Assembly: GCF_003851545.1 (NCBI RefSeq)
Contig: NZ_BHVX01000003.1
Coordinates: forward strand, 248,001-312,000
Origin: Ralstonia sp. SET104
GTDB taxonomy: Bacteria; Pseudomonadota; Gammaproteobacteria; Burkholderiales; Burkholderiaceae
Direction: 5' to 3'
DNA: 64,000 nt
Shown: positions 1-64,000 of the stretch, in pieces
Numbering within the stretch: the first letter of the stretch is position 1
Layout: every line of letters starts with the position of its first letter
The notes under the pieces: model-generated
What the model was told of the DNA's origin: nothing
Seen by the model: only the letters and a program-made list of their open reading frames with translations
Database searches by the model: none
Position numbers and translations under genes: made by a program

Positions 1-350
1 GAGGCTGGCGGCGGCAGTTGATGAGGGTGGGCTGGAAGCCCTAAGACCCAAACCTCGCGGCCGCCCGAAGAAGATGACAACGCCAGAGCCTCCTGAGCCC
101 GTAGCACCGCAAAACGAAGATCCCCACACGGTGGAGCAGTTGCGCAAAGAAAACGAATATCTGCGCGCGGAGGTGGCGTATCTAAAAAAATTGAGGGCCT
201 TGCTTCAGGCCAAAGAGCAAGCCGCGCAGAAAAAGCGCGGGTAGTGCTTGAACTGAGGCAAGGCCACGATTTGGCAATACTGCTGAAGGTCGCGGGGCTG
301 TCGCGTAGCACGTTCTACTACCAGATTAAGGTGCAGCAGGTCGGTGATCA
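1..350 (+). mobile_element. Truncated IS3-family (IS150-like) transposase, orfA end plus orfB start
   Basis: The second forward frame is open from the window edge to a TAG at 242-244. It encodes the C-terminal part of an IS3 OrfA, ending in a leucine-zipper-like heptad segment (QLRKENEYLRAEVAYLKKL). An A7 run at 184-190 allows a -1 slip into the first frame. That frame is open through the orfA stop and reads LELRQGHDLAILLKV then SRSTFYYQ, typical of the OrfB N-terminus of the IS150 group. This arrangement (leucine zipper, A-rich slippery site, -1 OrfAB fusion) is characteristic of IS3 elements. Similarity fades at about 345-350, so almost all of OrfB, including the DDE catalytic domain, is missing and no right terminal repeat is visible. 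The element is a dead remnant abutting the end of pelG. The breakpoint is approximate. Confidence 0.8.
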
Positions 351-364
351 GGGGGCCAACAGCA

Positions 365-374
365 CCCCCCCCCC
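365..374. repeat. Homopolymeric C10 tract
   Basis: Ten consecutive C residues lie between the transposase remnant and the pelG stop codon (TGA, minus strand, 376-378). The tract is just outside pelG, so slippage here would not alter PelG. It marks the junction between the IS remnant and the pel operon. Confidence 0.9.
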
Positions 375-375
375 T

Positions 376-1746
376 TCACTGCAACATGAAAGTCTCGTAC
401 TCCAACCGATCCAGCTTCCGATCCAGAATCACGAGACTCGCCATCACCACCAGCAGCAGCGAAACAGCAAACCCATACCCGTACCAAGCCGGCCCAAGCT
501 GCAGCGTGATCCATGTCAGCGCGCCGTTGAGCACCACAAAAGCGGCAGTCAGCCCCAGCACCACACGCCGCCGGTCCAGGTAAAAGAAGATATTCACCAC
601 CCCCAGAAACACTACCTGCAAGCTCGCGGCAATGGTGTCGACATACAGCAGCGGCAGATACAGCTCGGAAATCTGCAACGCCCGCAGCACCGAAGCGCCC
701 ACGGCAAACAGCACCAGCGCGGCCATGGCCTGGATCTTCACGATCTCGTACAGGCCCGCGCGGATGGTCTGCACCATCGTGTTGCGCATGTCTTCGATAT
801 GCTCGAGCGACGCCCCGCCCCGCACGGCGTCATAGAACGCGTCGTAGTACTCGACAAAGTCCGTCTCGATGCGCACCAGGAACACCGCCATGCCGGGGAT
901 GATGCCGAGGTAGGCGAGGAACACCGGAATGTCATAGATGACCGATGCATGTAGCGGCCCGATCACCTGCTGCCCCGTGCCCGGCGCATACCAGAACATG
1001 AACTTGTCGAGCCAGATGCCAAGGTTATAGAGCAGCCCGATCAGCATGAGCGACGGATACGCAAACCGCTTGTCGAACACCTCGAACGACAGGAATCGCC
1101 GCCCGCTGAAGTTGCGGTAGATCAGCGCGGCCATGCCGATCAGCAGGCACAACTGCCCCGTCACGAACCCCAGCAGCAGCCCTTCCAGCCCCAGCCGGTT
1201 GAACAACAGCGCCAGCAGCACGGTAAGCGTGTAGCCGACCAGGAAGATCCACACGACGGCCCTGTACTGCTTCATGCCCGACAGAAAGATCACCGCGATC
1301 CAGATGTTGGCCATGACCACGAAGCCGGCCAGCATCAGCAACCGATAAATGGCCGATTGCTGCGCAAACGCAAACAGGATGACGAGCAGCCCCAGCCCGC
1401 CCGCAATCAGGGTCATCACGAGCGACACGGCGTGGTAGTTGGGCAGGATGAGATCGTCGCGCTTCTCGAATAGCCGATCGGAAGTAAAGCGCGTGAAAGC
1501 AAGCTGCAGTGGCCCCGTCAATATCAGGCTCACCGCAATCAGGTAGGTAACTGACACCTGAAACTGCGTGATGAGCGAGCCCGGAACCACAAACGGCAAG
1601 CTCAGGATACCGATCAGCAGAATCCCGACGATGGAGAGAATCCATGGCCCCGAGCTGATGATGCCGGCGTAGGTATAGGCGTGCAGCAGCCCGAGCAAGC
1701 TGTCCCGCTTGAGCATCTTGCGCAGCTCAAAACCGATACCGGCCAT
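376..1746 (-). CDS. pelG: PelG, inner-membrane Pel polysaccharide transporter
   Basis: The 456-residue protein begins MAGIGFELRKML, the conserved start of PelG, and matches the usual PelG length. It consists almost entirely of hydrophobic segments, consistent with about 12 membrane helices of the polysaccharide-transporter (MOP-like) fold. PelG forms the inner-membrane synthase complex with PelD, PelE and PelF and is thought to move Pel into the periplasm. The ATG at 1746 was chosen because it overlaps the pelF stop (TGATG), implying translational coupling; an upstream in-frame ATG at 1800 would add 18 residues lying within pelF. It is the last gene of the operon. No terminator is recognisable before the IS remnant. 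Confidence 0.93.
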   Translation of the reverse strand: MAGIGFELRKMLKRDSLLGLLHAYTYAGIISSGPWILSIVGILLIGILSLPFVVPGSLITQFQVSVTYLIAVSLILTGPLQLAFTRFTSDRLFEKRDDLILPNYHAVSLVMTLIAGGLGLLVILFAFAQQSAIYRLLMLAGFVVMANIWIAVIFLSGMKQYRAVVWIFLVGYTLTVLLALLFNRLGLEGLLLGFVTGQLCLLIGMAALIYRNFSGRRFLSFEVFDKRFAYPSLMLIGLLYNLGIWLDKFMFWYAPGTGQQVIGPLHASVIYDIPVFLAYLGIIPGMAVFLVRIETDFVEYYDAFYDAVRGGASLEHIEDMRNTMVQTIRAGLYEIVKIQAMAALVLFAVGASVLRALQISELYLPLLYVDTIAASLQVVFLGVVNIFFYLDRRRVVLGLTAAFVVLNGALTWITLQLGPAWYGYGFAVSLLLVVMASLVILDRKLDRLEYETFMLQ

Positions 1747-3368
1747 CAGCGGGCTCCCTTTTGCGGATTCTGCTGGTTCTGCTGAGCGTGGTGCGGGCAA
1801 GCCGCCGCGGCGGCGGTCTTGGCGCCGTGCTCGGTGCTCAGGTCGGGCAAGGTCTGCAAGCGCGTGTACAGCTCGCGGTAGCTGCCAACCATCATCTCTT
1901 GCGTGTAGTAGCGCTCGACGCGGGCGATGCCGGCGGCTTGTGCTTCATGCCAGCGCGTTTCGTCGCGCAGCAGCGTGAGCACTTCGGCGGCCAGCGCGGC
2001 GGGGTCGGCAATGCGCACAACGGCGCCGGCGGCGCCCAATGCGGCGTCGTCCCCCTCAAGACCGAACAGGAGCTGGCGGCACGAGCCGACATCGGTGGTG
2101 ACCGACGGCACGCCGGCGGCAAACCCTTCGAGCACCACCAGCGGCAGCGCTTCGCTGATGGAACTCAGCACCAGCACGCCTACCTTGGGCAGGATGTCGT
2201 CAATCTTCTGGAAGCCCAGAAACTTGATGCGATCGCCCAGGCCCAGGCTCTCGGCCAGGCTGTGGCATTCCTGCGCGTATTCCGGATCTTCGTCTTCAGG
2301 GCCGGCGATCCAGCCTTCGGCGTCGGGCATCTCGCGCGTGATGGTCAGCATGGCGCGAATGAAGGTCTTGACGTCCTTGATTGGTACCACGCGGCCGATC
2401 AGACACATCACGCGCGGCACGTTGGCCGGGCGTTTCTCGCGCAGCGCGGCCAGGCGCGGCAGATTGATGCCGTTGGGGATGCTGCGCGTCTTTGCTTCCG
2501 GCGCGCCGTCGATCACCTGCCGCTGCCGGTTGCCCTCGTACAGCGCAACGATGTCTTCGGCGGCGTCATAGCAGACTCGGCCCATCGTTTCAAAGAAGCG
2601 CACCCACAGGTCTCGAAAGTAGCTGATCTGTGCGATGTCCTTCTCAAAGATGCTGCGGTTGTCGCGAATCCACTGGCTCTGGAACAAGTCGATCTTGCGT
2701 TCCTTGGTGTAGATGCCGTGCTCCGACACCAGCAGCGGCCGCCCGCGCTTGTAGCGCAGCAGCGCACCCAGGAAGCCCGCATAGCCCGTCGAGATGGTGT
2801 GAAACACCTTCACCGGGATAAGGTTTTCAGCAATGCGCACGAGCTGCCACAGCGGCTTGTGCATGATGCGCACAGTCCAAAAGTAGTCTGTGAACGACGG
2901 ATCGGTGCAGTAATGCCGGTAGTAGTCCGTCATCATTTCCCATGCGCGGTGGCTGTAGAGGAACTGCTCTTCGGCCAGCGGGCCATCGTCGCGCAGGTCT
3001 GCAATGGACGCGCGGATCAGGTCAGCGGTTTCTCCCTTGTTGGCCGGGTTGCGCAGCGCGTCGTGCAGCTTGCGCGAGCGCTCGAAGGCCGCAGCATCGC
3101 CGCCACTGGCCTGCACAAGCGGGGGCGGCGGGAAGTCGTACAGGTAGTGGCACTCCAGGTGCACCACGTTATCGGGAATGGCGTAGACGGGCTTGCCGTA
3201 GTCTTCGCGACGGCTGCCGATGAAGACGATGGCGAACCTGATGTCCGGAAACGCCCGGATCATCTGGTTGACCCAGCTTGACACCCCACCGCTCACGTAG
3301 GGAAACGTCCCTTCGAGCAGCAGCGCGACGTCGGCAGACCGGGCGCGGGGGAAGTTGTCGTTGCTCAT
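1746..3368 (-). CDS. pelF: PelF, family 4 glycosyltransferase (Pel synthase)
   Basis: 540 residues. PelF is the cytosolic glycosyltransferase that polymerises Pel from UDP-sugar. The N-terminal lobe shows the PelF start (LLLEGTFPYVSGGVSSW) and the HGIYTKER segment. The C-terminal GT4 lobe carries the E-x7-E nucleotide-sugar signature within SEALPLVVLEGFAAG, followed by VTTDVGSCRQLL. The ATG at 3368 overlaps the pelE stop (ATGA) and fits the family N-terminus; an in-frame start at 3473 would add 35 Ala-rich residues inside pelE and is less likely. It is coupled downstream to pelG. Confidence 0.93.
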   Translation of the reverse strand: MSNDNFPRARSADVALLLEGTFPYVSGGVSSWVNQMIRAFPDIRFAIVFIGSRREDYGKPVYAIPDNVVHLECHYLYDFPPPPLVQASGGDAAAFERSRKLHDALRNPANKGETADLIRASIADLRDDGPLAEEQFLYSHRAWEMMTDYYRHYCTDPSFTDYFWTVRIMHKPLWQLVRIAENLIPVKVFHTISTGYAGFLGALLRYKRGRPLLVSEHGIYTKERKIDLFQSQWIRDNRSIFEKDIAQISYFRDLWVRFFETMGRVCYDAAEDIVALYEGNRQRQVIDGAPEAKTRSIPNGINLPRLAALREKRPANVPRVMCLIGRVVPIKDVKTFIRAMLTITREMPDAEGWIAGPEDEDPEYAQECHSLAESLGLGDRIKFLGFQKIDDILPKVGVLVLSSISEALPLVVLEGFAAGVPSVTTDVGSCRQLLFGLEGDDAALGAAGAVVRIADPAALAAEVLTLLRDETRWHEAQAAGIARVERYYTQEMMVGSYRELYTRLQTLPDLSTEHGAKTAAAAACPHHAQQNQQNPQKGAR

Positions 3369-4351
3369 GATGTCCAGTAGCGCAACAGCGGGCGCAGGAG
3401 CGGCAGCGGCGAACGGCTGGAGAACTGCGCCAGCGCCGCGCGCGCACCGGCGTAATCGCGGCGCAGGTAGCACGCTTCGGCCAGCGGCGGCAGCAGGCGG
3501 TCACGCGGGAAGCCGAGAGATTCGGCGCGGCGCAGGTGGGATTCAGCCACATCCGGCTCGCGGCGCGAGAGGGCCAGCCGGCCGCGCATGTACCACAGCG
3601 CGGCGTTGCCAGGCTGAATGTCGAGCGCAGCGCTGGCGTAGCGTTCGACCTGCTCGGCGGTATAGCGATACACATCACCCTGCACGAGGTTCTGGTAGAT
3701 CAACTCCCAGTACAGGTCGGCCAGGCGCTTGTTGATGTCGTAGCGCACTTCAGGCGTGGTGGCCTCTTCCAGGCGCGGCAGTTCGGTCAGGATCTTCTGG
3801 GTGAGGACCTTCTCGGCGTTGTCGAGCATGCCGTATGCGAGCAGGCGGATGTCGTCCACCGGATCGGCCAGCAGATCACGCAGCACGGGGCTCGCAGTGC
3901 GCGTGGGCATTGACTGCATGGCCACCAGCGCGGTCATGCGGCTCTGCACCGGCGCGCGTTCATTGCTGAGCTGCGCACGCAGCCGTGCCCCGCCACCGTG
4001 CGTCACGCGCGAGATCAAATGCGCCACGAACACCGGCAGGCCCACGTCAGCGATGTCCTTGTCGTCTTCCGGCTTGGGAAACAGCTTGCCGAGCAGCAGG
4101 CTGCCAAGCACGAGCAGCCCGCCCGCCACCGGCACGAAAAAGCACAGCGCAGCAAGATAGCCGTACGTCCACACAAACGGCACGCGATAGCGGCGCGGCA
4201 GCAGGCGCCAGGCGGCAAGACCGATCAGCGCGGCGGCCGTGCCCTGCAGCATCAGGCACGACAGCAGCAGCGCAAGGCTGTTGCCCGCATGCAATGCCAT
4301 CGCCACTGCCGCGATCTGGGCCAATATGCCGCCGAGCGTGAGTTTGAACAT
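3365..4351 (-). CDS. pelE: PelE, membrane-anchored TPR protein of the Pel synthase complex
   Basis: 328 residues. Two to three hydrophobic segments occupy about the first 100 residues, followed by a soluble alpha-helical region rich in tetratricopeptide-like repeats (for example WYMRGRLALSRREPDVAESHL near the C-terminus). This matches the PelE architecture: two membrane segments and a cytoplasmic TPR domain that links PelD to PelF. An AGGA ribosome-binding site precedes the ATG at 4351. It starts 21 bp after pelD and its stop overlaps the pelF start. Confidence 0.88.
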   Translation of the reverse strand: MFKLTLGGILAQIAAVAMALHAGNSLALLLSCLMLQGTAAALIGLAAWRLLPRRYRVPFVWTYGYLAALCFFVPVAGGLLVLGSLLLGKLFPKPEDDKDIADVGLPVFVAHLISRVTHGGGARLRAQLSNERAPVQSRMTALVAMQSMPTRTASPVLRDLLADPVDDIRLLAYGMLDNAEKVLTQKILTELPRLEEATTPEVRYDINKRLADLYWELIYQNLVQGDVYRYTAEQVERYASAALDIQPGNAALWYMRGRLALSRREPDVAESHLRRAESLGFPRDRLLPPLAEACYLRRDYAGARAALAQFSSRSPLPLLRPLLRYWTS

Positions 4352-4372
4352 CGCCTGTTCGTCCTATGTGCC

Positions 4373-5833
4373 TTACGCGTCCAGATGGCACCGCGTGAGG
4401 AAGCGCTCCAGCGCTTCGCCCGGATGCTCGCCCGTCACATGCAGCGTCTGCACGCTGATGCGCGCGCCCTCGAAATCGACACCAAACTGCGCGCGCAGGC
4501 TGTCTTCAATGCGCACCAGATACGCCGACACCGCGCCCGCGCCCGACAGCGGCATCAGCGTGATGATGGCGCGGCGGCCCTTGCCGCTTGCCTGCCAGAC
4601 AACATCCAGCGCACGGCGGCTGCGGACCACGCTCTCGAACGGCGCATCGCTGGTTTCGTCCCGATCGAAGATAAGTGCCACCACCGACGAGTCGATACCG
4701 GTATCGCGATGCAGACGCGCGAGGCGGCCCAGGTCGAGCGCGAACTCGTACGGTGCATCCGGCACGAGATCCAGAATCTCGGAGCTGACGGTGAGGTGCC
4801 GCACGCCGTCGGCGTAGTAGCCGAGCAGCACCAGCAGGAACTGCAGATTCTCGTACGACAGCGAGAGGAACGGCATCTGGTTCACGACCACCAGGCCGAT
4901 CAGCTCATCTGCGCCCGACAGCACCGGCGCGCACGCCACATAGCGCGAACTGTCTTCGGTGCGCAGCTCAGGCGCCTGCGGGTGGCCCAGCGTGTGGGTA
5001 TCAATGCAATGGCGGATCAACGGATCATCAGCAACGATGTCAAACGGCGTGCCCACGCGAGCCACCGGTTCGGTATCGATGCGCTTGGCCGTCACGCGCA
5101 CCATGGCCGCCACTTCCAGCTGGCAGGCCTGCGCCGTCCATTGCAGGAACGGCTCGGCGCCGGGCAGTTGCGCCACATCCGGTTGATCGGTACCGCCGCC
5201 ATGCTCGCGCGCGGCCAGCGCGATATTGCGCAGTTGCGTGAGCGTGTCGCGCAGCGTGGTCGGCTTGGCCAGCAGATCGTTTTCCAGACGCTCGTGCGAC
5301 AGGCGCAGCAGGAAGTGGTTCTTGGTGAGCGCCGCCAGCCGGTCGTTCAGGTAGCCGTTGACCGTGCGGGCGCGTGACAACCGCGCGCCCCAGATATCGC
5401 CGAACTGCCCGCCGATCAGCACCAGCATGAGCCCGCCCAGGAAATACATGCGCGGGAAAGTGCTGGCCGCCGCCTGCCCGTAGAACACCCCCCACGCGCC
5501 CAGCACCACCAGCGCTGCCAGCGCGCCGAGCAGCGTGCCGTAGCGCAGCGCCAGGATGAGCGGCACCAGCCAGACCCACGGAAAACCATAGCCGAGCAGC
5601 AGCGGGTTGTCCGGCACGAACAGCCAGAGGATGCTGATGGCCACCACCACCGCGCCCAGCGTTTCGAGCACGGCGCTCGGGCTGAATACGGCCGGGGCAA
5701 TCAGGCGCCCATACCATGTCGACGCGCCAATGCCCTGCGCGTTGCGCCGACGCTCATTTCGCCCACCTTGGCCGCGCGGCGGCGCAGCCGCGCGCGCGCC
5801 CGATTGCGTGGAGGCTGCCTGACCGGTCTTCAT
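4373..5833 (-). CDS. pelD: PelD, c-di-GMP-binding inner-membrane regulator of Pel synthesis
   Basis: 486 residues. About 45 polar N-terminal residues precede four hydrophobic segments (about 48-145), then a GAF domain (about 170-345) and a C-terminal degenerate GGDEF domain (about 360-486). There is no GGDEF active-site motif, but an inhibitory-site RxxD is present (R407-A-L-D410), and an arginine at 441 lies where a second c-di-GMP ligand is expected. In PelD these residues bind c-di-GMP and activate export, so this operon should be under post-translational c-di-GMP control. Its start overlaps the pelC stop (TGATG). Confidence 0.92.
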   Translation of the reverse strand: MKTGQAASTQSGARAAAPPRGQGGRNERRRNAQGIGASTWYGRLIAPAVFSPSAVLETLGAVVVAISILWLFVPDNPLLLGYGFPWVWLVPLILALRYGTLLGALAALVVLGAWGVFYGQAAASTFPRMYFLGGLMLVLIGGQFGDIWGARLSRARTVNGYLNDRLAALTKNHFLLRLSHERLENDLLAKPTTLRDTLTQLRNIALAAREHGGGTDQPDVAQLPGAEPFLQWTAQACQLEVAAMVRVTAKRIDTEPVARVGTPFDIVADDPLIRHCIDTHTLGHPQAPELRTEDSSRYVACAPVLSGADELIGLVVVNQMPFLSLSYENLQFLLVLLGYYADGVRHLTVSSEILDLVPDAPYEFALDLGRLARLHRDTGIDSSVVALIFDRDETSDAPFESVVRSRRALDVVWQASGKGRRAIITLMPLSGAGAVSAYLVRIEDSLRAQFGVDFEGARISVQTLHVTGEHPGEALERFLTRCHLDA

Positions 5834-6393
5834 CAGCTCCGGCCCAGCGGCGAGAGCAACTCGCGCAGCAGCTTCTGCGCCACGGCCGATACGGCATCGC
5901 GGCTCCAGCCGGTACGGCTGCCGGCCGCGCTCCAGATCACGTTACCGGTCTGCACGTCAATCACCTGCAGCGTGATGCCGACAGCGGGCTCGCCATCCAC
6001 GCCGACCTTGTAGCGCCATTCATCCACCGCGCCGGTCAGGGCGTAGCGCGCCTTCTCGCCACGCGCCCAATCCAGCGCACGCGCCACGGCCTCGCGCTCG
6101 GCGGGTTCGAACAGCGATTCGCTATTCAGATTGGCCGGGTACTGCTTCAGGCTGGAGAAGCCGCGCGCCTTGAGGATGCTCGCCGCAATCGTCTCCGCAC
6201 GCAGGCCAGCCTGCGGCGTTTCGGTGTAGTTGACGATGGGCAGCACGACCCACGCATCAGAGGCGCTGGTTGCCGGCGCACGCGCGCTGTCGACCACCGC
6301 GCAGGCGGACAACGCAAGCGCCGCACCAACGCCCGCTGCCACGGCCAGCCAGCGGCGGCGGCCGGCCTTCATCTGGTTGAGCAAGGGTGCCAT
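5833..6393 (-). CDS. pelC: PelC, outer-membrane-associated lipoprotein
   Basis: 186 residues from the chosen ATG at 6393. The start gives a compact lipoprotein signal (GRRRWLAVAAG then a hydrophobic stretch ending in the lipobox LSAC) and follows a good ribosome-binding site (AGGGAG, 6-7 bases away). In-frame ATGs at 6429 and 6450 would lengthen the n-region. PelC forms a dodecameric ring on the inner leaflet of the outer membrane and guides the cationic polymer to the PelB pore. The gene sits between pelB and pelD as usual and is translationally coupled to pelD. Confidence 0.88.
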   Translation of the reverse strand: MAPLLNQMKAGRRRWLAVAAGVGAALALSACAVVDSARAPATSASDAWVVLPIVNYTETPQAGLRAETIAASILKARGFSSLKQYPANLNSESLFEPAEREAVARALDWARGEKARYALTGAVDEWRYKVGVDGEPAVGITLQVIDVQTGNVIWSAAGSRTGWSRDAVSAVAQKLLRELLSPLGRS

Positions 6394-6462
6394 TGCTTTC
6401 TCCCTGGTGTCTTCCGTTATGTGTTTCATCTCGTTCTTTCCCCGTTGCATTGTTCTCGCCTG

Positions 6463-9400
6463 TCAGTAGAGCCAGCGGTAGCGCAGGCCGATTTCCGTCA
6501 TCGGCGCGGCACCGGCGCGCGTAATGGAGGCATGGCTGAACACCAACGCCAGATGGTCGTTGCCGAACACGCTGCCCGCCACCCCGAGCTGGACTTGCGT
6601 GCCCCACCCTTCGCGATTGTCGTGCAGCAGGCCGGCATCCATGAACGGACGCCACGCGCGCGTATAGCGGTCAAGATAGTCCGTGCCAAAGCCAAACAGC
6701 AGCCCGAACTGCGTGAACGACTGCGGCATGAAGGCGTTGGCATCGGGCACCGCCCCCGTCGGCAAGAGCCGCCCTAACAGCGCGCTGGGCGTGCCGGACG
6801 CGCTGTAGCTCGCACGCGTTCCAACCACGCGGATCGTGTAATCGGGGTATTCCACGCGCAAACGATAACCAGCCTCTGCATCAAGCACCACGCCGCTGCC
6901 AAGGAACGTGCGATCCTGGCCGTAAAAGCGGTTGCCCTCGACGCGCGCGCGGATGTATTCGCGCTGCGTCAGGCGCCAGTTGCCGCCAATCGAGAACAAG
7001 TCCTTCACGCCGCCCACACGCAGTTGCGTGGTTTCGTCGGCGGGCTGGTTGCGCCCGACCGACAGCTCGGTGCCGAACGGGCCCGATAGTGGCCCCCCCA
7101 GCCCCAACAAGCCATCCAGCCGGAATGCGTAGACCGACGCCAGCCCCTGGCGCCAGCCAACCGTGCCCTTCCACTGGCTGCTCTGCGTCTGGTATTGCGA
7201 AATCCAGTCAACGCGGCGGTCCTGCGCGGGCACGCCGGTGAGCTGCGTAGCGTCAGTCGAGCGCTGGTTACGCTGGGTGGCACGCACGAGCATGCTGTAG
7301 TGATCCGTCAGGCGAATGCCGGCCGCTGCGCTGCTTTCAAAGTACGTGAGCGGCGCTTGCTTGAACCACGTTTCGCGCGGCTCCAGCGCTTGTGCGTTTG
7401 TCAGCAACGTCTCTTGCACACGCTCGTGAAGCTGCTCATCGTCGGGCGCGGTCGTCAGGCCTTCGAATGACAGGCGCTGGGCCTCGCCCAAACGATCGGT
7501 CAACACATTGGCGTCGATGCGGTTGTAGAGCGGAATGCGGTCTGGCGTGTCGTCCAGCAGGCGGTTGAGCGTCTGCAGATCGCGCTCGGCCAGGGCGATG
7601 GAAATTTCGGCATAGGCCGGGCGTGTCATGCGGCGGGCGTATTGCTGCAGCAGCCACGCACGCGCCAGATCATTCGCCTCCTGCGACAGCGCCCAGCCGA
7701 GCGCCGCTTCCTTGGCCACGGCAGAGACGAGCCGGTCGCTCGCGCGGGCGTTCCTGCGCTTCTCGGCCGGGGTCTCGGGCGGCTCCGGCGGCAACGTATC
7801 GATGTCGCCCAGCTCGGATTTCTGTGCGGCAGCGTTGCCGCCTTCGCGGGCCTGCTGCATGGCGCGGCGGTCATCGCGCAGCAGCTCGATCAGCAGGCGC
7901 TGTGCAAGATCGCCCGAGCCGAATGTCTGCGCCAACGCAACGCGGCGGGCGCGCAGTTCGGTGCGGGCGCCATCTTCGAGCGGCACGGCGTCGCTCACTG
8001 CGTTGTTGCTGCCCACGGTGACGCGCGTGCCGACGCGGCGGTTGGCGGGGGTCTTGCCTTGGGTGTTTGCACCGTCGGCGCCATCCGCGCGCCACAGCAG
8101 CCACCACGCCTCGCGGCGCAGCGCCCAGGCGGCATCAGCCTGACCGGCCATCTCGCGCGCATCTGCATACGCCAACAGCCACAGCGGATCGTTGCGCATC
8201 GACTCGGCCTGGCGGCCCAGGAAGCGCAGCGCGAGGTTGGCATCGAACAGTTGCAGACCGGCGGCGGCATAGGCGCCCCAGTAGGCGGAGTCATTCTCGG
8301 CCTCGCCACGCCATCGGGTCAGTGCGCGCTTGAGTTCGCCGTTCTGGCCGGAATCGAGCAGGCCCCACAGGAACGCCGCCTTCACCTCGCTGCTGGCATC
8401 AGGCAATGCGACAGCGCGGCGCAGGTCACGCATGGCGAGATCCCAGCGGCCGCTCTGGCGGTGGTATTCAGCGCTGACGGCCAGCACGCCGGGGGAGTGC
8501 TCGGCGGCGCGGCGCTGTTCCGGCGTGAGCGAAGCCAGCAGCGCGTCAACCCGGCGGAACGCACGGGCGCGCGTGTAGTAATAAATGGCCTGTTGCAGAT
8601 GGGCCATCGCGCCGTCCTTGCGCCAGGCGAGTTCGGCCAGGCGGCCAGCGTCGATGGGGCTGCCATCGTAGAAGGCGATCATCGACGTCAGGTCGTCCGC
8701 CCGCGCATTGCCGCCCACCAGCAATTGGCGATACGCCTCGCGCGTAAGGTCATCCCGCTGATTCAGCGTTGCGAGCTGGGCGAGCGTGCGCCAGTAAAGG
8801 TCATCGGTGGGCGATGCGGCCTTGCTGGCGGCCTGCATGGCGGCCAGTGCTTGCTCGAACTGCCCGCGCACGTACAGCACGTTGGCAAGCTTGAGCGCAT
8901 ACCTCACATTCGGCCCGAACGCCTTTTGCAGGCGTACGTAGGTGTCGTAGGCCTGATCGTCCTTGCCGGCGCGCTCGGCCAGCATGGCGTAGCGCTCCAG
9001 AATCACCTGACGGTGCGGGCCGCGCGCGATGCTGTTCAGATAGGCCAGCCCTTCAACCGGCTCGCCCAAGCGCTCATAGGCCGCAATGATCTGGTCGAGC
9101 AGTTTCATGTCGCCGGGCTGGCGGCTGGCCTTGTAACGCAGGCCGGCCAGATAGGCGTGGTCTTCGTTGAGCGCGGGCGCCAGGCGCAGCACGTTCTGCC
9201 AGGCAGCATCGTCGCCGGTCGCTTCTGCGTACGAAAGCCAGTACTTCAACGCAGACATCGGCTGGCGGTTCCACTCCGCCACCTGGGCTGCGCGCTCGGT
9301 CCAGATCTTCAGGTCCGGGCGCTGGCGTACGGCGGCTTCGGCCACGCGCATGGCGTCGTTCAGGTTGCCGCTGCTCATGAAGACGCGATACGCGAGGTCG

Positions 9401-10515
9401 TAATCGTCGGCATTGAACGGCGCGATGCCGTGTGCGATGGCGTCGGCACCGGTGGGTTGGGCCGCGGGTGTGCTGGCACCGCCCGCTTTGTCCGCCACGT
9501 GGCGGATGCGTGCCGCATAGCGTTGGCGCCGGACGAGCCCTTGCGGCCCGTCCATGAACACAGCGTCCGCCGGGGCTGGCAGCGGCTGCGGCGGCCCCGC
9601 AAAGGTCCAGTCGTGCCGAGCCGCGCCCACCGCCAGGGCAATGCCCTGCTCCGTCTGCCACCACGACAGATGCAGCAGGCGGCGCGCGTACTGATCGGCA
9701 AGATCGGGCCGGTTGCACGCAAGGGCCAGGCGGGTGAGAAAGCGCAGCGTTTCAGTGTCGTCAATCAGCGGGCCGACGCGGCGTTGCGCTTCGGCCATGG
9801 CATCGTCAAACAGGTTGCCGCTTTGCAGCGCCTTGAGCCCGGCAATGAAGTACTGGCGCTGTTCGTCGCGCGATTTGGCATCGGCCTGTGCGGCAAAGTT
9901 GGCGGCGGCGGCAGCGCGGTATTCACCCACACCCAGCGCGATCTCGGCCGTACGTGCCTGCCATTGCGCCGCGCGTGCCACGTCCTGCCTGGCCAGCCGC
10001 TGGTAGAGCTGCGCGGCAATCGCACCCTGATCGAGCGCGCGCGCCTTGCCGGCCAGGATCTCCAGTTCGGCTGCGGTCCAGCGGTGGGCGAGCGCTTGTT
10101 TGAGCAGGCCACGCAGGTCGTTCAGCAGGGACGCGCGCTGCGGATCATTCGGTTGCAGCGCATAAGCACGCTGCTCACAGATGGCGATATCGAGCAGCAG
10201 CGCTTCACGGTCGAGCGATTTGTCGTGCAACCCGCGCATGCGATTGAGCATGACCTGGGCGTCATCCAGACGGCCGGTGCGCACGTACTGCGCAGCCAGC
10301 ACGCTGAGGAACTCACCGTCGTTGGGGCGCACGCGCAACCATGCTTCCAGGTACGCCACCGACAGCGCATCGACCTTGCCGCCTTCCAGCAGGCGCGCCT
10401 CCAGGCGCTCGCGCGGAAACATCAGGGCGAGCGCCAGCCCGATCAGCGCGCCAAGCGTGCCGATCAACCAGGGCGGGAGCAGCCGTTCGCGCGGTGTCAG
10501 GTCAGCAGACCACAT
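6463..10515 (-). CDS. pelB: PelB, TPR scaffold and outer-membrane beta-barrel exporter
   Basis: 1350 residues, somewhat longer than Pseudomonas PelB (about 1190). One N-terminal membrane segment (about 16-34) is followed by a very long alpha-helical region with many TPR-like repeats (about 55-1040), then a C-terminal beta-barrel of about 300 residues ending in aromatic residues (RYRWLY). PelB spans the periplasm, binds PelA through its TPRs and forms the outer-membrane export pore. The ATG at 10515 overlaps the end of pelA by 14 bases. An Asp/Arg/Ala-rich low-complexity insertion near the middle (about residues 830-940) explains some of the extra length. Confidence 0.92.
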   Translation of the reverse strand: MWSADLTPRERLLPPWLIGTLGALIGLALALMFPRERLEARLLEGGKVDALSVAYLEAWLRVRPNDGEFLSVLAAQYVRTGRLDDAQVMLNRMRGLHDKSLDREALLLDIAICEQRAYALQPNDPQRASLLNDLRGLLKQALAHRWTAAELEILAGKARALDQGAIAAQLYQRLARQDVARAAQWQARTAEIALGVGEYRAAAAANFAAQADAKSRDEQRQYFIAGLKALQSGNLFDDAMAEAQRRVGPLIDDTETLRFLTRLALACNRPDLADQYARRLLHLSWWQTEQGIALAVGAARHDWTFAGPPQPLPAPADAVFMDGPQGLVRRQRYAARIRHVADKAGGASTPAAQPTGADAIAHGIAPFNADDYDLAYRVFMSSGNLNDAMRVAEAAVRQRPDLKIWTERAAQVAEWNRQPMSALKYWLSYAEATGDDAAWQNVLRLAPALNEDHAYLAGLRYKASRQPGDMKLLDQIIAAYERLGEPVEGLAYLNSIARGPHRQVILERYAMLAERAGKDDQAYDTYVRLQKAFGPNVRYALKLANVLYVRGQFEQALAAMQAASKAASPTDDLYWRTLAQLATLNQRDDLTREAYRQLLVGGNARADDLTSMIAFYDGSPIDAGRLAELAWRKDGAMAHLQQAIYYYTRARAFRRVDALLASLTPEQRRAAEHSPGVLAVSAEYHRQSGRWDLAMRDLRRAVALPDASSEVKAAFLWGLLDSGQNGELKRALTRWRGEAENDSAYWGAYAAAGLQLFDANLALRFLGRQAESMRNDPLWLLAYADAREMAGQADAAWALRREAWWLLWRADGADGANTQGKTPANRRVGTRVTVGSNNAVSDAVPLEDGARTELRARRVALAQTFGSGDLAQRLLIELLRDDRRAMQQAREGGNAAAQKSELGDIDTLPPEPPETPAEKRRNARASDRLVSAVAKEAALGWALSQEANDLARAWLLQQYARRMTRPAYAEISIALAERDLQTLNRLLDDTPDRIPLYNRIDANVLTDRLGEAQRLSFEGLTTAPDDEQLHERVQETLLTNAQALEPRETWFKQAPLTYFESSAAAGIRLTDHYSMLVRATQRNQRSTDATQLTGVPAQDRRVDWISQYQTQSSQWKGTVGWRQGLASVYAFRLDGLLGLGGPLSGPFGTELSVGRNQPADETTQLRVGGVKDLFSIGGNWRLTQREYIRARVEGNRFYGQDRTFLGSGVVLDAEAGYRLRVEYPDYTIRVVGTRASYSASGTPSALLGRLLPTGAVPDANAFMPQSFTQFGLLFGFGTDYLDRYTRAWRPFMDAGLLHDNREGWGTQVQLGVAGSVFGNDHLALVFSHASITRAGAAPMTEIGLRYRWLY

Positions 10516-13417
10516 CAATACGTTGGTAGGTCACGGTTTGGGCGGCAACGCCATTCAGGTCCACACGCACGGTATCGCCCTGCGCGCGGGCGGCACGGCC
10601 CTGTGCCCCGTTGACCATCACACGGCATGCGCCAACGTTGGCGAGGCGGACGAACGGCTTGTAATAGCCACCCGCTTCAAACGACAGGCCATTGCTGTTT
10701 CGCGTGAAATCGCGCACAAAGGCGGCGGCTTCGGCAATGTAAGGCACTTTGGCAGGTTCTGCTGCCGGCGGCATGGCAAAGCGTGCCGCACCGTCGTCCA
10801 TGTGGATGTAGATGCCGCCTGCGGCCTTGTCGTAACCGACCACGCCTTGCGCATCGGCCAGGCGCGGCGTACCGGGTGCCATCCAGCGCAGTTCGCGCAA
10901 GTCGCCGTTGCCGCGCACGATCCAGTCATCACCATCGCGGGCGACGGCCATGTCCCGGAAATCCATCACCTTGGCAACGTATTGCGTCGCGTAGATGGGA
11001 AACACCGGCTGCGAGAGCGCGTAGTCGTAGTCCTTCTTCAAGGCCTTGAGCGACGCAAGCTTGGTGCCCGAATACATGTGGTAGTAGAGGTTGATCGGCT
11101 TGAAACGGTACGGCGTGTCCGTCATCTGCAGCGTTTCAATCAGACGCTCGAAGCCGTAGTACGGCCCTGCCCAGTCGTTGGTATAGACGTTCTCGTTCTG
11201 ATTGGGCGCGAACACCTGGTAGGCGCCGGGGCCCTTGTCGATACCGATGGAGGCAATGCTCGTCCACGACGGCGAGTTGCGCCTGATGGTGGTATCGCCG
11301 CCGTTGATATTGACCACGCCAGCGTCCCACGCCATGCGCACGGCCCGCTCCGGCGGCTGACAGTCACCCGACCATTGCAGGATCTTCACGCGCTTGCCCG
11401 GCGGCGCCAGACGTTCGTCGATGTAATGGATGGACCCGGCAATCTCGCGGTCGAGGCTGAACTTGTAGCCAGGAATGGTCAGCGTGAAAGCGGTGTCCCC
11501 GCCGCCTGCGTCTTTGCCTGGGCCACCCGTCGTCGGGCTTTGCACCGTGCGGCTCCAATCAAACGGGTGCGAATACGTATGCGAGCCCAGCTCGACGTAC
11601 GGCAGCGCAAACATCTTGCGGGCAATGGCCTCAAGCCGCGGCGTCAGCTTCGGATACAGGCCGGTAGCCCCCACTTCCCCTTCGATGACGGAGAGCGTGG
11701 TCGGGATGCGGTACTTGTCCCAGATCTCTTGCAGCAGCACCTCGCCCGAGTATTCCCCCGGGCCTGGAAATTCCGCGCGCGACGCAAAGCCGTCGCCGTC
11801 CACGTGCACGAGCATCAGGCGGCGGCCGTTCTCGCTGGTCAGGTCGGGGATGGGCATGTTGGGCAGCGCCAGCGCACGGCGCAGGAACTCCATCGGCTGC
11901 ACCACCCAGCGCGCCTGCTCGATCTTGTCCATCGAGAACACCGCATACGGGTTCAGCACGTAACCGCCCCAATCCGTAATGGCCGCGGCATCAAACTCGA
12001 AATTGCCCGACTTCAGGCGCAGCAGCGATTGCCCGTTCGCCCCTACCTGGATCGGCTGCGCTTCGCGGCGATCGGGCCGGGGGGCCATTTCGAACCCCAT
12101 GATCTTGTCTTGCGACACCACTTCGAGCGGCGCGGTGGCGCGCCCCTGCACAAGCTTGAGCTTGAGCAGATTGGCCATGCTGGCATCCGCCGGCAGGCCG
12201 AACTGATTCATGAAGGCGATGCGCACACCGTCACGCATGCGCTGCCGCACCCACGACGTGAGCGCTGCCACGTGATTGACCGCCCCCGAGTTCACCCACA
12301 CCACAACGCCGGCGTAACGATCGGGCGGCACCTCGGCGGGCAGCGGCTTGTTGATATCGGCGTACTCCACGTCGTAGCCGAGAAAGTTCAGCGGCATGGC
12401 CACAAAGCGGACGCCGTCGCTGGTGTCGATGGCGTAGCGCAGGTCGCGCTCCTGCAGGATCAGCACCTTGCGCGGCAGCACCTCGATGCGGCCCACGCCA
12501 ATGGTCGACAACGCCGGATCGGTCACATACGGAATCAGCCCCTGCGCCTTGATGCGCTTGGCCGTCTCGCGCGCGCAGGCACGATCGGCCGGCGGGCAGT
12601 AGTCGATGGAAATCACCGGCAAGTGGTATTCGTCACGAATCTTGCGCGCCTGACCCATCAGCCATGCACGGTCAGCGTCGTTCACCTCTTTATATTGCTT
12701 GGCGCCCTGATCCCAGCCGCGATACAGCGATTCAAACGCCACCGCATAGGCCTGGTCATGCACCTGCGGCAGGATCTCGAACCCACGGTTGAAGATCAGC
12801 CTGGCTTCCGGGTAGCGCGCCTTGACCGCACGAATCACGCGCACCATGCCGGCTTCCTGCGCCGCACGCGAGGCATCGTCCTTGGCAACGAGCTGATAAG
12901 AGTCCAGCGTATCGAGAAAAAAGCCGCGATAGCCCTTGTCCCATAACGGCTTGATAACGTGCTCGACATAAAACGCAGGCCAATCGGGCTGGGCCTGGTC
13001 GACCACGCGTGAGGCCCACGCGGCGTTGTCGCCGAGCAACCACGCCTTGGGCAACGCCTTGAACCAGCCGCGCTCGGGCGTGACCTCGCCCAGGCTCACG
13101 TAAGCAAACCACTGTGTGCTGGGGGTCTTGAGTTGTGAGGGGTCGAAGCCGTGGTCCGGCTCGACGACAACCGCATCGAAGGCGCGCAACTGCCCGACCG
13201 GCGGTTTGTCGCCGTAGTACCACGCGATGTTCGGTGCGCTGATCGAAGCGGAGGGTGTGCTGCCCGATGCACCAGCGGTTTGCTGGGCGAGCGCCATCCA
13301 GGGCGTTGACAGGAGCGCCGCAGCCAAAAGTGCCGCCACGCGTCCGATCGCCCCTGCTTGTTTTGTATTCCCCCGCTTCCCCTCGGGGTGCCGCATTGAA
13401 CGGCTGAGAACCCACAT
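10502..13417 (-). CDS. pelA: PelA, periplasmic Pel deacetylase and glycoside hydrolase
   Basis: 971 residues with a signal peptide ending near ALAQQ. The N-terminal part (about 45-310) matches the PelA hydrolase domain (GH114/GH166-like, starting NIAWYYGD). The middle is Rossmann-like. The second half contains a polysaccharide-deacetylase domain with HVDGDG near residue 537 and SHTYSHPFDW near residue 612 supplying metal-binding Asp/His residues. PelA partially de-N-acetylates Pel, making it cationic, and can cleave it. It is the first gene of the operon; the ATG at 13417 has an AGGAG site six bases upstream. Promoter sequences should lie in the 390-bp gap to the divergent gene. Confidence 0.93.
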   Translation of the reverse strand: MWVLSRSMRHPEGKRGNTKQAGAIGRVAALLAAALLSTPWMALAQQTAGASGSTPSASISAPNIAWYYGDKPPVGQLRAFDAVVVEPDHGFDPSQLKTPSTQWFAYVSLGEVTPERGWFKALPKAWLLGDNAAWASRVVDQAQPDWPAFYVEHVIKPLWDKGYRGFFLDTLDSYQLVAKDDASRAAQEAGMVRVIRAVKARYPEARLIFNRGFEILPQVHDQAYAVAFESLYRGWDQGAKQYKEVNDADRAWLMGQARKIRDEYHLPVISIDYCPPADRACARETAKRIKAQGLIPYVTDPALSTIGVGRIEVLPRKVLILQERDLRYAIDTSDGVRFVAMPLNFLGYDVEYADINKPLPAEVPPDRYAGVVVWVNSGAVNHVAALTSWVRQRMRDGVRIAFMNQFGLPADASMANLLKLKLVQGRATAPLEVVSQDKIMGFEMAPRPDRREAQPIQVGANGQSLLRLKSGNFEFDAAAITDWGGYVLNPYAVFSMDKIEQARWVVQPMEFLRRALALPNMPIPDLTSENGRRLMLVHVDGDGFASRAEFPGPGEYSGEVLLQEIWDKYRIPTTLSVIEGEVGATGLYPKLTPRLEAIARKMFALPYVELGSHTYSHPFDWSRTVQSPTTGGPGKDAGGGDTAFTLTIPGYKFSLDREIAGSIHYIDERLAPPGKRVKILQWSGDCQPPERAVRMAWDAGVVNINGGDTTIRRNSPSWTSIASIGIDKGPGAYQVFAPNQNENVYTNDWAGPYYGFERLIETLQMTDTPYRFKPINLYYHMYSGTKLASLKALKKDYDYALSQPVFPIYATQYVAKVMDFRDMAVARDGDDWIVRGNGDLRELRWMAPGTPRLADAQGVVGYDKAAGGIYIHMDDGAARFAMPPAAEPAKVPYIAEAAAFVRDFTRNSNGLSFEAGGYYKPFVRLANVGACRVMVNGAQGRAARAQGDTVRVDLNGVAAQTVTYQRIDVVC

Positions 13418-13808
13418 AGCCCACTCCTATGCCACGCCGTGCATATAATTCAGGCCGATCTGCGTCGGCGCCCCAAAACGTCCGGCGGTTGTGCTTGCGC
13501 CGTGCCGAACATCTGCCCTCTCTACCGATCACCGCCTGCAAACGCAGGCCCCGCAAGGCTGACCGGGGCAATATGGTCCGACCGCGCAAGTATCGCCCAA
13601 GCCATAGGTACGCAGCAAACCACAATTCGGATGCCTCAGCGCCACCGGTGGACATAGGTAATTGTTTGCGGTATGCGCCCAGAAGCCGGTTTGACAAAGC
13701 GATCCGCGCTGCACCATGATCGGCCGAAGCCACATTTCAGGCGGCTGCGCGGCGCGATAAGCGCAGGAATCTTGATCGCAGCGCACCGGCGACAGCCGCA
13801 TCCACACC
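13418..13808. promoter_or_regulatory. Divergent intergenic region between pelA and a CNNM/CorC-type gene
   Basis: 391 bp without a convincing gene. It must hold the pel operon promoter (leftward) and the promoter of the gene starting at 13809 (rightward). A TTGACA hexamer at 13691-13696 with CATGAT 18 bases later is a weak sigma-70 candidate for the rightward gene. An AT-rich patch (ATATAATTC) at 13442-13450 lies just upstream of pelA. No operator could be assigned. Confidence 0.45.
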
Positions 13809-15116
13809 ATGTCCGCCCTCACCCTCGTCTTGCTGATCATGATCAGCGCCTTTTTTTCTGCTTCCGAGATCGCCCTCACGGCATCGCGGCGCACGCGCCT
13901 GCAGACCCTGGCCGACGACGGCGACACCCGCGCCCTGCGCGTGCTGCAGCTCAAGGACATGCCCGGCAACTTCTTCACGGTGGTGCAAATCGGGGTGAAT
14001 GCGGTGGCCATCCTGGCCGGTGTCATTGGCGACAGCCAGATCTCAGGGCCGCTGGCCGCGTGGCTGAGTGACTGGCTGCCGGCCGCCCGCGCCGAACGGT
14101 TCGGCAGCATCGCCGGGTTCATCATCGTGACGGGGCTGTTCATTCTCTTTGCCGACCTGCTGCCCAAGCGCCTGGCCGTGCTCTACCCTGAGCGCTGCGC
14201 GATGTCGATCATCGGCCCAATGCAATCGTGCCTGCGCGGGCTGCGGCCGGTGGTGTGGCTGTTCAATGGCGCGGCGGACATGTTCCTGAAGCTCTTCGGC
14301 GTGCCGACGCACCGGGTCGACCAGATCACCACCGAAGACATTGCCGCGATGGTGGGCGCCGGAGCGCAAGCCGGCGTGCTGCGCAAGCACGAGTTGGCGA
14401 TGATCGAGAACGTGTTCGAGCTGGAATCGCGCACCATCACCTCGGTGATGACCGTGCGCGACGAGGTGATTTACTTCACGGTGGACGAGCCGCTGGAGTC
14501 GATCAAGATGAAGATCATTGCGCAGCCGCACGCGGAATACCTCGTCTGCCGTGAAGACATCGACTCGGTGCTGGGCTTTATTGCGTCAAAAGACATCTTG
14601 CAGCAGATCCTGTCGGAAGAGTCGTCTGCTGTGATCCGCGACATCAGCAAGTATTACGACAAGAACCTGCTGGTGCTGCCCGACACGCTCAACCTGTCAC
14701 AGGCGCTCACGCGCTTTCGGGAAATGCACGAGCGCTTTGGTGCCGTGGTCAACGAATACGGGCTCGTGGTGGGCGTGGTCACGCTGGATGACATCGTCGG
14801 CGCGGTGATGGGCGACATCCTGTACCTGGGCGAAGATGAGCAGATCGTGCGCCGCGATGACGGCTCCTGCCTGATCGACGGCGTCACACCGCTGGGCGAC
14901 GTCAAGCGCGCCTTCGATCTGGACAACCTGCCCGGCGAGCACCACGTTGAAACCCTCGCGGGGCTGGTCATCTACGCGCTCAAGCGCATTCCCAAAAAGA
15001 GCGAAAGCGTCGATATCGGACCGCTGCATATTGAAGTGCTCGATATCGACAACCATCGCATCGATCAACTGCTGGTGTCGCGGCGCATTGATCCGCCTGC
15101 GGCGACCGCGCCCTGA
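13809..15116 (+). CDS. CNNM/HlyC-CorC family membrane protein with CBS domains (YtfL/PaeA-like)
   Basis: 435 residues. The N-terminal CNNM (DUF21) transmembrane domain (about 1-190) begins with a hydrophobic segment followed by SASEIALTASRRTRL, typical of the family. A CBS-domain pair follows (about 205-330, with VMTVRDEV and GVVTLDDIVGAVMGDI), and then a C-terminal CorC/HlyC domain (about 345-430). Proteins of this size and order include Escherichia coli YtfL (PaeA), implicated in cadaverine/putrescine export, and Mg/Co efflux-related proteins. The older label hemolysin is misleading. The substrate cannot be deduced from sequence. The gene is monocistronic and convergent with the next gene, with six bases between the stops. 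Confidence 0.85.
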   Translation: MSALTLVLLIMISAFFSASEIALTASRRTRLQTLADDGDTRALRVLQLKDMPGNFFTVVQIGVNAVAILAGVIGDSQISGPLAAWLSDWLPAARAERFGSIAGFIIVTGLFILFADLLPKRLAVLYPERCAMSIIGPMQSCLRGLRPVVWLFNGAADMFLKLFGVPTHRVDQITTEDIAAMVGAGAQAGVLRKHELAMIENVFELESRTITSVMTVRDEVIYFTVDEPLESIKMKIIAQPHAEYLVCREDIDSVLGFIASKDILQQILSEESSAVIRDISKYYDKNLLVLPDTLNLSQALTRFREMHERFGAVVNEYGLVVGVVTLDDIVGAVMGDILYLGEDEQIVRRDDGSCLIDGVTPLGDVKRAFDLDNLPGEHHVETLAGLVIYALKRIPKKSESVDIGPLHIEVLDIDNHRIDQLLVSRRIDPPAATAP

Positions 15117-15122
15117 TTTGCC

Positions 15123-15548
15123 TTACACGTCATTGGCGGCAAACACTTCCTTGGCGGCAAACATGCCGTTGAGCGCCGCCGGAAAGCCCGCGTATAGCGC
15201 CATCTGCAGGATCGTCTCGGTAATCTCCTCGCGCGTGAGCCCCACGTTGAGCCCCGCCGCGATGTGCACCTTCAACTGCGGTGCGGCGTTGCCCAGCGCC
15301 GTGAGCGCGGCAATGGTGGCGATCTCGCGCTCGCGCAGCGTCAGGCCTGGGCGGGAGTAAACATCCCCAAACCCGAACTCAACGATGTAGCGGCCGAGGT
15401 CGGGCGAGATGTCGGCCAAGGCCTCGACCACGCGCTCGCCGGCCACATCATCAACTTCCTTCAGCTTTTGCCAGCCCCGGGCGTAGCGCTCGTCCTGCAG
15501 GTTGGCGTGGTTTGCCGCTTGCGGTGCGTTTTGGGCGATCAGAGTCAT
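15123..15548 (-). CDS. Carboxymuconolactone decarboxylase family protein
   Basis: 141 residues, the usual length for a single-domain PcaC-like protein. The segment GLTLREREIATIAALTALG, followed by H-x-x-x-GLNVGLTREEITETI, matches the CMD fold. The AhpD-type CxxC pair is absent, so a peroxidase role is unlikely and the protein resembles PcaC-related enzymes of unknown substrate. The start lies inside the 3' end of the upstream merR-family gene on the same strand (98-bp overlap). The two genes are probably co-transcribed, and the MerR protein is the likely regulator. Confidence 0.82.
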   Translation of the reverse strand: MTLIAQNAPQAANHANLQDERYARGWQKLKEVDDVAGERVVEALADISPDLGRYIVEFGFGDVYSRPGLTLREREIATIAALTALGNAAPQLKVHIAAGLNVGLTREEITETILQMALYAGFPAALNGMFAAKEVFAANDV

Positions 15549-16011
15549 GTGGTGCGTCCTCGTTCAATTGACGTTTTGGCCGGTGCTTCGATTTGGAAGA
15601 TGAGGAAGCGGGGCCCTGAACGTTCTCTACGGCTTCAATCCGTGCCCGGATACCGTCGTAGACGACGAGTTTGACGCGCAGCACAGCCAGCGTTTCGGCC
15701 CGCGCGCGCAGCTCCGCTTCCAGCGCCTCGGCATGCAACTCCAGCAGGCGTTGGCGCGCCGACACACTCTCCAGACTGTCGCCCTGGCGCCGCAGCGCGG
15801 CGTACTGCTGCATCTGCGCGATCGGCATGCCGGTGTCGCGCAGGCGCAGCAGGAAGGCGAGCCACGTCATGTCTTCAGCGCGGAAGACGCGGTGGCCGTT
15901 GTCCCGCCGCTGCACGCTGTCGAGCAGCCCGATGCGCTCGTAGTAGCGCAGCGTGTGCGTCGACAGGCCGGTGGCTTCTGCCACTTGGGCAATGGTCAGA
16001 AAAGTGGTCAT
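15451..16011 (-). CDS. MerR-family transcriptional regulator
   Basis: 186 residues. An N-terminal winged-helix MerR domain (TIAQVAEATGLSTHTLRYYE) is followed by RIGLL and a coiled-coil dimerisation helix up to about residue 125. No metal-binding cysteines are visible, so it resembles aldehyde/oxidant-type or multidrug-type MerR proteins. From about residue 130 the sequence is low-complexity Ser/Lys/Arg/Pro-rich and runs 98 bp into the following gene in another frame; family members usually stop near 130-150 residues. The tail may be genuine or may reflect loss of an earlier stop. A MerR-type operator promoter lies immediately upstream, suggesting autoregulation together with the downstream gene. 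Confidence 0.83.
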   Translation of the reverse strand: MTTFLTIAQVAEATGLSTHTLRYYERIGLLDSVQRRDNGHRVFRAEDMTWLAFLLRLRDTGMPIAQMQQYAALRRQGDSLESVSARQRLLELHAEALEAELRARAETLAVLRVKLVVYDGIRARIEAVENVQGPASSSSKSKHRPKRQLNEDAPHDSDRPKRTASGKPRQPAGRALRPGLAKAEGS

Positions 16012-16027
16012 GAACGGAGCTTAGAAG

Positions 16028-16048
16028 TTAGAGCGCACTCTAAGTCAA
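16028..16048 (-). promoter_or_regulatory. MerR-type operator/promoter
   Basis: On the minus strand a TTGACT -35 element (16048-16043) overlaps the palindrome TTAGAG-N4-CTCTAA (16043-16028). The palindrome occupies the spacer before a TAAGCT-like -10 about 19 bases downstream. An over-long 19-bp spacer filled by a dyad is the hallmark of MerR-controlled promoters. It is 17 bases upstream of the merR-family start at 16011. Confidence 0.75.
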
Positions 16049-16078
16049 GCGACTTTAACGCGAATCGTTCTGGCCCAT

Positions 16079-16115
16079 ATAAAACAAAACGCCGGCCCCC
16101 TATAAAGGGGCCGGC
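16079..16115 (-). terminator. Rho-independent terminator
   Basis: A 9-bp perfect stem, GCCGGCCCC (16091-16099) with GGGGCCGGC (16107-16115), is followed on the minus strand by a T-rich run (GTTTTGTTTTAT). It terminates the small exported-protein gene at 16153-16383 before the merR promoter. Confidence 0.85.
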
Positions 16116-16152
16116 GCCTTGGTGTGCAGAAAAACTGGCGGGCTGCCGTGGA

Positions 16153-16383
16153 TCAGCCGCCCACGCCGTACGCGCTCTTGTCCTGCTGCTTCGGACGATG
16201 GTCGCGCTTCTTTTTCTTCTTGTGGTGTTGTGTCTTCGTCTCGCCAGTGGCCGGTGCCGATGCGGCGGGAGCCGGCATAGCGGCGGGCGCGGCTGGTGTG
16301 GCGGGCGCGGCCGGCGCGGAAGCCTGCGCAAATGCACCGGCGCTGAAGAGTGCAGCCACGAGGGCAGCCAGGAGCTTGTTCAT
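16153..16383 (-). CDS. Small exported Ala/Pro-rich protein with Lys/His-rich C-terminus
   Basis: 76 residues with a clear signal peptide (MNKLLAALVAALFSAGAFAQ), then an Ala/Pro-rich linker, then a basic tail (KTQHHKKKKKRDHR). An AAGGA ribosome-binding site precedes the ATG at 16383, and a strong terminator follows. It resembles in composition the divergent protein at 16790-17062, and the two look like distant paralogues or functional analogues. Function is unknown; a periplasmic, positively charged, possibly acid-stress (Asr-like) or metal-binding role is a guess from composition only. Confidence 0.7.
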   Translation of the reverse strand: MNKLLAALVAALFSAGAFAQASAPAAPATPAAPAAMPAPAASAPATGETKTQHHKKKKKRDHRPKQQDKSAYGVGG

Positions 16384-16789
16384 CGTGTTGTCCTTATGAA
16401 GAGACTGATTTGCGGCGCGCCCGGTATCGGATGGGGCGTGACCCAGTGCGCCCCGGCGCCACTGCTGTGCAATGCGCACCCCGGGATCGAAGCGGTGTGC
16501 GCATCAGCACGCAGTGTGGTGTACGCGCCTGCGGTTGTCCACCCGAAGCCAACATTACGCCCGCATGCAGGGCGGCGTCTTGATACGCCTCAACCAAACG
16601 CAACAGTTGCCGGGCAGCTTGCAGCCTACCTTGTTACGCGCGCTTACATCGTCAGCAGAACGCTTACAAACGGCGGTCAGCGTGCTCACGATGTGGCGCG
16701 TTTTTGGAGGCATGGATCGCAAATGGGACGAGATCCATGTATCTGGAGTCCCGCCAATATCCCGCTTGTTTCCGCTTAAGGAGTCTCAC
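16384..16789. promoter_or_regulatory. Divergent intergenic region between two small exported-protein genes
   Basis: 406 bp between two divergent genes with similar encoded proteins. No ORF with coding character was seen. An A/T-richer patch with GTTACGCGCGCTTACATCG lies near 16630. Promoters for both genes must be here, but no confident -35/-10 pair was identified. Confidence 0.4.
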
Positions 16790-17062
16790 ATGAAAGTCGC
16801 TCAATCTCTGGCCGCTCTGATCGTTGCTGGTGCCTTCGCAGCCCCCGTGTTCGCCGCTGGCACCGCCTCCGCACCGGCTGCCGCACCCGCACCGGCTGCG
16901 ACCGCTGCTGCGGCGACCACCGATGCCGCTTCGGCCCCGAAGGCTGAAGCCAAGCACGAGAAGAAGCACGCGCACAAGAAGGCCCACAAGGCTGCAGCCA
17001 AGCCGGAAGCCAAGGCTGGCGCCGCATCGGCCCTGAAGGCCGCTGAACCCGCCAAGCAATAA
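16790..17062 (+). CDS. Small exported Ala/Lys/His-rich protein
   Basis: 90 residues. A signal peptide (MKVAQSLAALIVAGAFAAP, predicted cleavage after VFA) is followed by an Ala/Pro-rich spacer and a Lys/His/Ala-rich region (HEKKHAHKKAHKAAAK). An AAGGAG site seven bases before the ATG decides the start over longer in-frame possibilities. The composition resembles acid-shock (Asr-like) proteins and the divergent 76-residue protein, but no catalytic motif exists. A bidirectional terminator follows directly. Confidence 0.72.
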   Translation: MKVAQSLAALIVAGAFAAPVFAAGTASAPAAAPAPAATAAAATTDAASAPKAEAKHEKKHAHKKAHKAAAKPEAKAGAASALKAAEPAKQ

Positions 17063-17077
17063 GGCGATCGCGCGATG

Positions 17078-17108
17078 AAAAACGCCGGGACATTCCCGGC
17101 GTTTTTTT
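17078..17108. terminator. Bidirectional rho-independent terminator
   Basis: Stem ACGCCGGGA (17082-17090) with TCCCGGCGT (17094-17102), a 3-base loop, a T7 run downstream on the plus strand and an A5 run on the other side. It serves the small exported-protein gene on the plus strand and the convergent phosphodiesterase gene on the minus strand. Confidence 0.9.
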
Positions 17109-17158
17109 ATGCCCGCTCGGGACCAGCACTCCGCTGCCGTGCCGGCCCCGATGCCACA

Positions 17159-18886
17159 TCAATGCAGATGCGGCAGACGCTTCGTGCCTTCAATCTGCAC
17201 GGCTTGCAGCTCGTGCGGCTTGATGCCCAGCTCGCTCAGGATGGTCGGCGCGATCTGGTTGGTGTCAACGCGCTCATCCACGATGCCAGCGTTGACGCCC
17301 GCGCCCCACACCACGATCGGCACGTGGCGGTTCTCCGGACGGAAGCCACCGTGCTCGGCGATCTTCGACAGCTTGCTGCCAGCCCACACCGTGCCCTGCT
17401 GCGCGATGCCGACCACATCCGGATCGCGGTCGTCATTGGGCTTCGCACCAAAGAAGTCGGCCACCTCCTCGCCCACCACAAAGCGGCTCGCGCCGGCCTG
17501 TGTAAACGGCTTGGCAACGGCGTTGCCCGCTGCATCCGAACCCACGCCCGTGCCCGAGTAACCGAGCAGGAACTGCTTCGTGAACTGCAGCGCGGCCGGC
17601 GAGCGGTCGTTCAGCCACAGCAGGATGCCGTCGTCGTCCATCGCGTGCGCGACGAGGTGCGGCTTGGTCGCATCCGTGCAGGTGGCGGCGTACTTTTCCC
17701 ACGCGCAGTTGAGCGCATCGATCATGTCGCCGTCGTTGACGATCGTGAGATCGGCGCGGCTGTTCGGCGACTGGCCATGCTTGGCCGATACGATCAGCAC
17801 CGTGTTGGACGGGTCGGCCGCCTTGACCATCTCGCCCAGTTTGTTGTCGACAAAGGTGAGCGCACTCTGCAGTACCGGGCCCGGCACCGTGCCGTTGTTG
17901 GTGTAGCCGCCCAGGCCGCCCGACACCTTGTTGGCGGTGTTGGCGGGGTCCGGGTAGTACGCCGACTTGTTCAGCTTCTGCGCCGTCGACACCGCCTGAA
18001 AGTTCATGCCCAGGATGGCCGGCACGCCCGGCGCACCGTTGCCGGCATGGTCATGGCCCTTGAGCCAGTTCAGCACGGCCTGCACTTTGAAGCTGTCGTA
18101 GCGCTGGGTGTTGGTGTTGTCCTTGGTCCAGTCGGGGCCGGGGCCGGCGGGCAGCGACGGATCGGTCACCGAGCTGTTGATCTCGGGCGCGAACAGATCG
18201 TCGATGCCTTGGCCGCTCGGGCCATTGAGAATTTCGTAGGCCGCATGCTTGTCCGACCAGGCGGTGTGCAAGCCATGCTTGCGCGCCACCTCGAACACCG
18301 TGTTGACCTTCAGGTACTGGTGCGGATACACCGGCGCGCACGTCACGGGCGACACCGGCAGGAAGGTCGGGTCGATCAGATCCTGCGCGCGGCCGGTCAA
18401 CTGCGAGATCTTTGACAGATCGGCATAGAGGCCTGGAATGCCCTGGCCGCTGTCGAGGCGATTCAGGTCTTTGGCGATGACCTCGGCGTAGAACACTTCC
18501 GCGCCGGGCTGGGTGGTGTGGCAATTCGCGGCCGTGGTGCCGGCGGGGAGCAGGCTGCGGCTGTATGCGTCGTCGTAGTAGATGCCGGTGGTCTTTGGGT
18601 TGCCGCCGGTCACCTGGCCGACCATGCCGGGGAAGGAGTCGGACGGGAACGGCGTGCGAGCGTTGCGGTAATTCACGCCCTGACGCACGAGGCGCGCCAG
18701 CGTGGAGCCCGGATGGTTGCCGACATACCAGTCGAGATCCGCCTGATGCAGACCGTCAACCGAGATCAGCAGCACGTGCTTGGCGTGCGCGTGGTGTGCA
18801 TCATCGTCATCGGCGTACGCATGCACAGACAGACCGCATGCCAGCGTAGAAAGCACTGCAAGAGCGAGGTATTTCTTGGGGGACAC
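17159..18886 (-). CDS. Secreted type I phosphodiesterase / alkaline phosphatase superfamily protein
   Basis: 575 residues from a GTG at 18886, chosen for its GGAGAAACCCC upstream site; a start at 18913 would add nine residues. The signal peptide ends near VHAYA and is followed by an Asp/His-rich stretch. The mature protein has the superfamily core: VLLISVDGLHQADLDW with the first metal-binding Asp, a candidate nucleophile segment TPFPSDSFPG, and later metal sites such as SDKHAAYE, SAKHGQSP and ENRHVPIVVWGAG. This is the nucleotide pyrophosphatase/phosphodiesterase branch. The periplasmic substrate is unknown. It is a single-gene unit sharing the terminator at 17078-17108. Confidence 0.85.
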   Translation of the reverse strand: MSPKKYLALAVLSTLACGLSVHAYADDDDAHHAHAKHVLLISVDGLHQADLDWYVGNHPGSTLARLVRQGVNYRNARTPFPSDSFPGMVGQVTGGNPKTTGIYYDDAYSRSLLPAGTTAANCHTTQPGAEVFYAEVIAKDLNRLDSGQGIPGLYADLSKISQLTGRAQDLIDPTFLPVSPVTCAPVYPHQYLKVNTVFEVARKHGLHTAWSDKHAAYEILNGPSGQGIDDLFAPEINSSVTDPSLPAGPGPDWTKDNTNTQRYDSFKVQAVLNWLKGHDHAGNGAPGVPAILGMNFQAVSTAQKLNKSAYYPDPANTANKVSGGLGGYTNNGTVPGPVLQSALTFVDNKLGEMVKAADPSNTVLIVSAKHGQSPNSRADLTIVNDGDMIDALNCAWEKYAATCTDATKPHLVAHAMDDDGILLWLNDRSPAALQFTKQFLLGYSGTGVGSDAAGNAVAKPFTQAGASRFVVGEEVADFFGAKPNDDRDPDVVGIAQQGTVWAGSKLSKIAEHGGFRPENRHVPIVVWGAGVNAGIVDERVDTNQIAPTILSELGIKPHELQAVQIEGTKRLPHLH

Positions 18887-19108
18887 GGGGTTTCTCCTCT
18901 GAGTTACCGTCATGAGGCGGCCCGGTCACGCTAGCCCTGCTGCATGTCTGCACGGCGACCCGCTCATGTCGCTCGCGTGACAAATGTAACGCGCCCTCCG
19001 CTGTCTGATTGAGCCAACGTTTGCGCTGTCATCACCCGTTCGGGTGGTTCCACTAGAATGGCGTGCCCGCTGTTTCCTCGACCACACTCTCTCGATTTCC
19101 GTTTGCTC

Positions 19109-19930
19109 ATGCCGCTGTCTTCGCGTGTCCTGCCCCGTTCTGCGTTTCTGCTTTGCTCAGCCCTGCTCATCGGGTTCTTGAGCAACACTGCCCAGGCACA
19201 AACCACACCTGCAGCCAAAACGGAAACCACCACCGAAGCCAGCGACTGGAGCATCGCCGTCGGCCCAGCGGTTTATGTGTCGCCGAAATACCCGGGCGCG
19301 AGATCGAGCTTCGTGTTTCCGTGGATCGATCAGGAAATCGAATACAAGCACCGGTTCTTCTCCAAGGGCATGGATTTCGCGGGCGTGTACCTCGCCAACG
19401 ACGACACATGGCAGGTGGGCGGCAACTTCCAGTTTGACCCGACGTGGCGCCACGCACACGACGACGCCCGGCTCAATGGTCTGGGCAATGTCAATGCCAC
19501 GGTGCGCGCCAAGGCGTTCGCGCAGTACACGGTGTCGTTCCTCACGCTGTCCACCGATGCGGAGCAGGACATCCTCGGCAACCGCCAGGGGTTGATTGCC
19601 AATGCAGACGTCTACGCGAGCGCGCCCATCGGCCGTTGGCTATTCAGCCTCGGCACCGGCGTGTCATGGACGAATGGTCAGTACATGCGTACGTTCTTTG
19701 GCGTGGACGATGGGCAGAGCGCGCGCGCGGGCCTGCCAGTATTTGCCACGCATGCGGGCCTGCGCGACGTCCATTTCAACGCCATCGTCACGTGCAAGCT
19801 CGATGACCGGTGGACGGCCAACGGCTCGTTGACGGTTGCGCGCTTGCGCGGCGACGCCGCAGACAGCCCGATCACGCAGCGCCGCCAGCAGACCACGGCC
19901 ATGGCCTCGCTCACCTACCGGTTCCGCTGA
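19109..19930 (+). CDS. MipA/OmpV family outer-membrane protein
   Basis: 273 residues. A signal peptide ends at AQAQ, followed by the MipA/OmpV pattern (WSIAVGPAVYVSPKYPGA, with the conserved P.Y.G motif) and amphipathic beta-strands ending in LTYRFR with a terminal aromatic-basic pair. Family members are beta-barrels; E. coli MipA scaffolds MltA and PBP1B, and others are adhesin- or stress-related. The start is uncertain because neither this ATG nor the in-frame one at 19058 has a good ribosome-binding site; this start gives the more normal signal peptide. Confidence 0.8.
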   Translation: MPLSSRVLPRSAFLLCSALLIGFLSNTAQAQTTPAAKTETTTEASDWSIAVGPAVYVSPKYPGARSSFVFPWIDQEIEYKHRFFSKGMDFAGVYLANDDTWQVGGNFQFDPTWRHAHDDARLNGLGNVNATVRAKAFAQYTVSFLTLSTDAEQDILGNRQGLIANADVYASAPIGRWLFSLGTGVSWTNGQYMRTFFGVDDGQSARAGLPVFATHAGLRDVHFNAIVTCKLDDRWTANGSLTVARLRGDAADSPITQRRQQTTAMASLTYRFR

Positions 19931-20100
19931 TACTGTCGCCAGAATGTGCCGCCACGATGGGCGCAATCGCTTGCGCAGGCCGTGATATTTGCCTCGCAAA
20001 CCTGTGCACACGAGGCAATCCGGTAATGAAACCAGAACTTCGCGCTCGCGCCTCTCAGCCAAACGGAGCATGCTTCCTTTTCACAACAGGCATGCACGTG

Positions 20101-20134
20101 GACTAGCGCAATCCCCCTGCTTTTTTTGCTAGTC
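20101..20134. repeat. Inverted repeat in a 298-bp intergenic gap
   Basis: Perfect 7-bp arms GACTAGC (20101-20107) and GCTAGTC (20128-20134) are separated by 20 bases containing T7. It sits about 95 bp upstream of the gene at 20229 and 170 bp after the MipA-family gene. It could be an operator or a weak terminator. The rest of 19931-20228 shows nothing else recognisable. Confidence 0.5.
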
Positions 20135-20228
20135 TGTTTGGCAAGCGGCGATCACTTCCGATCAATGCGCGGGCAGTGAACGGTGTCTTCCACCGGTGGC
20201 GGACACCGCAAGACAGGAGGGCTTGACC

Positions 20229-20696
20229 ATGTTGCGGTGGATTGCAAACTGGGCCTTGAGCCACGCACCCTCTCCCGAAAAGCAGGCCGAACGCGCGCTA
20301 GGCGAATTGCGCATGGAGCTGTTCCAGGCAGAGCAGCGCGTGATGGATGCACAAATGCACGCGGACTATTACCGCACCCGTATCACATTCCTGGAAGACG
20401 TCGTCAAGAAAGGCATCGAGCGCGTCTCCGACCAGCGCAAGGGCAAGCAGGACAGCGCCCACGCACTGCGCGCCGGTCTCAAGTTCACGGCCGAGCTGTG
20501 GCGCGAATCACAATCGCGCGACTCGCACATGCTCAAGCGCCGCACGGCGATGTCGTTCATCGACCCGCACGACGCGCAGACCGACGAGTCGCACGCGCCA
20601 AAGATCCACCACTTCTCGAAGATCCCCGTGGATTCGCAGTTCGACGACAACGTGAGTGCACTGCCCTCCAAGCATGCCGCGGCAGAGAAAGCCTAG
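20229..20696 (+). CDS. Conserved hypothetical protein, coiled-coil rich
   Basis: 155 residues with a GGAGG ribosome-binding site eight bases before the ATG. No signal peptide is present. A short hydrophobic start (MLRWIANWALSHAP) is followed by a charged helical segment (about 20-75: EKQAERALGELRMELFQAEQ and onward) likely to form a coiled coil, then a polar C-terminus. Start context and codon use support a real gene. No family could be assigned; it is probably a cytoplasmic protein restricted to Ralstonia and relatives. Confidence 0.65.
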   Translation: MLRWIANWALSHAPSPEKQAERALGELRMELFQAEQRVMDAQMHADYYRTRITFLEDVVKKGIERVSDQRKGKQDSAHALRAGLKFTAELWRESQSRDSHMLKRRTAMSFIDPHDAQTDESHAPKIHHFSKIPVDSQFDDNVSALPSKHAAAEKA

Positions 20697-20783
20697 TGCG
20701 TGAGCTGGCCGGGGGTATCAACCCACAGTGCCAGCGCATCAGGTGCGTCGACACGTCCGGCGCCGCGCGATAGTGGCGCCCGC

Positions 20784-21653
20784 TTACGGCGCCACCATCG
20801 ACACGCCGTACTGCGCAAAGATGCGCTGCAACTCGCCGCTGGCGCGCAGCGCATTGAGCGCGCTCTCCAGTGCCTGCGCCAGTTCGCGCTGATCCGCCTT
20901 GACGGCCATCCCGACAGCCCAGCCACGCCCTGGCAGCAACGGCGACTGCAGCTCGGTCGCCACAAAGCGCGTGGCGGATTGGCTTTGCATCTTCAGCGCA
21001 CTTTCATACTGCGCGCGCGTCACCATTGCTGCAGCGATCTGGCCGGAGAACAGCGCACGCAAGGCCTCGTTGGCTTCCGGGTAGATCTTCACCTTGTCGC
21101 GCAGTGCACCGCCGGCGCTCGACAGCAACGCGCTTGCACCGCCCGATCCCTGCTCGGCGCCGGTGGCCTGACCGGCGAGGTCTTCGAAACGGGTCACCCC
21201 GTGGACGCGTTCGCTGTCGTAGACCAGCACATAGGCTTCGCGAAGATACGGCGCGAAGATCAGTACCTGGCCATTCTGGCGAATGAAATTCGGGTCAACG
21301 GGCACATGCAGCATCACGTCGGCCGGGCCATAGCCCAAGTAATGGCCTTTCCAGACCATGTTGCGCAGATCGCCCGACATGCCATCGTCATCTGCATCAA
21401 ACGGCAGCAGCGAGGCCGACAGCCCCATCTGCTTGCTGAGCGCGTTGGCCAGCGCAACATCAATGCCGCTGAATTGCCCGCCAGCGTTGTCGGAGAACGG
21501 CGGCAAGCCCTTGTACAGCGCGACCTTCAGGGCGCCGCTCTGGCGGATCTTCGCCATGTCGGCGTGCGCGGGCGCCGCGGTCATCAGAATGGCTGCCGTT
21601 GCAAGCAGAAAGCCAACAAGGGGGGCCGCGACCAACCGAAGACGGGCGTTCAT
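20784..21653 (-). CDS. Quinoprotein dehydrogenase-associated periplasmic substrate-binding protein (PedG/MoxJ-like)
   Basis: 289 residues from the ATG at 21653 (AGGAGA upstream). The signal peptide ends near APAHA. The mature protein starts MAKIRQSGALKVALYKGLPPFS and has the two-lobe SBP-bac-3 fold of amino-acid-type binding proteins. Located 100 bp after a PedF-like cytochrome gene and near pqq genes, it fits the family found with PQQ dehydrogenases (MoxJ/XoxJ in methylotrophs, PedG in Pseudomonas putida). In those systems the protein assists the dehydrogenase rather than an ABC transporter, and no permease or ATPase is encoded nearby here. It is probably co-transcribed with the pedF-like gene from the sigma-54 promoter at 22284-22299. 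Confidence 0.82.
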   Translation of the reverse strand: MNARLRLVAAPLVGFLLATAAILMTAAPAHADMAKIRQSGALKVALYKGLPPFSDNAGGQFSGIDVALANALSKQMGLSASLLPFDADDDGMSGDLRNMVWKGHYLGYGPADVMLHVPVDPNFIRQNGQVLIFAPYLREAYVLVYDSERVHGVTRFEDLAGQATGAEQGSGGASALLSSAGGALRDKVKIYPEANEALRALFSGQIAAAMVTRAQYESALKMQSQSATRFVATELQSPLLPGRGWAVGMAVKADQRELAQALESALNALRASGELQRIFAQYGVSMVAP

Positions 21654-21753
21654 GAGAAATCTCCTGGGGAAGAAATAGGCGAGCCGACGCAACAAGATGG
21701 CGGCATGGACGGCATCGGCCCGCCAAACGGCGAAGAGCAGCGGGCCGACCCCG

Positions 21754-22239
21754 TTAGTCCTGCACCCGGCGCGATTCGAGATAGGTCTTGATCGCCCAGA
21801 CCGCTTCCTGGGTCAGCACGCCTTCAAACGGCGGCATGTAGACACGGCCATCGCGGGTGCGGCCGTGGCGGACGGTGGCGGTAAAGTACTGCGATACCTC
21901 GCCGTAGCAGGCTTCCTTCTTCTTGGCGTCGGCCAGCGACATGCAGTCGACATCGAGCTTGCGCAGGTCGGGCGCGATCCCGCCGGAGATGGCCTCCAGC
22001 CCATGGCAGCGGGCGCAGTTCTGATTGAACGCCGATGAACCGATACGCAGCGCTTCATCGTGCGCGGGGCCCGTCCGGTATGGATTGTCCTGACGCCAAT
22101 CGGCCCCGAGTTGCGGTAAGGTGTGCGTGTCTACGGCCTGCGGTGTGACATCGCCGTGAGCAAATGCGGCTGCGGGCAATCCCCCAGCCAGAAGTGCGCA
22201 GACAGAAAGCAGCGCGAACAGGTTGCGAGGCGTTTTCAA
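21754..22239 (-). CDS. pedF: Cytochrome c550, PedF-like electron acceptor for quinoprotein dehydrogenase
   Basis: 161 residues. The signal peptide ends near AAFA and is followed by HGDVTPQAVDT, characteristic of PedF. A single heme site CARCH lies in NQNCARCHGLEAISGGIAPD, with a distal Met candidate in YMPPFEG. In P. putida this periplasmic cytochrome takes electrons from PQQ alcohol dehydrogenases. It is divergent from the AcoR-like activator, and a well-formed sigma-54 promoter sits 45 bp upstream of its start. Confidence 0.87.
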   Translation of the reverse strand: MKTPRNLFALLSVCALLAGGLPAAAFAHGDVTPQAVDTHTLPQLGADWRQDNPYRTGPAHDEALRIGSSAFNQNCARCHGLEAISGGIAPDLRKLDVDCMSLADAKKKEACYGEVSQYFTATVRHGRTRDGRVYMPPFEGVLTQEAVWAIKTYLESRRVQD

Positions 22240-22283
22240 GAGTGTCTCCTTAGTGTCGTTGAAACGATTTTTGGAGGCATTTC

Positions 22284-22299
22284 TGCAAAAGCCATACCA
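22284..22299 (-). promoter_or_regulatory. Sigma-54 (-24/-12) promoter for the pedF-like operon
   Basis: The minus strand reads TGGTATGGCTTTTGCA, matching TGGCACG-N4-TTGCW with exact GG-to-GC spacing (two mismatches outside the GG and GC). The predicted transcription start is near 22273, about 33 bases before the ATG. A sigma-54 activator gene is divergently encoded 200 bp away. Confidence 0.82.
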
Positions 22300-22385
22300 A
22301 GACGCAAACCCGCCGACAAACTTAGGAAAACCCCCAAAAGCAGCACGCAGATCGGGCGGGCGGGTTGGCGCAGGTGCTCAGGAAT

Positions 22386-22423
22386 GCAACACCCTGGCAA
22401 GCGTCTTGCTTCATGGCGCAACA
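22386..22423. promoter_or_regulatory. Candidate activator-binding elements (two GCAACA copies)
   Basis: GCAACA occurs at 22386-22391 and 22418-22423, about 116 and 148 bp upstream of the predicted pedF start. The same hexamer or its complement TGTTGC lies at a similar distance upstream of four other sigma-54 promoters in this window. The 22240-22499 gap holds nothing else recognisable apart from the sigma-54 promoter. Confidence 0.55.
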
Positions 22424-22499
22424 CTTCCGGCCCGCGCATAGACTTGCGCGATCCGGGCGACCCGCACACAGATTGCGGGCGAGGTTTAAGGAGACCACC

Positions 22500-24512
22500 A
22501 TGACCCCTCACGCGGCAGCCGACCCGCGCGCTTCCGAGAATGCCCCCGCCACGCTCGGTGACGCCCCGAACGATCAGCCCGAGCTGATCGCGCAATCACA
22601 CGAGCGCTCCAAGTCCTACGGCTTGCGGCCCTATGAGTCGCCCGACTTCTGCCCGGTACTGCACAACGAGCTGAAGACCGAGATCGAGCGCAGCCAGTCG
22701 CTGTTCACGCACGCGCTGCCCGTGATGGAGACGCTCTACAGCCAGATCGTCAACACGCAAAGCATGGTGATCCTGACGGACACCTCGGGCCTGATCCTGC
22801 ATTCGCTGGGCGACGACGATTTTCTCGCCCAGGCCAGCAAGGTGGCCCTGCAGCCGGGCGCGCTCTGGTCGGAAGCGAGCCGGGGCACCAACGCCATCGG
22901 CACAGCTTTGGCCGACGGCAAACCCACGCTCGTCCACGGCTCCGAGCACTACCTGCAGGCCAACCAGTTCCTCACCTGTTCATGTGCGCCGATCTTCGAT
23001 CCGTATGGCGCCACCGTGGGTGCACTCGACGTGACAGGTGACCACCGCGGCTTCCACAAGCACACCATGGCGCTGGTGCGGATGTCAGCGCAGATGATTG
23101 AGAACCAGTTGTTTGCCAACACGTTCCAGGACGTGGTGTGCATCCACTTCCACTCGCGGCCGGAGTTCATCGGCACGCTGGTCGAGGGCATTGCGGCCTT
23201 TACGCCGGCGGGGCGCTTCCTGTCGGCCAACCGCAGCGGCGAATTCCAGCTCGGGCTGTCGATCCGCGCGCTGCATGCGCATACCTTCTCGTCGCTCTTC
23301 GGGCTGTCGATGTCGCAACTGGTTGATCGGGAACGTGGCGCCCCTGCCGGCATCGTGCAACTGCAGTTGCCAAGCGGTGTGAAGGTGTTTGCGCGCGTTG
23401 AATGGAAGCGGCCAGCCAACCGCATGGTGGGCGGCGCACTCGGCAGCGAGTTGCCGGCCGACCGCGACATGGCACCGCGCCGGCCCTATATTGAGCCCGC
23501 CAGGCAGCCGGCCAGCCTGGAGGCGCTGGACACCGGCGACGCGCAGATCAAGACCGTCATCGGCAAGCTTCGCAAGGTCATCGGCAAAGACATTACCGTC
23601 ATGGTGCTGGGCGAAACCGGCACCGGCAAGGAGCTGCTCGCGCGCGCCATCCACGCCGACAGCCCGCGCCACGCCGGGCCATTCATCGCCGTGAATTGCG
23701 CGTCGATTCCGGAAGCGCTGATTGAATCTGAACTGTTTGGCTACGAAGAAGGCGCGTTCACCGGTGCGCGCAAGAAAGGCGGCATCGGCAAGATGGTGCT
23801 GGCCAACGGCGGCACGCTCTTCCTCGATGAGATCGGTGACATGCCGCTGCACCTGCAGGCGCGCCTGCTGCGCGCGCTGCAGGAGCGTGCGGTTTCGCCG
23901 CTGGGCAGCAACAAGCTGATCCAGGTGGATGTGGCGGTGGTGTGCGCAACGCACCGCAACATGCGCGAAATGGTGGCCGCCAACCAGTTCCGCGAAGACC
24001 TGTACTACCGCCTCAACGGCCTCGTCGTGCGGCTGCCTGCTTTGCGCGAGCGCAGCGACCTCGACGTGGTGGCCAACAAGCTGCTGCAACTCGAGCAGGC
24101 TGACGCGCCCCACATCAGCGAGCCCGTGATGCAGATGTTCCGCAGTTACCATTGGCCCGGCAATATCCGCCAGCTTGGCAACCTGTTGCGCACCGCCCGG
24201 CTGATGGCCGAAGGCGCTGCGCAGATCACCGAAGACCATCTGCCCGACGACTTTCTTGAAGACTGGCAGGCACGGCATGGCGACCAGCCCGCCTCCGGCA
24301 ATACGATGGCAGCGGCGGCACAACCCGCCATTCAAAACGTGGGTGGCGCCCAGTCAAAACGGCTGGCAGATGTAGAAAGCATGGCCATCATGGCGGCCGT
24401 GAAAGCGCACAACGGCAATATCTCGGCCGCAGCGAAGGCGCTCGGCATTTCACGCAACACGATCTACCGCAGGATCGACGAGGCCGGCGGTCTGCCCGCT
24501 GACACCGACTGA
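22500..24512 (+). CDS. AcoR-like sigma-54-dependent Fis-family activator
   Basis: 670 residues from an ATG with AAGGAGA upstream. Order of domains: N-terminal GAF-type sensor (about 75-205, with [13 protein letters not shown] and [13 protein letters not shown], typical of AcoR/AgmR-like sensors), linker, AAA+ domain with Walker A GETGTGKE near residue 370, the sigma-54 contact loop GAFTGA near residue 419 and [10 protein letters not shown] (Walker B), and a C-terminal Fis helix-turn-helix (about 625-662, [11 protein letters not shown]). It activates sigma-54 promoters in response to a small ligand, probably an alcohol or aldehyde. It is divergent from the pedF-like gene and next to pqq genes. 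Its last 63 bp overlap the 3' end of the convergent hydrolase gene. Confidence 0.92.
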
Positions 24513-25442
24513 CCACGCGGCATCACGGATGGCAGCGCCCAGCGCCCTCGCCATCTCGCCCTGCGCCAGGTGCCCGGCCGGCACCCACACCAACCGCGCT
24601 TGCGGCATCGCGGTTGATAATCGCAGCGCGTTCTCGGGCCGGCAAACCTTGTCTTCCCGCCCATGCAACAGCGTCACGGGCAACCCTCGTGCGCCGATAC
24701 GCGCAGCCGCCCGCAGCAACGCAGACTTTCCCAGCCCGGCCCGGCGATACAGGTAATGGGCCTGAAGCCGGTACTTGCGCATCAGGGCCATCTGCTGCGG
24801 CCGCGATTGGCGATGTGCCTGCGCACGCAGCCCCAACAACCGCCGCTCTGCCCGTTGCCACGCTGTGGCGATGTTCAATTTCTGAACAGTTGTACCAAGC
24901 TGCAACATGTCTGTTACAGCGAGAAGACGCCCGCGCGCTGCGGGAAAACCCTCACTCCGCCCGCCAGTGCCTCGCAAGAGATCCCGGCCGGCACCGCGCG
25001 CGTTAAACAGCGCCTGCACATCGTCGAAACCGGTCAGGAAGGTCCCGCGCAGCACCAGCGTCGATACGGCATGGGGAAAGCGATCGGCGTAGGCCAGTGC
25101 CAGCGCCGCGCCCCATGACCCGCCGACCACGCCCCAGCGTTCAATACCGAGCGTGGTGCGCAGTTGCTCAAGATCAGCCAGCAGCGCCGTTACCGTATTG
25201 CGGCGCCCCGAGCCGGCCGGGCGCGAACGCCCCGCGCCGCGCTGATCGGGCAGCACCGCGCGATGCCGCAGCGGATCAAACCATGCCGCCATGGATGGCG
25301 AACAACCGCTGCCGGGGCCACCGTGCAGCACCAGCCATGGCTCGCCGTTCTCGGGCCCGCATTGGCGCACGTGCAAGCAGTGGCCGTCTGGCGTGCGCAA
25401 GTTCAGGCGGGCGGACGCGGTTGGCCAGTCGGGTGTGGGCAT
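24450..25442 (-). CDS. Alpha/beta hydrolase, prolyl iminopeptidase-like
   Basis: 330 residues. It shows [10 protein letters not shown] (oxyanion region), [12 protein letters not shown] and the nucleophile elbow GGSWG, all hallmarks of proline iminopeptidases; a His candidate lies near the C-terminus (PAGHLAQGE). It lacks a signal peptide and is probably cytoplasmic. It is divergent from pqqA (104 bp apart) and convergent with the activator gene, overlapping its end. No pqqF-type protease is present in the window; peptidase genes are often found in pqq clusters, but a role in PqqA processing is only a possibility. An in-frame start at 25514 would add 24 residues. Confidence 0.8.
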
Positions 25443-25546
25443 GGATGTTGCCTTAATGAAGATGCGGCTGCGTTCGGCAAACCCCTGCGCCAGCCGCTGG
25501 ACAACGCAGTGCACTCACTAACTATGCCAACCCTCAAGGAGGAGAC

Positions 25547-25621
25547 ATGAACTGGACGACGCCCGCTTACACCGAACTGCGACTGGGGTTCGAGATCACC
25601 ATGTACATCGCCAACCGCTGA
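25547..25621 (+). CDS. pqqA: PqqA, PQQ precursor peptide
   Basis: 24 residues, the normal PqqA length, with the conserved core [10 protein letters not shown] at the C-terminus. Glu16 and Tyr20 are the residues cross-linked by PqqE and then cut out to form PQQ. A strong AAGGAGGAG ribosome-binding site ends three bases before the ATG. It heads pqqABCDE, with a terminator-like hairpin between it and pqqB, as expected when the precursor must be made in excess of the enzymes. Confidence 0.97.
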
Positions 25622-25654
25622 TGTTGCACGACTGAGCACGCAAGGCTCGGTAAG

Positions 25655-25684
25655 CCCGCTGGTTCTTCACGGCGGGTTTTTTTT
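25655..25684 (+). terminator. Intra-operon terminator/attenuator between pqqA and pqqB
   Basis: Stem CCCGC (25655-25659) with GCGGG (25672-25676) and a 12-base loop, followed by T8. It lies 34 bp after pqqA and 80 bp before pqqB. Partial termination here would give high pqqA transcript relative to pqqBCDE. Confidence 0.75.
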
Positions 25685-25763
25685 CGCCTCAGGATGCTTC
25701 TGGGCGCGTGCATTCCCCTGGCCGACTTCTTGCTCAATCTGCCCGACACGTTGGGCTTGCACT

Positions 25764-26681
25764 ATGACGATACTCAGGGTTCTTGGCTCGGCCGCCGGCG
25801 GCGGCTTCCCGCAATGGAACTGCAACTGCCGCAATTGCGATGGTGTGCGGCGCGGCACCGTGCGCGCCACCCCGCGCACGCAATCCTCTATCGCACTCGG
25901 CGATGGGCAGCACAACTGGATCGTGGTGAACGCATCGCCGGACATCCTCGCGCAGTTGCGCAGTGCACCGGCGCTGCAACCGGCACGCACACCGCGCGAC
26001 ACGGGCATCGTCGGCGTGGTGCTGATGGATGCGCAGATCGACCACGTGACCGGTCTGCTGATGCTGCGCGAGCACCGGCAGGCGCTGCCCGTCTATGCCA
26101 GCGCAGCGGTCATCAGCGATCTGTCCACCGCCTTCCCGCTGACACGCATGCTGTCGCACTACTGCGGGCTCGACACACGCGCGCTGGCGTTGAACGGCAC
26201 GGCATTCTCGGTGCCCCCGCTTGACGATGTGGCGTTGACGGCGATCCCGCTGGAGAGCAAGGCGCCACCGTATTCACCCAGCCGTTACGCTCGCCGCGTG
26301 GGCGACAACATCGGCTTGCGCATCGTCGATCGCAACAGCGGCCGGCGGGCGTTCTATGCACCCGGTCTGGCCCGCATCGAACCCCACGTGTTCGACGAAC
26401 TGGGCGCGGCCGATGTGGTGCTGGTGGACGGTACCTGCTGGCACAACGACGAGATGCTCGCGCTCGGCTTTTCCCGCAAGACCGCGGCCGACATGGGGCA
26501 CCTTGCGCAGTCCGGCCCCGGCGGCATGATCGAAACGCTCGACCAGTTGCCGGCAACGCGCAAGGTACTCATCCACATCAACAACACCAACCCGATCCTC
26601 GATGAAGACTCGCCGCAACGCCGCGAGCTTGATGCTCACGGCATCGAGGTGGCTTACGACGGCATGGAAATCTTGCTATGA
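25764..26681 (+). CDS. pqqB: PqqB, PQQ biosynthesis hydroxylase-type metallo-beta-lactamase-fold protein
   Basis: 305 residues, standard length. It starts [20 protein letters not shown] and carries the PqqB-specific Cys pair region (NCNCRNC) and the degenerate metal motif DAQIDHVTG. PqqB acts on a tyrosine-derived intermediate before PqqC. The stop overlaps the pqqC start (ATGA), implying coupling. Confidence 0.96.
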
Positions 26682-27388
26682 CACACGCTGTTGCTTGGAA
26701 TGCCGATGAATTTGAAGCCCGCCTGCGCGCGAAGCAGGCGGGCTATCACATCCACCACCCGTTCAACCTGCGCATGCGCGCGGGCGAATGCACGCCGGAA
26801 GAAATCCGCACGTGGGTGGCCAACCGCTTCTACTACCAGGTCAACATCCCGCTCAAGGATGCGGCCATCCTGTCCAACTGCCCCGATCGGGAAACGCGCC
26901 GCGAGTGGATCATCCGCATCCACGACCACGACGGCGATGAGACGCAGCCCGGTGGCATCGAGAGCTGGACACGCCTGGGCGAAGCCGTGGGGCTCACGCG
27001 CGATGCGCTGTGGTCTCACCGGCATCTGCTGCCGGGCGTGCGCTTTGCAGTGGATGCCTATGTGAACTTTGCACGCCGCGCGCCATGGCAGGAAGCAGTG
27101 TGCTCCTCGCTCACGGAGATGTTCGCGCCCGACATCCACAAGGAACGGCTTGCCGGCTGGCCAGAGCACTATCCGTGGGTGCAGCCGGAAGGGCTAGCGT
27201 ATTTCCGCTCGCGCATTCCACTGGCTTCGCGCGATGTCGAGCACGGCTTGCGCGTAACACTCGACACCTTCCGCACGCCAGAGCAGCAACAGCGCGCGCT
27301 GGACATCCTGCAGTTCAAGCTCGATCTCCTCTGGTCGATGCTCGATGCCATTCAACAGGCCCACGCCCATGACCCCGCCCTTGTCTGA
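26678..27388 (+). CDS. pqqC: PqqC, pyrroloquinoline-quinone synthase
   Basis: 236 residues, compared with about 250 for the family. It is an all-helical, heme-oxygenase-like enzyme that catalyses the last ring closure and eight-electron oxidation using O2 without a cofactor. Conserved segments seen: [32 protein letters not shown] and HDGDE. It overlaps pqqB by four bases and pqqD by 20 bases. Confidence 0.96.
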
Positions 27389-27641
27389 TCCGGCCCACCC
27401 CACGCTGCACAGGACTTTCCGGCTGCAATGGGAAGACATGCAACAGAGCTGGGTGCTGCTCTACCCTGAAGGCAGGGTCACGCTCAACGATAGCGCCGCC
27501 GCGATCCTGCAGCGCTGCGACGGCGCCCATACCCTCGACATGCTGATCGACGACCTGCAGTCCGCCTTTGGCGTGCAGGGCATCGCTCCGGAGGTCCACG
27601 CCTTTGTCAAACATGCACTCGAACGCGGCTGGCTCATCTGA
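27369..27641 (+). CDS. pqqD: PqqD, PqqA-binding chaperone
   Basis: 90 residues from the ATG at 27369, inside the end of pqqC; an in-frame ATG at 27345 would add eight residues. The fold is the RiPP recognition element type: [19 protein letters not shown], then [11 protein letters not shown] and a C-terminal helix. PqqD binds PqqA and delivers it to PqqE. Its 3' end overlaps pqqE by 29 bases. Confidence 0.94.
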
Positions 27642-28791
27642 AGCCGCACCGCCCCCAGGCCCGCCGCTCTGGTTGCTGGCGGAGCTGACCTATCGGTGTC
27701 CGCTACATTGCCCGTTCTGCTCGAACCCGGTCGACTACACGCAGCACGATCGGGAGCTCACTACCGAGCAGTGGTGCGATGTCTTTACGCAGGCGCGGGC
27801 GTTGGGCGCAGTGCAACTCGGCCTGTCCGGCGGCGAGCCGCTGCTGCGCAAGGATCTCGAAGCACTGGTCGCACATGCGCACGGGCTGGGGTTCTACGTC
27901 AATCTGGTGACATCGGGTGTGGGCCTGACCGATGCACGGCTGGGCGCGCTGCGCGCTGCGGGGCTGGACCATATCCAGTTGTCGTTCCAGGATTCCACAC
28001 GCGAACTCAACGACTTTCTGTCGAGCACGCGCACGTTCGACCTGAAACGCCGCGTGGCCGATCTGATCAAGGCGCACGGTTATCCGATGGTGATGAACTG
28101 CGTAATGCACCGGCACAACCTGCCGCACGTGGGGGCCATCATCGACATGGCGCTGGAGATCGGCGCTGAGTATCTGGAACTGGCCAACACGCAGTACTAC
28201 GGCTGGGCATGGGAAAACCGCCTGGCGCTGATGCCCACCCTGGAGCAGTTGCGCGACGCTGAAGCCGTGGTGAACGACTACCGCGCACGCATCGGCAACC
28301 GATGCCAATTGCTCTATGTCGTGCCCGACTACTTCGAGCAACGCCCGAAAAAATGCATGAATGGCTGGGGCACCACCTTCCTGGGCGTGGCACCCGACGG
28401 CGTAGCGCTGCCCTGCCATTCCGCGCGCATGCTGCCGGGGCTGGAGCTGCCCAACGTGCTCAGCCAGCCACTGCGCGACATCTGGCGAAGCAGCGACGCC
28501 TTTCAGCGCTTTCGTGGCACGCATTGGATGCCGCAGCCATGCCAGTCGTGCGACTCGCGTGAGGAAGACTACGGTGGCTGCCGCTGCCAAGCCTATCTGC
28601 TTACGGGCGATGCGGCACGCACCGATCCGGTGTGTGGCAAGTCCCCCGACCATGCCGCACTGCAGAAGGTCGTGCTGCAAGGCAGGATGGCCGTGATGAA
28701 CGGGTTCGGGCAGATCCGTGACACGCGCACCGGCGAGGTGCCCATCGTGTTCCGAACGGACGCTAATTCTCGACGGTTGACGCCGTCATAG
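27613..28791 (+). CDS. pqqE: PqqE, radical SAM enzyme cross-linking PqqA Glu-Tyr
   Basis: 392 residues. The radical SAM cluster motif is C29-x3-C33-x2-C36 (CPLHCPFC). A C-terminal SPASM domain supplies auxiliary cluster cysteines (CMNGWG, CHSARM, CQSCDSREEDYGGCRC, CGKS). PqqE forms the carbon-carbon bond between Glu and Tyr of PqqA. The ATG at 27613 lies inside pqqD and matches the usual family N-terminus; an earlier in-frame start at 27568 is less likely. It is the last gene of the pqq operon; the hairpin that follows is oriented for the opposite strand. Confidence 0.96.
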   Translation: MHSNAAGSSEAAPPPGPPLWLLAELTYRCPLHCPFCSNPVDYTQHDRELTTEQWCDVFTQARALGAVQLGLSGGEPLLRKDLEALVAHAHGLGFYVNLVTSGVGLTDARLGALRAAGLDHIQLSFQDSTRELNDFLSSTRTFDLKRRVADLIKAHGYPMVMNCVMHRHNLPHVGAIIDMALEIGAEYLELANTQYYGWAWENRLALMPTLEQLRDAEAVVNDYRARIGNRCQLLYVVPDYFEQRPKKCMNGWGTTFLGVAPDGVALPCHSARMLPGLELPNVLSQPLRDIWRSSDAFQRFRGTHWMPQPCQSCDSREEDYGGCRCQAYLLTGDAARTDPVCGKSPDHAALQKVVLQGRMAVMNGFGQIRDTRTGEVPIVFRTDANSRRLTPS

Positions 28792-28823
28792 AAGAAAAAA
28801 GGGGCCGGACAATGTGCCGGCCC
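28790..28823 (-). terminator. Rho-independent terminator for the alcohol dehydrogenase-cytochrome c unit
   Basis: Stem GGGCCGG (28802-28808) with CCGGCCC (28817-28823) and an 8-base loop. On the minus strand it is followed by TTTTTTCTTC. It lies 27 bp past the stop of the cytochrome gene at 28850. Confidence 0.87.
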
Positions 28824-28849
28824 TCCTGCCTTGCAAACGACGTAGCCAA

Positions 28850-29182
28850 TCAGGAGCCTGAACTCAGTACCCAGGCCACCAGTTGCTTCGCTTCGTCTTC
28901 CTTCAGGTTGGGATGCGGCGGCATCGGGATGCGGCCCCATACGCCCTTGCCGCCTTCGCGCACCTTCTGCGCCAGTTTGGCTGACGCGTTGGCATCGCCG
29001 TTGTACTTGGCGGCCACGTCGGCAAAGGCCGGCCCGACGATCTTGCTATGCATGCTGTGGCACGAAAAGCAGCCGCTCTTCTCGGCCATGGCCTGCATAT
29101 CGGGCGCTGCGTGGGCAGATGCCGCCGCAGTTGCTGCGCACACTACGGCTAACAGCGAGAACACTCCATTGCGCATGATCAC
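28850..29182 (-). CDS. Small periplasmic cytochrome c (class I)
   Basis: 110 residues with a signal peptide ending near AHAA. One heme site CFSCH is present, together with a distal Met in the RIPMPPHPNLK region typical of cytochromes c551/c552. Start: GTG at 29182 with AAGGAG nine bases upstream; an ATG two codons later is possible. It lies 71 bp downstream of the quinoprotein alcohol dehydrogenase on the same strand and ends at a strong terminator. It is probably co-transcribed with it and accepts its electrons, like ExaB in Pseudomonas. Confidence 0.85.
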   Translation of the reverse strand: MIMRNGVFSLLAVVCAATAAASAHAAPDMQAMAEKSGCFSCHSMHSKIVGPAFADVAAKYNGDANASAKLAQKVREGGKGVWGRIPMPPHPNLKEDEAKQLVAWVLSSGS

Positions 29183-29253
29183 GTTCTGAAACTCCTTGAA
29201 GCAATGCGAGAGGCTGCGCGCCGCAAAGGGCGCGCAGCGCTCAACAACGCATG

Positions 29254-31008
29254 TCAGCTCTTATGCAGCTTGAATACCCAAACCGAACCGCCCTGCTCCA
29301 GGAAGTTCACACGCTTGGCCACTTCACCGCCCCACAGCGGCACTGCACCACCCCAGCCCGACACCACGGCCACGAACTGCTCGCCGTTGTCTTCCCATGT
29401 GACGGGGGGCGCGACGATGCCGCTACCGGTCTGGAATTCCCACAGTTCCTTGCCGGTCTTGGCGTCTGCCGCCTTCAGGTAGCCCTCGGGCGTGCCCCAG
29501 AACACCAGGCCGCCGGCAGTGGTCATCACACCGCCCCACAACGGCGCGTTGTTCTTGATCTGCCATTCCATCTTGCCGGTCTTCGGGTTGATCGCGCGCA
29601 GTGCGCCGATGTAGTCCTCATTGAGCGGCTTGATGGTGAAACCGGCACCCAGGTAGGCCGCACCCTTCTTGTAGCTGACGGGCTCGTTCCAGATGTCCAT
29701 GCCCCACTCGTTGGCGGGCACATAGAACAGGCCGGTCTGCGGGCTGTACGCCATCGGCATCTGGTTCTTGCCGCCCAGGAAGCCAGGCTCGGCAAACACC
29801 GCTTTGCCCTTCTTGTCTTCACCCGTGGCCTGGGCCGGATCGCCCGGACGGTGATCCTGTGCGTAGTTCGGGCGGCCGGTCTTAAGGTCAATGCTGGTGG
29901 CCCAGTTGACCTTCACAAACGGGAACGCGTTGAGCAGCTTGCCGGTCTTCGCGTCGTTCACGTAGAAGAAGCCGTTGCGATCGGCTTTGCCGCCCACGCG
30001 CTTGCCGTCCATGTCGAACGTCACGAACTCGTTCACGCCGTCGAAATCCCAGCCGTCGTTCGGGGTGTTCTGGTAGTGCCAGACGATCTTGCCGGTGTCC
30101 GGGTTGATGGCCAGGGTGGACGATGAATACAGGTTGTCGCCCTTGCGCAGATGGCTGTTCCACGGCCCTGGGTTGCCGGTGCCGAAGTAGACCAGGCCGG
30201 TCTGTGCGTCATACGTGCCGCCCAGCCACGTCGATGCGCCACCGGTCTTCCACGTCTCGCCGGGCCAGCTGGCGTTGAGCGTGCCGGTCATGCCGTTCTC
30301 GGTCTTGTTGCCGTCTTTGTCGTACTTGTAGCCCATGTGGCCTTCGACAGTCGGGCGCGACCAGATCAACTGGCCCGTCTTGGCGTCGCGCGCTTCCACG
30401 CGGCCAACTACGCCAAACTCGCCACCCGACACGCCGGTCAGCACCATGCCCTTCACGATCAACGGTGCAGCGGTGGTCGAATAGCCTGCGGCATAGTCTT
30501 CGATCTTCTCTTTCCAGACGATCTTGCCGGTGTCCTGATTGAGCGCGATCAGTTGCGCATCGAGCGTGGAAAAGATGACCAGGTTGTCGTAAAGCGCCGC
30601 GCCGCGGTTGACGACATCGCAACAGGGCATGATGCCTTCGGGCAGGCGCTGCTCGTATTTCCACAGCTTCTTGCCGGTCTTCAGGTCGATCGCGTAGATG
30701 CGCGAGTACGACGCGGTGACGAACATCTTGCCGTTGTAGATCAGCGGCTGGGCTTCCTGCCCGCGCTGCTTCTCACCACCAAACGAGAACGACCATGCCG
30801 GCACGAGCTGGCTGACGTTCTTCGTGTTGATCTTGGTGAGTGTCGAAAAGCGCTGCCCCTGCGTACCCATGCCCCAGGTCAGCACGTCGTTCGACGATTT
30901 CGCGTCGTTCTCGATCATGGCATCGGTGACGGGGGGCGTTGCCGCGTGCACGGCAACACTTGCAGCCGCCAAGGCAGCCGCAAGTGCAATCACTCGTAGT
31001 GTCCTCAT
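29254..31008 (-). CDS. PQQ-dependent methanol/ethanol-family alcohol dehydrogenase, lanthanide-type active site
   Basis: 584 residues with a signal peptide ending near VHAA. It is an eight-bladed quinoprotein with tryptophan-docking repeats, the vicinal disulfide Cys129-Cys130 (MPCCD), metal-ligand candidates Glu197 (GGEFG) and Asn279 (GNPGPWN), and catalytic Asp321. Two residues later is Asp323 (WDFDG). An Asp at this position is the signature proposed for lanthanide-dependent enzymes (XoxF, PedH), where calcium enzymes such as MxaF have a smaller residue. It oxidises primary alcohols to aldehydes in the periplasm and passes electrons to cytochrome c. No heme domain is fused. It has its own sigma-54 promoter at 31076-31091. 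Confidence 0.93.
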
Positions 31009-31075
31009 TCTTATCTCCTCTACCTCTCTTTATGGTCCAGGTCCGGCAGTGTGATGTCACACCGGTCGGACTCAG

Positions 31076-31091
31076 GGCAAATCCCGTGCCA
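31076..31091 (-). promoter_or_regulatory. Sigma-54 (-24/-12) promoter for the quinoprotein alcohol dehydrogenase
   Basis: The minus strand reads TGGCACGGGATTTGCC. All seven bases of TGGCACG and TTGC are present with exact spacing. The predicted start is near 31065, leaving a leader of about 56 bases. Confidence 0.88.
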
Positions 31092-31171
31092 TCGGAAAAC
31101 GCCGTGAAATCGTGGTTTCAGGCGGGTTGCAGCGTTTTGATGCGTGCCATACCGGAACACATCGCCTGTTC

Positions 31172-31233
31172 TGTTGCGAAATTGAGCAACACAAGGAGCA
31201 ACACAAAGGGCAACACGAGGCGCAACGCGATGA
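31172..31233. repeat. TGTTGC-N8-GCAACA dyad plus 12-bp tandem repeats, candidate activator sites
   Basis: A perfect dyad TGTTGC (31172-31177) and GCAACA (31186-31191) leads into four 12-bp units starting at 31186, 31198, 31210 and 31222. Each begins GCAAC; the first three begin GCAACAC. They lie about 107-168 bp upstream of the predicted dehydrogenase start, the usual range for sigma-54 enhancer sites. Confidence 0.65.
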
Positions 31234-31261
31234 ACGCTGCCCGAACGAAAACCGCGCCGGG

Positions 31262-31837
31262 TTACAGCGCGCGCGTGCGCCGGCGCGGCAACATGCGCTG
31301 CACGCACTGCTGTGCATCGAACCATTGGTGCTTGATTACCCCGGCAACGTGCAGCACGACCAGACAAAGCAGCAGATAGGCCGTCGTGCCGTGCACCGTG
31401 TAGAACATGTGCTGCAGTGCGTTATCAACCCACCCCCAGCGCGGCAGAGGCACGCCCCAGAAGCGCGTTCCGTATTGGTTGAATGAAGACCCGAGGTAGC
31501 CCGACAGCGGCATAACAACCATGCACATGTAGAGCAGACGATGCGTGATGCGCGCCAGCGCTGTCTCCCAGCAATGCAGCCCCGGAATCGCCGGTGGTAC
31601 AGCGCGGCGAGCGCGCACGACCAAGCGCCACGCAATCACCAATGCTGCTGTCAGGCCGAGCGATTTATGCAGATTCACCCACGCGGCCTTTCCAGGCGCG
31701 CCCTTTGCCAGGCCGCTCATGTAGTAGCCCAGCGCAAACAAACCGCATAGCAACAAAGCGCTTGCCCAATGCAATGCAATCAGCAGGCCCGCATAGGTCG
31801 GCGCGGGGGTACGGGCGGGCCGGTCAGCGCGGCGCAT
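31262..31837 (-). CDS. Cytochrome b561-family membrane protein
   Basis: 191 residues with four hydrophobic helices. Conserved His residues are placed as in the bacterial b561 family: LHWASALLL in helix 1, HKSLGL in helix 2, THRLLY in helix 3 and VHGTTAYLL plus LHVAG in helix 4. It is a diheme membrane electron carrier, probably linking periplasmic redox proteins to the quinone pool. The start overlaps the end of the beta-propeller gene by 14 bases, so it is the last gene of the TonB receptor-propeller-b561 unit. Other in-frame starts are possible. Confidence 0.86.
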   Translation of the reverse strand: MRRADRPARTPAPTYAGLLIALHWASALLLCGLFALGYYMSGLAKGAPGKAAWVNLHKSLGLTAALVIAWRLVVRARRAVPPAIPGLHCWETALARITHRLLYMCMVVMPLSGYLGSSFNQYGTRFWGVPLPRWGWVDNALQHMFYTVHGTTAYLLLCLVVLHVAGVIKHQWFDAQQCVQRMLPRRRTRAL

Positions 31838-32888
31838 CGAGACTGCCCACCGAGGTTGGATAGGTCACCACGCCCCATGGCAGCTTGTAGCCCTGGAGCG
31901 TATCGACGACCTCGCGCTTCTGCGGGTCGATCACCTGTACGCTGTTCGAGCGGCCACAGGCCAGCAGCAGCTTCTGTGCATCGGGCGTGAAGCTGAAATG
32001 CCAGCAGCGTTTGCCGACCGGAATGGCAGCCACCGGTGCAAAGGTGCGGGCATCGAACACCTGCAATTGATCCGCACGGCTGGCGGCCACCCAGAGGTAC
32101 CGGCCTTCGCGGTCAAACGCGATGCCATAGGGGCCGCGCTCGGTCGGCACGGTCTTGACGGGCTTGAAGCCGGCATCCAGCAACAGCAGGTTGTTCGAGT
32201 TCTCCAGCGTCACAACGTACGTCTTGCCGTCTGGCGCGATCTTGATGCCGCGCGGCCGATTGCCAAACGGCGCAACATCCACCGACCGGATCTGCTTGAG
32301 CGTGGACAAGTCGTAAACGCCGACCGTGTTGTCACCCTCATTGGCCACCAGCAGCAACTTGCCGTCTGCTGAGAACTCAATGGCTTCCGTCTCGCGCGCG
32401 GCCTTGATGCGGCCGATAACGGCCCATTGCGTGAGATCGATGATGGCGACTTCGGCGGGGGCCTCATCGTCCTCGTCTTTCTGTGCCGCGGCGTTCTTGC
32501 CCGGCGGCCCGCCCGCTGACGCTGGCTCGTAGGTCACAAATGCCCGGTGGCCGTCCGGCGAAATGCGCATGAACTCGACATTCCTGCCGACTGCAATGCG
32601 TTTGCTCTGCTGGCGTGTGGCGGTGTCAACCACCGACACATCCGCGCTGCCCTGGTTGGCCGTCAGCAACCAGCGGCCATCGGGGGTGACGGCCAAACCG
32701 CGCGGGTCCTTGCCCACGGCAATCTCGGCAACGGGCTTGAGCGTGCGGGCATTCAGCACGGTCACGCCACCGCCCTGATTCGTGACATAGGCAACGGCGT
32801 CCGGCACCTCGGCAACGGCCTGGAGGGTGGACACCAAACCCACGCAGATCAACGTGGCAACCCGGGTGTAGTAACTCAATGCTTGCAT
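31824..32888 (-). CDS. PQQ-associated YVTN-type beta-propeller protein
   Basis: 354 residues with a signal peptide ending near AVAEV. The mature part is built of about seven repeats of the YncE/YVTN type (AVAYVTNQGGGVTVLN, GRWLLTANQGSADVSVVD, KLLLVANEGDNTVGVYD and others). An acidic insertion (KDEDDEAPAE) lies near residue 140. The family is recurrently found beside PQQ alcohol-oxidation genes; no enzyme activity is established. It lies 20 bp downstream of the TonB receptor gene and overlaps the b561 gene. Confidence 0.85.
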   Translation of the reverse strand: MQALSYYTRVATLICVGLVSTLQAVAEVPDAVAYVTNQGGGVTVLNARTLKPVAEIAVGKDPRGLAVTPDGRWLLTANQGSADVSVVDTATRQQSKRIAVGRNVEFMRISPDGHRAFVTYEPASAGGPPGKNAAAQKDEDDEAPAEVAIIDLTQWAVIGRIKAARETEAIEFSADGKLLLVANEGDNTVGVYDLSTLKQIRSVDVAPFGNRPRGIKIAPDGKTYVVTLENSNNLLLLDAGFKPVKTVPTERGPYGIAFDREGRYLWVAASRADQLQVFDARTFAPVAAIPVGKRCWHFSFTPDAQKLLLACGRSNSVQVIDPQKREVVDTLQGYKLPWGVVTYPTSVGSLDAPR

Positions 32889-32908
32889 GATCGTCCCTTG
32901 CTGTGGGC

Positions 32909-35509
32909 TCAGTTCGTGTCGGGGTTGGAGGCCTTGCCTCCAAACGAATACGTCAGGCCAATCCAGATTGCGCGCGGCGCCGCCGGCGTCATGAACTGCT
33001 GCGTCGTCAGCGAATAGATGCTCCTGGTGCCAGACAGGCCATATGTGGAATAGCGCTTGTTGAACAGGTTGCTGACGTAGGCCGAGATCTCGAGATGCTT
33101 CGTCGGCTTGTAGTGCACGTTCAGATTGACGAGACCGTAACCGGCCACCACCCCGTTGGGATCAGCATTGCTTTCATTGCCGTGGGCGATCTGCCTGCTG
33201 ACCAGGATCACGTTCGCGCCCATCGACAGGCTCGGGCTGAATGCGTACGACGCGCCGAGCTTGAGCGTTTTCGCAGGGATGCCGGGGATCTTGTTGCCAC
33301 TGACCACGTGCTGCCCACTGGCCGTGGTGAATGCCGACCTGTAGATCGCATCGACATAGCCAAAGTTGGCCGACAACGACCACTTGTCGATCTTCGTGCT
33401 GGCGCCCAGTTCAATGCCGCGCCGTTCGGTCTTGCCAACGTTGGCGAAATAGCCGTACGTGTTTGATGTGGCGATGAACTGGATGTCATTGCTGAGCCGC
33501 GAGTCATAGACAGACGCGCTCCAGTAGGCCGACTTGCCCAGCGTTCCACGGCTGCCGAATTCGATGGTCGTGGCCACCACGGCCTTCAGGTCAGGATCAC
33601 CATTGAAGCCTGTGGGCAATGAACATGGGCTGTTCGGGTCTGCACACGACAACTCGATCGACGTTGGTGCGCGCATCGATTCACTGTAGCTGCCAAAAAT
33701 GCCCTGCCCCCTGCCAAGGTCGTAGTTGAACCCCAAGGCCGGGTTGAACCGGTGGTAGTGGTGCGAGCCTGCAAGACCGTTGGTTTGCGGCCCTGCAACG
33801 GCCCCCGCCGGGATGCCGTTCGGGCTGGACGCCGCGCCTGAGCCGGAGTTTGCGTACCGGTAGGCGCCCACGTAGTCAGGGTTGTAGTACGACGTGCCCG
33901 AAACGTTGTCCGTCCAGGCGTAGCCGCCATCTTCGTTCAGGTACTTGTTGTTGGCCCCGCCCTGGTTGAGCGTGGTGTAGTTGAAGCTTCCGGATGCGGT
34001 CACGCTCAGCTTTTCCGTCACGCTGAACGTATCGGTGAAATAGGCACTGAAATTGTTGACGTTGGACGACAGGTTGACTGCGCCGATGACGTTGCTGCCC
34101 GTAAACGACACCGGGTTCGATGCAGACGGCGGCAGCCCATTGGCGGTGAATCCATATTGCTGATTGGGGGTCACCACCGCCTGGTAGTTGATTAACCGGG
34201 CCAGGTAGGTGGTCTGGTCATAGGTGATGCGCGAATGATCGAACGCGCCGCCGAGCGTGAACGTGTTGTTGTGCCCCGCCAACTGGCCGAAGTTAGACCA
34301 TTGCAGGGCGGTGCCTGCCGTGTCCTCATGCGTGGCGGAATCGACCACGCTGGTGTTGATGGCGTTGGTCCAGCGGCCATAGCCCAGCGCCAGCGCATTG
34401 GCATCGGTCACGGCATTCAGGGCCGTTCCATTGGGCGCCTTGTTTGCACATGTGTAGGCGGTGATGCCACCCGTCGTTGTGGTTGCCAGCGAGCCGCTAT
34501 CGTTCAAGCAGCCGTCATCCAGCCGTGCATTGCTGTTGACGTTGTGCAGACTGGCCTTGCGGTAGTAGACACTGCCGGCAAGCTGGTTGATATCGTTCAG
34601 CCAATGGCTGCCCTTCAGATTCAGCAGCGCCATCCGGTTCGAGATGGTGTCGGGCCAGGTATAGGCGGCGCTGCGGTTCGCCATCATGTCCGCCGGCAGC
34701 GACTGCGTACCGCTGAGCGATGTATCTGCAAGCGCGGCGGACAGCTCCAGCCGGGTCGCCCCCTCATTGCCATGCCACCGCGCCTTTCCGTACAACTGTT
34801 TGACCTCGGAACCGGAATGGTCACGAAAGCCGTCCTGCCGATCCACGTTGCCGGCAACAAAGTAGTCGGTGCTGTGCGCCTTGTCGACGATGCCGGTCTC
34901 GAAACTCAGGCCCTTGCGGCCGAACGACCCGCCCAGCGCCTCGATCGACGTGCCTGCATTGTCTTTTCCGTTTTTGGTGTTGACGACGAGTGCGCCGCCT
35001 AGGGTGTTGAGACCGAACATCGGGTTGGAGCCCGGCAGGATGTTGACGCTGGACATCGCGTTCATGGGAATGAGATCCCAGTTCACGATCGAGCCGAAGG
35101 GCTCGTTCATCCGCACGCCATCAAAGTAGACCGACACCCCGATGGGCACGCCCAGCAGCGAAGACACCTGAAACCCGCGGTAGTTGATGTCGTTCTGGTA
35201 CGGATTGCCCGCCCCGTTGCTGACGCTGACTTGACCAAGGTTGTCGTTCAACAGGTCTGCCAGATTCGAGCTGCGTTGCTCGCGAGCATCCTTCGCGCTC
35301 ACGCGTTGCGCGTTGGCCGGAAACTGCGACAGTGGAACACCGATGCTGTCGATCGGGGTGGAGCCCACAACCTGCGCGGCGGGCAACGCCACCGCAACGA
35401 TCTGGTCGTCGGCAAAAGCCGGCACATGCAGCCCCGCAGACGCGACTGCCAACACCACACTGCTCAGGCGGGGTGCGGCTTTGCACAAGCCGCTGGTGCT
35501 CGAATGCAC
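32909..35509 (-). CDS. TonB-dependent outer-membrane receptor
   Basis: 866 residues from a GTG at 35509 with GGAG eight bases upstream. Signal peptide, then a plug domain (about 60-180: NLADLLNDNLGQVSVSN, FDGVRMNEPFGS, MFGLNTLGGALVVNTKNGKD) and a 22-strand barrel. The C-terminus ends SFGGKASNPDTN rather than in the usual terminal aromatic residue. The ligand is unknown. In an operon with a PQQ-associated propeller protein and near a dehydrogenase with a lanthanide-type site, attractive candidates are PQQ itself (as for PqqU/YncD) or a metal chelate. No Fur box was identified. A short peptide-coding ORF precedes it. Confidence 0.87.
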   Translation of the reverse strand: MHSSTSGLCKAAPRLSSVVLAVASAGLHVPAFADDQIVAVALPAAQVVGSTPIDSIGVPLSQFPANAQRVSAKDAREQRSSNLADLLNDNLGQVSVSNGAGNPYQNDINYRGFQVSSLLGVPIGVSVYFDGVRMNEPFGSIVNWDLIPMNAMSSVNILPGSNPMFGLNTLGGALVVNTKNGKDNAGTSIEALGGSFGRKGLSFETGIVDKAHSTDYFVAGNVDRQDGFRDHSGSEVKQLYGKARWHGNEGATRLELSAALADTSLSGTQSLPADMMANRSAAYTWPDTISNRMALLNLKGSHWLNDINQLAGSVYYRKASLHNVNSNARLDDGCLNDSGSLATTTTGGITAYTCANKAPNGTALNAVTDANALALGYGRWTNAINTSVVDSATHEDTAGTALQWSNFGQLAGHNNTFTLGGAFDHSRITYDQTTYLARLINYQAVVTPNQQYGFTANGLPPSASNPVSFTGSNVIGAVNLSSNVNNFSAYFTDTFSVTEKLSVTASGSFNYTTLNQGGANNKYLNEDGGYAWTDNVSGTSYYNPDYVGAYRYANSGSGAASSPNGIPAGAVAGPQTNGLAGSHHYHRFNPALGFNYDLGRGQGIFGSYSESMRAPTSIELSCADPNSPCSLPTGFNGDPDLKAVVATTIEFGSRGTLGKSAYWSASVYDSRLSNDIQFIATSNTYGYFANVGKTERRGIELGASTKIDKWSLSANFGYVDAIYRSAFTTASGQHVVSGNKIPGIPAKTLKLGASYAFSPSLSMGANVILVSRQIAHGNESNADPNGVVAGYGLVNLNVHYKPTKHLEISAYVSNLFNKRYSTYGLSGTRSIYSLTTQQFMTPAAPRAIWIGLTYSFGGKASNPDTN

Positions 35510-35540
35510 GGCGTGTCTCCCTGATTGTTCTCGTCAGGAA

Positions 35541-35603
35541 TCAGCGGCGACGGGTAGACACCTGCCCGCGTTGCGGCAGTGCGTGTGGTTGGCGCATGGC
35601 CAT
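35541..35603 (-). CDS. Possible 20-residue leader peptide upstream of the TonB receptor gene
   Basis: An ATG at 35603, directly preceded by GAGGAGAC, opens a 20-codon frame ending at 35541, 31 bases before the TonB receptor start. The peptide is Arg/Gln/Pro-rich and ends STRRR. It has no hydrophobic segment. The good ribosome-binding site and position suggest a regulatory leader rather than a protein of its own. A second ATG two codons in is equally usable. A hairpin (CCTGCG with CGCAGG) lies upstream at about 35625-35650. Confidence 0.4.
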   Translation of the reverse strand: MAMRQPHALPQRGQVSTRRR

Positions 35604-35723
35604 GTCTCCTCTTCTCTTTTATTCGCCTGCGCGGTCTTTGCCCCGCAGGTCAGCGGCGGGCGCACGGGTGTCGATCGCCGTGTGCCCGCCGTGCTGCCTT
35701 GCCCTACACCATCAGCATCAGCA

Positions 35724-37244
<1,521 letters not shown>

Positions 37245-37310
37245 GGGTTGTCTCCTGATGTTTGAGTGATGACCTCAGCGTTGTGGTCTGCGCTGTGTCT
37301 GCTCGTCATC

Positions 37311-37326
37311 TGCAAAACCCGGGCCA
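37311..37326 (-). promoter_or_regulatory. Sigma-54 (-24/-12) promoter for exaC
   Basis: The minus strand reads TGGCCCGGGTTTTGCA, matching TGGCACG-N4-TTGCA with one mismatch and exact spacing. The predicted start is near 37300, about 56 bases before the exaC ATG. Confidence 0.85.
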
Positions 37327-37400
37327 TGCCCTGCGGCGGATGCTGCAACCCCTGGGAATCGGCTGTTCACCCCAATCGGCTTGCGAGACTGCTCCAGAAT

Positions 37401-37417
37401 GGAACAACGGGTGTTGC
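37401..37417. promoter_or_regulatory. Candidate shared activator site between exaC and the SoxYZ-like gene
   Basis: The dyad CAAC-GGGT-GTTG (37405-37416), containing TGTTGC (37412-37417), is about 114 bp upstream of the exaC start and about 90 bp upstream of the divergent SoxYZ-like gene start. One set of activator-binding sites could serve both promoters. Confidence 0.55.
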
Positions 37418-37478
37418 AAAGCTCAACGCCCCATTGCCTGAACGCCCGATGCGCGCGCACACAACCACACAGCGCGCA

Positions 37479-37494
37479 TGGCATGACTTTCGCA
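37479..37494 (+). promoter_or_regulatory. Sigma-54 (-24/-12) promoter for the SoxYZ-like carrier operon
   Basis: TGGCATGACTTTCGCA matches TGGCACG-N4-TTGCA with two mismatches (C to T at -22 side, T to C in TTGC) and exact GG-to-GC spacing. The predicted start is near 37504, 26 bases before the ATG at 37530. Confidence 0.72.
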
Positions 37495-37529
37495 ACGCCG
37501 GCCTTTTATCCGACCCCTCAAGGCACACG

Positions 37530-38306
37530 ATGAGAATGGCCCCACTCCATGCCGCCACTGCCGCGCTGGCCGTTGCGTGCCTGTCCTGGCCAGCCCGCGC
37601 TGATACCAACATCGACCCTGCGCACTCGCCGCTCTGGCCGACGATTCATCAGGAAGTCTTTGGCGCGGCACAAACCATGTTCGACAACCGCATCAGGATC
37701 ACCGGCCCAGCGTTTGCGGAAGACCCGATGCAGGTGCCGATTGCGTTTGACGCTTCAGCCATCGGCACGGTCGAGCGCATCATCGTCGTGGTGGATCGCA
37801 ACCCCATCCGCAAGGTGCTGGAGTTCGAGCCGATACGCATGCGGCCCGCGCTGTCGTTTCGCTTCAAGCTGCAGGAGGCGTCTGCGGTGCGCGTGGCAGC
37901 GCGCACGCAGGACGGCATCTGGCATGTCGGCACGTTCATGGTGGATGCCACCGGCGGCGGTTGCACGCTGCCGGGCGACACCCGCAAGAACGCCACGTGG
38001 AGCACCACGCTGAACCAGGTCGAGTCACGCGTGTTCCCCGGCTTCAATGGCGCGGGCAGCCGTATCCGCCTGCGCGTGATGCACCCGATGGACACCGGCC
38101 TGGTGGCAGGCATTCCGTCCTTCCATATCGAGCAGATCAACCTGCTCGATGCCCGGCGGCAGCCCATGCTCAGACTGGCGCTGTATGAGCCGGTGGCCGA
38201 GAACCCGATCTTCTCGTTCGACCTGGATGGCCCCGTCGAACGCGGCATCAGCGTGGCCGGCGTCGACAACAACGGCAACCGCATCCGCGCACAGGTGACA
38301 CGATGA
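37530..38306 (+). CDS. Quinoprotein dehydrogenase-associated SoxYZ-like carrier
   Basis: 258 residues with a signal peptide ending near ARA. The N-terminal half resembles SoxY and the C-terminal half (from about 165) resembles SoxZ, fused in one chain. The carrier-arm region includes the Cys-containing GGGCTLPG. Fused SoxYZ-like proteins of this type are known from PQQ dehydrogenase loci, where their task is undefined. The ATG at 37530 was chosen for the signal peptide and its position after the sigma-54 promoter. Its stop overlaps the next start (ATGA). Confidence 0.84.
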   Translation: MRMAPLHAATAALAVACLSWPARADTNIDPAHSPLWPTIHQEVFGAAQTMFDNRIRITGPAFAEDPMQVPIAFDASAIGTVERIIVVVDRNPIRKVLEFEPIRMRPALSFRFKLQEASAVRVAARTQDGIWHVGTFMVDATGGGCTLPGDTRKNATWSTTLNQVESRVFPGFNGAGSRIRLRVMHPMDTGLVAGIPSFHIEQINLLDARRQPMLRLALYEPVAENPIFSFDLDGPVERGISVAGVDNNGNRIRAQVTR

Positions 38307-39250
38307 GCTGGCTGAATCGACAGTTGGGCATCCTGACGTGTCTGGCGGCGCTGATGGCCAACGCACATGCGCAAGGCGCCGACTACCATCTCGTGCCGCG
38401 CGCCGTTGCGCCCGACGTCTGGGTGCTGGAAGGCGACAACGCAGATTTCTCCTCGCGCAACGGCTGCAACATCATCAACACCGGCTTTATTGACACCGGC
38501 GACGGTGTGCTCGTGATCAACACCGGGCCGTCGGCACTGTACGGCGAGCAGCAGCGCCAGGCCATTCGCAAGGTCACGCCTGCACCCGTGCGCTGGGTGT
38601 TCAACCTCAACCTGCACCCCGACTATTTCTTTGGCAACCAGGCTTATGCCGATGTCGGGGCACAAGCGCTGCCGGGCACCATCGCCGGTGCGCAACGCGA
38701 GGGCACCGCCTATGCCGACAATCTCTACCGTATCTGCGGCGCCTGGATGCAGAACACGGTATCGACGCCACCCAGCCAACCGTTGACGCCGGGCGCTCGC
38801 ACCATGGGGCGCCATCACATCGACCTCATCCGGCTCGAAGGGCATACAGACGACGACCTCGTGCTGGTGGACCGGACCAGCGGTGTGGTCTTCGCGGGCG
38901 GCATCGCCTTTCGGGACCGGATTCCCACCACGCCGCACGCCAATATTGCGCATTGGCTGCTCAGTCTCGATCAGCTTCAGAAGATCGTGGCCGACAGTGG
39001 CGCACGGTTGCTGATCCCCAGCCACGGCCCCGCGCTCGGCAAGGCCGATGCCATCGCGCAGACACGCCAGTACTTGTTGTGGCTCGATGCACGCCTGCGC
39101 CGCGCGGCAGGGGAAGGACGCGACCTCGCCGAGGTGATCGCGATGCCGGTCGACGCGCCATATGCACAGTGGGGCGGCATGCCCGCAGAGTACGTGCGCA
39201 ACGTGACCCGCTTCTATCCTGGCTACGAGACCGCCGCGCTGGCGCCCTGA
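38303..39250 (+). CDS. Quinoprotein-relay metallo-beta-lactamase-fold protein, degenerate metal site
   Basis: 315 residues, signal peptide ending near AHAQ. It has the metallo-beta-lactamase fold of the SoxH-related family found with quinoprotein dehydrogenases. The canonical H-x-H-x-D-H is here N103-L-H105-P-D107-Y108, so two of the usual ligands are replaced; later conserved positions include EGHTDDD and SHGP. Either the protein binds a single metal or it is non-catalytic. It is coupled to the SoxYZ-like gene by a 4-base overlap and lies one base before the next gene. Confidence 0.8.
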   Translation: MSWLNRQLGILTCLAALMANAHAQGADYHLVPRAVAPDVWVLEGDNADFSSRNGCNIINTGFIDTGDGVLVINTGPSALYGEQQRQAIRKVTPAPVRWVFNLNLHPDYFFGNQAYADVGAQALPGTIAGAQREGTAYADNLYRICGAWMQNTVSTPPSQPLTPGARTMGRHHIDLIRLEGHTDDDLVLVDRTSGVVFAGGIAFRDRIPTTPHANIAHWLLSLDQLQKIVADSGARLLIPSHGPALGKADAIAQTRQYLLWLDARLRRAAGEGRDLAEVIAMPVDAPYAQWGGMPAEYVRNVTRFYPGYETAALAP

Positions 39251-39251
39251 C

Positions 39252-40220
39252 ATGGCGCCAGACCCTGCCCGGCGCCGCTGGATGCGCATGATGCTCGCAA
39301 CCCTGATCAACCCGGCTCTGACGGTGTCTGCGGCACCCGCGCGCGTCACGCTGTTGCGCCTGCAGGACGGCCTGTACGCCGCACGCGCTGCCAATGCCGA
39401 AGCCTCACGCGCCAACGCAGGAGAAGTCGTGCCGACGCTGGTGCATGTCACGGGCAATGGCGTTCTGGTGGTCGACCCCGGGCCGCATGCGCGATGGGGC
39501 AACCGCCTGATCACGACCATCCGCCACATCACCGCCGAGCCTATCCGCTGGGTGGTCAACACACACGCACATCCCGAGCATGTGCTGGCCAATGCGGCGT
39601 TCGCACAACTGCAGCCGCGTCCGGCCTTCCTGGCGTCAGCCGCCACTGCCGACCTGATGCGCAAGCGTTGCGAAATCTGTCTGGCCCGGCTGACCGCCAT
39701 GCTCGGTGAGCGCGTCATGCACGAGACGCCAATCGTGTATCCCGAGCCCGCATTGCGCGACGGCGATTGGCTGCACACGGGCAAGACCGCGTGGCAGGTC
39801 AACATTTGCACGGCGGCACACAGCGCGTCGGACACGGTGCTGTACGCCCCGCAGCGGCGTGTGCTGTGCGTGGGCGGGCTGGCATATCGGCAGCGCGTTC
39901 CAGACCTGCAAGACGGCTCACTGGCTGGATGGCGGCAAGCGCTGCATACGCTTGCGCAATTGCCCGCCAACATCGTGGTCGGCACGGCCATCGGCACTCC
40001 GGCGCAAATGCTGCGCCCCACGCTGTCCTATCTCGACATGCTCGACAGCACGATCACGCATGCCATTGCGTCGGGTGGCGACGCCGCCCGCGCGCTCGAC
40101 TATGTGCCGGGCGACGCCTATGGCGACTGGCGCAACTTCCACCCTCGCCATGCGCTGAACGTCGGGCGCGCATGGCGCGAGCTGGAAGATCGCTGGATGC
40201 AAAGCGCGCCCGCCACCTGA
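39252..40220 (+). CDS. Second metallo-beta-lactamase-fold protein of the quinoprotein cluster
   Basis: 322 residues. A short basic start (RRRWMRMMLATLI) is followed by a hydrophobic signal segment. The metal motif is H105-A-H107-P-E109-H110, close to canonical H-x-H-x-D-H with Glu for Asp. Two cysteines (KRCEICLARL) follow near residue 140. It is encoded one base after the previous gene and is presumably part of the same transcription unit from the promoter at 37479-37494. Function is unknown beyond association with quinoprotein dehydrogenases. Confidence 0.78.
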   Translation: MAPDPARRRWMRMMLATLINPALTVSAAPARVTLLRLQDGLYAARAANAEASRANAGEVVPTLVHVTGNGVLVVDPGPHARWGNRLITTIRHITAEPIRWVVNTHAHPEHVLANAAFAQLQPRPAFLASAATADLMRKRCEICLARLTAMLGERVMHETPIVYPEPALRDGDWLHTGKTAWQVNICTAAHSASDTVLYAPQRRVLCVGGLAYRQRVPDLQDGSLAGWRQALHTLAQLPANIVVGTAIGTPAQMLRPTLSYLDMLDSTITHAIASGGDAARALDYVPGDAYGDWRNFHPRHALNVGRAWRELEDRWMQSAPAT

Positions 40221-40257
40221 TCGCCGCTGCTCCATTGCTGAACAGGCGGCGCACATG

Positions 40258-40263
40258 TGTTGC
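40258..40263. promoter_or_regulatory. Candidate activator element TGTTGC upstream of the porin promoter
   Basis: TGTTGC lies about 127 bp upstream of the predicted porin transcription start, comparable to the other sigma-54 promoters of the island. The rest of the 40221-40481 gap holds only the promoter. Confidence 0.4.
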
Positions 40264-40361
40264 ATCGATTGTCCCGCCACGCCACATCGCCCGCGCAGGC
40301 GCTGGTGTCCGCAAACGTTAATCAACGGGCTGCAACTCCGTGCAATACAACGTGAACGCCG

Positions 40362-40377
40362 TGGTACGCATATTGCA
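40362..40377 (+). promoter_or_regulatory. Sigma-54 (-24/-12) promoter for the porin gene
   Basis: TGGTACGCATATTGCA matches TGGCACG-N4-TTGCA with one mismatch and exact spacing. The predicted start is near 40388, about 94 bases before the ATG. Confidence 0.85.
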
Positions 40378-40481
40378 AAGTCCCGCCCGGCGTTGAGTGC
40401 ACCCCCGCATCCGGCGCCAACCTCAAATGCGTCCGAGCCGAATCCACGGGACGCATCACACAAAGACAATACGGAGACAAC

Positions 40482-41612
40482 ATGCAGAACCAACGCCTTC
40501 GACCCTGCGCCCTCGCAGCCTTTGCAGTCACCCTCGGTTGCGCCGCAAGTGGCGCCATCGCGCAATCGTCCGTCACGATCTACGGCACTGTCGATGCCGG
40601 GCTGCAGTATCAGAACCGGAGCGCAGCAGGCGGCAGCATTACCGAGATGCACTCGGGCGGCATCAGCCCCAGCATCTGGGGCTTCAAGGGCGTGGAAGAC
40701 CTGGGCAACGGCCTGAAGGCGAACTTCAACCTCGAGGGACACTTCAGCAGCGACACCGGAACGCTCACCACCGGCCCCGGCTTCAGCTCGGAGCTGTTCC
40801 GCCGGCAGGCGAATGTTGGCCTCAGTGGCAACTGGGGCGCCATCACGCTGGGCCGCCAGTACAGCGCGGCGCTGATCGGCACGATCGGCACGGAAGCGCG
40901 CGGCTTCAAGGAGCAGTTCTCGAACCTGTACGGTTGGGCCTACAACCAGCTCCCTGCGCCGGGCAACGCGCTGGGCGCCGGCACCAACCCTGGCAACGAC
41001 GTGGGCGTGTTCGTGGGCAACGCGCTGCAGTACGCCAACAACTTCGGCCCCGTGTGGTTGGGCGTCGCGTATTCATTTGGAGAGACGGCGGGCAGCTTCA
41101 AGCGCGGTAACGAACTCTCTCTGGGTGCCACATACACGGGCCCCGTGGTCGTCGGCCTCGGCTATCAATCAACGGCGGACAGCGGCACCGGCGAGACCCT
41201 CAGCCGCTTGTGGAGCGCAGGTGTGGCGGTGCCATTCGGCGCCTTCACGGGCAAGGTGAACTACATCGGCGTTACCAACAACGCGCCGACGGGCCAACGC
41301 GTATCGGAGGTCAAATCGATCGGCGCCGGGCTCGACTACAAGTGGAGCCCCGCCAATACGGCCACGCTGGCCGGCTACTACAGCAAGTATGAAAGCAGCG
41401 CACACGACAGCTCCACCAAATCGATCGTGCTGAGCAACGACTACGCGTTCTCCAAGCGCACCACGCTGTATGCGCAGCTTGTGTACGTGAATGCGGGCGC
41501 GGTTGGTACGGCTGATCCGCTGGAAGGTCTGAAGACCTCCATCGTTGCCGGCGGTACGGCGCCGGGCGCGAAGACGGTGCTGGCCGGTGTAGGGTTGAAG
41601 CATTCGTTCTGA
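40482..41612 (+). CDS. Burkholderiales-type trimeric porin
   Basis: 376 residues with a signal peptide ending at AIAQ. Mature start SSVTIYGTVDAGLQY and the terminal phenylalanine (LKHSF) are typical of 16-strand general porins (OmpC/Omp32 type). It has GGAGAC before the ATG, a sigma-54 promoter 105 bp upstream and a strong terminator directly after the stop. The sigma-54 control, shared with alcohol-oxidation genes, suggests it admits the alcohol, PQQ or an organic acid product. Confidence 0.92.
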   Translation: MQNQRLRPCALAAFAVTLGCAASGAIAQSSVTIYGTVDAGLQYQNRSAAGGSITEMHSGGISPSIWGFKGVEDLGNGLKANFNLEGHFSSDTGTLTTGPGFSSELFRRQANVGLSGNWGAITLGRQYSAALIGTIGTEARGFKEQFSNLYGWAYNQLPAPGNALGAGTNPGNDVGVFVGNALQYANNFGPVWLGVAYSFGETAGSFKRGNELSLGATYTGPVVVGLGYQSTADSGTGETLSRLWSAGVAVPFGAFTGKVNYIGVTNNAPTGQRVSEVKSIGAGLDYKWSPANTATLAGYYSKYESSAHDSSTKSIVLSNDYAFSKRTTLYAQLVYVNAGAVGTADPLEGLKTSIVAGGTAPGAKTVLAGVGLKHSF

Positions 41613-41624
41613 GCCATGCCCGAA

Positions 41625-41656
41625 CAAAACCCCTTGGCCGACACCAAGGGGTTTTG
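41625..41656. terminator. Bidirectional rho-independent terminator
   Basis: Stem CAAAACCCCTTGG (41625-41637) with CCAAGGGGTTTTG (41644-41656), 13 bp, loop CCGACA. The T-run is inside the stem end on both strands. It separates the porin from the convergent nos genes. Confidence 0.9.
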
Positions 41657-41836
41657 TGCATCACTATTGCGGGGCCAAGCCCTCATGCAACGCTGACACA
41701 AAGTGCGCCAGACAAACTCAACCGGGTAGATCACGGTGAGGTTCGGGTGTTCGACTGCCACTCGCCACGCAGGCAGCGATCCATGGCAAAGCCGCCAAGC
41801 AACACAACAACGCAAACGCACCCCTTGCGCCAGTGC

Positions 41837-42448
41837 TCAGGAGTGATCGGCCGCCGCATGCGCGCGGCCCGGTTCCAGCGTTTGCAGCAGTTGCGCCGTG
41901 ATCTCGGCCGGCCGCACGACCGTTCCGCCATGGCGCGCGATGAAATGCTGCGCGCCAGCGCCGTCCGGAAACGCCGGAAGATTGCCGCGCCGCATCGGGC
42001 CGGGCACTGACGACCCGCGCACATATACAGCCTGCTGTGCCGCCAGCCAGCGGCCATCACCGGTGTTGCGCACATAGGTGGCGACAATATCGCCCGCATG
42101 CCGCCCAGGCGCATAGCGCGGCAAGTTGTGCAGGTAGACAAAGAGGCTCAGCGGCGAATCGAAGAAGTACGCATCGCCGTTGGCAAAGATCAGTTGCGCG
42201 GCCCAATCCGGCGCACGTGATGGCAGTGCCCCGCACACTGGGCATCGCGCGCGGGGCGGAATGGCACGGGGTGCCTCCGGCGCGATGCCGGACTGCGGAT
42301 CGTAAGGCGTGGCCGTGGCAACAAAGCAGATGTCATTGGGCAACTCGGGCTCATTGTTGCGCGCGGCGTGGCGGGTGGCCTGGCTGCCGCCCCACCAGAG
42401 CAGCACCGGCACAACCATGGCGAGCAACCACAGGCGGCGCGCCGGCAT
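41837..42448 (-). CDS. Second NosL-like protein
   Basis: 203 residues. One N-terminal membrane or signal segment (LWLLAMVVPVLLWWGG) is followed by a NosL-like domain with RCPVCGAL (normally CPVCGM), GDAYFFDSPLSLFVYLHN and a terminal HGGTVVR segment. No lipobox is visible. NosL proteins carry copper(I) to NosZ with Met/Cys ligands; here the usual Met after CxxCG is Ala, so metal affinity may differ. It lies two bases downstream of nosL in the same operon and is the last nos gene on this strand. Confidence 0.78.
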   Translation of the reverse strand: MPARRLWLLAMVVPVLLWWGGSQATRHAARNNEPELPNDICFVATATPYDPQSGIAPEAPRAIPPRARCPVCGALPSRAPDWAAQLIFANGDAYFFDSPLSLFVYLHNLPRYAPGRHAGDIVATYVRNTGDGRWLAAQQAVYVRGSSVPGPMRRGNLPAFPDGAGAQHFIARHGGTVVRPAEITAQLLQTLEPGRAHAAADHS

Positions 42449-42450
42449 GG

Positions 42451-42981
42451 CTACATCCGCCCGTCATGCATGGCGCCGCCGCTGAGGTCGACCATCTCGG
42501 GCGTCACCTCGGCATAGCGCAGCATCTTGCCGCCATAGCGGGTCATGAACACGCGCGCATCCGGCTCCTGCTGGAAGCTGGCGAGCGTCGGGCCCATCGA
42601 GCCATGACGCTTGCTGCCCAGCACGTACCAGCCCGTTCGCGCATCAAACCAGTGGCCGCGCGGCTGCTCCCAATCGGCCCTGGCCATGTCTTGCACGAAC
42701 GCCGCGCGAATCGGTCTGGCCTGTTCGGGCTTGAGCAGTGTGTTGAACATCTCCACCGTATCGCAGCACCAATGCGGGCGCGTATCGCCCTGGTAGTAGA
42801 GCTGCGCCTTGGGGCCGGGGTAGTCAGACAGCAGCATGCCATCCAGATCGCAGGTGGTGGCCGTGTCGATCTCAGCGGGGGTGAGCACGGCGGTGTCCGG
42901 GTTGCTGCATGCAACCAGGGCCATCGTACCGGCGCACCCTGCAAGGGCGGCCAGCAGCAAGCGGCGGCGATCAGCGTTCAT
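42451..42981 (-). CDS. nosL: NosL, copper chaperone lipoprotein for nitrous oxide reductase
   Basis: 176 residues. Lipoprotein signal with lipobox region MALVACSN, then the NosL domain: TTCDLDGMLLSDYPGPKAQL, CCDTVEMFN, and YGGKMLRYAEVTPEMVD near the C-terminus. It delivers copper to NosZ in the periplasm. The ATG at 42981 overlaps the nosY stop (ATGA). Confidence 0.92.
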   Translation of the reverse strand: MNADRRRLLLAALAGCAGTMALVACSNPDTAVLTPAEIDTATTCDLDGMLLSDYPGPKAQLYYQGDTRPHWCCDTVEMFNTLLKPEQARPIRAAFVQDMARADWEQPRGHWFDARTGWYVLGSKRHGSMGPTLASFQQEPDARVFMTRYGGKMLRYAEVTPEMVDLSGGAMHDGRM

Positions 42982-43799
42982 GGGCGGAATCTCCAGGCAG
43001 CCAGTGCCAGCGGCGCGGTAATCCAGGCCAGCATGGCCCCGCCCATCGCCCAGGGGTTGCCCAGGGCCGGCGGCACGATGCTGACCAGACCTTGAAAGCC
43101 GCGCAACTGGTCTAGCGAAAACACGTTGAGGATGCGAAAGATATCGGTCGGGTTGAGCAGCAGCAGATAGGCCAGCAGACGACCACCGAACGCGCCACCG
43201 CTGGCCACCAGTACGCCAAGCAGCACCAGATCGAACACCAGCACAAAGCCAAACCACAGCGCGATGGCCGAGCCCGATGCGCGTGTGCGCTCGCGGCTGA
43301 GCACCGACACGCACAGCGCCAGGCTGAGAAACACCAGCCCCAGCAGGATCGCGCTGAGCACAAAGCCAACCGACTGCACCAGCCCCGCCCAGCCGAACTG
43401 CCGCCAGAGCAACGCAACCATCGTTGCAAAGCCCGTCAGCGTGGACAGCGTAAGCGCCACGGCCAGCCCGGCAAACTTGCCAAGCAGCAACTCCAGCCGC
43501 GTGATCGGCAGCGCCAGCAGCAGATCGAGCGTGCCGCGCTCACGTTCGCCAACGATGGCATCAAAGCCCAGCAGCAACGCGATCAGCGGAATGAGATAGA
43601 TGACCAGGCTGACCAGGCTGGTGATGACGAACTCGATGGAGCGCGGGCCCAGCGCGCCCTGCTCCGCCCCGCCGAAATAGCAGATCACCAGCGAGAACAC
43701 CGCAAACACGGCTGCCACGGTCAGCACCCACCGGTTGCGGATGCGCTCGCGCAATTCCTTGGCCGCGACGATGCCGACCTGTCTGATCTCAAAACTCAT
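42978..43799 (-). CDS. nosY: NosY, ABC transporter permease for NosZ maturation
   Basis: 273 residues, six predicted membrane helices, starting MSFEIRQVGIVAAKELRERIRNRW, typical of NosY. The cytoplasmic GERERGTLDLLLALP segment is characteristic of ABC-2-type permeases. With NosF and NosD it supplies sulfur or energy for assembly of the CuZ centre. It overlaps nosF and nosL by four bases each. Confidence 0.94.
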   Translation of the reverse strand: MSFEIRQVGIVAAKELRERIRNRWVLTVAAVFAVFSLVICYFGGAEQGALGPRSIEFVITSLVSLVIYLIPLIALLLGFDAIVGERERGTLDLLLALPITRLELLLGKFAGLAVALTLSTLTGFATMVALLWRQFGWAGLVQSVGFVLSAILLGLVFLSLALCVSVLSRERTRASGSAIALWFGFVLVFDLVLLGVLVASGGAFGGRLLAYLLLLNPTDIFRILNVFSLDQLRGFQGLVSIVPPALGNPWAMGGAMLAWITAPLALAAWRFRP

Positions 43800-44752
43800 G
43801 CGGCCTCCTTCAGGCCGAAGAACAAGTCTTCCAGCGTGGCCTCATGAATCTGCAAATCCAGCATCCGCCCGCCCAGCGACTGCAGCGTCGCCAGCACAGG
43901 CATCTTGGCGGCATGCCTGCATCGGAGTACGAGATCGTGCTCGGCGGGGCCGTCTTCAATCTCAACGCCCTGCACGCGCAACGACGCCAATTGCTGCCAG
44001 AACACCGGGCGCGAACCCGCTTCGACACGCAACACCAGCGTGACCGGCAGGTTTGCCTGCTCGCGCAGACTGGCCACGCTGCCCAGCCCGACGATGCGGC
44101 CGTCCGCCATGATCGCGAGCCGGTCAACGCGCTGCTGCAGTTCGGCCAGGATGTGGGACGTGATCAGAACCGTGACGCCTTGTTCGCGCAGGTGTTGCAG
44201 CACGACGTAAAAATCATGGATGGCCGCCGGGTCCAGCCCATTGGTGGGCTCATCAAGAAACAGCACACGCGGTGCGCCCAGCAAGGTCTGCGCAAAACCG
44301 AGCCGCTGCCGCATGCCCTTGGAATAGGCGCGCACCGGCTTGGCGCCCGCGCCCTGCAAGCCCACACGCGCGAGCAGCGCCTGGCAGTCGTCTGTGCAGT
44401 TGCCCGTTGATGCGCCCTTCAACCGTGCGAAGAATCGCAGCGTTTCCAGGCCGCTCAGGTTGTCGTACAGGGCGAGGTTCTCTGGCAGATAGCCGATATG
44501 ACGGCGCGCATCACGAAACGCAGCCGTGCGCAGCGAAGCACCAGCCACGTGGATCTCGCCCGCGCTCATCGGAATCAGCCCCAGCATCATCTTGAAGAGC
44601 GTGCTTTTGCCGGCGCCGTTGTGGCCAATCAGGCCGAACAGCTCGCCGTGGCCAATCTGCAGGTCGACGTTGTCGACCGCGCGAACCGCGCCGTAATGTT
44701 TGCTGACGCCGCGCAGCACGATGGCGGCGTTGTTTTCAGGGTTGCTTGTCAC
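43796..44752 (-). CDS. nosF: NosF, ABC transporter ATPase for NosZ maturation
   Basis: 318 residues from a GTG at 44752 inside the end of nosD. Walker A GHNGAGKST (residues 43-51), ABC signature region YSKGMRQRLGFAQ, Walker B VLFLDEPTNGLDP and switch His in ITSHILAEL. It powers NosY in CuZ cluster assembly. An in-frame ATG at 44803 would add 17 residues; the GTG gives the family-like N-terminus and shorter overlap. Confidence 0.93.
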   Translation of the reverse strand: MTSNPENNAAIVLRGVSKHYGAVRAVDNVDLQIGHGELFGLIGHNGAGKSTLFKMMLGLIPMSAGEIHVAGASLRTAAFRDARRHIGYLPENLALYDNLSGLETLRFFARLKGASTGNCTDDCQALLARVGLQGAGAKPVRAYSKGMRQRLGFAQTLLGAPRVLFLDEPTNGLDPAAIHDFYVVLQHLREQGVTVLITSHILAELQQRVDRLAIMADGRIVGLGSVASLREQANLPVTLVLRVEAGSRPVFWQQLASLRVQGVEIEDGPAEHDLVLRCRHAAKMPVLATLQSLGGRMLDLQIHEATLEDLFFGLKEAA

Positions 44753-46013
44753 GCCACGTGCTCCAGTGCGTGTTGACGGGCTGCATGCGCGGGTAGGCGT
44801 CAACGACGCTGGGCACGCGCAGAATGGGGAACTGGCGGCTCACAAACCGCAGCACCTGCACTGCGGGGCTGGCCAGCAGCAGTTGCACACCGGGGTGGCG
44901 CCAGATCAGCCGGTCCACCATCGTGTTGGCTTCGTACGGCAAGTCCCCAATGCCATCGCCATCGCGGTCCCAGCCCAGGTAGTTGCTCCAGAAGTTGCCC
45001 TGCGTGCGTTCTGCGGCAGAGCGGCCGCCCCAGCCCTCATCGCGCGCACCGACGTAGCGCACCTGCTCGCGGTTGCCGATAAAGTCGTTGCCTTGCACGA
45101 CGTTGCGCGTGGACCCGGCTGAAAGGTGCACGCCCACCTGGTTGTCGATCACCAGGTTGCCGCGCAGTTGCGTGTATTCAACGTCGTAGATAAAGAAACC
45201 GCGATCGTTCTCAGCCACCACGTTGTTCTCCACCCGCGAGTCCTGGAGGGTGCGCAGCATGATGCCGTGATCGGCATTGCCCCAGGTGCGGTTGTTGCGC
45301 ACGACCTGATCGCGCACTTCCATGAGTGCGAGGCCACCGCGGTTGTTGTAGCTGTCGTTGCTCTCCCACAGGTTGTAGTAGGAGTTCATGTAGTGCGTGC
45401 CATACCGGCTGTTGTGCAGCCGGTTGCCCCGGAAGATGGCGTGGTGCGACACATCCACGTACAGCGCATCGCGCACGAAGCTGATGTTGTTGCCGATGAT
45501 GCGGGCGCCCTGCGTGTTGTACAGCTCCACGCCGTTGCCGCGCTGCGCGGAGTTGTAGTCGCGTTTGCCGGTAATGGTGTTGTCTTCCACCCGCACATCG
45601 TTGGCCTTCTCGATCCACAGGCCAAACAGGTTGTAGGTCAGATCGCAATGGCGCACCACGGCCCGGTGCGCGCCCGGCAGGATGTTGATGCCGGCGTTCT
45701 GGTCTTTCAGGTTGTCACCGGAATCACGCACGATCAGCCCGTCGAGCACCACGTCCGGTGCGCTCACGCGCAGGGTGTCGCCGCGCTGGCCGCCGCTGAG
45801 CGTCGGGCGGTTCAGCCCACGCAGCGTCAGCGCCTTGTTGATGACGAAGTTGCCGTTGTACGTTGCCCGCTCGATCTCCAGCACATCGCCAGGATGCGCG
45901 GCATTGATGGCCGCCTGCAGCGGCTGGCCCGCGCCCACGCGCACCGTGGCGGCCGGCGCGGCAGTCAGCCATCCGGCCAGCGCCAGAAAGGGCAGCATCG
46001 GCAACCACCTCAT
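44736..46013 (-). CDS. nosD: NosD, periplasmic beta-helix maturation factor
   Basis: 425 residues with a signal peptide ending near APAATV. A series of right-handed beta-helix (CASH-type) repeats rich in Asn/Gly/Arg follows (EDNTITGKRDYNS, YGTHYMNSYYNLWESN, ENDRGFFIYDVEYTQ). Partner of NosFY in copper-sulfur cluster assembly. The ATG at 46013 overlaps the nosR stop (ATGA). Confidence 0.94.
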   Translation of the reverse strand: MRWLPMLPFLALAGWLTAAPAATVRVGAGQPLQAAINAAHPGDVLEIERATYNGNFVINKALTLRGLNRPTLSGGQRGDTLRVSAPDVVLDGLIVRDSGDNLKDQNAGINILPGAHRAVVRHCDLTYNLFGLWIEKANDVRVEDNTITGKRDYNSAQRGNGVELYNTQGARIIGNNISFVRDALYVDVSHHAIFRGNRLHNSRYGTHYMNSYYNLWESNDSYNNRGGLALMEVRDQVVRNNRTWGNADHGIMLRTLQDSRVENNVVAENDRGFFIYDVEYTQLRGNLVIDNQVGVHLSAGSTRNVVQGNDFIGNREQVRYVGARDEGWGGRSAAERTQGNFWSNYLGWDRDGDGIGDLPYEANTMVDRLIWRHPGVQLLLASPAVQVLRFVSRQFPILRVPSVVDAYPRMQPVNTHWSTWRDKQP

Positions 46014-48676
46014 ACCTGCAGCCACCCCATCGCCTTGAGCGCCAGAAACAGCGCGGCCCCGATCAGCAGGTTCTTGAAGCCGACGTAGCTGAGCATATCC
46101 ATGACGGTGGCCCGCCGGTACTTGGCCTGCCACCACGGGCCGTCCTTGACGTAGCGGCGGCCCGCCAGGCGAATCAGCACTTCATAAACGCTCCAGCCGA
46201 ACCACCACGCAATGATGGCGCCGGACGAGAGCTGGCCCATCGCCGCCAACACCCAGGCTACGCTGGCTGCAAGCGCCACCGAGAAGCCCGCGATCTGCAA
46301 GGCACGCGCCGAAGCCCAGCCTTTGCGGCTCCAGGGCCAAAGGTGGTCGCGCAGCTCCAGCATGAACCAGCGCAGATCGCGCTCTTGCACCTGTCTGGGC
46401 AAGAACACCCGGTCGGTCGGCATGCGTGGGTCCGGCCCCTGTGCCACGCGCGCCGGCATGGGCACCGGTGGCGCCGCGTGGATGGGAATGAAGTAACCAT
46501 CCTTGCCGATGGGCGTCATTTCCAGGCCATCGCGCTCGCGGCGCTTGCGCTCCTTGGCCAACGGCGGGCAACCCTTGACGTCGGTGTACAGCACCATGCA
46601 GTCAAGGCAGTGCAGACACTCCCGGTGGTCGATGCGGCCATCGGCATCGATCGCCTGCGCGCCGCAACCCACGGCACAGGCCTTGCAACTGTTGCAGTCC
46701 TGCTTGCGGCGCAGCCCGAACCAGCGGAACGTGCTCGGCATGGCAAGCGCGGCACCCAGCGGGCAGATGTACTTGCAGTACGGCCGCTCGACAAACAGCG
46801 ACACCCCCAGCAACGTGCAGACGAACAGCCCATACGGCCACGCCCGGTTGTGGATGCCGACCAGGAACGTGGTCTTGAACGGCTCCACCTCGGCCAGCTT
46901 CTCCGCCAACCCCATCGAGAACACCGACACCGTCAGCAGGCCGAAGAAGATGGCGTACTTCAGCCACTTCAGCCGGTTGTGCCAGTTGCGCGGCAACTGG
47001 CGCTGCCAGCGCTTGAAGCCGAGGCGCCCGCCAATCTTGTAGATCGCTTCCGACAGTGAACCGAACGGGCACAGCCAACCGCAGAACAGCCCGCGCCCAA
47101 AGAGGAACACCGTCAGGATGATGAAGATCCAGAAGCAGAAGATGAACGGGTCGGTCAGGAACAGCGACCACGTCCACTGGAACAGCAGCGAGTGGAACCA
47201 CGTCAGCACCTGCGTGATCGACGGCTGCGCCATCGCCCCGAAGCCGACAAACCCGATGCTCAACGCCCACGCGCTGTACTTGAACGCGTTGACCGGCCAC
47301 TTGTTCTTGTGGGTCGCGCGGCGCGTCAGGCGTTCACGCAATGCATACACCACGCCCACAGCCACCAGCAGCGCAATGAACAGCGCAATCTGCGGCGCGC
47401 GCGTGCGCCAGACCCGGCGCCACGGCGCTTCCGGCTCGTCGATGCGCGGGTGCCCGCCCTGCAGCAGCGCTTCGGGCATCCAGTACGGCGCATCGAACGT
47501 CACGAAACTGCGCGTGCCGGTTGCGCGGTCGACACGGTTGCCCATGAACGACAGCTTCCACGGATATGCCGCCGAGAACGCCGGCGAGCGCACGACGAAG
47601 ACGGCAGATTCGGTATAGGACGGCGCACCTGTGGCAGCCAGCCCATAGAGGTTCAGGTAATCCGAATCGCGGAAGGTAAAGGAGTCCGCGCCCTGCTTGA
47701 CCTGCACGCGGTCGTAAATGCCGCCGCGCACAAAGCCCGAGCCCTTGAACGACGCCGCGCCCGCCGTGCGGATCACGAAGATCGCGTGTTCGCCCGGCTT
47801 GAGCTGCGCCTGCAGATCGTTCCAGCCGGATTGGCCCAGCAGGCTTGCGCCCACGTCCGGATGGTTCAGGTCGCCAAACCACAGTTCGATGAAGGGTTCC
47901 GCCGCGCGCTCCAGGCCGAGCTGCTCGGGCCGGATCAGCAAACGCTGCACGCTGCCCTGCTTGACGAGATCGGCCCAGCTGGCGCGCTGCCCCGTCTGCA
48001 CATAACGTGCGGGCTCACGCCGCGTCGCCTCCAGAATGCCGACCTGACGCGCCACGGCAGACGTGGCGGTGGCCAGCACCTGGTTCTGGGCGATTACGGT
48101 AACGGTGGCGCCGGAGATAGCATCGACACCAAGCACGCCCTCATCCGGACGCGACTGTCCCACCTCGATCTTGTCTTTGACCGATTTGCCGATGTACTGC
48201 TTGTTGAAGTTCAGCAGTGCGGATTCCGGAATGCCGAGCAGCAGGATCGGCTCGGAATGCTTGAGCACCTTGATGCCGACGTAGTGGCCCTGCCGGTCCA
48301 TGCCGATCAGCGTCACCACGGGCTTGCCGGAATAGGCCGGAATATCGGTGATATCGGTGGAGAGCATCACGTAGCCCAGCAGCGGCGCCTTGCCACCCTG
48401 CTCCGGGCCGTACGCCTCCACATAGGGCGGTTGCCCCTTGCGTTCAGAAAAGCGCGCCGCACCGGGAAACACCTCGGTACACGGCACCAGCGCGCACAGG
48501 TCTTTGGCCTCAGCCAGGTTGGCCGGCAACTCGGCCTCATAGGCGCCGCGGCCGGCCAGCGCCGGTTGCACGCCCATCAACAGCAGCAGAAGGAACGCGG
48601 CCACCCACGCCGCGAGCCCTTGTTTTCTGGATGGCATCTTGGGGTTCATCGGCGCGTGTGCCGACTGGCGGCACAC
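46010..48676 (-). CDS. nosR: NosR, FMN-binding polyferredoxin required for nitrous oxide reduction
   Basis: 888 residues from a GTG at 48676 (AGGAAG five bases upstream); an ATG at 48649 is the alternative. A periplasmic N-terminal domain carries the covalent flavin motif DAISGATVT, the target of an ApbE/NosX transferase. Six or so membrane helices follow. Cytoplasmic CGWLCPFG and CKYICPLGA motifs precede two ferredoxin clusters (CNSCKACAVGC and CLHCLDC). NosR feeds electrons from the quinol pool to NosZ and is needed for nosZ expression in pseudomonads. It sits downstream of nosZ here, separated by a 12-bp stem-loop. Confidence 0.94.
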   Translation of the reverse strand: MCRQSAHAPMNPKMPSRKQGLAAWVAAFLLLLLMGVQPALAGRGAYEAELPANLAEAKDLCALVPCTEVFPGAARFSERKGQPPYVEAYGPEQGGKAPLLGYVMLSTDITDIPAYSGKPVVTLIGMDRQGHYVGIKVLKHSEPILLLGIPESALLNFNKQYIGKSVKDKIEVGQSRPDEGVLGVDAISGATVTVIAQNQVLATATSAVARQVGILEATRREPARYVQTGQRASWADLVKQGSVQRLLIRPEQLGLERAAEPFIELWFGDLNHPDVGASLLGQSGWNDLQAQLKPGEHAIFVIRTAGAASFKGSGFVRGGIYDRVQVKQGADSFTFRDSDYLNLYGLAATGAPSYTESAVFVVRSPAFSAAYPWKLSFMGNRVDRATGTRSFVTFDAPYWMPEALLQGGHPRIDEPEAPWRRVWRTRAPQIALFIALLVAVGVVYALRERLTRRATHKNKWPVNAFKYSAWALSIGFVGFGAMAQPSITQVLTWFHSLLFQWTWSLFLTDPFIFCFWIFIILTVFLFGRGLFCGWLCPFGSLSEAIYKIGGRLGFKRWQRQLPRNWHNRLKWLKYAIFFGLLTVSVFSMGLAEKLAEVEPFKTTFLVGIHNRAWPYGLFVCTLLGVSLFVERPYCKYICPLGAALAMPSTFRWFGLRRKQDCNSCKACAVGCGAQAIDADGRIDHRECLHCLDCMVLYTDVKGCPPLAKERKRRERDGLEMTPIGKDGYFIPIHAAPPVPMPARVAQGPDPRMPTDRVFLPRQVQERDLRWFMLELRDHLWPWSRKGWASARALQIAGFSVALAASVAWVLAAMGQLSSGAIIAWWFGWSVYEVLIRLAGRRYVKDGPWWQAKYRRATVMDMLSYVGFKNLLIGAALFLALKAMGWLQV

Positions 48677-48680
48677 GCGC
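48652..48680 (-). promoter_or_regulatory. Stem-loop between nosZ and nosR overlapping the nosR start
   Basis: Perfect 12-bp arms GCGCGTGTGCCG (48652-48663) and CGGCACACGCGC (48669-48680) with a 5-base loop. There is no T-run, so it is not a simple terminator. It covers the GTG start codon of nosR and lies three bases from the alternative ATG. Confidence 0.75.
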
Positions 48681-48698
48681 GCTTCCTGTCAGACGGAC

Positions 48699-50651
48699 TC
48701 AGGCCTCAACGATCATGCGGCTGCGCATTTCCAGGTGCAGTGCATGGCAGAAATGCGTGCAGTAGCACCAGAACACGCCAGGCTTGTCGGCAATGAAGGT
48801 GACCGACGCGGTCTCCTGCGGATTGACGATGAAGTTGACGTTGTATTTGGGAATGGCGAAACCGTGCGTCAGGTCTTCCACCTTGTCGAGATTGGTAAGG
48901 ATCAGCGTGACCTCGTCGCCCTTCTTGAGCTTGAACTCACGCAGGCTGAATGCCGGGGCCTGCGAAGTCAGCCGCACCGTCACCTTCTTGCCGTTGCGGA
49001 CCACGCCGGATTGCTTCGGGTCTTTGGTAGCCAGCGGGAATTCATCCATCGTGTAGATCTGCTTCGGGTGCAGCAGCTCGCGCTTGAAGATAATGAAGTC
49101 GTGCGGCTCACTGCGGATCGGGTGATCCTGCAGCAGCACCATCTTCTCGCCCGAGATGTCGATGAACTGCTCGTTCTCGGGGTGCAGCGGCCCTACGGGC
49201 AGGAAGCGGTCCTTGGAGAACTTGCAACCCACTGCCAGGAATTTGCCGTCAGCCGCCACGGTTTCGGACTGCGAGGCGTTCAGGTGACCTGGCTGGTAGT
49301 GCACGTCCAGGCGGTCAACCACATACTTGGCGTTCTTGTCGCCACCGTGGAACTTGATGGCGGCATCGATATTCCACTTCACGATCTGGCTGTCGAGGAA
49401 CAGCGTTGTGTACGCGTTGCCGCGTCCGTCGAATGCGGTGTGCAACGGCCCGAGGCCCACCTCGACTTCCGCCACGATTGCGTCATCAATCTTTGCCAGC
49501 TTGCCGTCGAACCAGTCCAGCACGCGCGAGAGTTCGATCACCGTGACGGTGGGCGACAGCTTGCCCGCGCAGATGAAGTATTTCTGGTCGGGGCTGGCGT
49601 TCACGCCGTGCGGGTTCTTCGGCACCGACACATACGCCGTCAGCGCCGTCTTCGGATCCTGATTGGCGGCGTGCGTGCCGTCCACCACCGGCACCTTCGA
49701 ATCACCAATGGTCTTGAACTTGCCAGCCTTCACGGCCGCTTCAATGCGCGCAACGTTGAAGAACAGACACGCGTCGCGCTCGGCCGACATCATGTCTTCA
49801 TAGTGCACACCCATCTCGGTGTTGTACTGGTTGGTGGCGGCCAGCTTGCCATCGTATGACGAGGCCACCAGGTCGCAGTTGCCGTCGATCAGCACCTGCC
49901 AGCGCACTTCCATGCTCTCGGCATCCACACAGGTGAACAGCGAGCGGTACTTGGTCGGGTCATCGATGCCGGCGGTGTTGGGCAGCGGAATGGCGAACTC
50001 GCCGCCGCAGAACACGCGCGTCGTGTAGTTGATGTTCGGATCAACCGGGTCGCGCTTGTCCGGGAAGATGCCGTGGAAGCCCTGCACGTTGGGCAGTTCG
50101 GTGATCTTGTCGCAGATGAAGTAATCGAGCCGCACACGCCCCAGGCGCGAGTTGATCTTGTCGTTAATCCACGCATAACGGCCGTCGTAGTTGCCGTCCT
50201 TGTACGAAGCATGCACGTGGTGGGTGTCGCCCACCGTGTAGCGCAGGCTGCCGTCAGGCTTGGTGCCCATCACCTTCTTCGATTCGTTGGTGATGCCCCA
50301 CCCGACCAGCGCATCGGGCACGAACATCGGGATGCGATGAATCTCGCGGCCCGACGGCATGCCCATGACGCGCATGTCGCCCGTGTGTCCACCGCTCCAG
50401 AGGCCGTAGTAGGTATCCAGCTCACCCGGTTTCGGATGCAGCCCCGCAATGGCGTGCTCAGCCGTTGCGGCACCGGCGGGTGCGCTGGCGGGGGCGGCGG
50501 CAGTGGATGCCGCGGGTGTGCCCTTGTCGGTACAGGCCACGACCGTTGCCAGCCCGGCCAGCGCAGCGCTGTTCATGAAGCGGCGCCGCCCCGGTACGCT
50601 CAGCGCCTCGTCCTGTGGTGTGGATGGCGATTGTTGGTGCTTGGTCATCAT
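48699..50651 (-). CDS. nosZ: NosZ, nitrous oxide reductase (clade I, Tat-exported)
   Basis: 650 residues. The twin-arginine region GRRRFMNSAALAG marks clade I Tat export. A seven-bladed propeller holds the CuZ ligands (histidines in DTHHVHASY, NPHGVN, GLGPLHTAF, EPHDF and others). The C-terminal cupredoxin domain carries the CuA site FWCYCTHFCHALHLEM. It reduces N2O to N2 in the periplasm. The start has AGGGA upstream and two adjacent ATGs. It is the first nos gene of the minus-strand unit, ahead of nosR. Confidence 0.97.
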   Translation of the reverse strand: MMTKHQQSPSTPQDEALSVPGRRRFMNSAALAGLATVVACTDKGTPAASTAAAPASAPAGAATAEHAIAGLHPKPGELDTYYGLWSGGHTGDMRVMGMPSGREIHRIPMFVPDALVGWGITNESKKVMGTKPDGSLRYTVGDTHHVHASYKDGNYDGRYAWINDKINSRLGRVRLDYFICDKITELPNVQGFHGIFPDKRDPVDPNINYTTRVFCGGEFAIPLPNTAGIDDPTKYRSLFTCVDAESMEVRWQVLIDGNCDLVASSYDGKLAATNQYNTEMGVHYEDMMSAERDACLFFNVARIEAAVKAGKFKTIGDSKVPVVDGTHAANQDPKTALTAYVSVPKNPHGVNASPDQKYFICAGKLSPTVTVIELSRVLDWFDGKLAKIDDAIVAEVEVGLGPLHTAFDGRGNAYTTLFLDSQIVKWNIDAAIKFHGGDKNAKYVVDRLDVHYQPGHLNASQSETVAADGKFLAVGCKFSKDRFLPVGPLHPENEQFIDISGEKMVLLQDHPIRSEPHDFIIFKRELLHPKQIYTMDEFPLATKDPKQSGVVRNGKKVTVRLTSQAPAFSLREFKLKKGDEVTLILTNLDKVEDLTHGFAIPKYNVNFIVNPQETASVTFIADKPGVFWCYCTHFCHALHLEMRSRMIVEA

Positions 50652-50771
50652 CGTTCCCTGATTCGATTGCTCTCTCGGTTTTCACAAAGCCGAACTGAAA
50701 GACGTCGGCTCATATCTGCACGCTGACCTTCTCGGCATGTCGCATCTTCGGGTCACCGCCTGCGGGAGCAA

Positions 50772-50785
50772 TTGACATTCGTCAC
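50772..50785. promoter_or_regulatory. FNR/DNR-like box between divergent nosZ and cytochrome-nosX units
   Basis: TTGAC-ATTC-GTCAC resembles the FNR/DNR consensus TTGAT-N4-ATCAA, with a nearly symmetric TTGAC/GTCA dyad. Centred at 50778.5, it would sit near -41.5 for a rightward start at about 50820, with AT-rich TATTTTTTATG at the -10 position. It could also serve nosZ. It is a match by eye only. Confidence 0.45.
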
Positions 50786-50889
50786 ACACTTCGCAAATAC
50801 GTATTTTTTATGCATCTTTCTTGGGAAGGAGCGTACAGAATGCAGGGCATGCGTTCTTCCAGAAACCCGCGCCGACTCAAGGAGATTCC

Positions 50890-51303
50890 ATGCGCAAGAA
50901 AACCACGCTCTGCCTGATGCTGATCTGTACCGCTGCCCTGGCAGCCTGCGGTCAGAAAGAACCTGCCGCACCCGCACCTGCGGCCCAAACCTCCGCGGCA
51001 CCCGCGCAGAGCAGCACGCCACCCACGACTGTCGCTGCCGCAGCGCCGGAAAATGTCTTGGGCAAGAAAACCTTCGGCAACGTCTGTTCGATGTGCCATG
51101 CCGCCGGTGTGGCGGGCGCGCCCAAACCCGGCGACAAGGCCGACTGGGGCCCGCGCATTGCCAAGGGCAAGGACACGCTGTACAAGCACGCGCTGGAGGG
51201 CTTCAACGGCGAGAAGGGATCAATGCCCGCACGCGGCGGCTCGACCCTGCCGGACGACGCAGTGAAGGCCGCGGTGGATTACATGGTGGCGCAGTCTCAG
51301 TGA
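50890..51303 (+). CDS. Lipoprotein cytochrome c (c5-type), probable NosC-like electron carrier
   Basis: 137 residues. A lipoprotein signal (LAAC lipobox) is followed by an Ala/Pro-rich linker of about 35 residues and a class I cytochrome domain with CSMCH and a distal Met in GSMPARGGST. AAGGAG precedes the ATG at 50890. It is divergent from nosZ and five bases from nosX, which supports a role as an electron donor in nitrous oxide respiration. Confidence 0.85.
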   Translation: MRKKTTLCLMLICTAALAACGQKEPAAPAPAAQTSAAPAQSSTPPTTVAAAAPENVLGKKTFGNVCSMCHAAGVAGAPKPGDKADWGPRIAKGKDTLYKHALEGFNGEKGSMPARGGSTLPDDAVKAAVDYMVAQSQ

Positions 51304-51307
51304 TGCC

Positions 51308-52330
51308 ATGCACGCTCAGGCCCCTTCCAACCTTGCCCGGCGGCGTTGCCTAGCCGGGGTACCTCTGCTGGCGGTCGGCCTGTTCGTGCGGCCGGCCCTG
51401 GCAGATCCGGCTGTTCAGCATGCATCGCGCCGGCTGCTGGGCACACAGGTCGATATCGTCGCGCAAGGCACGATGCCTGGCGCGGCCGCGCCGGCCATCG
51501 ATGCCGCCTTTGCCGAAATGGCCCGGCTTGAACGGCTGATGAGCCGCTACCGCCCCGACAGTCAGATCAGCGCACTGGCACGCGCGGCCGGGCAGAACCC
51601 AGTACCGGTGGCACCGGAGGTGATGGCGACCCTCCAGCTGGCCGCGCGGGTCTCTGCCCAAAGCCGGGGCGCGTTCGATATCACCGTCGGCGCGTTCTCG
51701 GGGTGGAATTTCGATCCGGCACAGGCACAGATCCCGAGCCGTGCCGAGCTTGCCCACGAGCAGCGCCTGGTGAACTACCGCGACGTCGTGCTCGACGAGG
51801 CCCAAGGCCGCGCCTACCTGCGCCGCCCCGGCATGAAGCTCGACCTGGGCGGCGTTGCCAAACTGCCGATCCTGCAGGCCGGCATGCGCATGCTGCGGCA
51901 ACACGGCATACGCGATGCGATGATCAACGGCGGCGGCGATGTGCTGGTCAGCGGGCAACTGCAGGGCCGCGACTGGCGGGTCGGGCTGCGCAACCCGTTG
52001 GCGCCGGAGCGTTTGCTTGGGGTGGTGGCCCTTAGCGACGGCGTCGTAGCTTCGTCTGGAGACTACGAGCGCTGCTTCGTCCGCAACGGCCAGCGCTACC
52101 ACCACATCCTCGATCCGAAGACCGGCCTGCCGACCCATGGACCCCATGGCGTCACGCTGGTGGCGCGCAGCATCGACGAGGTGAACGGACTTGGCGCGGC
52201 CATCATGGTGGCGGGCGCTGCAACGGGGCAACATCTGCTGGCACCGCTGGCAGAGGTGGACGCCCTCATCACCGGCGCTGGGGCGCACCCGTGGATGTCA
52301 GCCGGCATGGCCCGGCGCCTGCAAACATGA
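51308..52330 (+). CDS. nosX: NosX, ApbE-like FAD:protein FMN transferase
   Basis: 340 residues with a Tat-like start (ARRRCLAGVPLLAVG). ApbE motifs: GAFDITVGAFSGW, LDLGGVAKLP, INGGGDVLVSG and DPKTGLPTHGP. It attaches FMN covalently to a Thr in target proteins; the nearby NosR has the required SGATVT motif. It follows the cytochrome gene by four bases, and its divergent position to nosZ matches nos clusters of other proteobacteria. Confidence 0.9.
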   Translation: MHAQAPSNLARRRCLAGVPLLAVGLFVRPALADPAVQHASRRLLGTQVDIVAQGTMPGAAAPAIDAAFAEMARLERLMSRYRPDSQISALARAAGQNPVPVAPEVMATLQLAARVSAQSRGAFDITVGAFSGWNFDPAQAQIPSRAELAHEQRLVNYRDVVLDEAQGRAYLRRPGMKLDLGGVAKLPILQAGMRMLRQHGIRDAMINGGGDVLVSGQLQGRDWRVGLRNPLAPERLLGVVALSDGVVASSGDYERCFVRNGQRYHHILDPKTGLPTHGPHGVTLVARSIDEVNGLGAAIMVAGAATGQHLLAPLAEVDALITGAGAHPWMSAGMARRLQT

Positions 52331-52441
52331 GTCCTGACGCAGCGCATGGTCTCGGCAGGCGACCCGCGTTACGCTCAGGTATCCTCAACATCACGATTCC
52401 TGCCTGCCGCCGCCATCCGGCGGGCTCTCACTGGAGATGCC

Positions 52442-53353
52442 TTGATACGCGTCCTGCCTGCCTTTGTACTGGGCACGCTTAGCTCAATCCTGCTGGCGTT
52501 GAACACGTTGTTCTGGAGCGTGCCGCTGTTCACGCTCTCCGCCGTCAAGCTGCTGGTGCCAGCGGTGGCGGTGCGCCGCCGGATCGATCCCATGCTCAAC
52601 TGGGTCGCCACGCGCTGGATCGGTTGCAACAATGCCTGGATCGGCGTGCTGCAGCGCGAGCCGTGGAGCGTGGAAGGCGCAGACAACCTGCGTTACGCAG
52701 GCTGGTACCTGGTCAATTGCAACCATCGATCGTGGGTGGACATCTTTGTCCTGCAGCGGGTATTGAACCGGCGCATCCCGCTGCTGAAGTTCTTCCTCAA
52801 GCAGCAGTTGATCTACGTGCCGGTGATCGGCCTGGCCTGGTGGGCGCTGGATTTTCCGTTCATGCGGCGGCATTCCAAGGCGGCGCTGCGCAAGCACCCT
52901 GAACTGCGCAATCAAGACCGCGAAACCACCCGTCGCGCCTGCGCCAAGTTCGCCCACGCGCCGACCAGCGTCATGAACTTTGCAGAAGGCACGCGGTACA
53001 CGCCCGCCAAGCACCGGGCGCAATCGTCCCCCTACCGCCATCTGCTTAAGCCGAAAGCCGGTGCCCTGGCGCTGACGCTCAATGCCATGGGCGGGCGGTT
53101 CCAGTCGCTGCTGGATATCAGCATTGCCTATCCGGATGGCACGCCAAGCTTCTGGCAGCTTGCCAGCGGCCAAGCCGGCCGAGTGATGGTGCATATCCGT
53201 GAGCTGCCGATCCCGCCGGATTTCTGCACCAGCGATTACAGTGCCGACTCCGCCTTCCGCAGCGATTTCCACCGCTGGCTTGCACAGCTCTGGGAAGAGA
53301 AGGATCAGCAGATCGAGAACATGCTGGCGCAGGCGGCAAATCGGGCGGCGTGA
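52442..53353 (+). CDS. YihG-like lysophospholipid acyltransferase
   Basis: 303 residues from a TTG at 52442 with GGAG about seven bases upstream; an ATG at 52346 would add 32 atypical residues. An N-terminal membrane helix (RVLPAFVLGTLSSILLALNT) precedes the PlsC-type domain: NHRSWVD (H-x4-D), KFFLKQQLIYVPVIG, FPFMRR and FAEGTRYT. It transfers acyl groups in phospholipid synthesis at the inner membrane, probably to lysophosphatidic acid. It is unrelated to the nos genes; a terminator follows. Confidence 0.85.
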   Translation: MIRVLPAFVLGTLSSILLALNTLFWSVPLFTLSAVKLLVPAVAVRRRIDPMLNWVATRWIGCNNAWIGVLQREPWSVEGADNLRYAGWYLVNCNHRSWVDIFVLQRVLNRRIPLLKFFLKQQLIYVPVIGLAWWALDFPFMRRHSKAALRKHPELRNQDRETTRRACAKFAHAPTSVMNFAEGTRYTPAKHRAQSSPYRHLLKPKAGALALTLNAMGGRFQSLLDISIAYPDGTPSFWQLASGQAGRVMVHIRELPIPPDFCTSDYSADSAFRSDFHRWLAQLWEEKDQQIENMLAQAANRAA

Positions 53354-53370
53354 CGCCCGCTCAAACAAGA

Positions 53371-53404
53371 AGCCCCTTGGTCTTGCAGCCAAGGGGCTTT
53401 TTCT
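53371..53404 (+). terminator. Rho-independent terminator
   Basis: Stem AAGCCCCTTGG (53370-53380) with CCAAGGGGCTT (53389-53399), 8-base loop, then T-rich TTTTCT. It lies just after the acyltransferase gene. Confidence 0.88.
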
Positions 53405-53555
53405 ATTGAGCGGCCAACCGGGGCCGCGGCACTTCAGGAGCGGCGCAGGAGGCATCCCGTCGCGCGCGACGAGGGATGCGATGCGTTTGTCTTCGCTCAT
53501 TCGCGCGCCAGACAAGAAATGCTGGATGCGCGCGTCTTACGCCGCTGCGGTCCGC

Positions 53556-53891
53556 TCAATGCCCCTGCGGCAAATAGAGCGTGACGAGTACCGACGCGTC
53601 CTCAAGCGCTTCAAGCCAGTGCGCCTGGCCCGGCAGGGTGAAGAGCAGATCGCCGGCGTGCATCGTTTGCACACCAACGTCGGTGCCAAATTTCAAACTT
53701 CCTTCCAGGCACTGCACGGTCATCTCACCTGGGACACGGTGTTCGGGGATCCGTTTGCCGGCAGGAATGACCAGCCGCATGACTTCGATATGATCGGATC
53801 GCATGAGGGTGACAGACTTGGCACTTTTCAAGGCGGGACCAAACGGCCGCACATCGATCAGATCCCCAGGTGCCGCGCGTGGTGTTGCCAT
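53556..53891 (-). CDS. Cupin-domain protein
   Basis: 111 residues from the ATG at 53891. It is a single small beta-barrel cupin: IPAGKRIPEHRVPGEMTVQCLEG (with His and Glu of cupin motif 1) and HAGDLLFTLPGQAHWLEAL (motif 2 with His). Metal-dependent function is plausible but the substrate is unknown. It stands alone between a terminator and an AT-richer spacer. An in-frame start at 54053 would add 54 residues lacking family character. Confidence 0.78.
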   Translation of the reverse strand: MATPRAAPGDLIDVRPFGPALKSAKSVTLMRSDHIEVMRLVIPAGKRIPEHRVPGEMTVQCLEGSLKFGTDVGVQTMHAGDLLFTLPGQAHWLEALEDASVLVTLYLPQGH

Positions 53892-54513
53892 AACGGTTCT
53901 CGCTTTTTGAGCCAACGAGTTCAAATGATAGGCAATTGAGCCGGGATGACGCAAACGTGCGCACCGCATGAGGTCGGCAGCGCCAGAACAGCGGCCGTGC
54001 TCGGCCAACGCATGCCGTTCAAACCGAGATGATCCAACGATCTTTGCGCGCATTGCACGAGCACCTGCGATCCGAGGTTGCCTCGTAGAGAGCGGTGTCC
54101 TATCGTTTTAGCGTTGCCTCAGTTGCAGCCCTGTCACGCCAGTCCGCCGGCGTTTTTAGAGCCCAAGCGCATCAGAAAAAAAAGGGCTTAGTCTGCGTTG
54201 TTCAATGATGTAAGTACACGCAGCTTTCAATCTAATCACCGGGGTGAGACCGTAATCCTTACGACAAGGAGCGAGACATGTCGCACCGTCGCTTGTCATC
54301 GTCCGCCAAATCCTCGCGAACATCGCGACTTCATTTTTTTGTCTGGCCTGATGTTATCTGCCTTGCCAGTGATTGCAAGTTATTGCCAGTGGCGGTTGAT
54401 AACATTTCTCTTTCCCTTCACATATTCGTCATGAAACTCAACCGTGGACAATTAAATCCACGGATGAAAACAGGCATGACAGAAATCACATTCATAAAAT
54501 CAAGGATTTAAAA
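53892..54513. other. AT-richer intergenic segment with a broken signal-peptide ORF
   Basis: 622 bp, clearly lower in GC than the flanks from about 54170. At 54278 an ATG with AAGGAG six bases upstream opens a frame starting MSHRRLSSSAKSSRTSRLHFF. A one-base shift at the T7 run (54334-54340) continues into LSGLMLSALPVIASYCQWR, together a plausible signal peptide, ending at 54434. This looks like the start of a lost secreted-protein gene. No other feature was recognised. Confidence 0.4.
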
Positions 54514-56112
54514 ATGCTGAAAAACAAAATCAATTCGCCGTTAGCTCGGTCAGTCATCGCGAACTGTAGCCTTGCGTTGATGGTCGGTTGGTCGTTGCCA
54601 TCCGATGCTGCGACATGGACCAAGCTCACCCATGCCGCACCAGGTTATACCGGCACGATGCTGCTCCTCACAGACGGTACGGTCATGACCCAAGGGATTC
54701 CATTCAATACCTGGATGCGCCTGACACCCAGCGCGACCGGTAGCTACATCGACGGAACGTGGTCATCGCTGGCCCCGATGGGCAGGCAACGCCTCTATTT
54801 CGCCTCCCACGTTCTGCCGAACGGGAAGGTGTGGGTACTGGGCGGCGAGTACAGTGGCACGCCCTTGCAGTCAAACATCACGAATACCGGTGAAATCTAC
54901 GATCCGGTTTCGAACACATGGTCGCCGATCGCAAACCACCCGGAACCGTACTTCGGCGATGACCCGACCATGCTGTTGCCGAAGGGAAAAATTCTTGCCG
55001 GCTCCATCTTCACAAACATGACGTATATCTACGATATTGCGACGAATACGTGGTCGTTCGCGGCGTCAAAGGTCTATCCGGACCGGAGTGACGAGGAAAG
55101 CTGGGTCAAGTTGCCCAACGGCCAGGTCATGACGTACGACATTTTTCAGAGCGTCGATCACTCTGGGCAATACGCGGAGGTGTACAACCCGGTAGCGAAT
55201 GCCTGGAAAAGCGTGAGCCCGAGCGATAGCACCGCTAATGGGATCATCCCCGTGCTAAGCAGCGCTGCATTGGGCTACGAACTGGGGCCACTACTCAACG
55301 TGCGCGCGAACGGTGCGAACAGCCAGGTGTTCGCGATCGGTGCGACAGGGCACACAGCGCTGTATTCGCAGATCACAAACACTTGGACACCAGGCCCCGA
55401 CGTGATTGGGGTACTGGGAGGGCAACCAGCCTTGTTTGGCGCGGCGGATGCGCCAGCGGCAGTCATGCCAAACGGCCATGTTCTGTTTGCTGCCGATGCC
55501 AGCCCCACACGTGGGCTATTCAACGGCCCAACGCAGCTGTTCGACTTCGATCCAGTGGCGAACACAATCTCCCCTGCCTCGCCGGCTCTTCCCGATACCA
55601 ATCTGTCCGGCATCCCGTCCTTTATCACGCGGATGCTCGTTCTACCTACCGGGCAGATCCTGTTCTCCGATAGCTCGAATCAATTGTGGGTCTACACACC
55701 GGATGGCACCGCATCGCCATCGCAGCGGCCGGTATTCTCCAATGTGAAGTACAGCGGCGCCGGTGTCTTCACGCTACAAGGGGTGCGCATGAATGGGCCG
55801 TCGGCGGGGTCGGCCTACGGTGATGATGTGGAGTCAGATGAGAACTACCCGATCGTTCGACTCCAGGACACGACGGGAAATGTGTTCTATGCCCGCACAA
55901 CCAACTGGAGCAATACGGGCGTGGCGAAGGGTGTCACATCGGAAACGGTGGACTTCACACTGAAGACTGGCATGCAACCGGGTGACTACTCGATCGTGGT
56001 GAGCGGGGCGGGTGTTTCATCGCAGCCGCGTTGCGTGACAATCACGGCCGCCCATATTCAAGGAACCGGGGCGGGCTCCGACGCCGCCATCACCTGCCAC
56101 GGGGCGCCGTAA
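54514..56112 (+). CDS. Secreted kelch/galactose-oxidase-like beta-propeller protein
   Basis: 532 residues, AAGGA seven bases before the ATG, signal peptide ending near SDAATW. It contains kelch-type repeats (VLPNGKVWVLGGEYSG, EIYDPVSNTWSPI, YDIATNTWSFA, LPNGQVMTYD, VMPNGHVLFAADAS, VLPTGQILFSDSSNQ) and a C-terminal immunoglobulin-like domain of galactose-oxidase type (about 420-520). The copper ligands and Tyr-Cys cofactor of galactose oxidase were not identified, so oxidase activity is doubtful. The gene and upstream region are lower in GC than neighbours, suggesting acquisition. No operon partners. Confidence 0.8.
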   Translation: MLKNKINSPLARSVIANCSLALMVGWSLPSDAATWTKLTHAAPGYTGTMLLLTDGTVMTQGIPFNTWMRLTPSATGSYIDGTWSSLAPMGRQRLYFASHVLPNGKVWVLGGEYSGTPLQSNITNTGEIYDPVSNTWSPIANHPEPYFGDDPTMLLPKGKILAGSIFTNMTYIYDIATNTWSFAASKVYPDRSDEESWVKLPNGQVMTYDIFQSVDHSGQYAEVYNPVANAWKSVSPSDSTANGIIPVLSSAALGYELGPLLNVRANGANSQVFAIGATGHTALYSQITNTWTPGPDVIGVLGGQPALFGAADAPAAVMPNGHVLFAADASPTRGLFNGPTQLFDFDPVANTISPASPALPDTNLSGIPSFITRMLVLPTGQILFSDSSNQLWVYTPDGTASPSQRPVFSNVKYSGAGVFTLQGVRMNGPSAGSAYGDDVESDENYPIVRLQDTTGNVFYARTTNWSNTGVAKGVTSETVDFTLKTGMQPGDYSIVVSGAGVSSQPRCVTITAAHIQGTGAGSDAAITCHGAP

Positions 56113-56127
56113 CGCGCCAGTTGAGGC

Positions 56128-56276
56128 GGGGCCGTGGCCGCCTTCGGCACAACTACAGCGATTTCCTGACGTCGGGCCACAAGCGCCTGGCGGGCGAGGC
56201 GTTCACGCTGTGCTGCACGCTGGAGGAGGCCAAGGCCGTACGCGAAGAGGTGCCCTTCTCGCGCGACGCGTTCTGA
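56128..56276 (+). pseudogene. Probable remnant of a type I restriction enzyme R subunit gene
   Basis: A short frame reads HNYSDFLTSGHKRLAGEAF then TLCCTLEEAKAVREEVPF and stops at 56276. The pattern, an Ala-Phe-Leu-Cys helix followed by A-x-x-x-R-[ED]-E-V-x-F, resembles the helical region after the helicase domains of HsdR proteins. Everything before and after is missing. GC is high, unlike the preceding kelch gene. Assignment is from motif resemblance only. Confidence 0.35.
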
Positions 56277-56323
56277 CGAGCGTATCCAGGAGAGGCTGCG
56301 CAGCCCCTCCCGTCGCGCCTGCT

Positions 56324-57103
56324 CTAGTTGTTGGGCGCAATCAGCACCGATGTCATTCCCATTGAGCCGATGACTTTGTCGGTCAGGAACTGCACCTGAT
56401 CCCCTTCACTTTGCAGAGCAATGACATATAGCAACGGCAGAAAATGCTCGGGCGACGGGATTGACAGAACTGCGTCTGGACCGAGCGAAGCCCAATCGCA
56501 TATCCTGCCGTGGTCTTGGGTTGCCAGGAAACCCTTGATCGTTTCAGTGAACCGCTGCGCCCATTGAAACGGCGTCGGATCATGAAAATCGTAGAGCCCC
56601 AGATTGTGGACAATGTTGCCGCTGCCGAGAATCAAGACGCCCTCGTCGCGCAGGGGCTTTAGACGCTGGGCAAGTTGGTAATGCCAGGCGCCCGGCTCGA
56701 CACTGTCAATACTAAGCTGCACGACCGGTATATCGGCATCCGGATATAGCGCCATCAGGATGCTCCAGGCGCCGTGGTCCAACCCACGGCCCGCGTCAAG
56801 GCGCACCCGCTGGGGTGCGAGCAGATCGGCCGCCCGCCGAGCCAGCTCGGGACTGCCGGGCGCCGGATACCTGGCGTCAAATAGCGCCTTCGGAAAGCCA
56901 TAAAAATCGTGGATGGTTTCCGGCGTTGTAGTGCCCGTCACGTAGACGCCGCGAGTCTCCCAATGCGCCGAAATGCACAGGATGGCTTTTGGCCTGCGCA
57001 GGGTGGCCCCAAGCGCGCGCCACGCCCGACTGAATTCGTTGTCGGTGATGGCGTTCATCGGGGAACCGTGCCCGACAAAAAGAACTGGCATGCGACCGCT
57101 CAT
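56324..57103 (-). CDS. ygiD: DODA-type extradiol dioxygenase (YgiD, 4,5-DOPA dioxygenase)
   Basis: 259 residues from the ATG at 57103, which has GGAG five bases upstream; earlier ATGs at 57115 and 57118 are in frame. LigB-like fold with zinc/iron ligands in VGHGSPMNA, SAHWETRGV, GLDHGAWS and the C-terminal PSPEHFLPLLYV. Members cleave catechol-type rings such as L-DOPA. A possible LysR-regulator remnant lies upstream, as expected for this family. Confidence 0.9.
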   Translation of the reverse strand: MSGRMPVLFVGHGSPMNAITDNEFSRAWRALGATLRRPKAILCISAHWETRGVYVTGTTTPETIHDFYGFPKALFDARYPAPGSPELARRAADLLAPQRVRLDAGRGLDHGAWSILMALYPDADIPVVQLSIDSVEPGAWHYQLAQRLKPLRDEGVLILGSGNIVHNLGLYDFHDPTPFQWAQRFTETIKGFLATQDHGRICDWASLGPDAVLSIPSPEHFLPLLYVIALQSEGDQVQFLTDKVIGSMGMTSVLIAPNN

Positions 57104-57506
57104 TGACGTCTCCATCATTGCTGCACGTTGAGAAGACCGACCCCGGGGGCCAGCCCCCATCTATGTATGGGGTCTCGTGCTCCGACTCTAGCCTGTAGTC
57201 GGCCGAGGACAAAGCTCAGGTCTTCGTGCCGGCTGATGCGTGATGGGGGCCTCGCGAACGAGCCCCGCTGGCCAGTGCACGCTAACGTCCTCGGTGTGCG
57301 ACTTGCGCAGGTCTTGCCACTGCTGTCCCGAATACACCCGGAAATCCAGGTCGTCGAAGCTCAACGGAGAGCGAGAGCATGACAGAGTCGCACCTGGGTC
57401 ACTACATGATTGGCCCTTTGGGTGAGGACCGAGGGCCGAGGGCAGTCAAGTTGGTTATCGCCGCTTGCGCCTGCCCCTTCGCTCCATTGGCCCGACTCAG
57501 TTGTGC
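57104..57506. other. Intergenic segment with possible LysR-regulator remnant
   Basis: About 400 bp. The plus-strand frame ending near 57380 includes PVHANVLGVRLAQVLPLLSR followed by IHPEIQVV, resembling the start of a LysR substrate-binding domain; no helix-turn-helix part or full ORF exists. LysR genes are often divergent from ygiD, so a decayed regulator is plausible. No promoter was identified with confidence. Confidence 0.3.
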
Positions 57507-58643
57507 TCAGGTCGTCAGCGAAATCGCCTCGATGTCGAGGTGGTGCATGAGTTCGCGTACCAGCAACAATCCGGCAACGAATGCCAAGTCATCGGGCAGG
57601 CCTTCATATGCCGCAGGACGCCCCTGCGCCACAGCGGACTGGCGAACAAATACTCGCTCGACAGCCTCGCGACTGAGAACGGTTGCCGTCTCGTCGAGTC
57701 CAGCGGCTCGCGCTACGCCGCGCAGGCTGGGGCTGCTGCTGACGACAGTGGCGTGATGCAGGGCCTTTGGCACCAGGGCCAGTTCGTCTTCAATCGCGCT
57801 GATAGCGGCTTCCATCTTGAAGGCAAGCGCCCCAGGCTGCGCGAGGTGCTCCCGCACGAGAGCGTCGATGCCTGGCCCGATGCGCAAGCACGTGTCACCT
57901 GCGTGCCCGCTGACAATGCTGACCTCGTCGGGGCCCAGATTCAGTGTCAGCGCGTTCGGTGCCACAGGCGGCAGGTGTTCATTCAGCCAGGCATGGAAGT
58001 CCAGGGCCATCGCCGAGCTGATGCCATGCCCACCGGGATAGAGTCGCAGTTCATGCTTCACCCCCAAGTCTTCCAGCCATGCATGAGCACGCTCGGCCCA
58101 ACTGACGGGTAGCTTGTCGTCTGCGCGGCCATGCGCAATCAGTGCCTGCAGGCCCGCCAACCGCTCGCGCGAGGCCAGTACCGGCTCGAGTTCGGGCAGG
58201 ATGCGGCCCGCCAGCACCGCAAAGCCTTTCACCGACTCGGGCGCCGACAGACCCACACTGGCACTCAGGATGCCGCCCTGGCTGAACCCTGCAATCACTG
58301 TACGCGCGGCGTCGATGCGATGGACGGTCTGCAAATGGCGGATCAAGCCAATCAGTGCCCGCCGACTCTCGTCGGCTTCACTGGCGACGATCTGCGGCCC
58401 CGCGGCCGTGAAGGCTACGCGGAACCACGCGTACTGTTCCGGCCCGAATGTCAGCCGGCCTCGTGCAAGCACGACCAGCGTATCGGCAGAGACATTTGCC
58501 GCGATCTCTGCGAGGTTGGTTTCATTGCCCCCAACGCCGTGTAGCAGGACGAGCAGCGCCGATGGCCGGGCTGGCGCGGGCTCGCAAACGCGATATGTCA
58601 GCGAGCTTGCGGGATCGGTGATGAGTGAAGACAGATGGCTCAT
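57507..58643 (-). CDS. Carboxylesterase/phospholipase-type hydrolase with Ppx/GppA-like C-terminal region
   Basis: 378 residues from the ATG at 58643. Residues about 1-235 form a carboxylesterase/phospholipase (YpfH-type) alpha/beta hydrolase: LLHGVGGNETN, the nucleophile elbow GFSQGG, Asp in AHGRADDKLP and His in GGHGIS. Residues about 240-378 are not part of that family. They resemble the second lobe of exopolyphosphatase/GppA proteins (LGPDEVSIVSG, RIGPGIDALVREHL, SSPSLRGVARAAGL, VLSREAVERVF, GLPDDLAFVAGLLLV) with the phosphate-loop glycines lost. The fusion is unusual. It stands alone in a region of gene debris. Confidence 0.72.
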   Translation of the reverse strand: MSHLSSLITDPASSLTYRVCEPAPARPSALLVLLHGVGGNETNLAEIAANVSADTLVVLARGRLTFGPEQYAWFRVAFTAAGPQIVASEADESRRALIGLIRHLQTVHRIDAARTVIAGFSQGGILSASVGLSAPESVKGFAVLAGRILPELEPVLASRERLAGLQALIAHGRADDKLPVSWAERAHAWLEDLGVKHELRLYPGGHGISSAMALDFHAWLNEHLPPVAPNALTLNLGPDEVSIVSGHAGDTCLRIGPGIDALVREHLAQPGALAFKMEAAISAIEDELALVPKALHHATVVSSSPSLRGVARAAGLDETATVLSREAVERVFVRQSAVAQGRPAAYEGLPDDLAFVAGLLLVRELMHHLDIEAISLTT

Positions 58644-58693
58644 GGAGAGGTTCTTCCAAGTAGATGACAGCGCTTTGGCCGCAATAAAGAATC

Positions 58694-58789
58694 GCATTGA
58701 AAGCCCGAGTTCGATTGGCACCATGCGAGATGGCGCCTTCCGTGGCGAACATGCCCCCTACCGCCTCGACTTCACCAATATTTCCCGTG
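58694..58789 (+). pseudogene. Fragment duplicated from the GMC dehydrogenase large-subunit gene
   Basis: Positions 58700-58789 match 63650-63739 at 88 of 90 bases. The stretch just before (58694-58709) also matches 63491-63506, so the fragment joins two parts of the gene with 153 bp absent between the short repeats AAAGCCCGAG and AAAGCCCAAG. The reading frame across the join is kept (IESPSSIGTMRDGAFRGEH). It has no start, flavin domain or end, and is a dead partial copy about 4.95 kb upstream of the intact gene. Confidence 0.88.
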
Positions 58790-59319
58790 CACGCGCAAAG
58801 CTACCGCCAACCCCAAAGGAGACCGGTCTCACGTTCGCGAAACGCGATACGAAGCGGCGCCCCTCATGCGTGGACCTGCCGGATTTCGACGTCAAAAACC
58901 GTTCTCGCGCCGGAACATATTGTTCATCAATATAGACAATCGCTCGCGGCACCATATCAGTCGACACGCCAGATGGTCAGTCAGATCGTGAAACATGCCC
59001 TCGCCATTCAACCATAAATCCATGATTTAAAACAACAATCTGCATCGATTACAGTTTTTGCGGCCATTTGCATCTTCGATCCAACACCCATATCACTACC
59101 TCATAAGGTGTACCTGCCCGGTTGCAATGACTTCGACGGGGCGATTGTCCAACCGGCTGGAAAATGGATAATCCGAGGCGCAGCGCGAATGCACGACGGG
59201 GCTATGCCCGTGAGAAGCAACCGCGCGGGCATAGACCAGTTCCACACGAGCCGCCGTGCCTTTAGTGCATCGAGCCGCTGGAACCCCACACTGACAGTTT
59301 CGCGCCCCCGCAATCACTG
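58790..59319. other. Non-coding spacer upstream of the sugar dehydrogenase operon
   Basis: About 530 bp between the gene fragment and the triheme cytochrome gene. It includes an AT-rich stretch at about 59010-59060 (CATAAATCCATGATTTAAAAC) that could hold the operon promoter, although no clear -35/-10 pair or sigma-54 site was found. Small frames on both strands lack start context and family resemblance. Confidence 0.4.
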
Positions 59320-60717
59320 ATGAAAAGATTCGCCTGCTTCCGGCAACCCTTAGGCTGCATTACGATCATCTTTGCTGGTATCGCCGTAAGTGCCGTGGCA
59401 CTAGCAGCGCAGGGAGATCTCGAACAAATCAAACGCGGAGAGTACCTGGCGAAGGCTGGCGACTGCATAGCTTGCCATTCCGCGCCTGGTGGAAAACCCT
59501 TCGCTGGCGGCCTGAATCTGCCAACCCCTGTTGGCACCATTGTGTCGACCAACATCACGCCATCGAAGACGCACGGCATCGGCAATTACACGCTGACGCA
59601 ATTTACTGATGCGCTACGCAAAGGTATGCGTGCGGACGGACAGCATCTGTATCCCGCAATGCCGTATACGTCGTATGCGTTGGTAACTGACGAGGATGCG
59701 GCCGCGCTTTACGCGTACTTCATGACCAACGTTCCAGTGGTCGATACCGCGCCGCCGCAAACGAAGCTGCCTTTCCCATTCAACGTTCGCGCATCCATGG
59801 CCGCCTGGAACTGGATGTTCGCAAAAGACAAAGTCTTCCAGCCGAATCCCATGAGGAGCGCCGAATGGAACCGCGGCGCCTATCTGGTCAACGGTTTGGC
59901 ACACTGCAGTTCCTGCCACACACCGCGCACCCCTCTCATGGCGGAGGACGTCAAGCGCATTCTGGGCGGTGGGACGGTTGGTGCATGGTACGCGCCCAAT
60001 ATCACCTCCGACACCGCGAGTGGCATTGGCACATGGAGCGTGGCCGAAATCAGCGCCTATCTGCGCACGGGGAGAGCGGAAGGCAAGGCGCAAGCAGCGG
60101 GGCCGATGGCCGAGGCCATCGACAACAGCTTGCGCCACTTGTCTGACACCGACCTGAAAGCGATGGCTGTCTATCTGAAGGAGGTCGCACCGGTTCCCGA
60201 TAAGTCCCAAGTCCGCCCTGCGCACGACTACGGCAAGGCCGGCGATGACCTCGACAGCATCCGAGGCGTATCCCTGCCCACCGATCTCAACCGCATGACG
60301 GGCCCGCAACTCTACGATGCGAACTGCGCAAGTTGCCACCAGGCACACGGACAAGGCAGCCCTGACGCCAAACTCCCATCCCTGTTTCACAACACCGCCC
60401 TCGGTCACAGCAACGCGAACAACCTCGTCATGGTGATCCTGCAGGGCATCGAGCGTCGCCAGTCATCGAATGAATTGCGCATGCCTGGCTTTGCACGGGA
60501 CTTATCGGACCAGCAAATCGCGACGCTTGCCAACTACCTGACCCGCCAGTATGGAAACGCTGCTGCCGTCACGTCGCCCGAGCAAGTCAAGTTGCTCAGG
60601 CGCGGCGGCGAACCCTCTTCGTTAATCACGCTCGCGCGCGTTGGCATTGCCGCAGCAGCGTTGCTGATTCTCTCTGGGTTAGTTCTGTTGATTGCACGAG
60701 CAAGGCGCAAGCAATAG
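59320..60717 (+). CDS. Triheme membrane-bound cytochrome c subunit of a flavin dehydrogenase
   Basis: 465 residues. Signal peptide ending near ALAAQ, three heme sites (CIACH near residue 50, CSSCH near 200, CASCH near 340) and a C-terminal membrane anchor (ITLARVGIAAAALLILSGL then basic residues). This is the architecture of the cytochrome subunit of acetic-acid-bacteria-type alcohol, gluconate, sorbitol and fructose dehydrogenases, which passes electrons to ubiquinone. The small and large subunits follow after an intervening porin gene. Confidence 0.9.
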   Translation: MKRFACFRQPLGCITIIFAGIAVSAVALAAQGDLEQIKRGEYLAKAGDCIACHSAPGGKPFAGGLNLPTPVGTIVSTNITPSKTHGIGNYTLTQFTDALRKGMRADGQHLYPAMPYTSYALVTDEDAAALYAYFMTNVPVVDTAPPQTKLPFPFNVRASMAAWNWMFAKDKVFQPNPMRSAEWNRGAYLVNGLAHCSSCHTPRTPLMAEDVKRILGGGTVGAWYAPNITSDTASGIGTWSVAEISAYLRTGRAEGKAQAAGPMAEAIDNSLRHLSDTDLKAMAVYLKEVAPVPDKSQVRPAHDYGKAGDDLDSIRGVSLPTDLNRMTGPQLYDANCASCHQAHGQGSPDAKLPSLFHNTALGHSNANNLVMVILQGIERRQSSNELRMPGFARDLSDQQIATLANYLTRQYGNAAAVTSPEQVKLLRRGGEPSSLITLARVGIAAAALLILSGLVLLIARARRKQ

Positions 60718-60841
60718 CTATTTTTCGATCGGCGGTTTCGCGCCGTTGCCTCGCTGTGCCCGAAGCCCCGCTCCGGGCGAGTCAGTCCCTGACTTCATCA
60801 ACCGGTCGCAACTATTGCTCCCAAAACAAAGACAGACGTTC

Positions 60842-62014
60842 ATGCGCTCCTTCCCTGCCAAATTCAGTGGCATCGCCCTGCTCGCCCTCACAACAATGCC
60901 CTCCATGGCGCAAACCAGCGTGACGCTTTATGGCGTCGCCGACGACGCGCTTGCTATCTCGAGCAACCAGGGCGGACACGCCAACTACTACACGCGTAGT
61001 GGCAACCTGGCGGCTTCCCGCTTTGGTCTGCGCGGAGCAGAGACTCTGGGTGCGCACACCAAGGCAATCTTCGACTTGCAGGAAGGTTTCGATATCAATT
61101 CCGGCAAGCAATCTAACGCCGGTGTCATGTTCAATCGCCAAGCCTTCGTGGGCCTGCAAGATCAGCGCTACGGCACATTGACAATGGGTCGTCAATATAC
61201 GGCCTACTACCAGATGCTCGGTGCTTATGGTCCCGTTTCGATGCTGACTGGCGCTACTGGCGCGCACCCGGGCGATCTAGACGGGCTCGACACGACAATC
61301 CGCTTCAGCAATTCGGTGATGTACACGACACCGGATTTCGGGGGTTTCACCGCCGCAGCACAATACGGCTTTGGCGAGATCGCCGGCAAGACGCAAGCTG
61401 GCAGCTCGATCAGTGCGGCTGCCCGTTATATCCGCGGTCCGCTTGCCCTGGGTGTGGGCTACTTGCGCATGTACAACACCGGCAAGACGACCAACCAAGA
61501 CCCGACGGCGAGCGGCAGTTACGGCGCGTCATCGGTCACCAACGGTTTCCTGTCGGCAAGTGCTGTCCAGCATATCGCCGCAATCGGCACGTACCAGATT
61601 GGAAAAGCAACGGTCGGCCTGAACTACTCCAACGTCCAGTTCAAGGCGGGGGGTAACGCCTTGTTCACCAACACAGCGGTATTCAACACCTACGGCATCA
61701 TCGGCAAGTACGAACTGACGCCACAGTTCGACGTTGCCGGCGGCTACAGCTATACGCGTGCTAGTTCGTCGAATGGGATATCGGACTCGGCACGCTACCA
61801 CCAGGTCTCCTTGAAGCAGGCCTACCATTTCTCGAAGCGCACGACACTGTATGTGCTGGAGGCCTATCAGCATGCCAGTGGCAAGACGTTGGGAGTAAGA
61901 GGCGCGGGCGATGTCGTCAACGCAACCGCTACTGTTGGTGATTCCCAGAACGCCAACCCATCTTCTGGCGCCACCCAGTTCGTTGGCATGGTGGGTATCT
62001 CGCACAACTTCTGA
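60842..62014 (+). CDS. Burkholderiales-type porin within the sugar dehydrogenase cluster
   Basis: 390 residues from the ATG at 60842. Signal peptide ends SMAQ; mature start TSVTLYGVADDALAI and terminal SHNF match trimeric porins. It lies 124 bp after the cytochrome gene and 109 bp before the small-subunit gene, on the same strand, suggesting co-regulation and that it admits the dehydrogenase substrate. It is clearly distinct from the porin at 40482 (different loops, about 14 residues longer). Confidence 0.9.
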   Translation: MRSFPAKFSGIALLALTTMPSMAQTSVTLYGVADDALAISSNQGGHANYYTRSGNLAASRFGLRGAETLGAHTKAIFDLQEGFDINSGKQSNAGVMFNRQAFVGLQDQRYGTLTMGRQYTAYYQMLGAYGPVSMLTGATGAHPGDLDGLDTTIRFSNSVMYTTPDFGGFTAAAQYGFGEIAGKTQAGSSISAAARYIRGPLALGVGYLRMYNTGKTTNQDPTASGSYGASSVTNGFLSASAVQHIAAIGTYQIGKATVGLNYSNVQFKAGGNALFTNTAVFNTYGIIGKYELTPQFDVAGGYSYTRASSSNGISDSARYHQVSLKQAYHFSKRTTLYVLEAYQHASGKTLGVRGAGDVVNATATVGDSQNANPSSGATQFVGMVGISHNF

Positions 62015-62031
62015 TGTAAGTGCCAATACCC

Positions 62032-62093
62032 GTCACGGTGCGTGAAGCGCCTCCGAAGAAGCGTGCGGCAATAGCCCACACCCGCGCCGTGAC
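62032..62093. repeat. Widely spaced inverted repeat after the porin gene
   Basis: GTCACGG (62032-62038) and CCGTGAC (62087-62093) could pair around a 48-base partly GC-rich loop between the porin and the small-subunit gene. No T-run follows, so it may be a processing or stability element rather than a terminator. Confidence 0.3.
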
Positions 62094-62123
62094 TCCGAAA
62101 AACTGATCCACGTGTAATTTGCA

Positions 62124-62642
62124 ATGGAACACAGCAACGAAGTGAATGCGGAGGAGCGCGTTTCCAAGCCAGGCAGACGCATGATCCTTGCAGGCATGCT
62201 GGCGACTTATGCCGCGAGCCTGATCCCATGGGCCGCAGCGGAGCCAGTGTCGGGCGCCGAGCACGGCGCATTTGTCGCCCTATCGGCGATCATCGCCGGA
62301 CGGCAGGCGCTAGATACGGCAATGGCGAAGCGTCTGTATGACGCATTTGTTGTGGAAGACGCCTCCTTCGCAAAAGCGTGCGTCAGCCTTCTGGCCCTGA
62401 TTGAAGAACGCAAGATCGACGTCCGTGCACTTCAGCAGACGCTGGACGGTGAGCACTCTCAGTACGCGCGGCTGCCACCAAAGATCGCTACCGCATGGTT
62501 CATGGGGATCGTCGGCACGGGCGATAAAGCCAAGGCCCTCGCCTATGAAAAAGCGTTGAACGCCGAGATCGTTTCCGACGTGCTCAAGCCACCGTCGTAT
62601 AGCTACGGCGGGTACGGAAGTTGGACAAAAGCGCCGATCTAA
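62124..62642 (+). CDS. Small (Tat-signal) subunit of a membrane-bound sugar/alcohol dehydrogenase
   Basis: 172 residues. A twin-arginine-like start (KPGRRMILAGMLATYAASL) is followed by a helical domain of the sorbitol/fructose dehydrogenase small-subunit family (FVALSAIIAGRQALDTAMA near residue 50, WFMGIVGTGDKAKALAYEKA near residue 130). Such subunits carry the folded large subunit through the Tat pathway. It lies 10 bp before the large-subunit gene. Confidence 0.85.
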   Translation: MEHSNEVNAEERVSKPGRRMILAGMLATYAASLIPWAAAEPVSGAEHGAFVALSAIIAGRQALDTAMAKRLYDAFVVEDASFAKACVSLLALIEERKIDVRALQQTLDGEHSQYARLPPKIATAWFMGIVGTGDKAKALAYEKALNAEIVSDVLKPPSYSYGGYGSWTKAPI

Positions 62643-62652
62643 GACAGCAAAC

Positions 62653-64000
62653 ATGACCAAAGAACTCTCAGCAGATTTTGTAGTGATCGGCTCCGGCATT
62701 ATCGGTTCCCTGACCGCGCGCAAGCTGGCACAGTCCGGCGCATCTGTCCTAATTCTGGAAGCCGGGCCGCGCGTGACTCGCGGCGAAATTGTTTCGCGCT
62801 TCCGCAATTCGCCTCGTCGGAGCGACTGGATGTCGCCCTACCCACCGGCACCTTGGGCACCCCATCCGATTTACCAACCGCATGACAATGGCCATCTGGT
62901 CCAAGCGGGCCCGTATCCGTATCCGGCCGAGTACATTCGCCAATTTGGTGGAACGACTTGGCACTGGGCTGCACATGCCTGGCGTAATGTCCCGAACGAC
63001 TTCAGGATTCAGTCTCTGTACGGGGTGGGCGTCGATTGGCCAGTCACCTACGAGGAACTCGAACCGTATTACCAGGAGGCCGAAGAGATCATGGGCGTCT
63101 CGGGTGCGCCGAACACAGGATCGCCCCGCAACAAACCCTTCCCTATGGAACCGGTTGCAGAGCCCTATGCGATGCGACGCATCCGCGAACGCCTGGCGGG
63201 TACGTATGACGTGGTGGGCAATACGACCGCGCGCAACAGCCGTAGTTACGACGGCCGCCCGGCCTGCTGCGGCAACAATAGCTGCCAACCGATCTGCCCA
63301 ATCGACGCACAGTACAACGGTGGCGTAGCCGCGCGATCAGCGGAAGTCGCCGGCGTGAAAATCCTGACGGACGCGAATGTGTACAAGCTCGAGCATGACG
63401 CGCAAGGGCGTATCACGGCAGCGTTGTACCTGGATCCGAACAAGCAGTCGCATCGCGTGACAGGTGACAAGTTTATTGTTGCAGCCAATGGCATTGAAAG
63501 CCCGAGACTGCTTCTCCTGTCCAGCAGCGATCGGTTTCCAAAAGGCCTGGCCAACCAATACGACATGGTCGGGCGCCACCTGATGGATCACCCGAGCACG
63601 TCGCTCACGTTTGATGCGGACGAGGATCTCTGGCTGGGTCGTGGCCCTCAAAGCCCAAGTTCGATTGGCAGCATGCGAGATGGCGCCTTCCGTGGCGAAC
63701 ATGCCCCCTACCGCCTCGACTTCACCAATATTTCCCGTGTTGATGGCGCCAGCAAATCCTTGATCAAGGACGGGGTCTATGGCGTGGAATTCGACAAACG
63801 TCTTCGCCACAGCGCAGCGCGCGAAATGAGCGTCAAGACCGTGCTGGAGGTGTTGCCTAACCCCGAAAACCGCATCTCGCTGAGCGACCAGAAAGATGCG
63901 ATGGGCATCCCGAAGCCGCAAGCCCACTACTCGGTTGATGACTATACGCGCAGGGGACACGAACGCGCGAAGCAGGATTTTCAGCGCATCGCCAATCTGA
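62653..64000 (+). CDS. GMC-family flavin dehydrogenase large subunit (gluconate/sorbitol/fructose dehydrogenase type), cut by window end
   Basis: 449 residues visible; the C-terminal part, including the GMC His/Asn active-site region, lies beyond the window. N-terminal FAD-binding GSGIIG (13-18) and LILEAGPRV, then GGTTWHWAAHAWR. A cysteine motif C205, C206, C211 and C215 (CCGNNSCQPICP) is the 3Fe-4S ligand set of membrane-bound fructose/gluconate-type dehydrogenases. It oxidises a sugar or sugar acid at the periplasmic face and passes electrons to the triheme cytochrome. Substrate identity cannot be told from sequence. A fragment of this gene is duplicated at 58694-58789. Confidence 0.9.
   Translation, partial: MTKELSADFVVIGSGIIGSLTARKLAQSGASVLILEAGPRVTRGEIVSRFRNSPRRSDWMSPYPPAPWAPHPIYQPHDNGHLVQAGPYPYPAEYIRQFGGTTWHWAAHAWRNVPNDFRIQSLYGVGVDWPVTYEELEPYYQEAEEIMGVSGAPNTGSPRNKPFPMEPVAEPYAMRRIRERLAGTYDVVGNTTARNSRSYDGRPACCGNNSCQPICPIDAQYNGGVAARSAEVAGVKILTDANVYKLEHDAQGRITAALYLDPNKQSHRVTGDKFIVAANGIESPRLLLLSSSDRFPKGLANQYDMVGRHLMDHPSTSLTFDADEDLWLGRGPQSPSSIGSMRDGAFRGEHAPYRLDFTNISRVDGASKSLIKDGVYGVEFDKRLRHSAAREMSVKTVLEVLPNPENRISLSDQKDAMGIPKPQAHYSVDDYTRRGHERAKQDFQRIANL

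Follow-up and report, generated by a model that had tools for sequence, protein, structure and literature searches.

Genes and predicted sigma-54 promoters of the locus

The 64-kb stretch of Ralstonia DNA analysed here (the window) carries genes for a quinoprotein alcohol dehydrogenase and its presumed partners, along with pqqA and a sigma-54 enhancer-binding activator (Table 1). An earlier note on this DNA had assigned -24/-12 promoters to five units, pedF, exaA, exaC, soxYZ and the porin gene. All five sites were confirmed by direct reading and are kept in the same-genus copies read. Each has GG and GC elements at fixed spacing, in a sequence near TGGCACG-N4-TTGCW, the weakest being that of soxYZ, with TCGC at -12. 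The pattern TGGYMYRNNNNTYGC had exactly five matches in the window, and these are the five promoters. Genome-wide it matched 135 times (reversed pattern, 96), which gives 0.59 expected matches in the 20.8-kb stretch and a Poisson probability of about 4 × 10−4 for at least five. The same scan of the window found no recognisable sigma-54 site upstream of pqqA/pqqABCDE. RpoN is encoded in the same genome (L115, three Pfam sigma-54 domains).

Table 1. Genes, sigma-54 elements and candidate activator dyads of the locus. Genus counts include the genome studied where stated; the same-genus sets overlap (L001–L009 are nine of the genus genomes, 13 genomes in all having the activator), so that promoter and dyad conservation was read in largely the same genomes and is not independent. 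The exaC genus comparison excludes G006, whose upstream region was out of reach, and G007, which gave no match.
Feature	Position	Strand	Evidence
MoxJ-like (weak) substrate-binding-protein-like gene, downstream of pedF	20784..21695	-	Pfam SBP_bac_3; TIGR03871 under cut-off
pedF, cytochrome c-550	21754..22239	-	NCBIfam TIGR04494, 213 bits v cut-off 122
Sigma-54 -24/-12 element of pedF	22299-22284	-	TGGTATGGCTTTTGCA; kept in 13/13 genus copies, own genome counted
Candidate activator dyad, pedF site 2	22375..22391	-	TGTTGCATTCCTGAGCA; score 11/12; 13/13, one letter changed in two
Candidate activator dyad, pedF site 1	22407..22423	-	TGTTGCGCCATGAAGCA; score 11/12; 13/13, spacer change in one
Sigma-54 enhancer-binding activator, 670 aa, GAF - AAA+ (GAFTGA) - Fis-type HTH	22500..24512	+	Pfam, sequence
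pqqA (24 aa), ahead of pqqBCDE	25547..25621	+	
exaA, quinoprotein alcohol dehydrogenase with DGWDFDG	29254..31008	-	TIGR03075; best PDB match 6zcv/6zcw
Sigma-54 element of exaA	31091-31076	-	TGGCACGGGATTTGCC; identical in 12/12 genus genomes, own counted
exaA second, weaker dyad	31143..31159	-	TGTTCCGGTATGGCACG; score 10/12; same place in 11/12 genus genomes
exaA main dyad, overlapping the hexamers of the earlier note	31172..31188	-	TGCTCAATTTCGCAACA; score 11 here, 12 in 11 other genus genomes
Cytochrome b561-type protein, last of exaC-side gene row	31262..31837	-	Pfam PF01292
Beta-propeller protein, YncE-like among others	31824..32888	-	Pfam Lactonase first; YNCE PF21783 over cut-off
TonB-dependent receptor	32909..35509	-	Pfam
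exaC, acetaldehyde dehydrogenase	35724..37244	-	NF050026, 945 bits v cut-off 900
Sigma-54 element of exaC	37326-37311	-	TGGCCCGGGTTTTGCA; site kept in 14/14 readable genus genomes, own counted
Main dyad common to exaC and soxYZ	37390..37406	.	TGTTCCATTCTGGAGCA; score 12/12
Second dyad common to exaC and soxYZ, containing the TGTTGC of the earlier note	37412..37428	.	score 10/12; place kept in 13/14
Sigma-54 element of soxYZ	37479-37494	+	TGGCATGACTTTCGCA; 9/9 relatives
SoxYZ-like quinoprotein-associated carrier	37530..38306	+	TIGR04557
Two metallohydrolases of quinoprotein relay, co-directional	38303..40220	+	first: TIGR04558 over cut-off; second: TIGR04558/TIGR04559 under cut-off
Porin main dyad	40228..40244	+	TGCTCCATTGCTGAACA; score 11; 11-12 in 9/9 relatives
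Porin second, weaker dyad	40270..40286	+	TGTCCCGCCACGCCACA; score 10 here and in 7/9 relatives
Sigma-54 element of porin	40362-40377	+	TGGTACGCATATTGCA; 9/9 relatives, letters changed in two
Porin	40482..41612	+	Pfam Porin_4

The motif of the exaA product has a second Asp two residues past the catalytic Asp (D-x-D), as in 6zcv and 6zcw, while 1flg has DAWDFSG; we take these entries to be PedH and ExaA, respectively. D-x-D is the lanthanide signature of PedH/XoxF-type alcohol dehydrogenases, and going by its sequence the enzyme is probably lanthanide-dependent.

A 17-bp inverted repeat upstream of the promoters

The earlier note had proposed that the promoters share an upstream hexamer, TGTTGC/GCAACA. 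The hexamer does begin 67–124 bp upstream of the TGG at 5/5 promoters, but it is only part of a longer 17-bp dyad. It falls in that range by chance at 8.9% of random window places. At other sigma-54-like sites of the genome, drawn from a complete list of 56, it was found in 3/55 rows (52 distinct), rpoN included, with no excess over background. An inverted repeat of 17 bp, TGYTSC-N5-GSARCA, is present in every control region, accompanied 22–42 bp off by a weaker second copy; in the pedF region both are strong. The dyads lie 67–134 bp upstream of the TGG, inside conserved blocks, and a single operator region is predicted to serve both exaC and soxYZ. The main dyad of that region fits the pattern perfectly, as do four other places in the 4.8-Mb genome (the reversed pattern has two). 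At the porin the TGTTGC is present as the note had it, but the best conserved dyad does not include it, and in the relative L007 the TGTTGC is gone and the dyad retained. A spaced hexamer pair, TGTTGC-N0-14-GCAACA, was also tried as the operator; it had ten places in the genome (reversed pattern, four), one alone at these genes, and the N5 dyad was preferred.

The consensus was derived from these same regions, so counts inside the window are circular: 11 places scored at least 11 (v 4.6 in shuffles) and 52 at least 10 (v about 54). As places of the lower score are just as common in shuffles, it is their kept position that supports the second dyads. Elsewhere in the genome, 1/51 other sigma-54-like sites had a dyad scoring at least 11. 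Six further score-11 dyads were seen in the window, one directly behind pqqA at 25622, with no sigma-54 match nearby, and five elsewhere.

The activator and its relatives

The activator combines a Sigma54_activat AAA+ domain bearing GAFTGA with a Fis-type HTH, as in enhancer-binding proteins; the regulator linked to exaA is of the GAF-AAA+-Fis type. The earlier note had called it the only sigma-54 activator in the window and, among the matches listed, the in-window match is the activator itself. The genome holds 12 matches to it, itself included, and those listed are the best by E-value. No acoABC genes were found beside it among the neighbours scanned (pedF, the substrate-binding-protein gene and the pqq genes, without the ORF at 24450-25514).

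Of 150 genomes of the order, 13 contain exaA, and 13/13 of these carry the activator on the contig that holds exaA (E 1e-120 or better; 47–61% identity outside the genome studied), against 36/150 genomes with the activator overall, counting the genome studied (P about 1e-9, kinship ignored). Within the genus, the exaC dyad is perfect in 13/13 genomes with the activator; the one readable genome without it keeps the exaC promoter and has no repeat. In Cupriavidus metallidurans CH34 the activator (78%) adjoins exaC (93%), the sigma-54 letters are identical, and dyads lie at -81 (score 11) and -103 (score 10).

The genome also has a 54% paralogue (G000:C3:371481-373385), 99 kb away and divergent from a second pqqA, whose promoter has a sigma-54 site (TGGCATGGTGTTTGCA) together with two similar dyads, TGTTTC-GTTGC-GGAACA and TGTTCC-GTTGC-GGATCA. 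The paralogue might therefore drive the five promoters, alone or jointly with the window's activator. Among the matches listed for 16 genus genomes, however, it occurs only in the genome studied and G008, whereas the window's activator is present in 13 of the 16, each with the exaC dyad. The genome G006 carries a separate 58% match, which resembles the window's activator (56%) more than it does the paralogue (53%). We regard control by the paralogue as unlikely.

A separate activator for each unit, with real promoters, a chance hexamer and no common regulon, would be in keeping with the 11 further matches in the genome and with the chance frequency of the hexamer. It would also suit G013, a same-genus genome of GMI1000-like arrangement that presumably stands for R. 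solanacearum: there exaC adjoins a different activator (36%), exaA has no match and no such dyad is present. The dyad common to the units, its recovery in other genera, its phasing and the 13/13 linkage speak against separate control, which we consider distinctly improbable.

Other genera and the proposed regulon

Outside L001–L009 and L081–L093, 57 loci had an exaA match, and 54 were usable (three dropped for a short upstream or unclear start); L097 and L107 among them are same-genus genomes in which the genus search shows no exaA. A sigma-54 site was found upstream in 50/54 (shuffles, 2.3%), the loci without one being L032, L037, L056 and L071 (50% identity). Control genes gave 0/70 for the neighbouring mbl1, 1/13 for pqqB and 0/14 for pqqC. 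Sites were also found at exaC (10/12, one of them same-genus) and pedF (4/8). Outside Ralstonia soxYZ seldom has its own site (5/72), so the full set of five units belongs to Ralstonia.

A matrix built solely from Ralstonia sites exceeded the 95th shuffle percentile in 40/50 exaA upstreams of other genera and the 99th in 33/50, a held-out test that partly reflects common descent. Its places were phased to the promoter, with R 0.64–0.66 at 10.5–11 bp, the strongest result among seven trial periods; P was about 1e-7 when counted by sequence and 3e-4 when counted by distinct place. The plain consensus reached a score of at least 11 at 13/50 other-genus exaA genes (1.1% expected per site), and a score of 11 at 2/10 exaC and 2/4 pedF genes. 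The score-11 dyad behind pqqA and the five others in the window might suggest that the dyads serve some unrelated regulator or are structural repeats, with the sigma-54-like sites there by coincidence. Given the 50/54 exaA upstreams with sites and dyads phased to those sites, we give this explanation very little credence. Twelve further genomes gave P < 0.05 with the matrix in five; the misses were four of clade g23, G091, which has no clear sigma-54 site, and two unexplained. In clade g23 the recognition helix is altered, as is the dyad in 3/4.

We think it likely that these genes form a regulon in which sigma-54 governs alcohol oxidation in the periplasm. The activator would bind the TGYTSC-N5-GSARCA dyads, a strong and a weaker copy in each control region but two strong copies at pedF. 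The inducer met by its GAF-type sensor part would most likely be an alcohol or the aldehyde formed from that alcohol, and the AAA+ domain would then open sigma-54 RNA polymerase at pedF, exaA, exaC, soxYZ and the porin gene. Sequence comparison establishes that the putative promoters and dyads are present, conserved and phased and that the activator is linked with exaA and exaC; activator binding, induction and the identity of the inducer are what we infer. The view of the earlier note that one activator controls one regulon is supported in part, by comparison, for exaA, pedF, exaC, the SoxYZ-like carrier and the porin, but as a five-unit set it applies to Ralstonia.

Sigma-54-dependent growth on ethanol is published for R. 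solanacearum, where, in the available part of PMC4676750, rpoN1 is required and an AcoR-type gene adjoins exaC; the proposed regulon extends that known kind. The GMI1000 system (AcoR-type Rsc3129, exaC Rsc3128, RpoN1) shares sigma-54 and an activator beside exaC, but the target named there is exaC, and that part of the paper gives no operator (PMC4676750). By description, BmoR of Thauera butanivorans is comparable, an alcohol-responsive sigma-54 activator with an upstream inverted repeat (PMC6366067, PMC8899819, as far as available) and, at 669 residues (PMC13227213, available part), of similar size. Its target differs, being an alkane monooxygenase promoter with the UAS 193 bp upstream of the sigma-54 site; the main text of PMC8899819, in its available part, does not print the operator letters. 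EtgR of Paracoccus denitrificans, as excerpted from PMC12214560, is also of the Fis family and adjoins alcohol and aldehyde dehydrogenase genes; the response to several alcohols is EtgR's own, and unlike here its associated enzymes are NAD-dependent.

The ped control of Pseudomonas likewise regulates PedE/PedH-type PQQ alcohol dehydrogenases, but through a hierarchy of PedR1/AgmR and the two-component PedS2/PedR2 (PMC13390443, PMC12997753, available parts). The contrast with Pseudomonas drawn in the earlier note holds for these main regulators (PMC13390443); Pseudomonas is not sigma-54-free, as CbrB, a sigma-54-dependent response regulator, is among those tabulated in the excerpted PMC12997753. 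Among the matches listed in open-licence PMC, no paper dealt with PQQ alcohol dehydrogenases of Burkholderiales under sigma-54 control.

With moderate confidence, we lean towards a broader reading for Burkholderiales. A one-component sigma-54 activator would be the dedicated, co-inherited regulator of PedH-type exaA, its operator having co-evolved with the recognition helix and changed in clade g23 from TGTTCC-like to TGTCTC, as a lineage-wide alternative to the two-component lanthanide switch of Pseudomonas. For PQQ alcohol oxidation in bacteria other than Pseudomonas, the analysis proposes an operator, an activator and a set of targets, and would tie a probably lanthanide-dependent enzyme to sigma-54 control. 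The helix-operator pair may serve the study of site choice by Fis-type activators, and the system may offer an alcohol-responsive switch.

Sigma-54 promoters and a 17-bp dyad

All five −24/−12 elements that the earlier note had assigned to a sigma-54 regulon for PQQ alcohol oxidation were present on direct reading of the sequence, upstream of pedF (TIGR04494), exaA (TIGR03075), exaC (NF050026), a SoxYZ-like carrier (TIGR04557) and a porin. They were the only matches to TGGYMYRNNNNTYGC in the 64-kb window (135 matches in the 4.8-Mb genome v 96 for the reversed pattern) and lay within 20.8 kb, where 0.59 would be expected (P ~4 × 10−4). The TGTTGC/GCAACA hexamer was found 67–124 bp before the TGG at 5/5 elements, in agreement with the 90–127 bp from the predicted start claimed previously. 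The rpoN gene (L115, own genome, G000:C1:148173-149773) had its own sigma-54-like site, TGGCATACCCTTTGC at 301, with the hexamer 89 bp upstream and no upstream dyad (see below) of score 11; this pairing may be chance.

Upstream alignments gave sharply bounded footprints, the largest (~55 bp, pedF-activator gap) being nearly invariant. Combined, they yielded a 17-bp inverted repeat, TGYTSC-N5-GSARCA (maximum score 12). The hexamer, originally taken as the element, falls outside the dyads at the porin and inside one of the two dyads at the other units.

Sigma-54 elements and candidate operator dyads in the window
Unit	−24/−12 element	Dyad	Second dyad	Dyad spacing (bp)
pedF	22284-22299	22375	22407	32
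exaA	31076-31091	31172	31143 (weaker)	29
exaC/soxYZ	37311-37326 (exaC); 37479-37494 (soxYZ)	37390	37412 (weaker)	22
porin	40362-40377	40228	40270 (weaker)	42

Perfect dyads were rare (5 places genome-wide v 2 for the reversed pattern), one lying between exaC and soxYZ, and 1/51 other sigma-54-like sites of the genome had a dyad scoring at least 11. Within the window, places scoring at least 10 were no commoner than in shuffles (52 v ~54), and those scoring at least 11 were only about 2-fold commoner (11 v 4.6). As the motif was derived from these very regions, we placed the case for it on tests outside the genus and on its association with the activator. Separately, three GTGTTGC units 12 bp apart (31172-31225, upstream of exaA) fall where seven aligned relatives have a gap, a possible recent expansion of half sites, and a score-11 dyad, TGTTGCACGACTGAGCA (25622-25638), immediately follows the pqqA stop codon.

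Conservation within and beyond Ralstonia

Conservation among Ralstonia, which the earlier note had proposed as support, was found: in nine aligned loci (seven titled Ralstonia, two Burkholderiaceae) and same-genus genomes, the elements were kept at exaA (7/7), exaC (9/9), soxYZ (9/9), porin (9/9) and pedF (13/13, including the own genome). Those loci are among the same-genus genomes, which comprise 13 distinct genomes with the activator, plus G013. Across the genus, the sigma-54 element was kept at exaA in 12/12 and exaC in 14/14. The exaC dyad was perfect and in the same place in the 13 with the activator; G013, with no close activator match and no exaA match, kept the exaC promoter but lacked the dyad, and a 36% identical activator adjoins its exaC. 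The genome is Ralstonia-like; the closest named SoxYZ relatives were mostly Ralstonia (87–91% identical).

In other genera, a sigma-54 site lay within 220 bp of exaA in 50/54 (2.3% in shuffles), compared with mbl1 0/70, pqqC 0/14, pqqB 1/13 and soxYZ 5/72. A matrix built from Ralstonia sites alone exceeded the 95th shuffle percentile at 40 of those 50 exaA upstreams and the 99th at 33; the plain consensus scored at least 11 at 13/50. Dyad places relative to the promoter clustered in steps of 10.5–11 bp, the best of seven periods tried. Sigma-54 sites preceded exaC outside the window in 10/12 and pedF in other genera in 4/8, with a dyad of at least 11 in two of each. Among 12 further genomes, exaA had a sigma-54 site scoring at least 0.86 in 11, and the matrix reached P < 0.05 in only five.

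Four of the seven misses formed one clade, g23, the others being G091, G175 and G039. The g23 activator has an altered recognition helix (GIGRATLYR v GISRNTIYR), and a perfect TGTCTC-N5-GAGACA, single-copy in each genome carrying it, lies ~183 bp upstream in 3/4; it was absent from the other two of five genomes compared in that genus. That altered helix and altered dyad match is an after-the-fact reading, and may reflect a single event.

The activator and its proposed targets

The activator at 22500 contains GAF, AAA+ (GAFTGA) and Fis-type HTH parts. It was matched (E 1e-120 or better) in 13/13 exaA genomes v 36/150 genomes of the order overall, exaA occurring in 13/150, own included (P ~10−9, treating genomes as independent and ignoring relatedness). 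In all 13, both genes lay on one contig within ~25 kb. Given 47–61% identity to the window protein, these activators are likely orthologues. In Cupriavidus metallidurans CH34, also suggested for comparison, the exaC promoter letters were the same, with dyads at −81 and −103; the activator (78%) adjoins exaC (93%), and no exaA match occurred within the 32 kb read at that locus, so exaC may be the activator's oldest target. About 100 kb from the window locus lies a second PQQ locus (L111, G000:C3:368000-377500, 3467-8821), where a 54% activator paralogue is transcribed divergently from another pqqA copy (L111:5952). This pqqA likewise has a sigma-54 site and dyads of its own and is followed by a gene for a GSDH-domain protein and a pqqB-like gene.

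ExaA matched only itself in the genome. Its nearest solved structures, 6zcv/6zcw, which we take to be lanthanide PedH, share DGWDFDG with it; 1flg, a quinoprotein ethanol dehydrogenase and presumably the calcium enzyme, has DAWDFSG there. At this position, D-x-D occurred in 59/64 ExaA matches at the loci compared. On the exaC side (31824-35509), a TonB-dependent receptor adjoins a YncE-like propeller protein, an arrangement reminiscent of E. coli YncD/PqqU with YncE; by this analogy the pair may take up PQQ or a metal. In the PDB, the receptor had one weak hit and its neighbour matched general beta-propellers. Two consecutive NosL-domain genes (41837-43314) adjoin the porin.

In R. solanacearum, rpoN1 is reported to be required for ethanol growth, and exaC is predicted to be controlled by a regulator of the AcoR type (PMC4676750). 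BmoR (PMC6366067, PMC8899819) and EtgR (PMC12214560) are sigma-54 or Fis-family activators that respond to alcohols. Pseudomonas ped control runs through PedR1 with PedS2/PedR2 (PMC13390443), and CbrB is also listed among its regulators (PMC12997753). No description of this regulon was found among the matches listed in open-licence PMC literature. Comparison leaves the predicted regulon and proposed operator well supported: the regulon claim stands, with the operator corrected to the dyad and a core that is narrower outside Ralstonia, where soxYZ mostly lacks the sigma-54 site.
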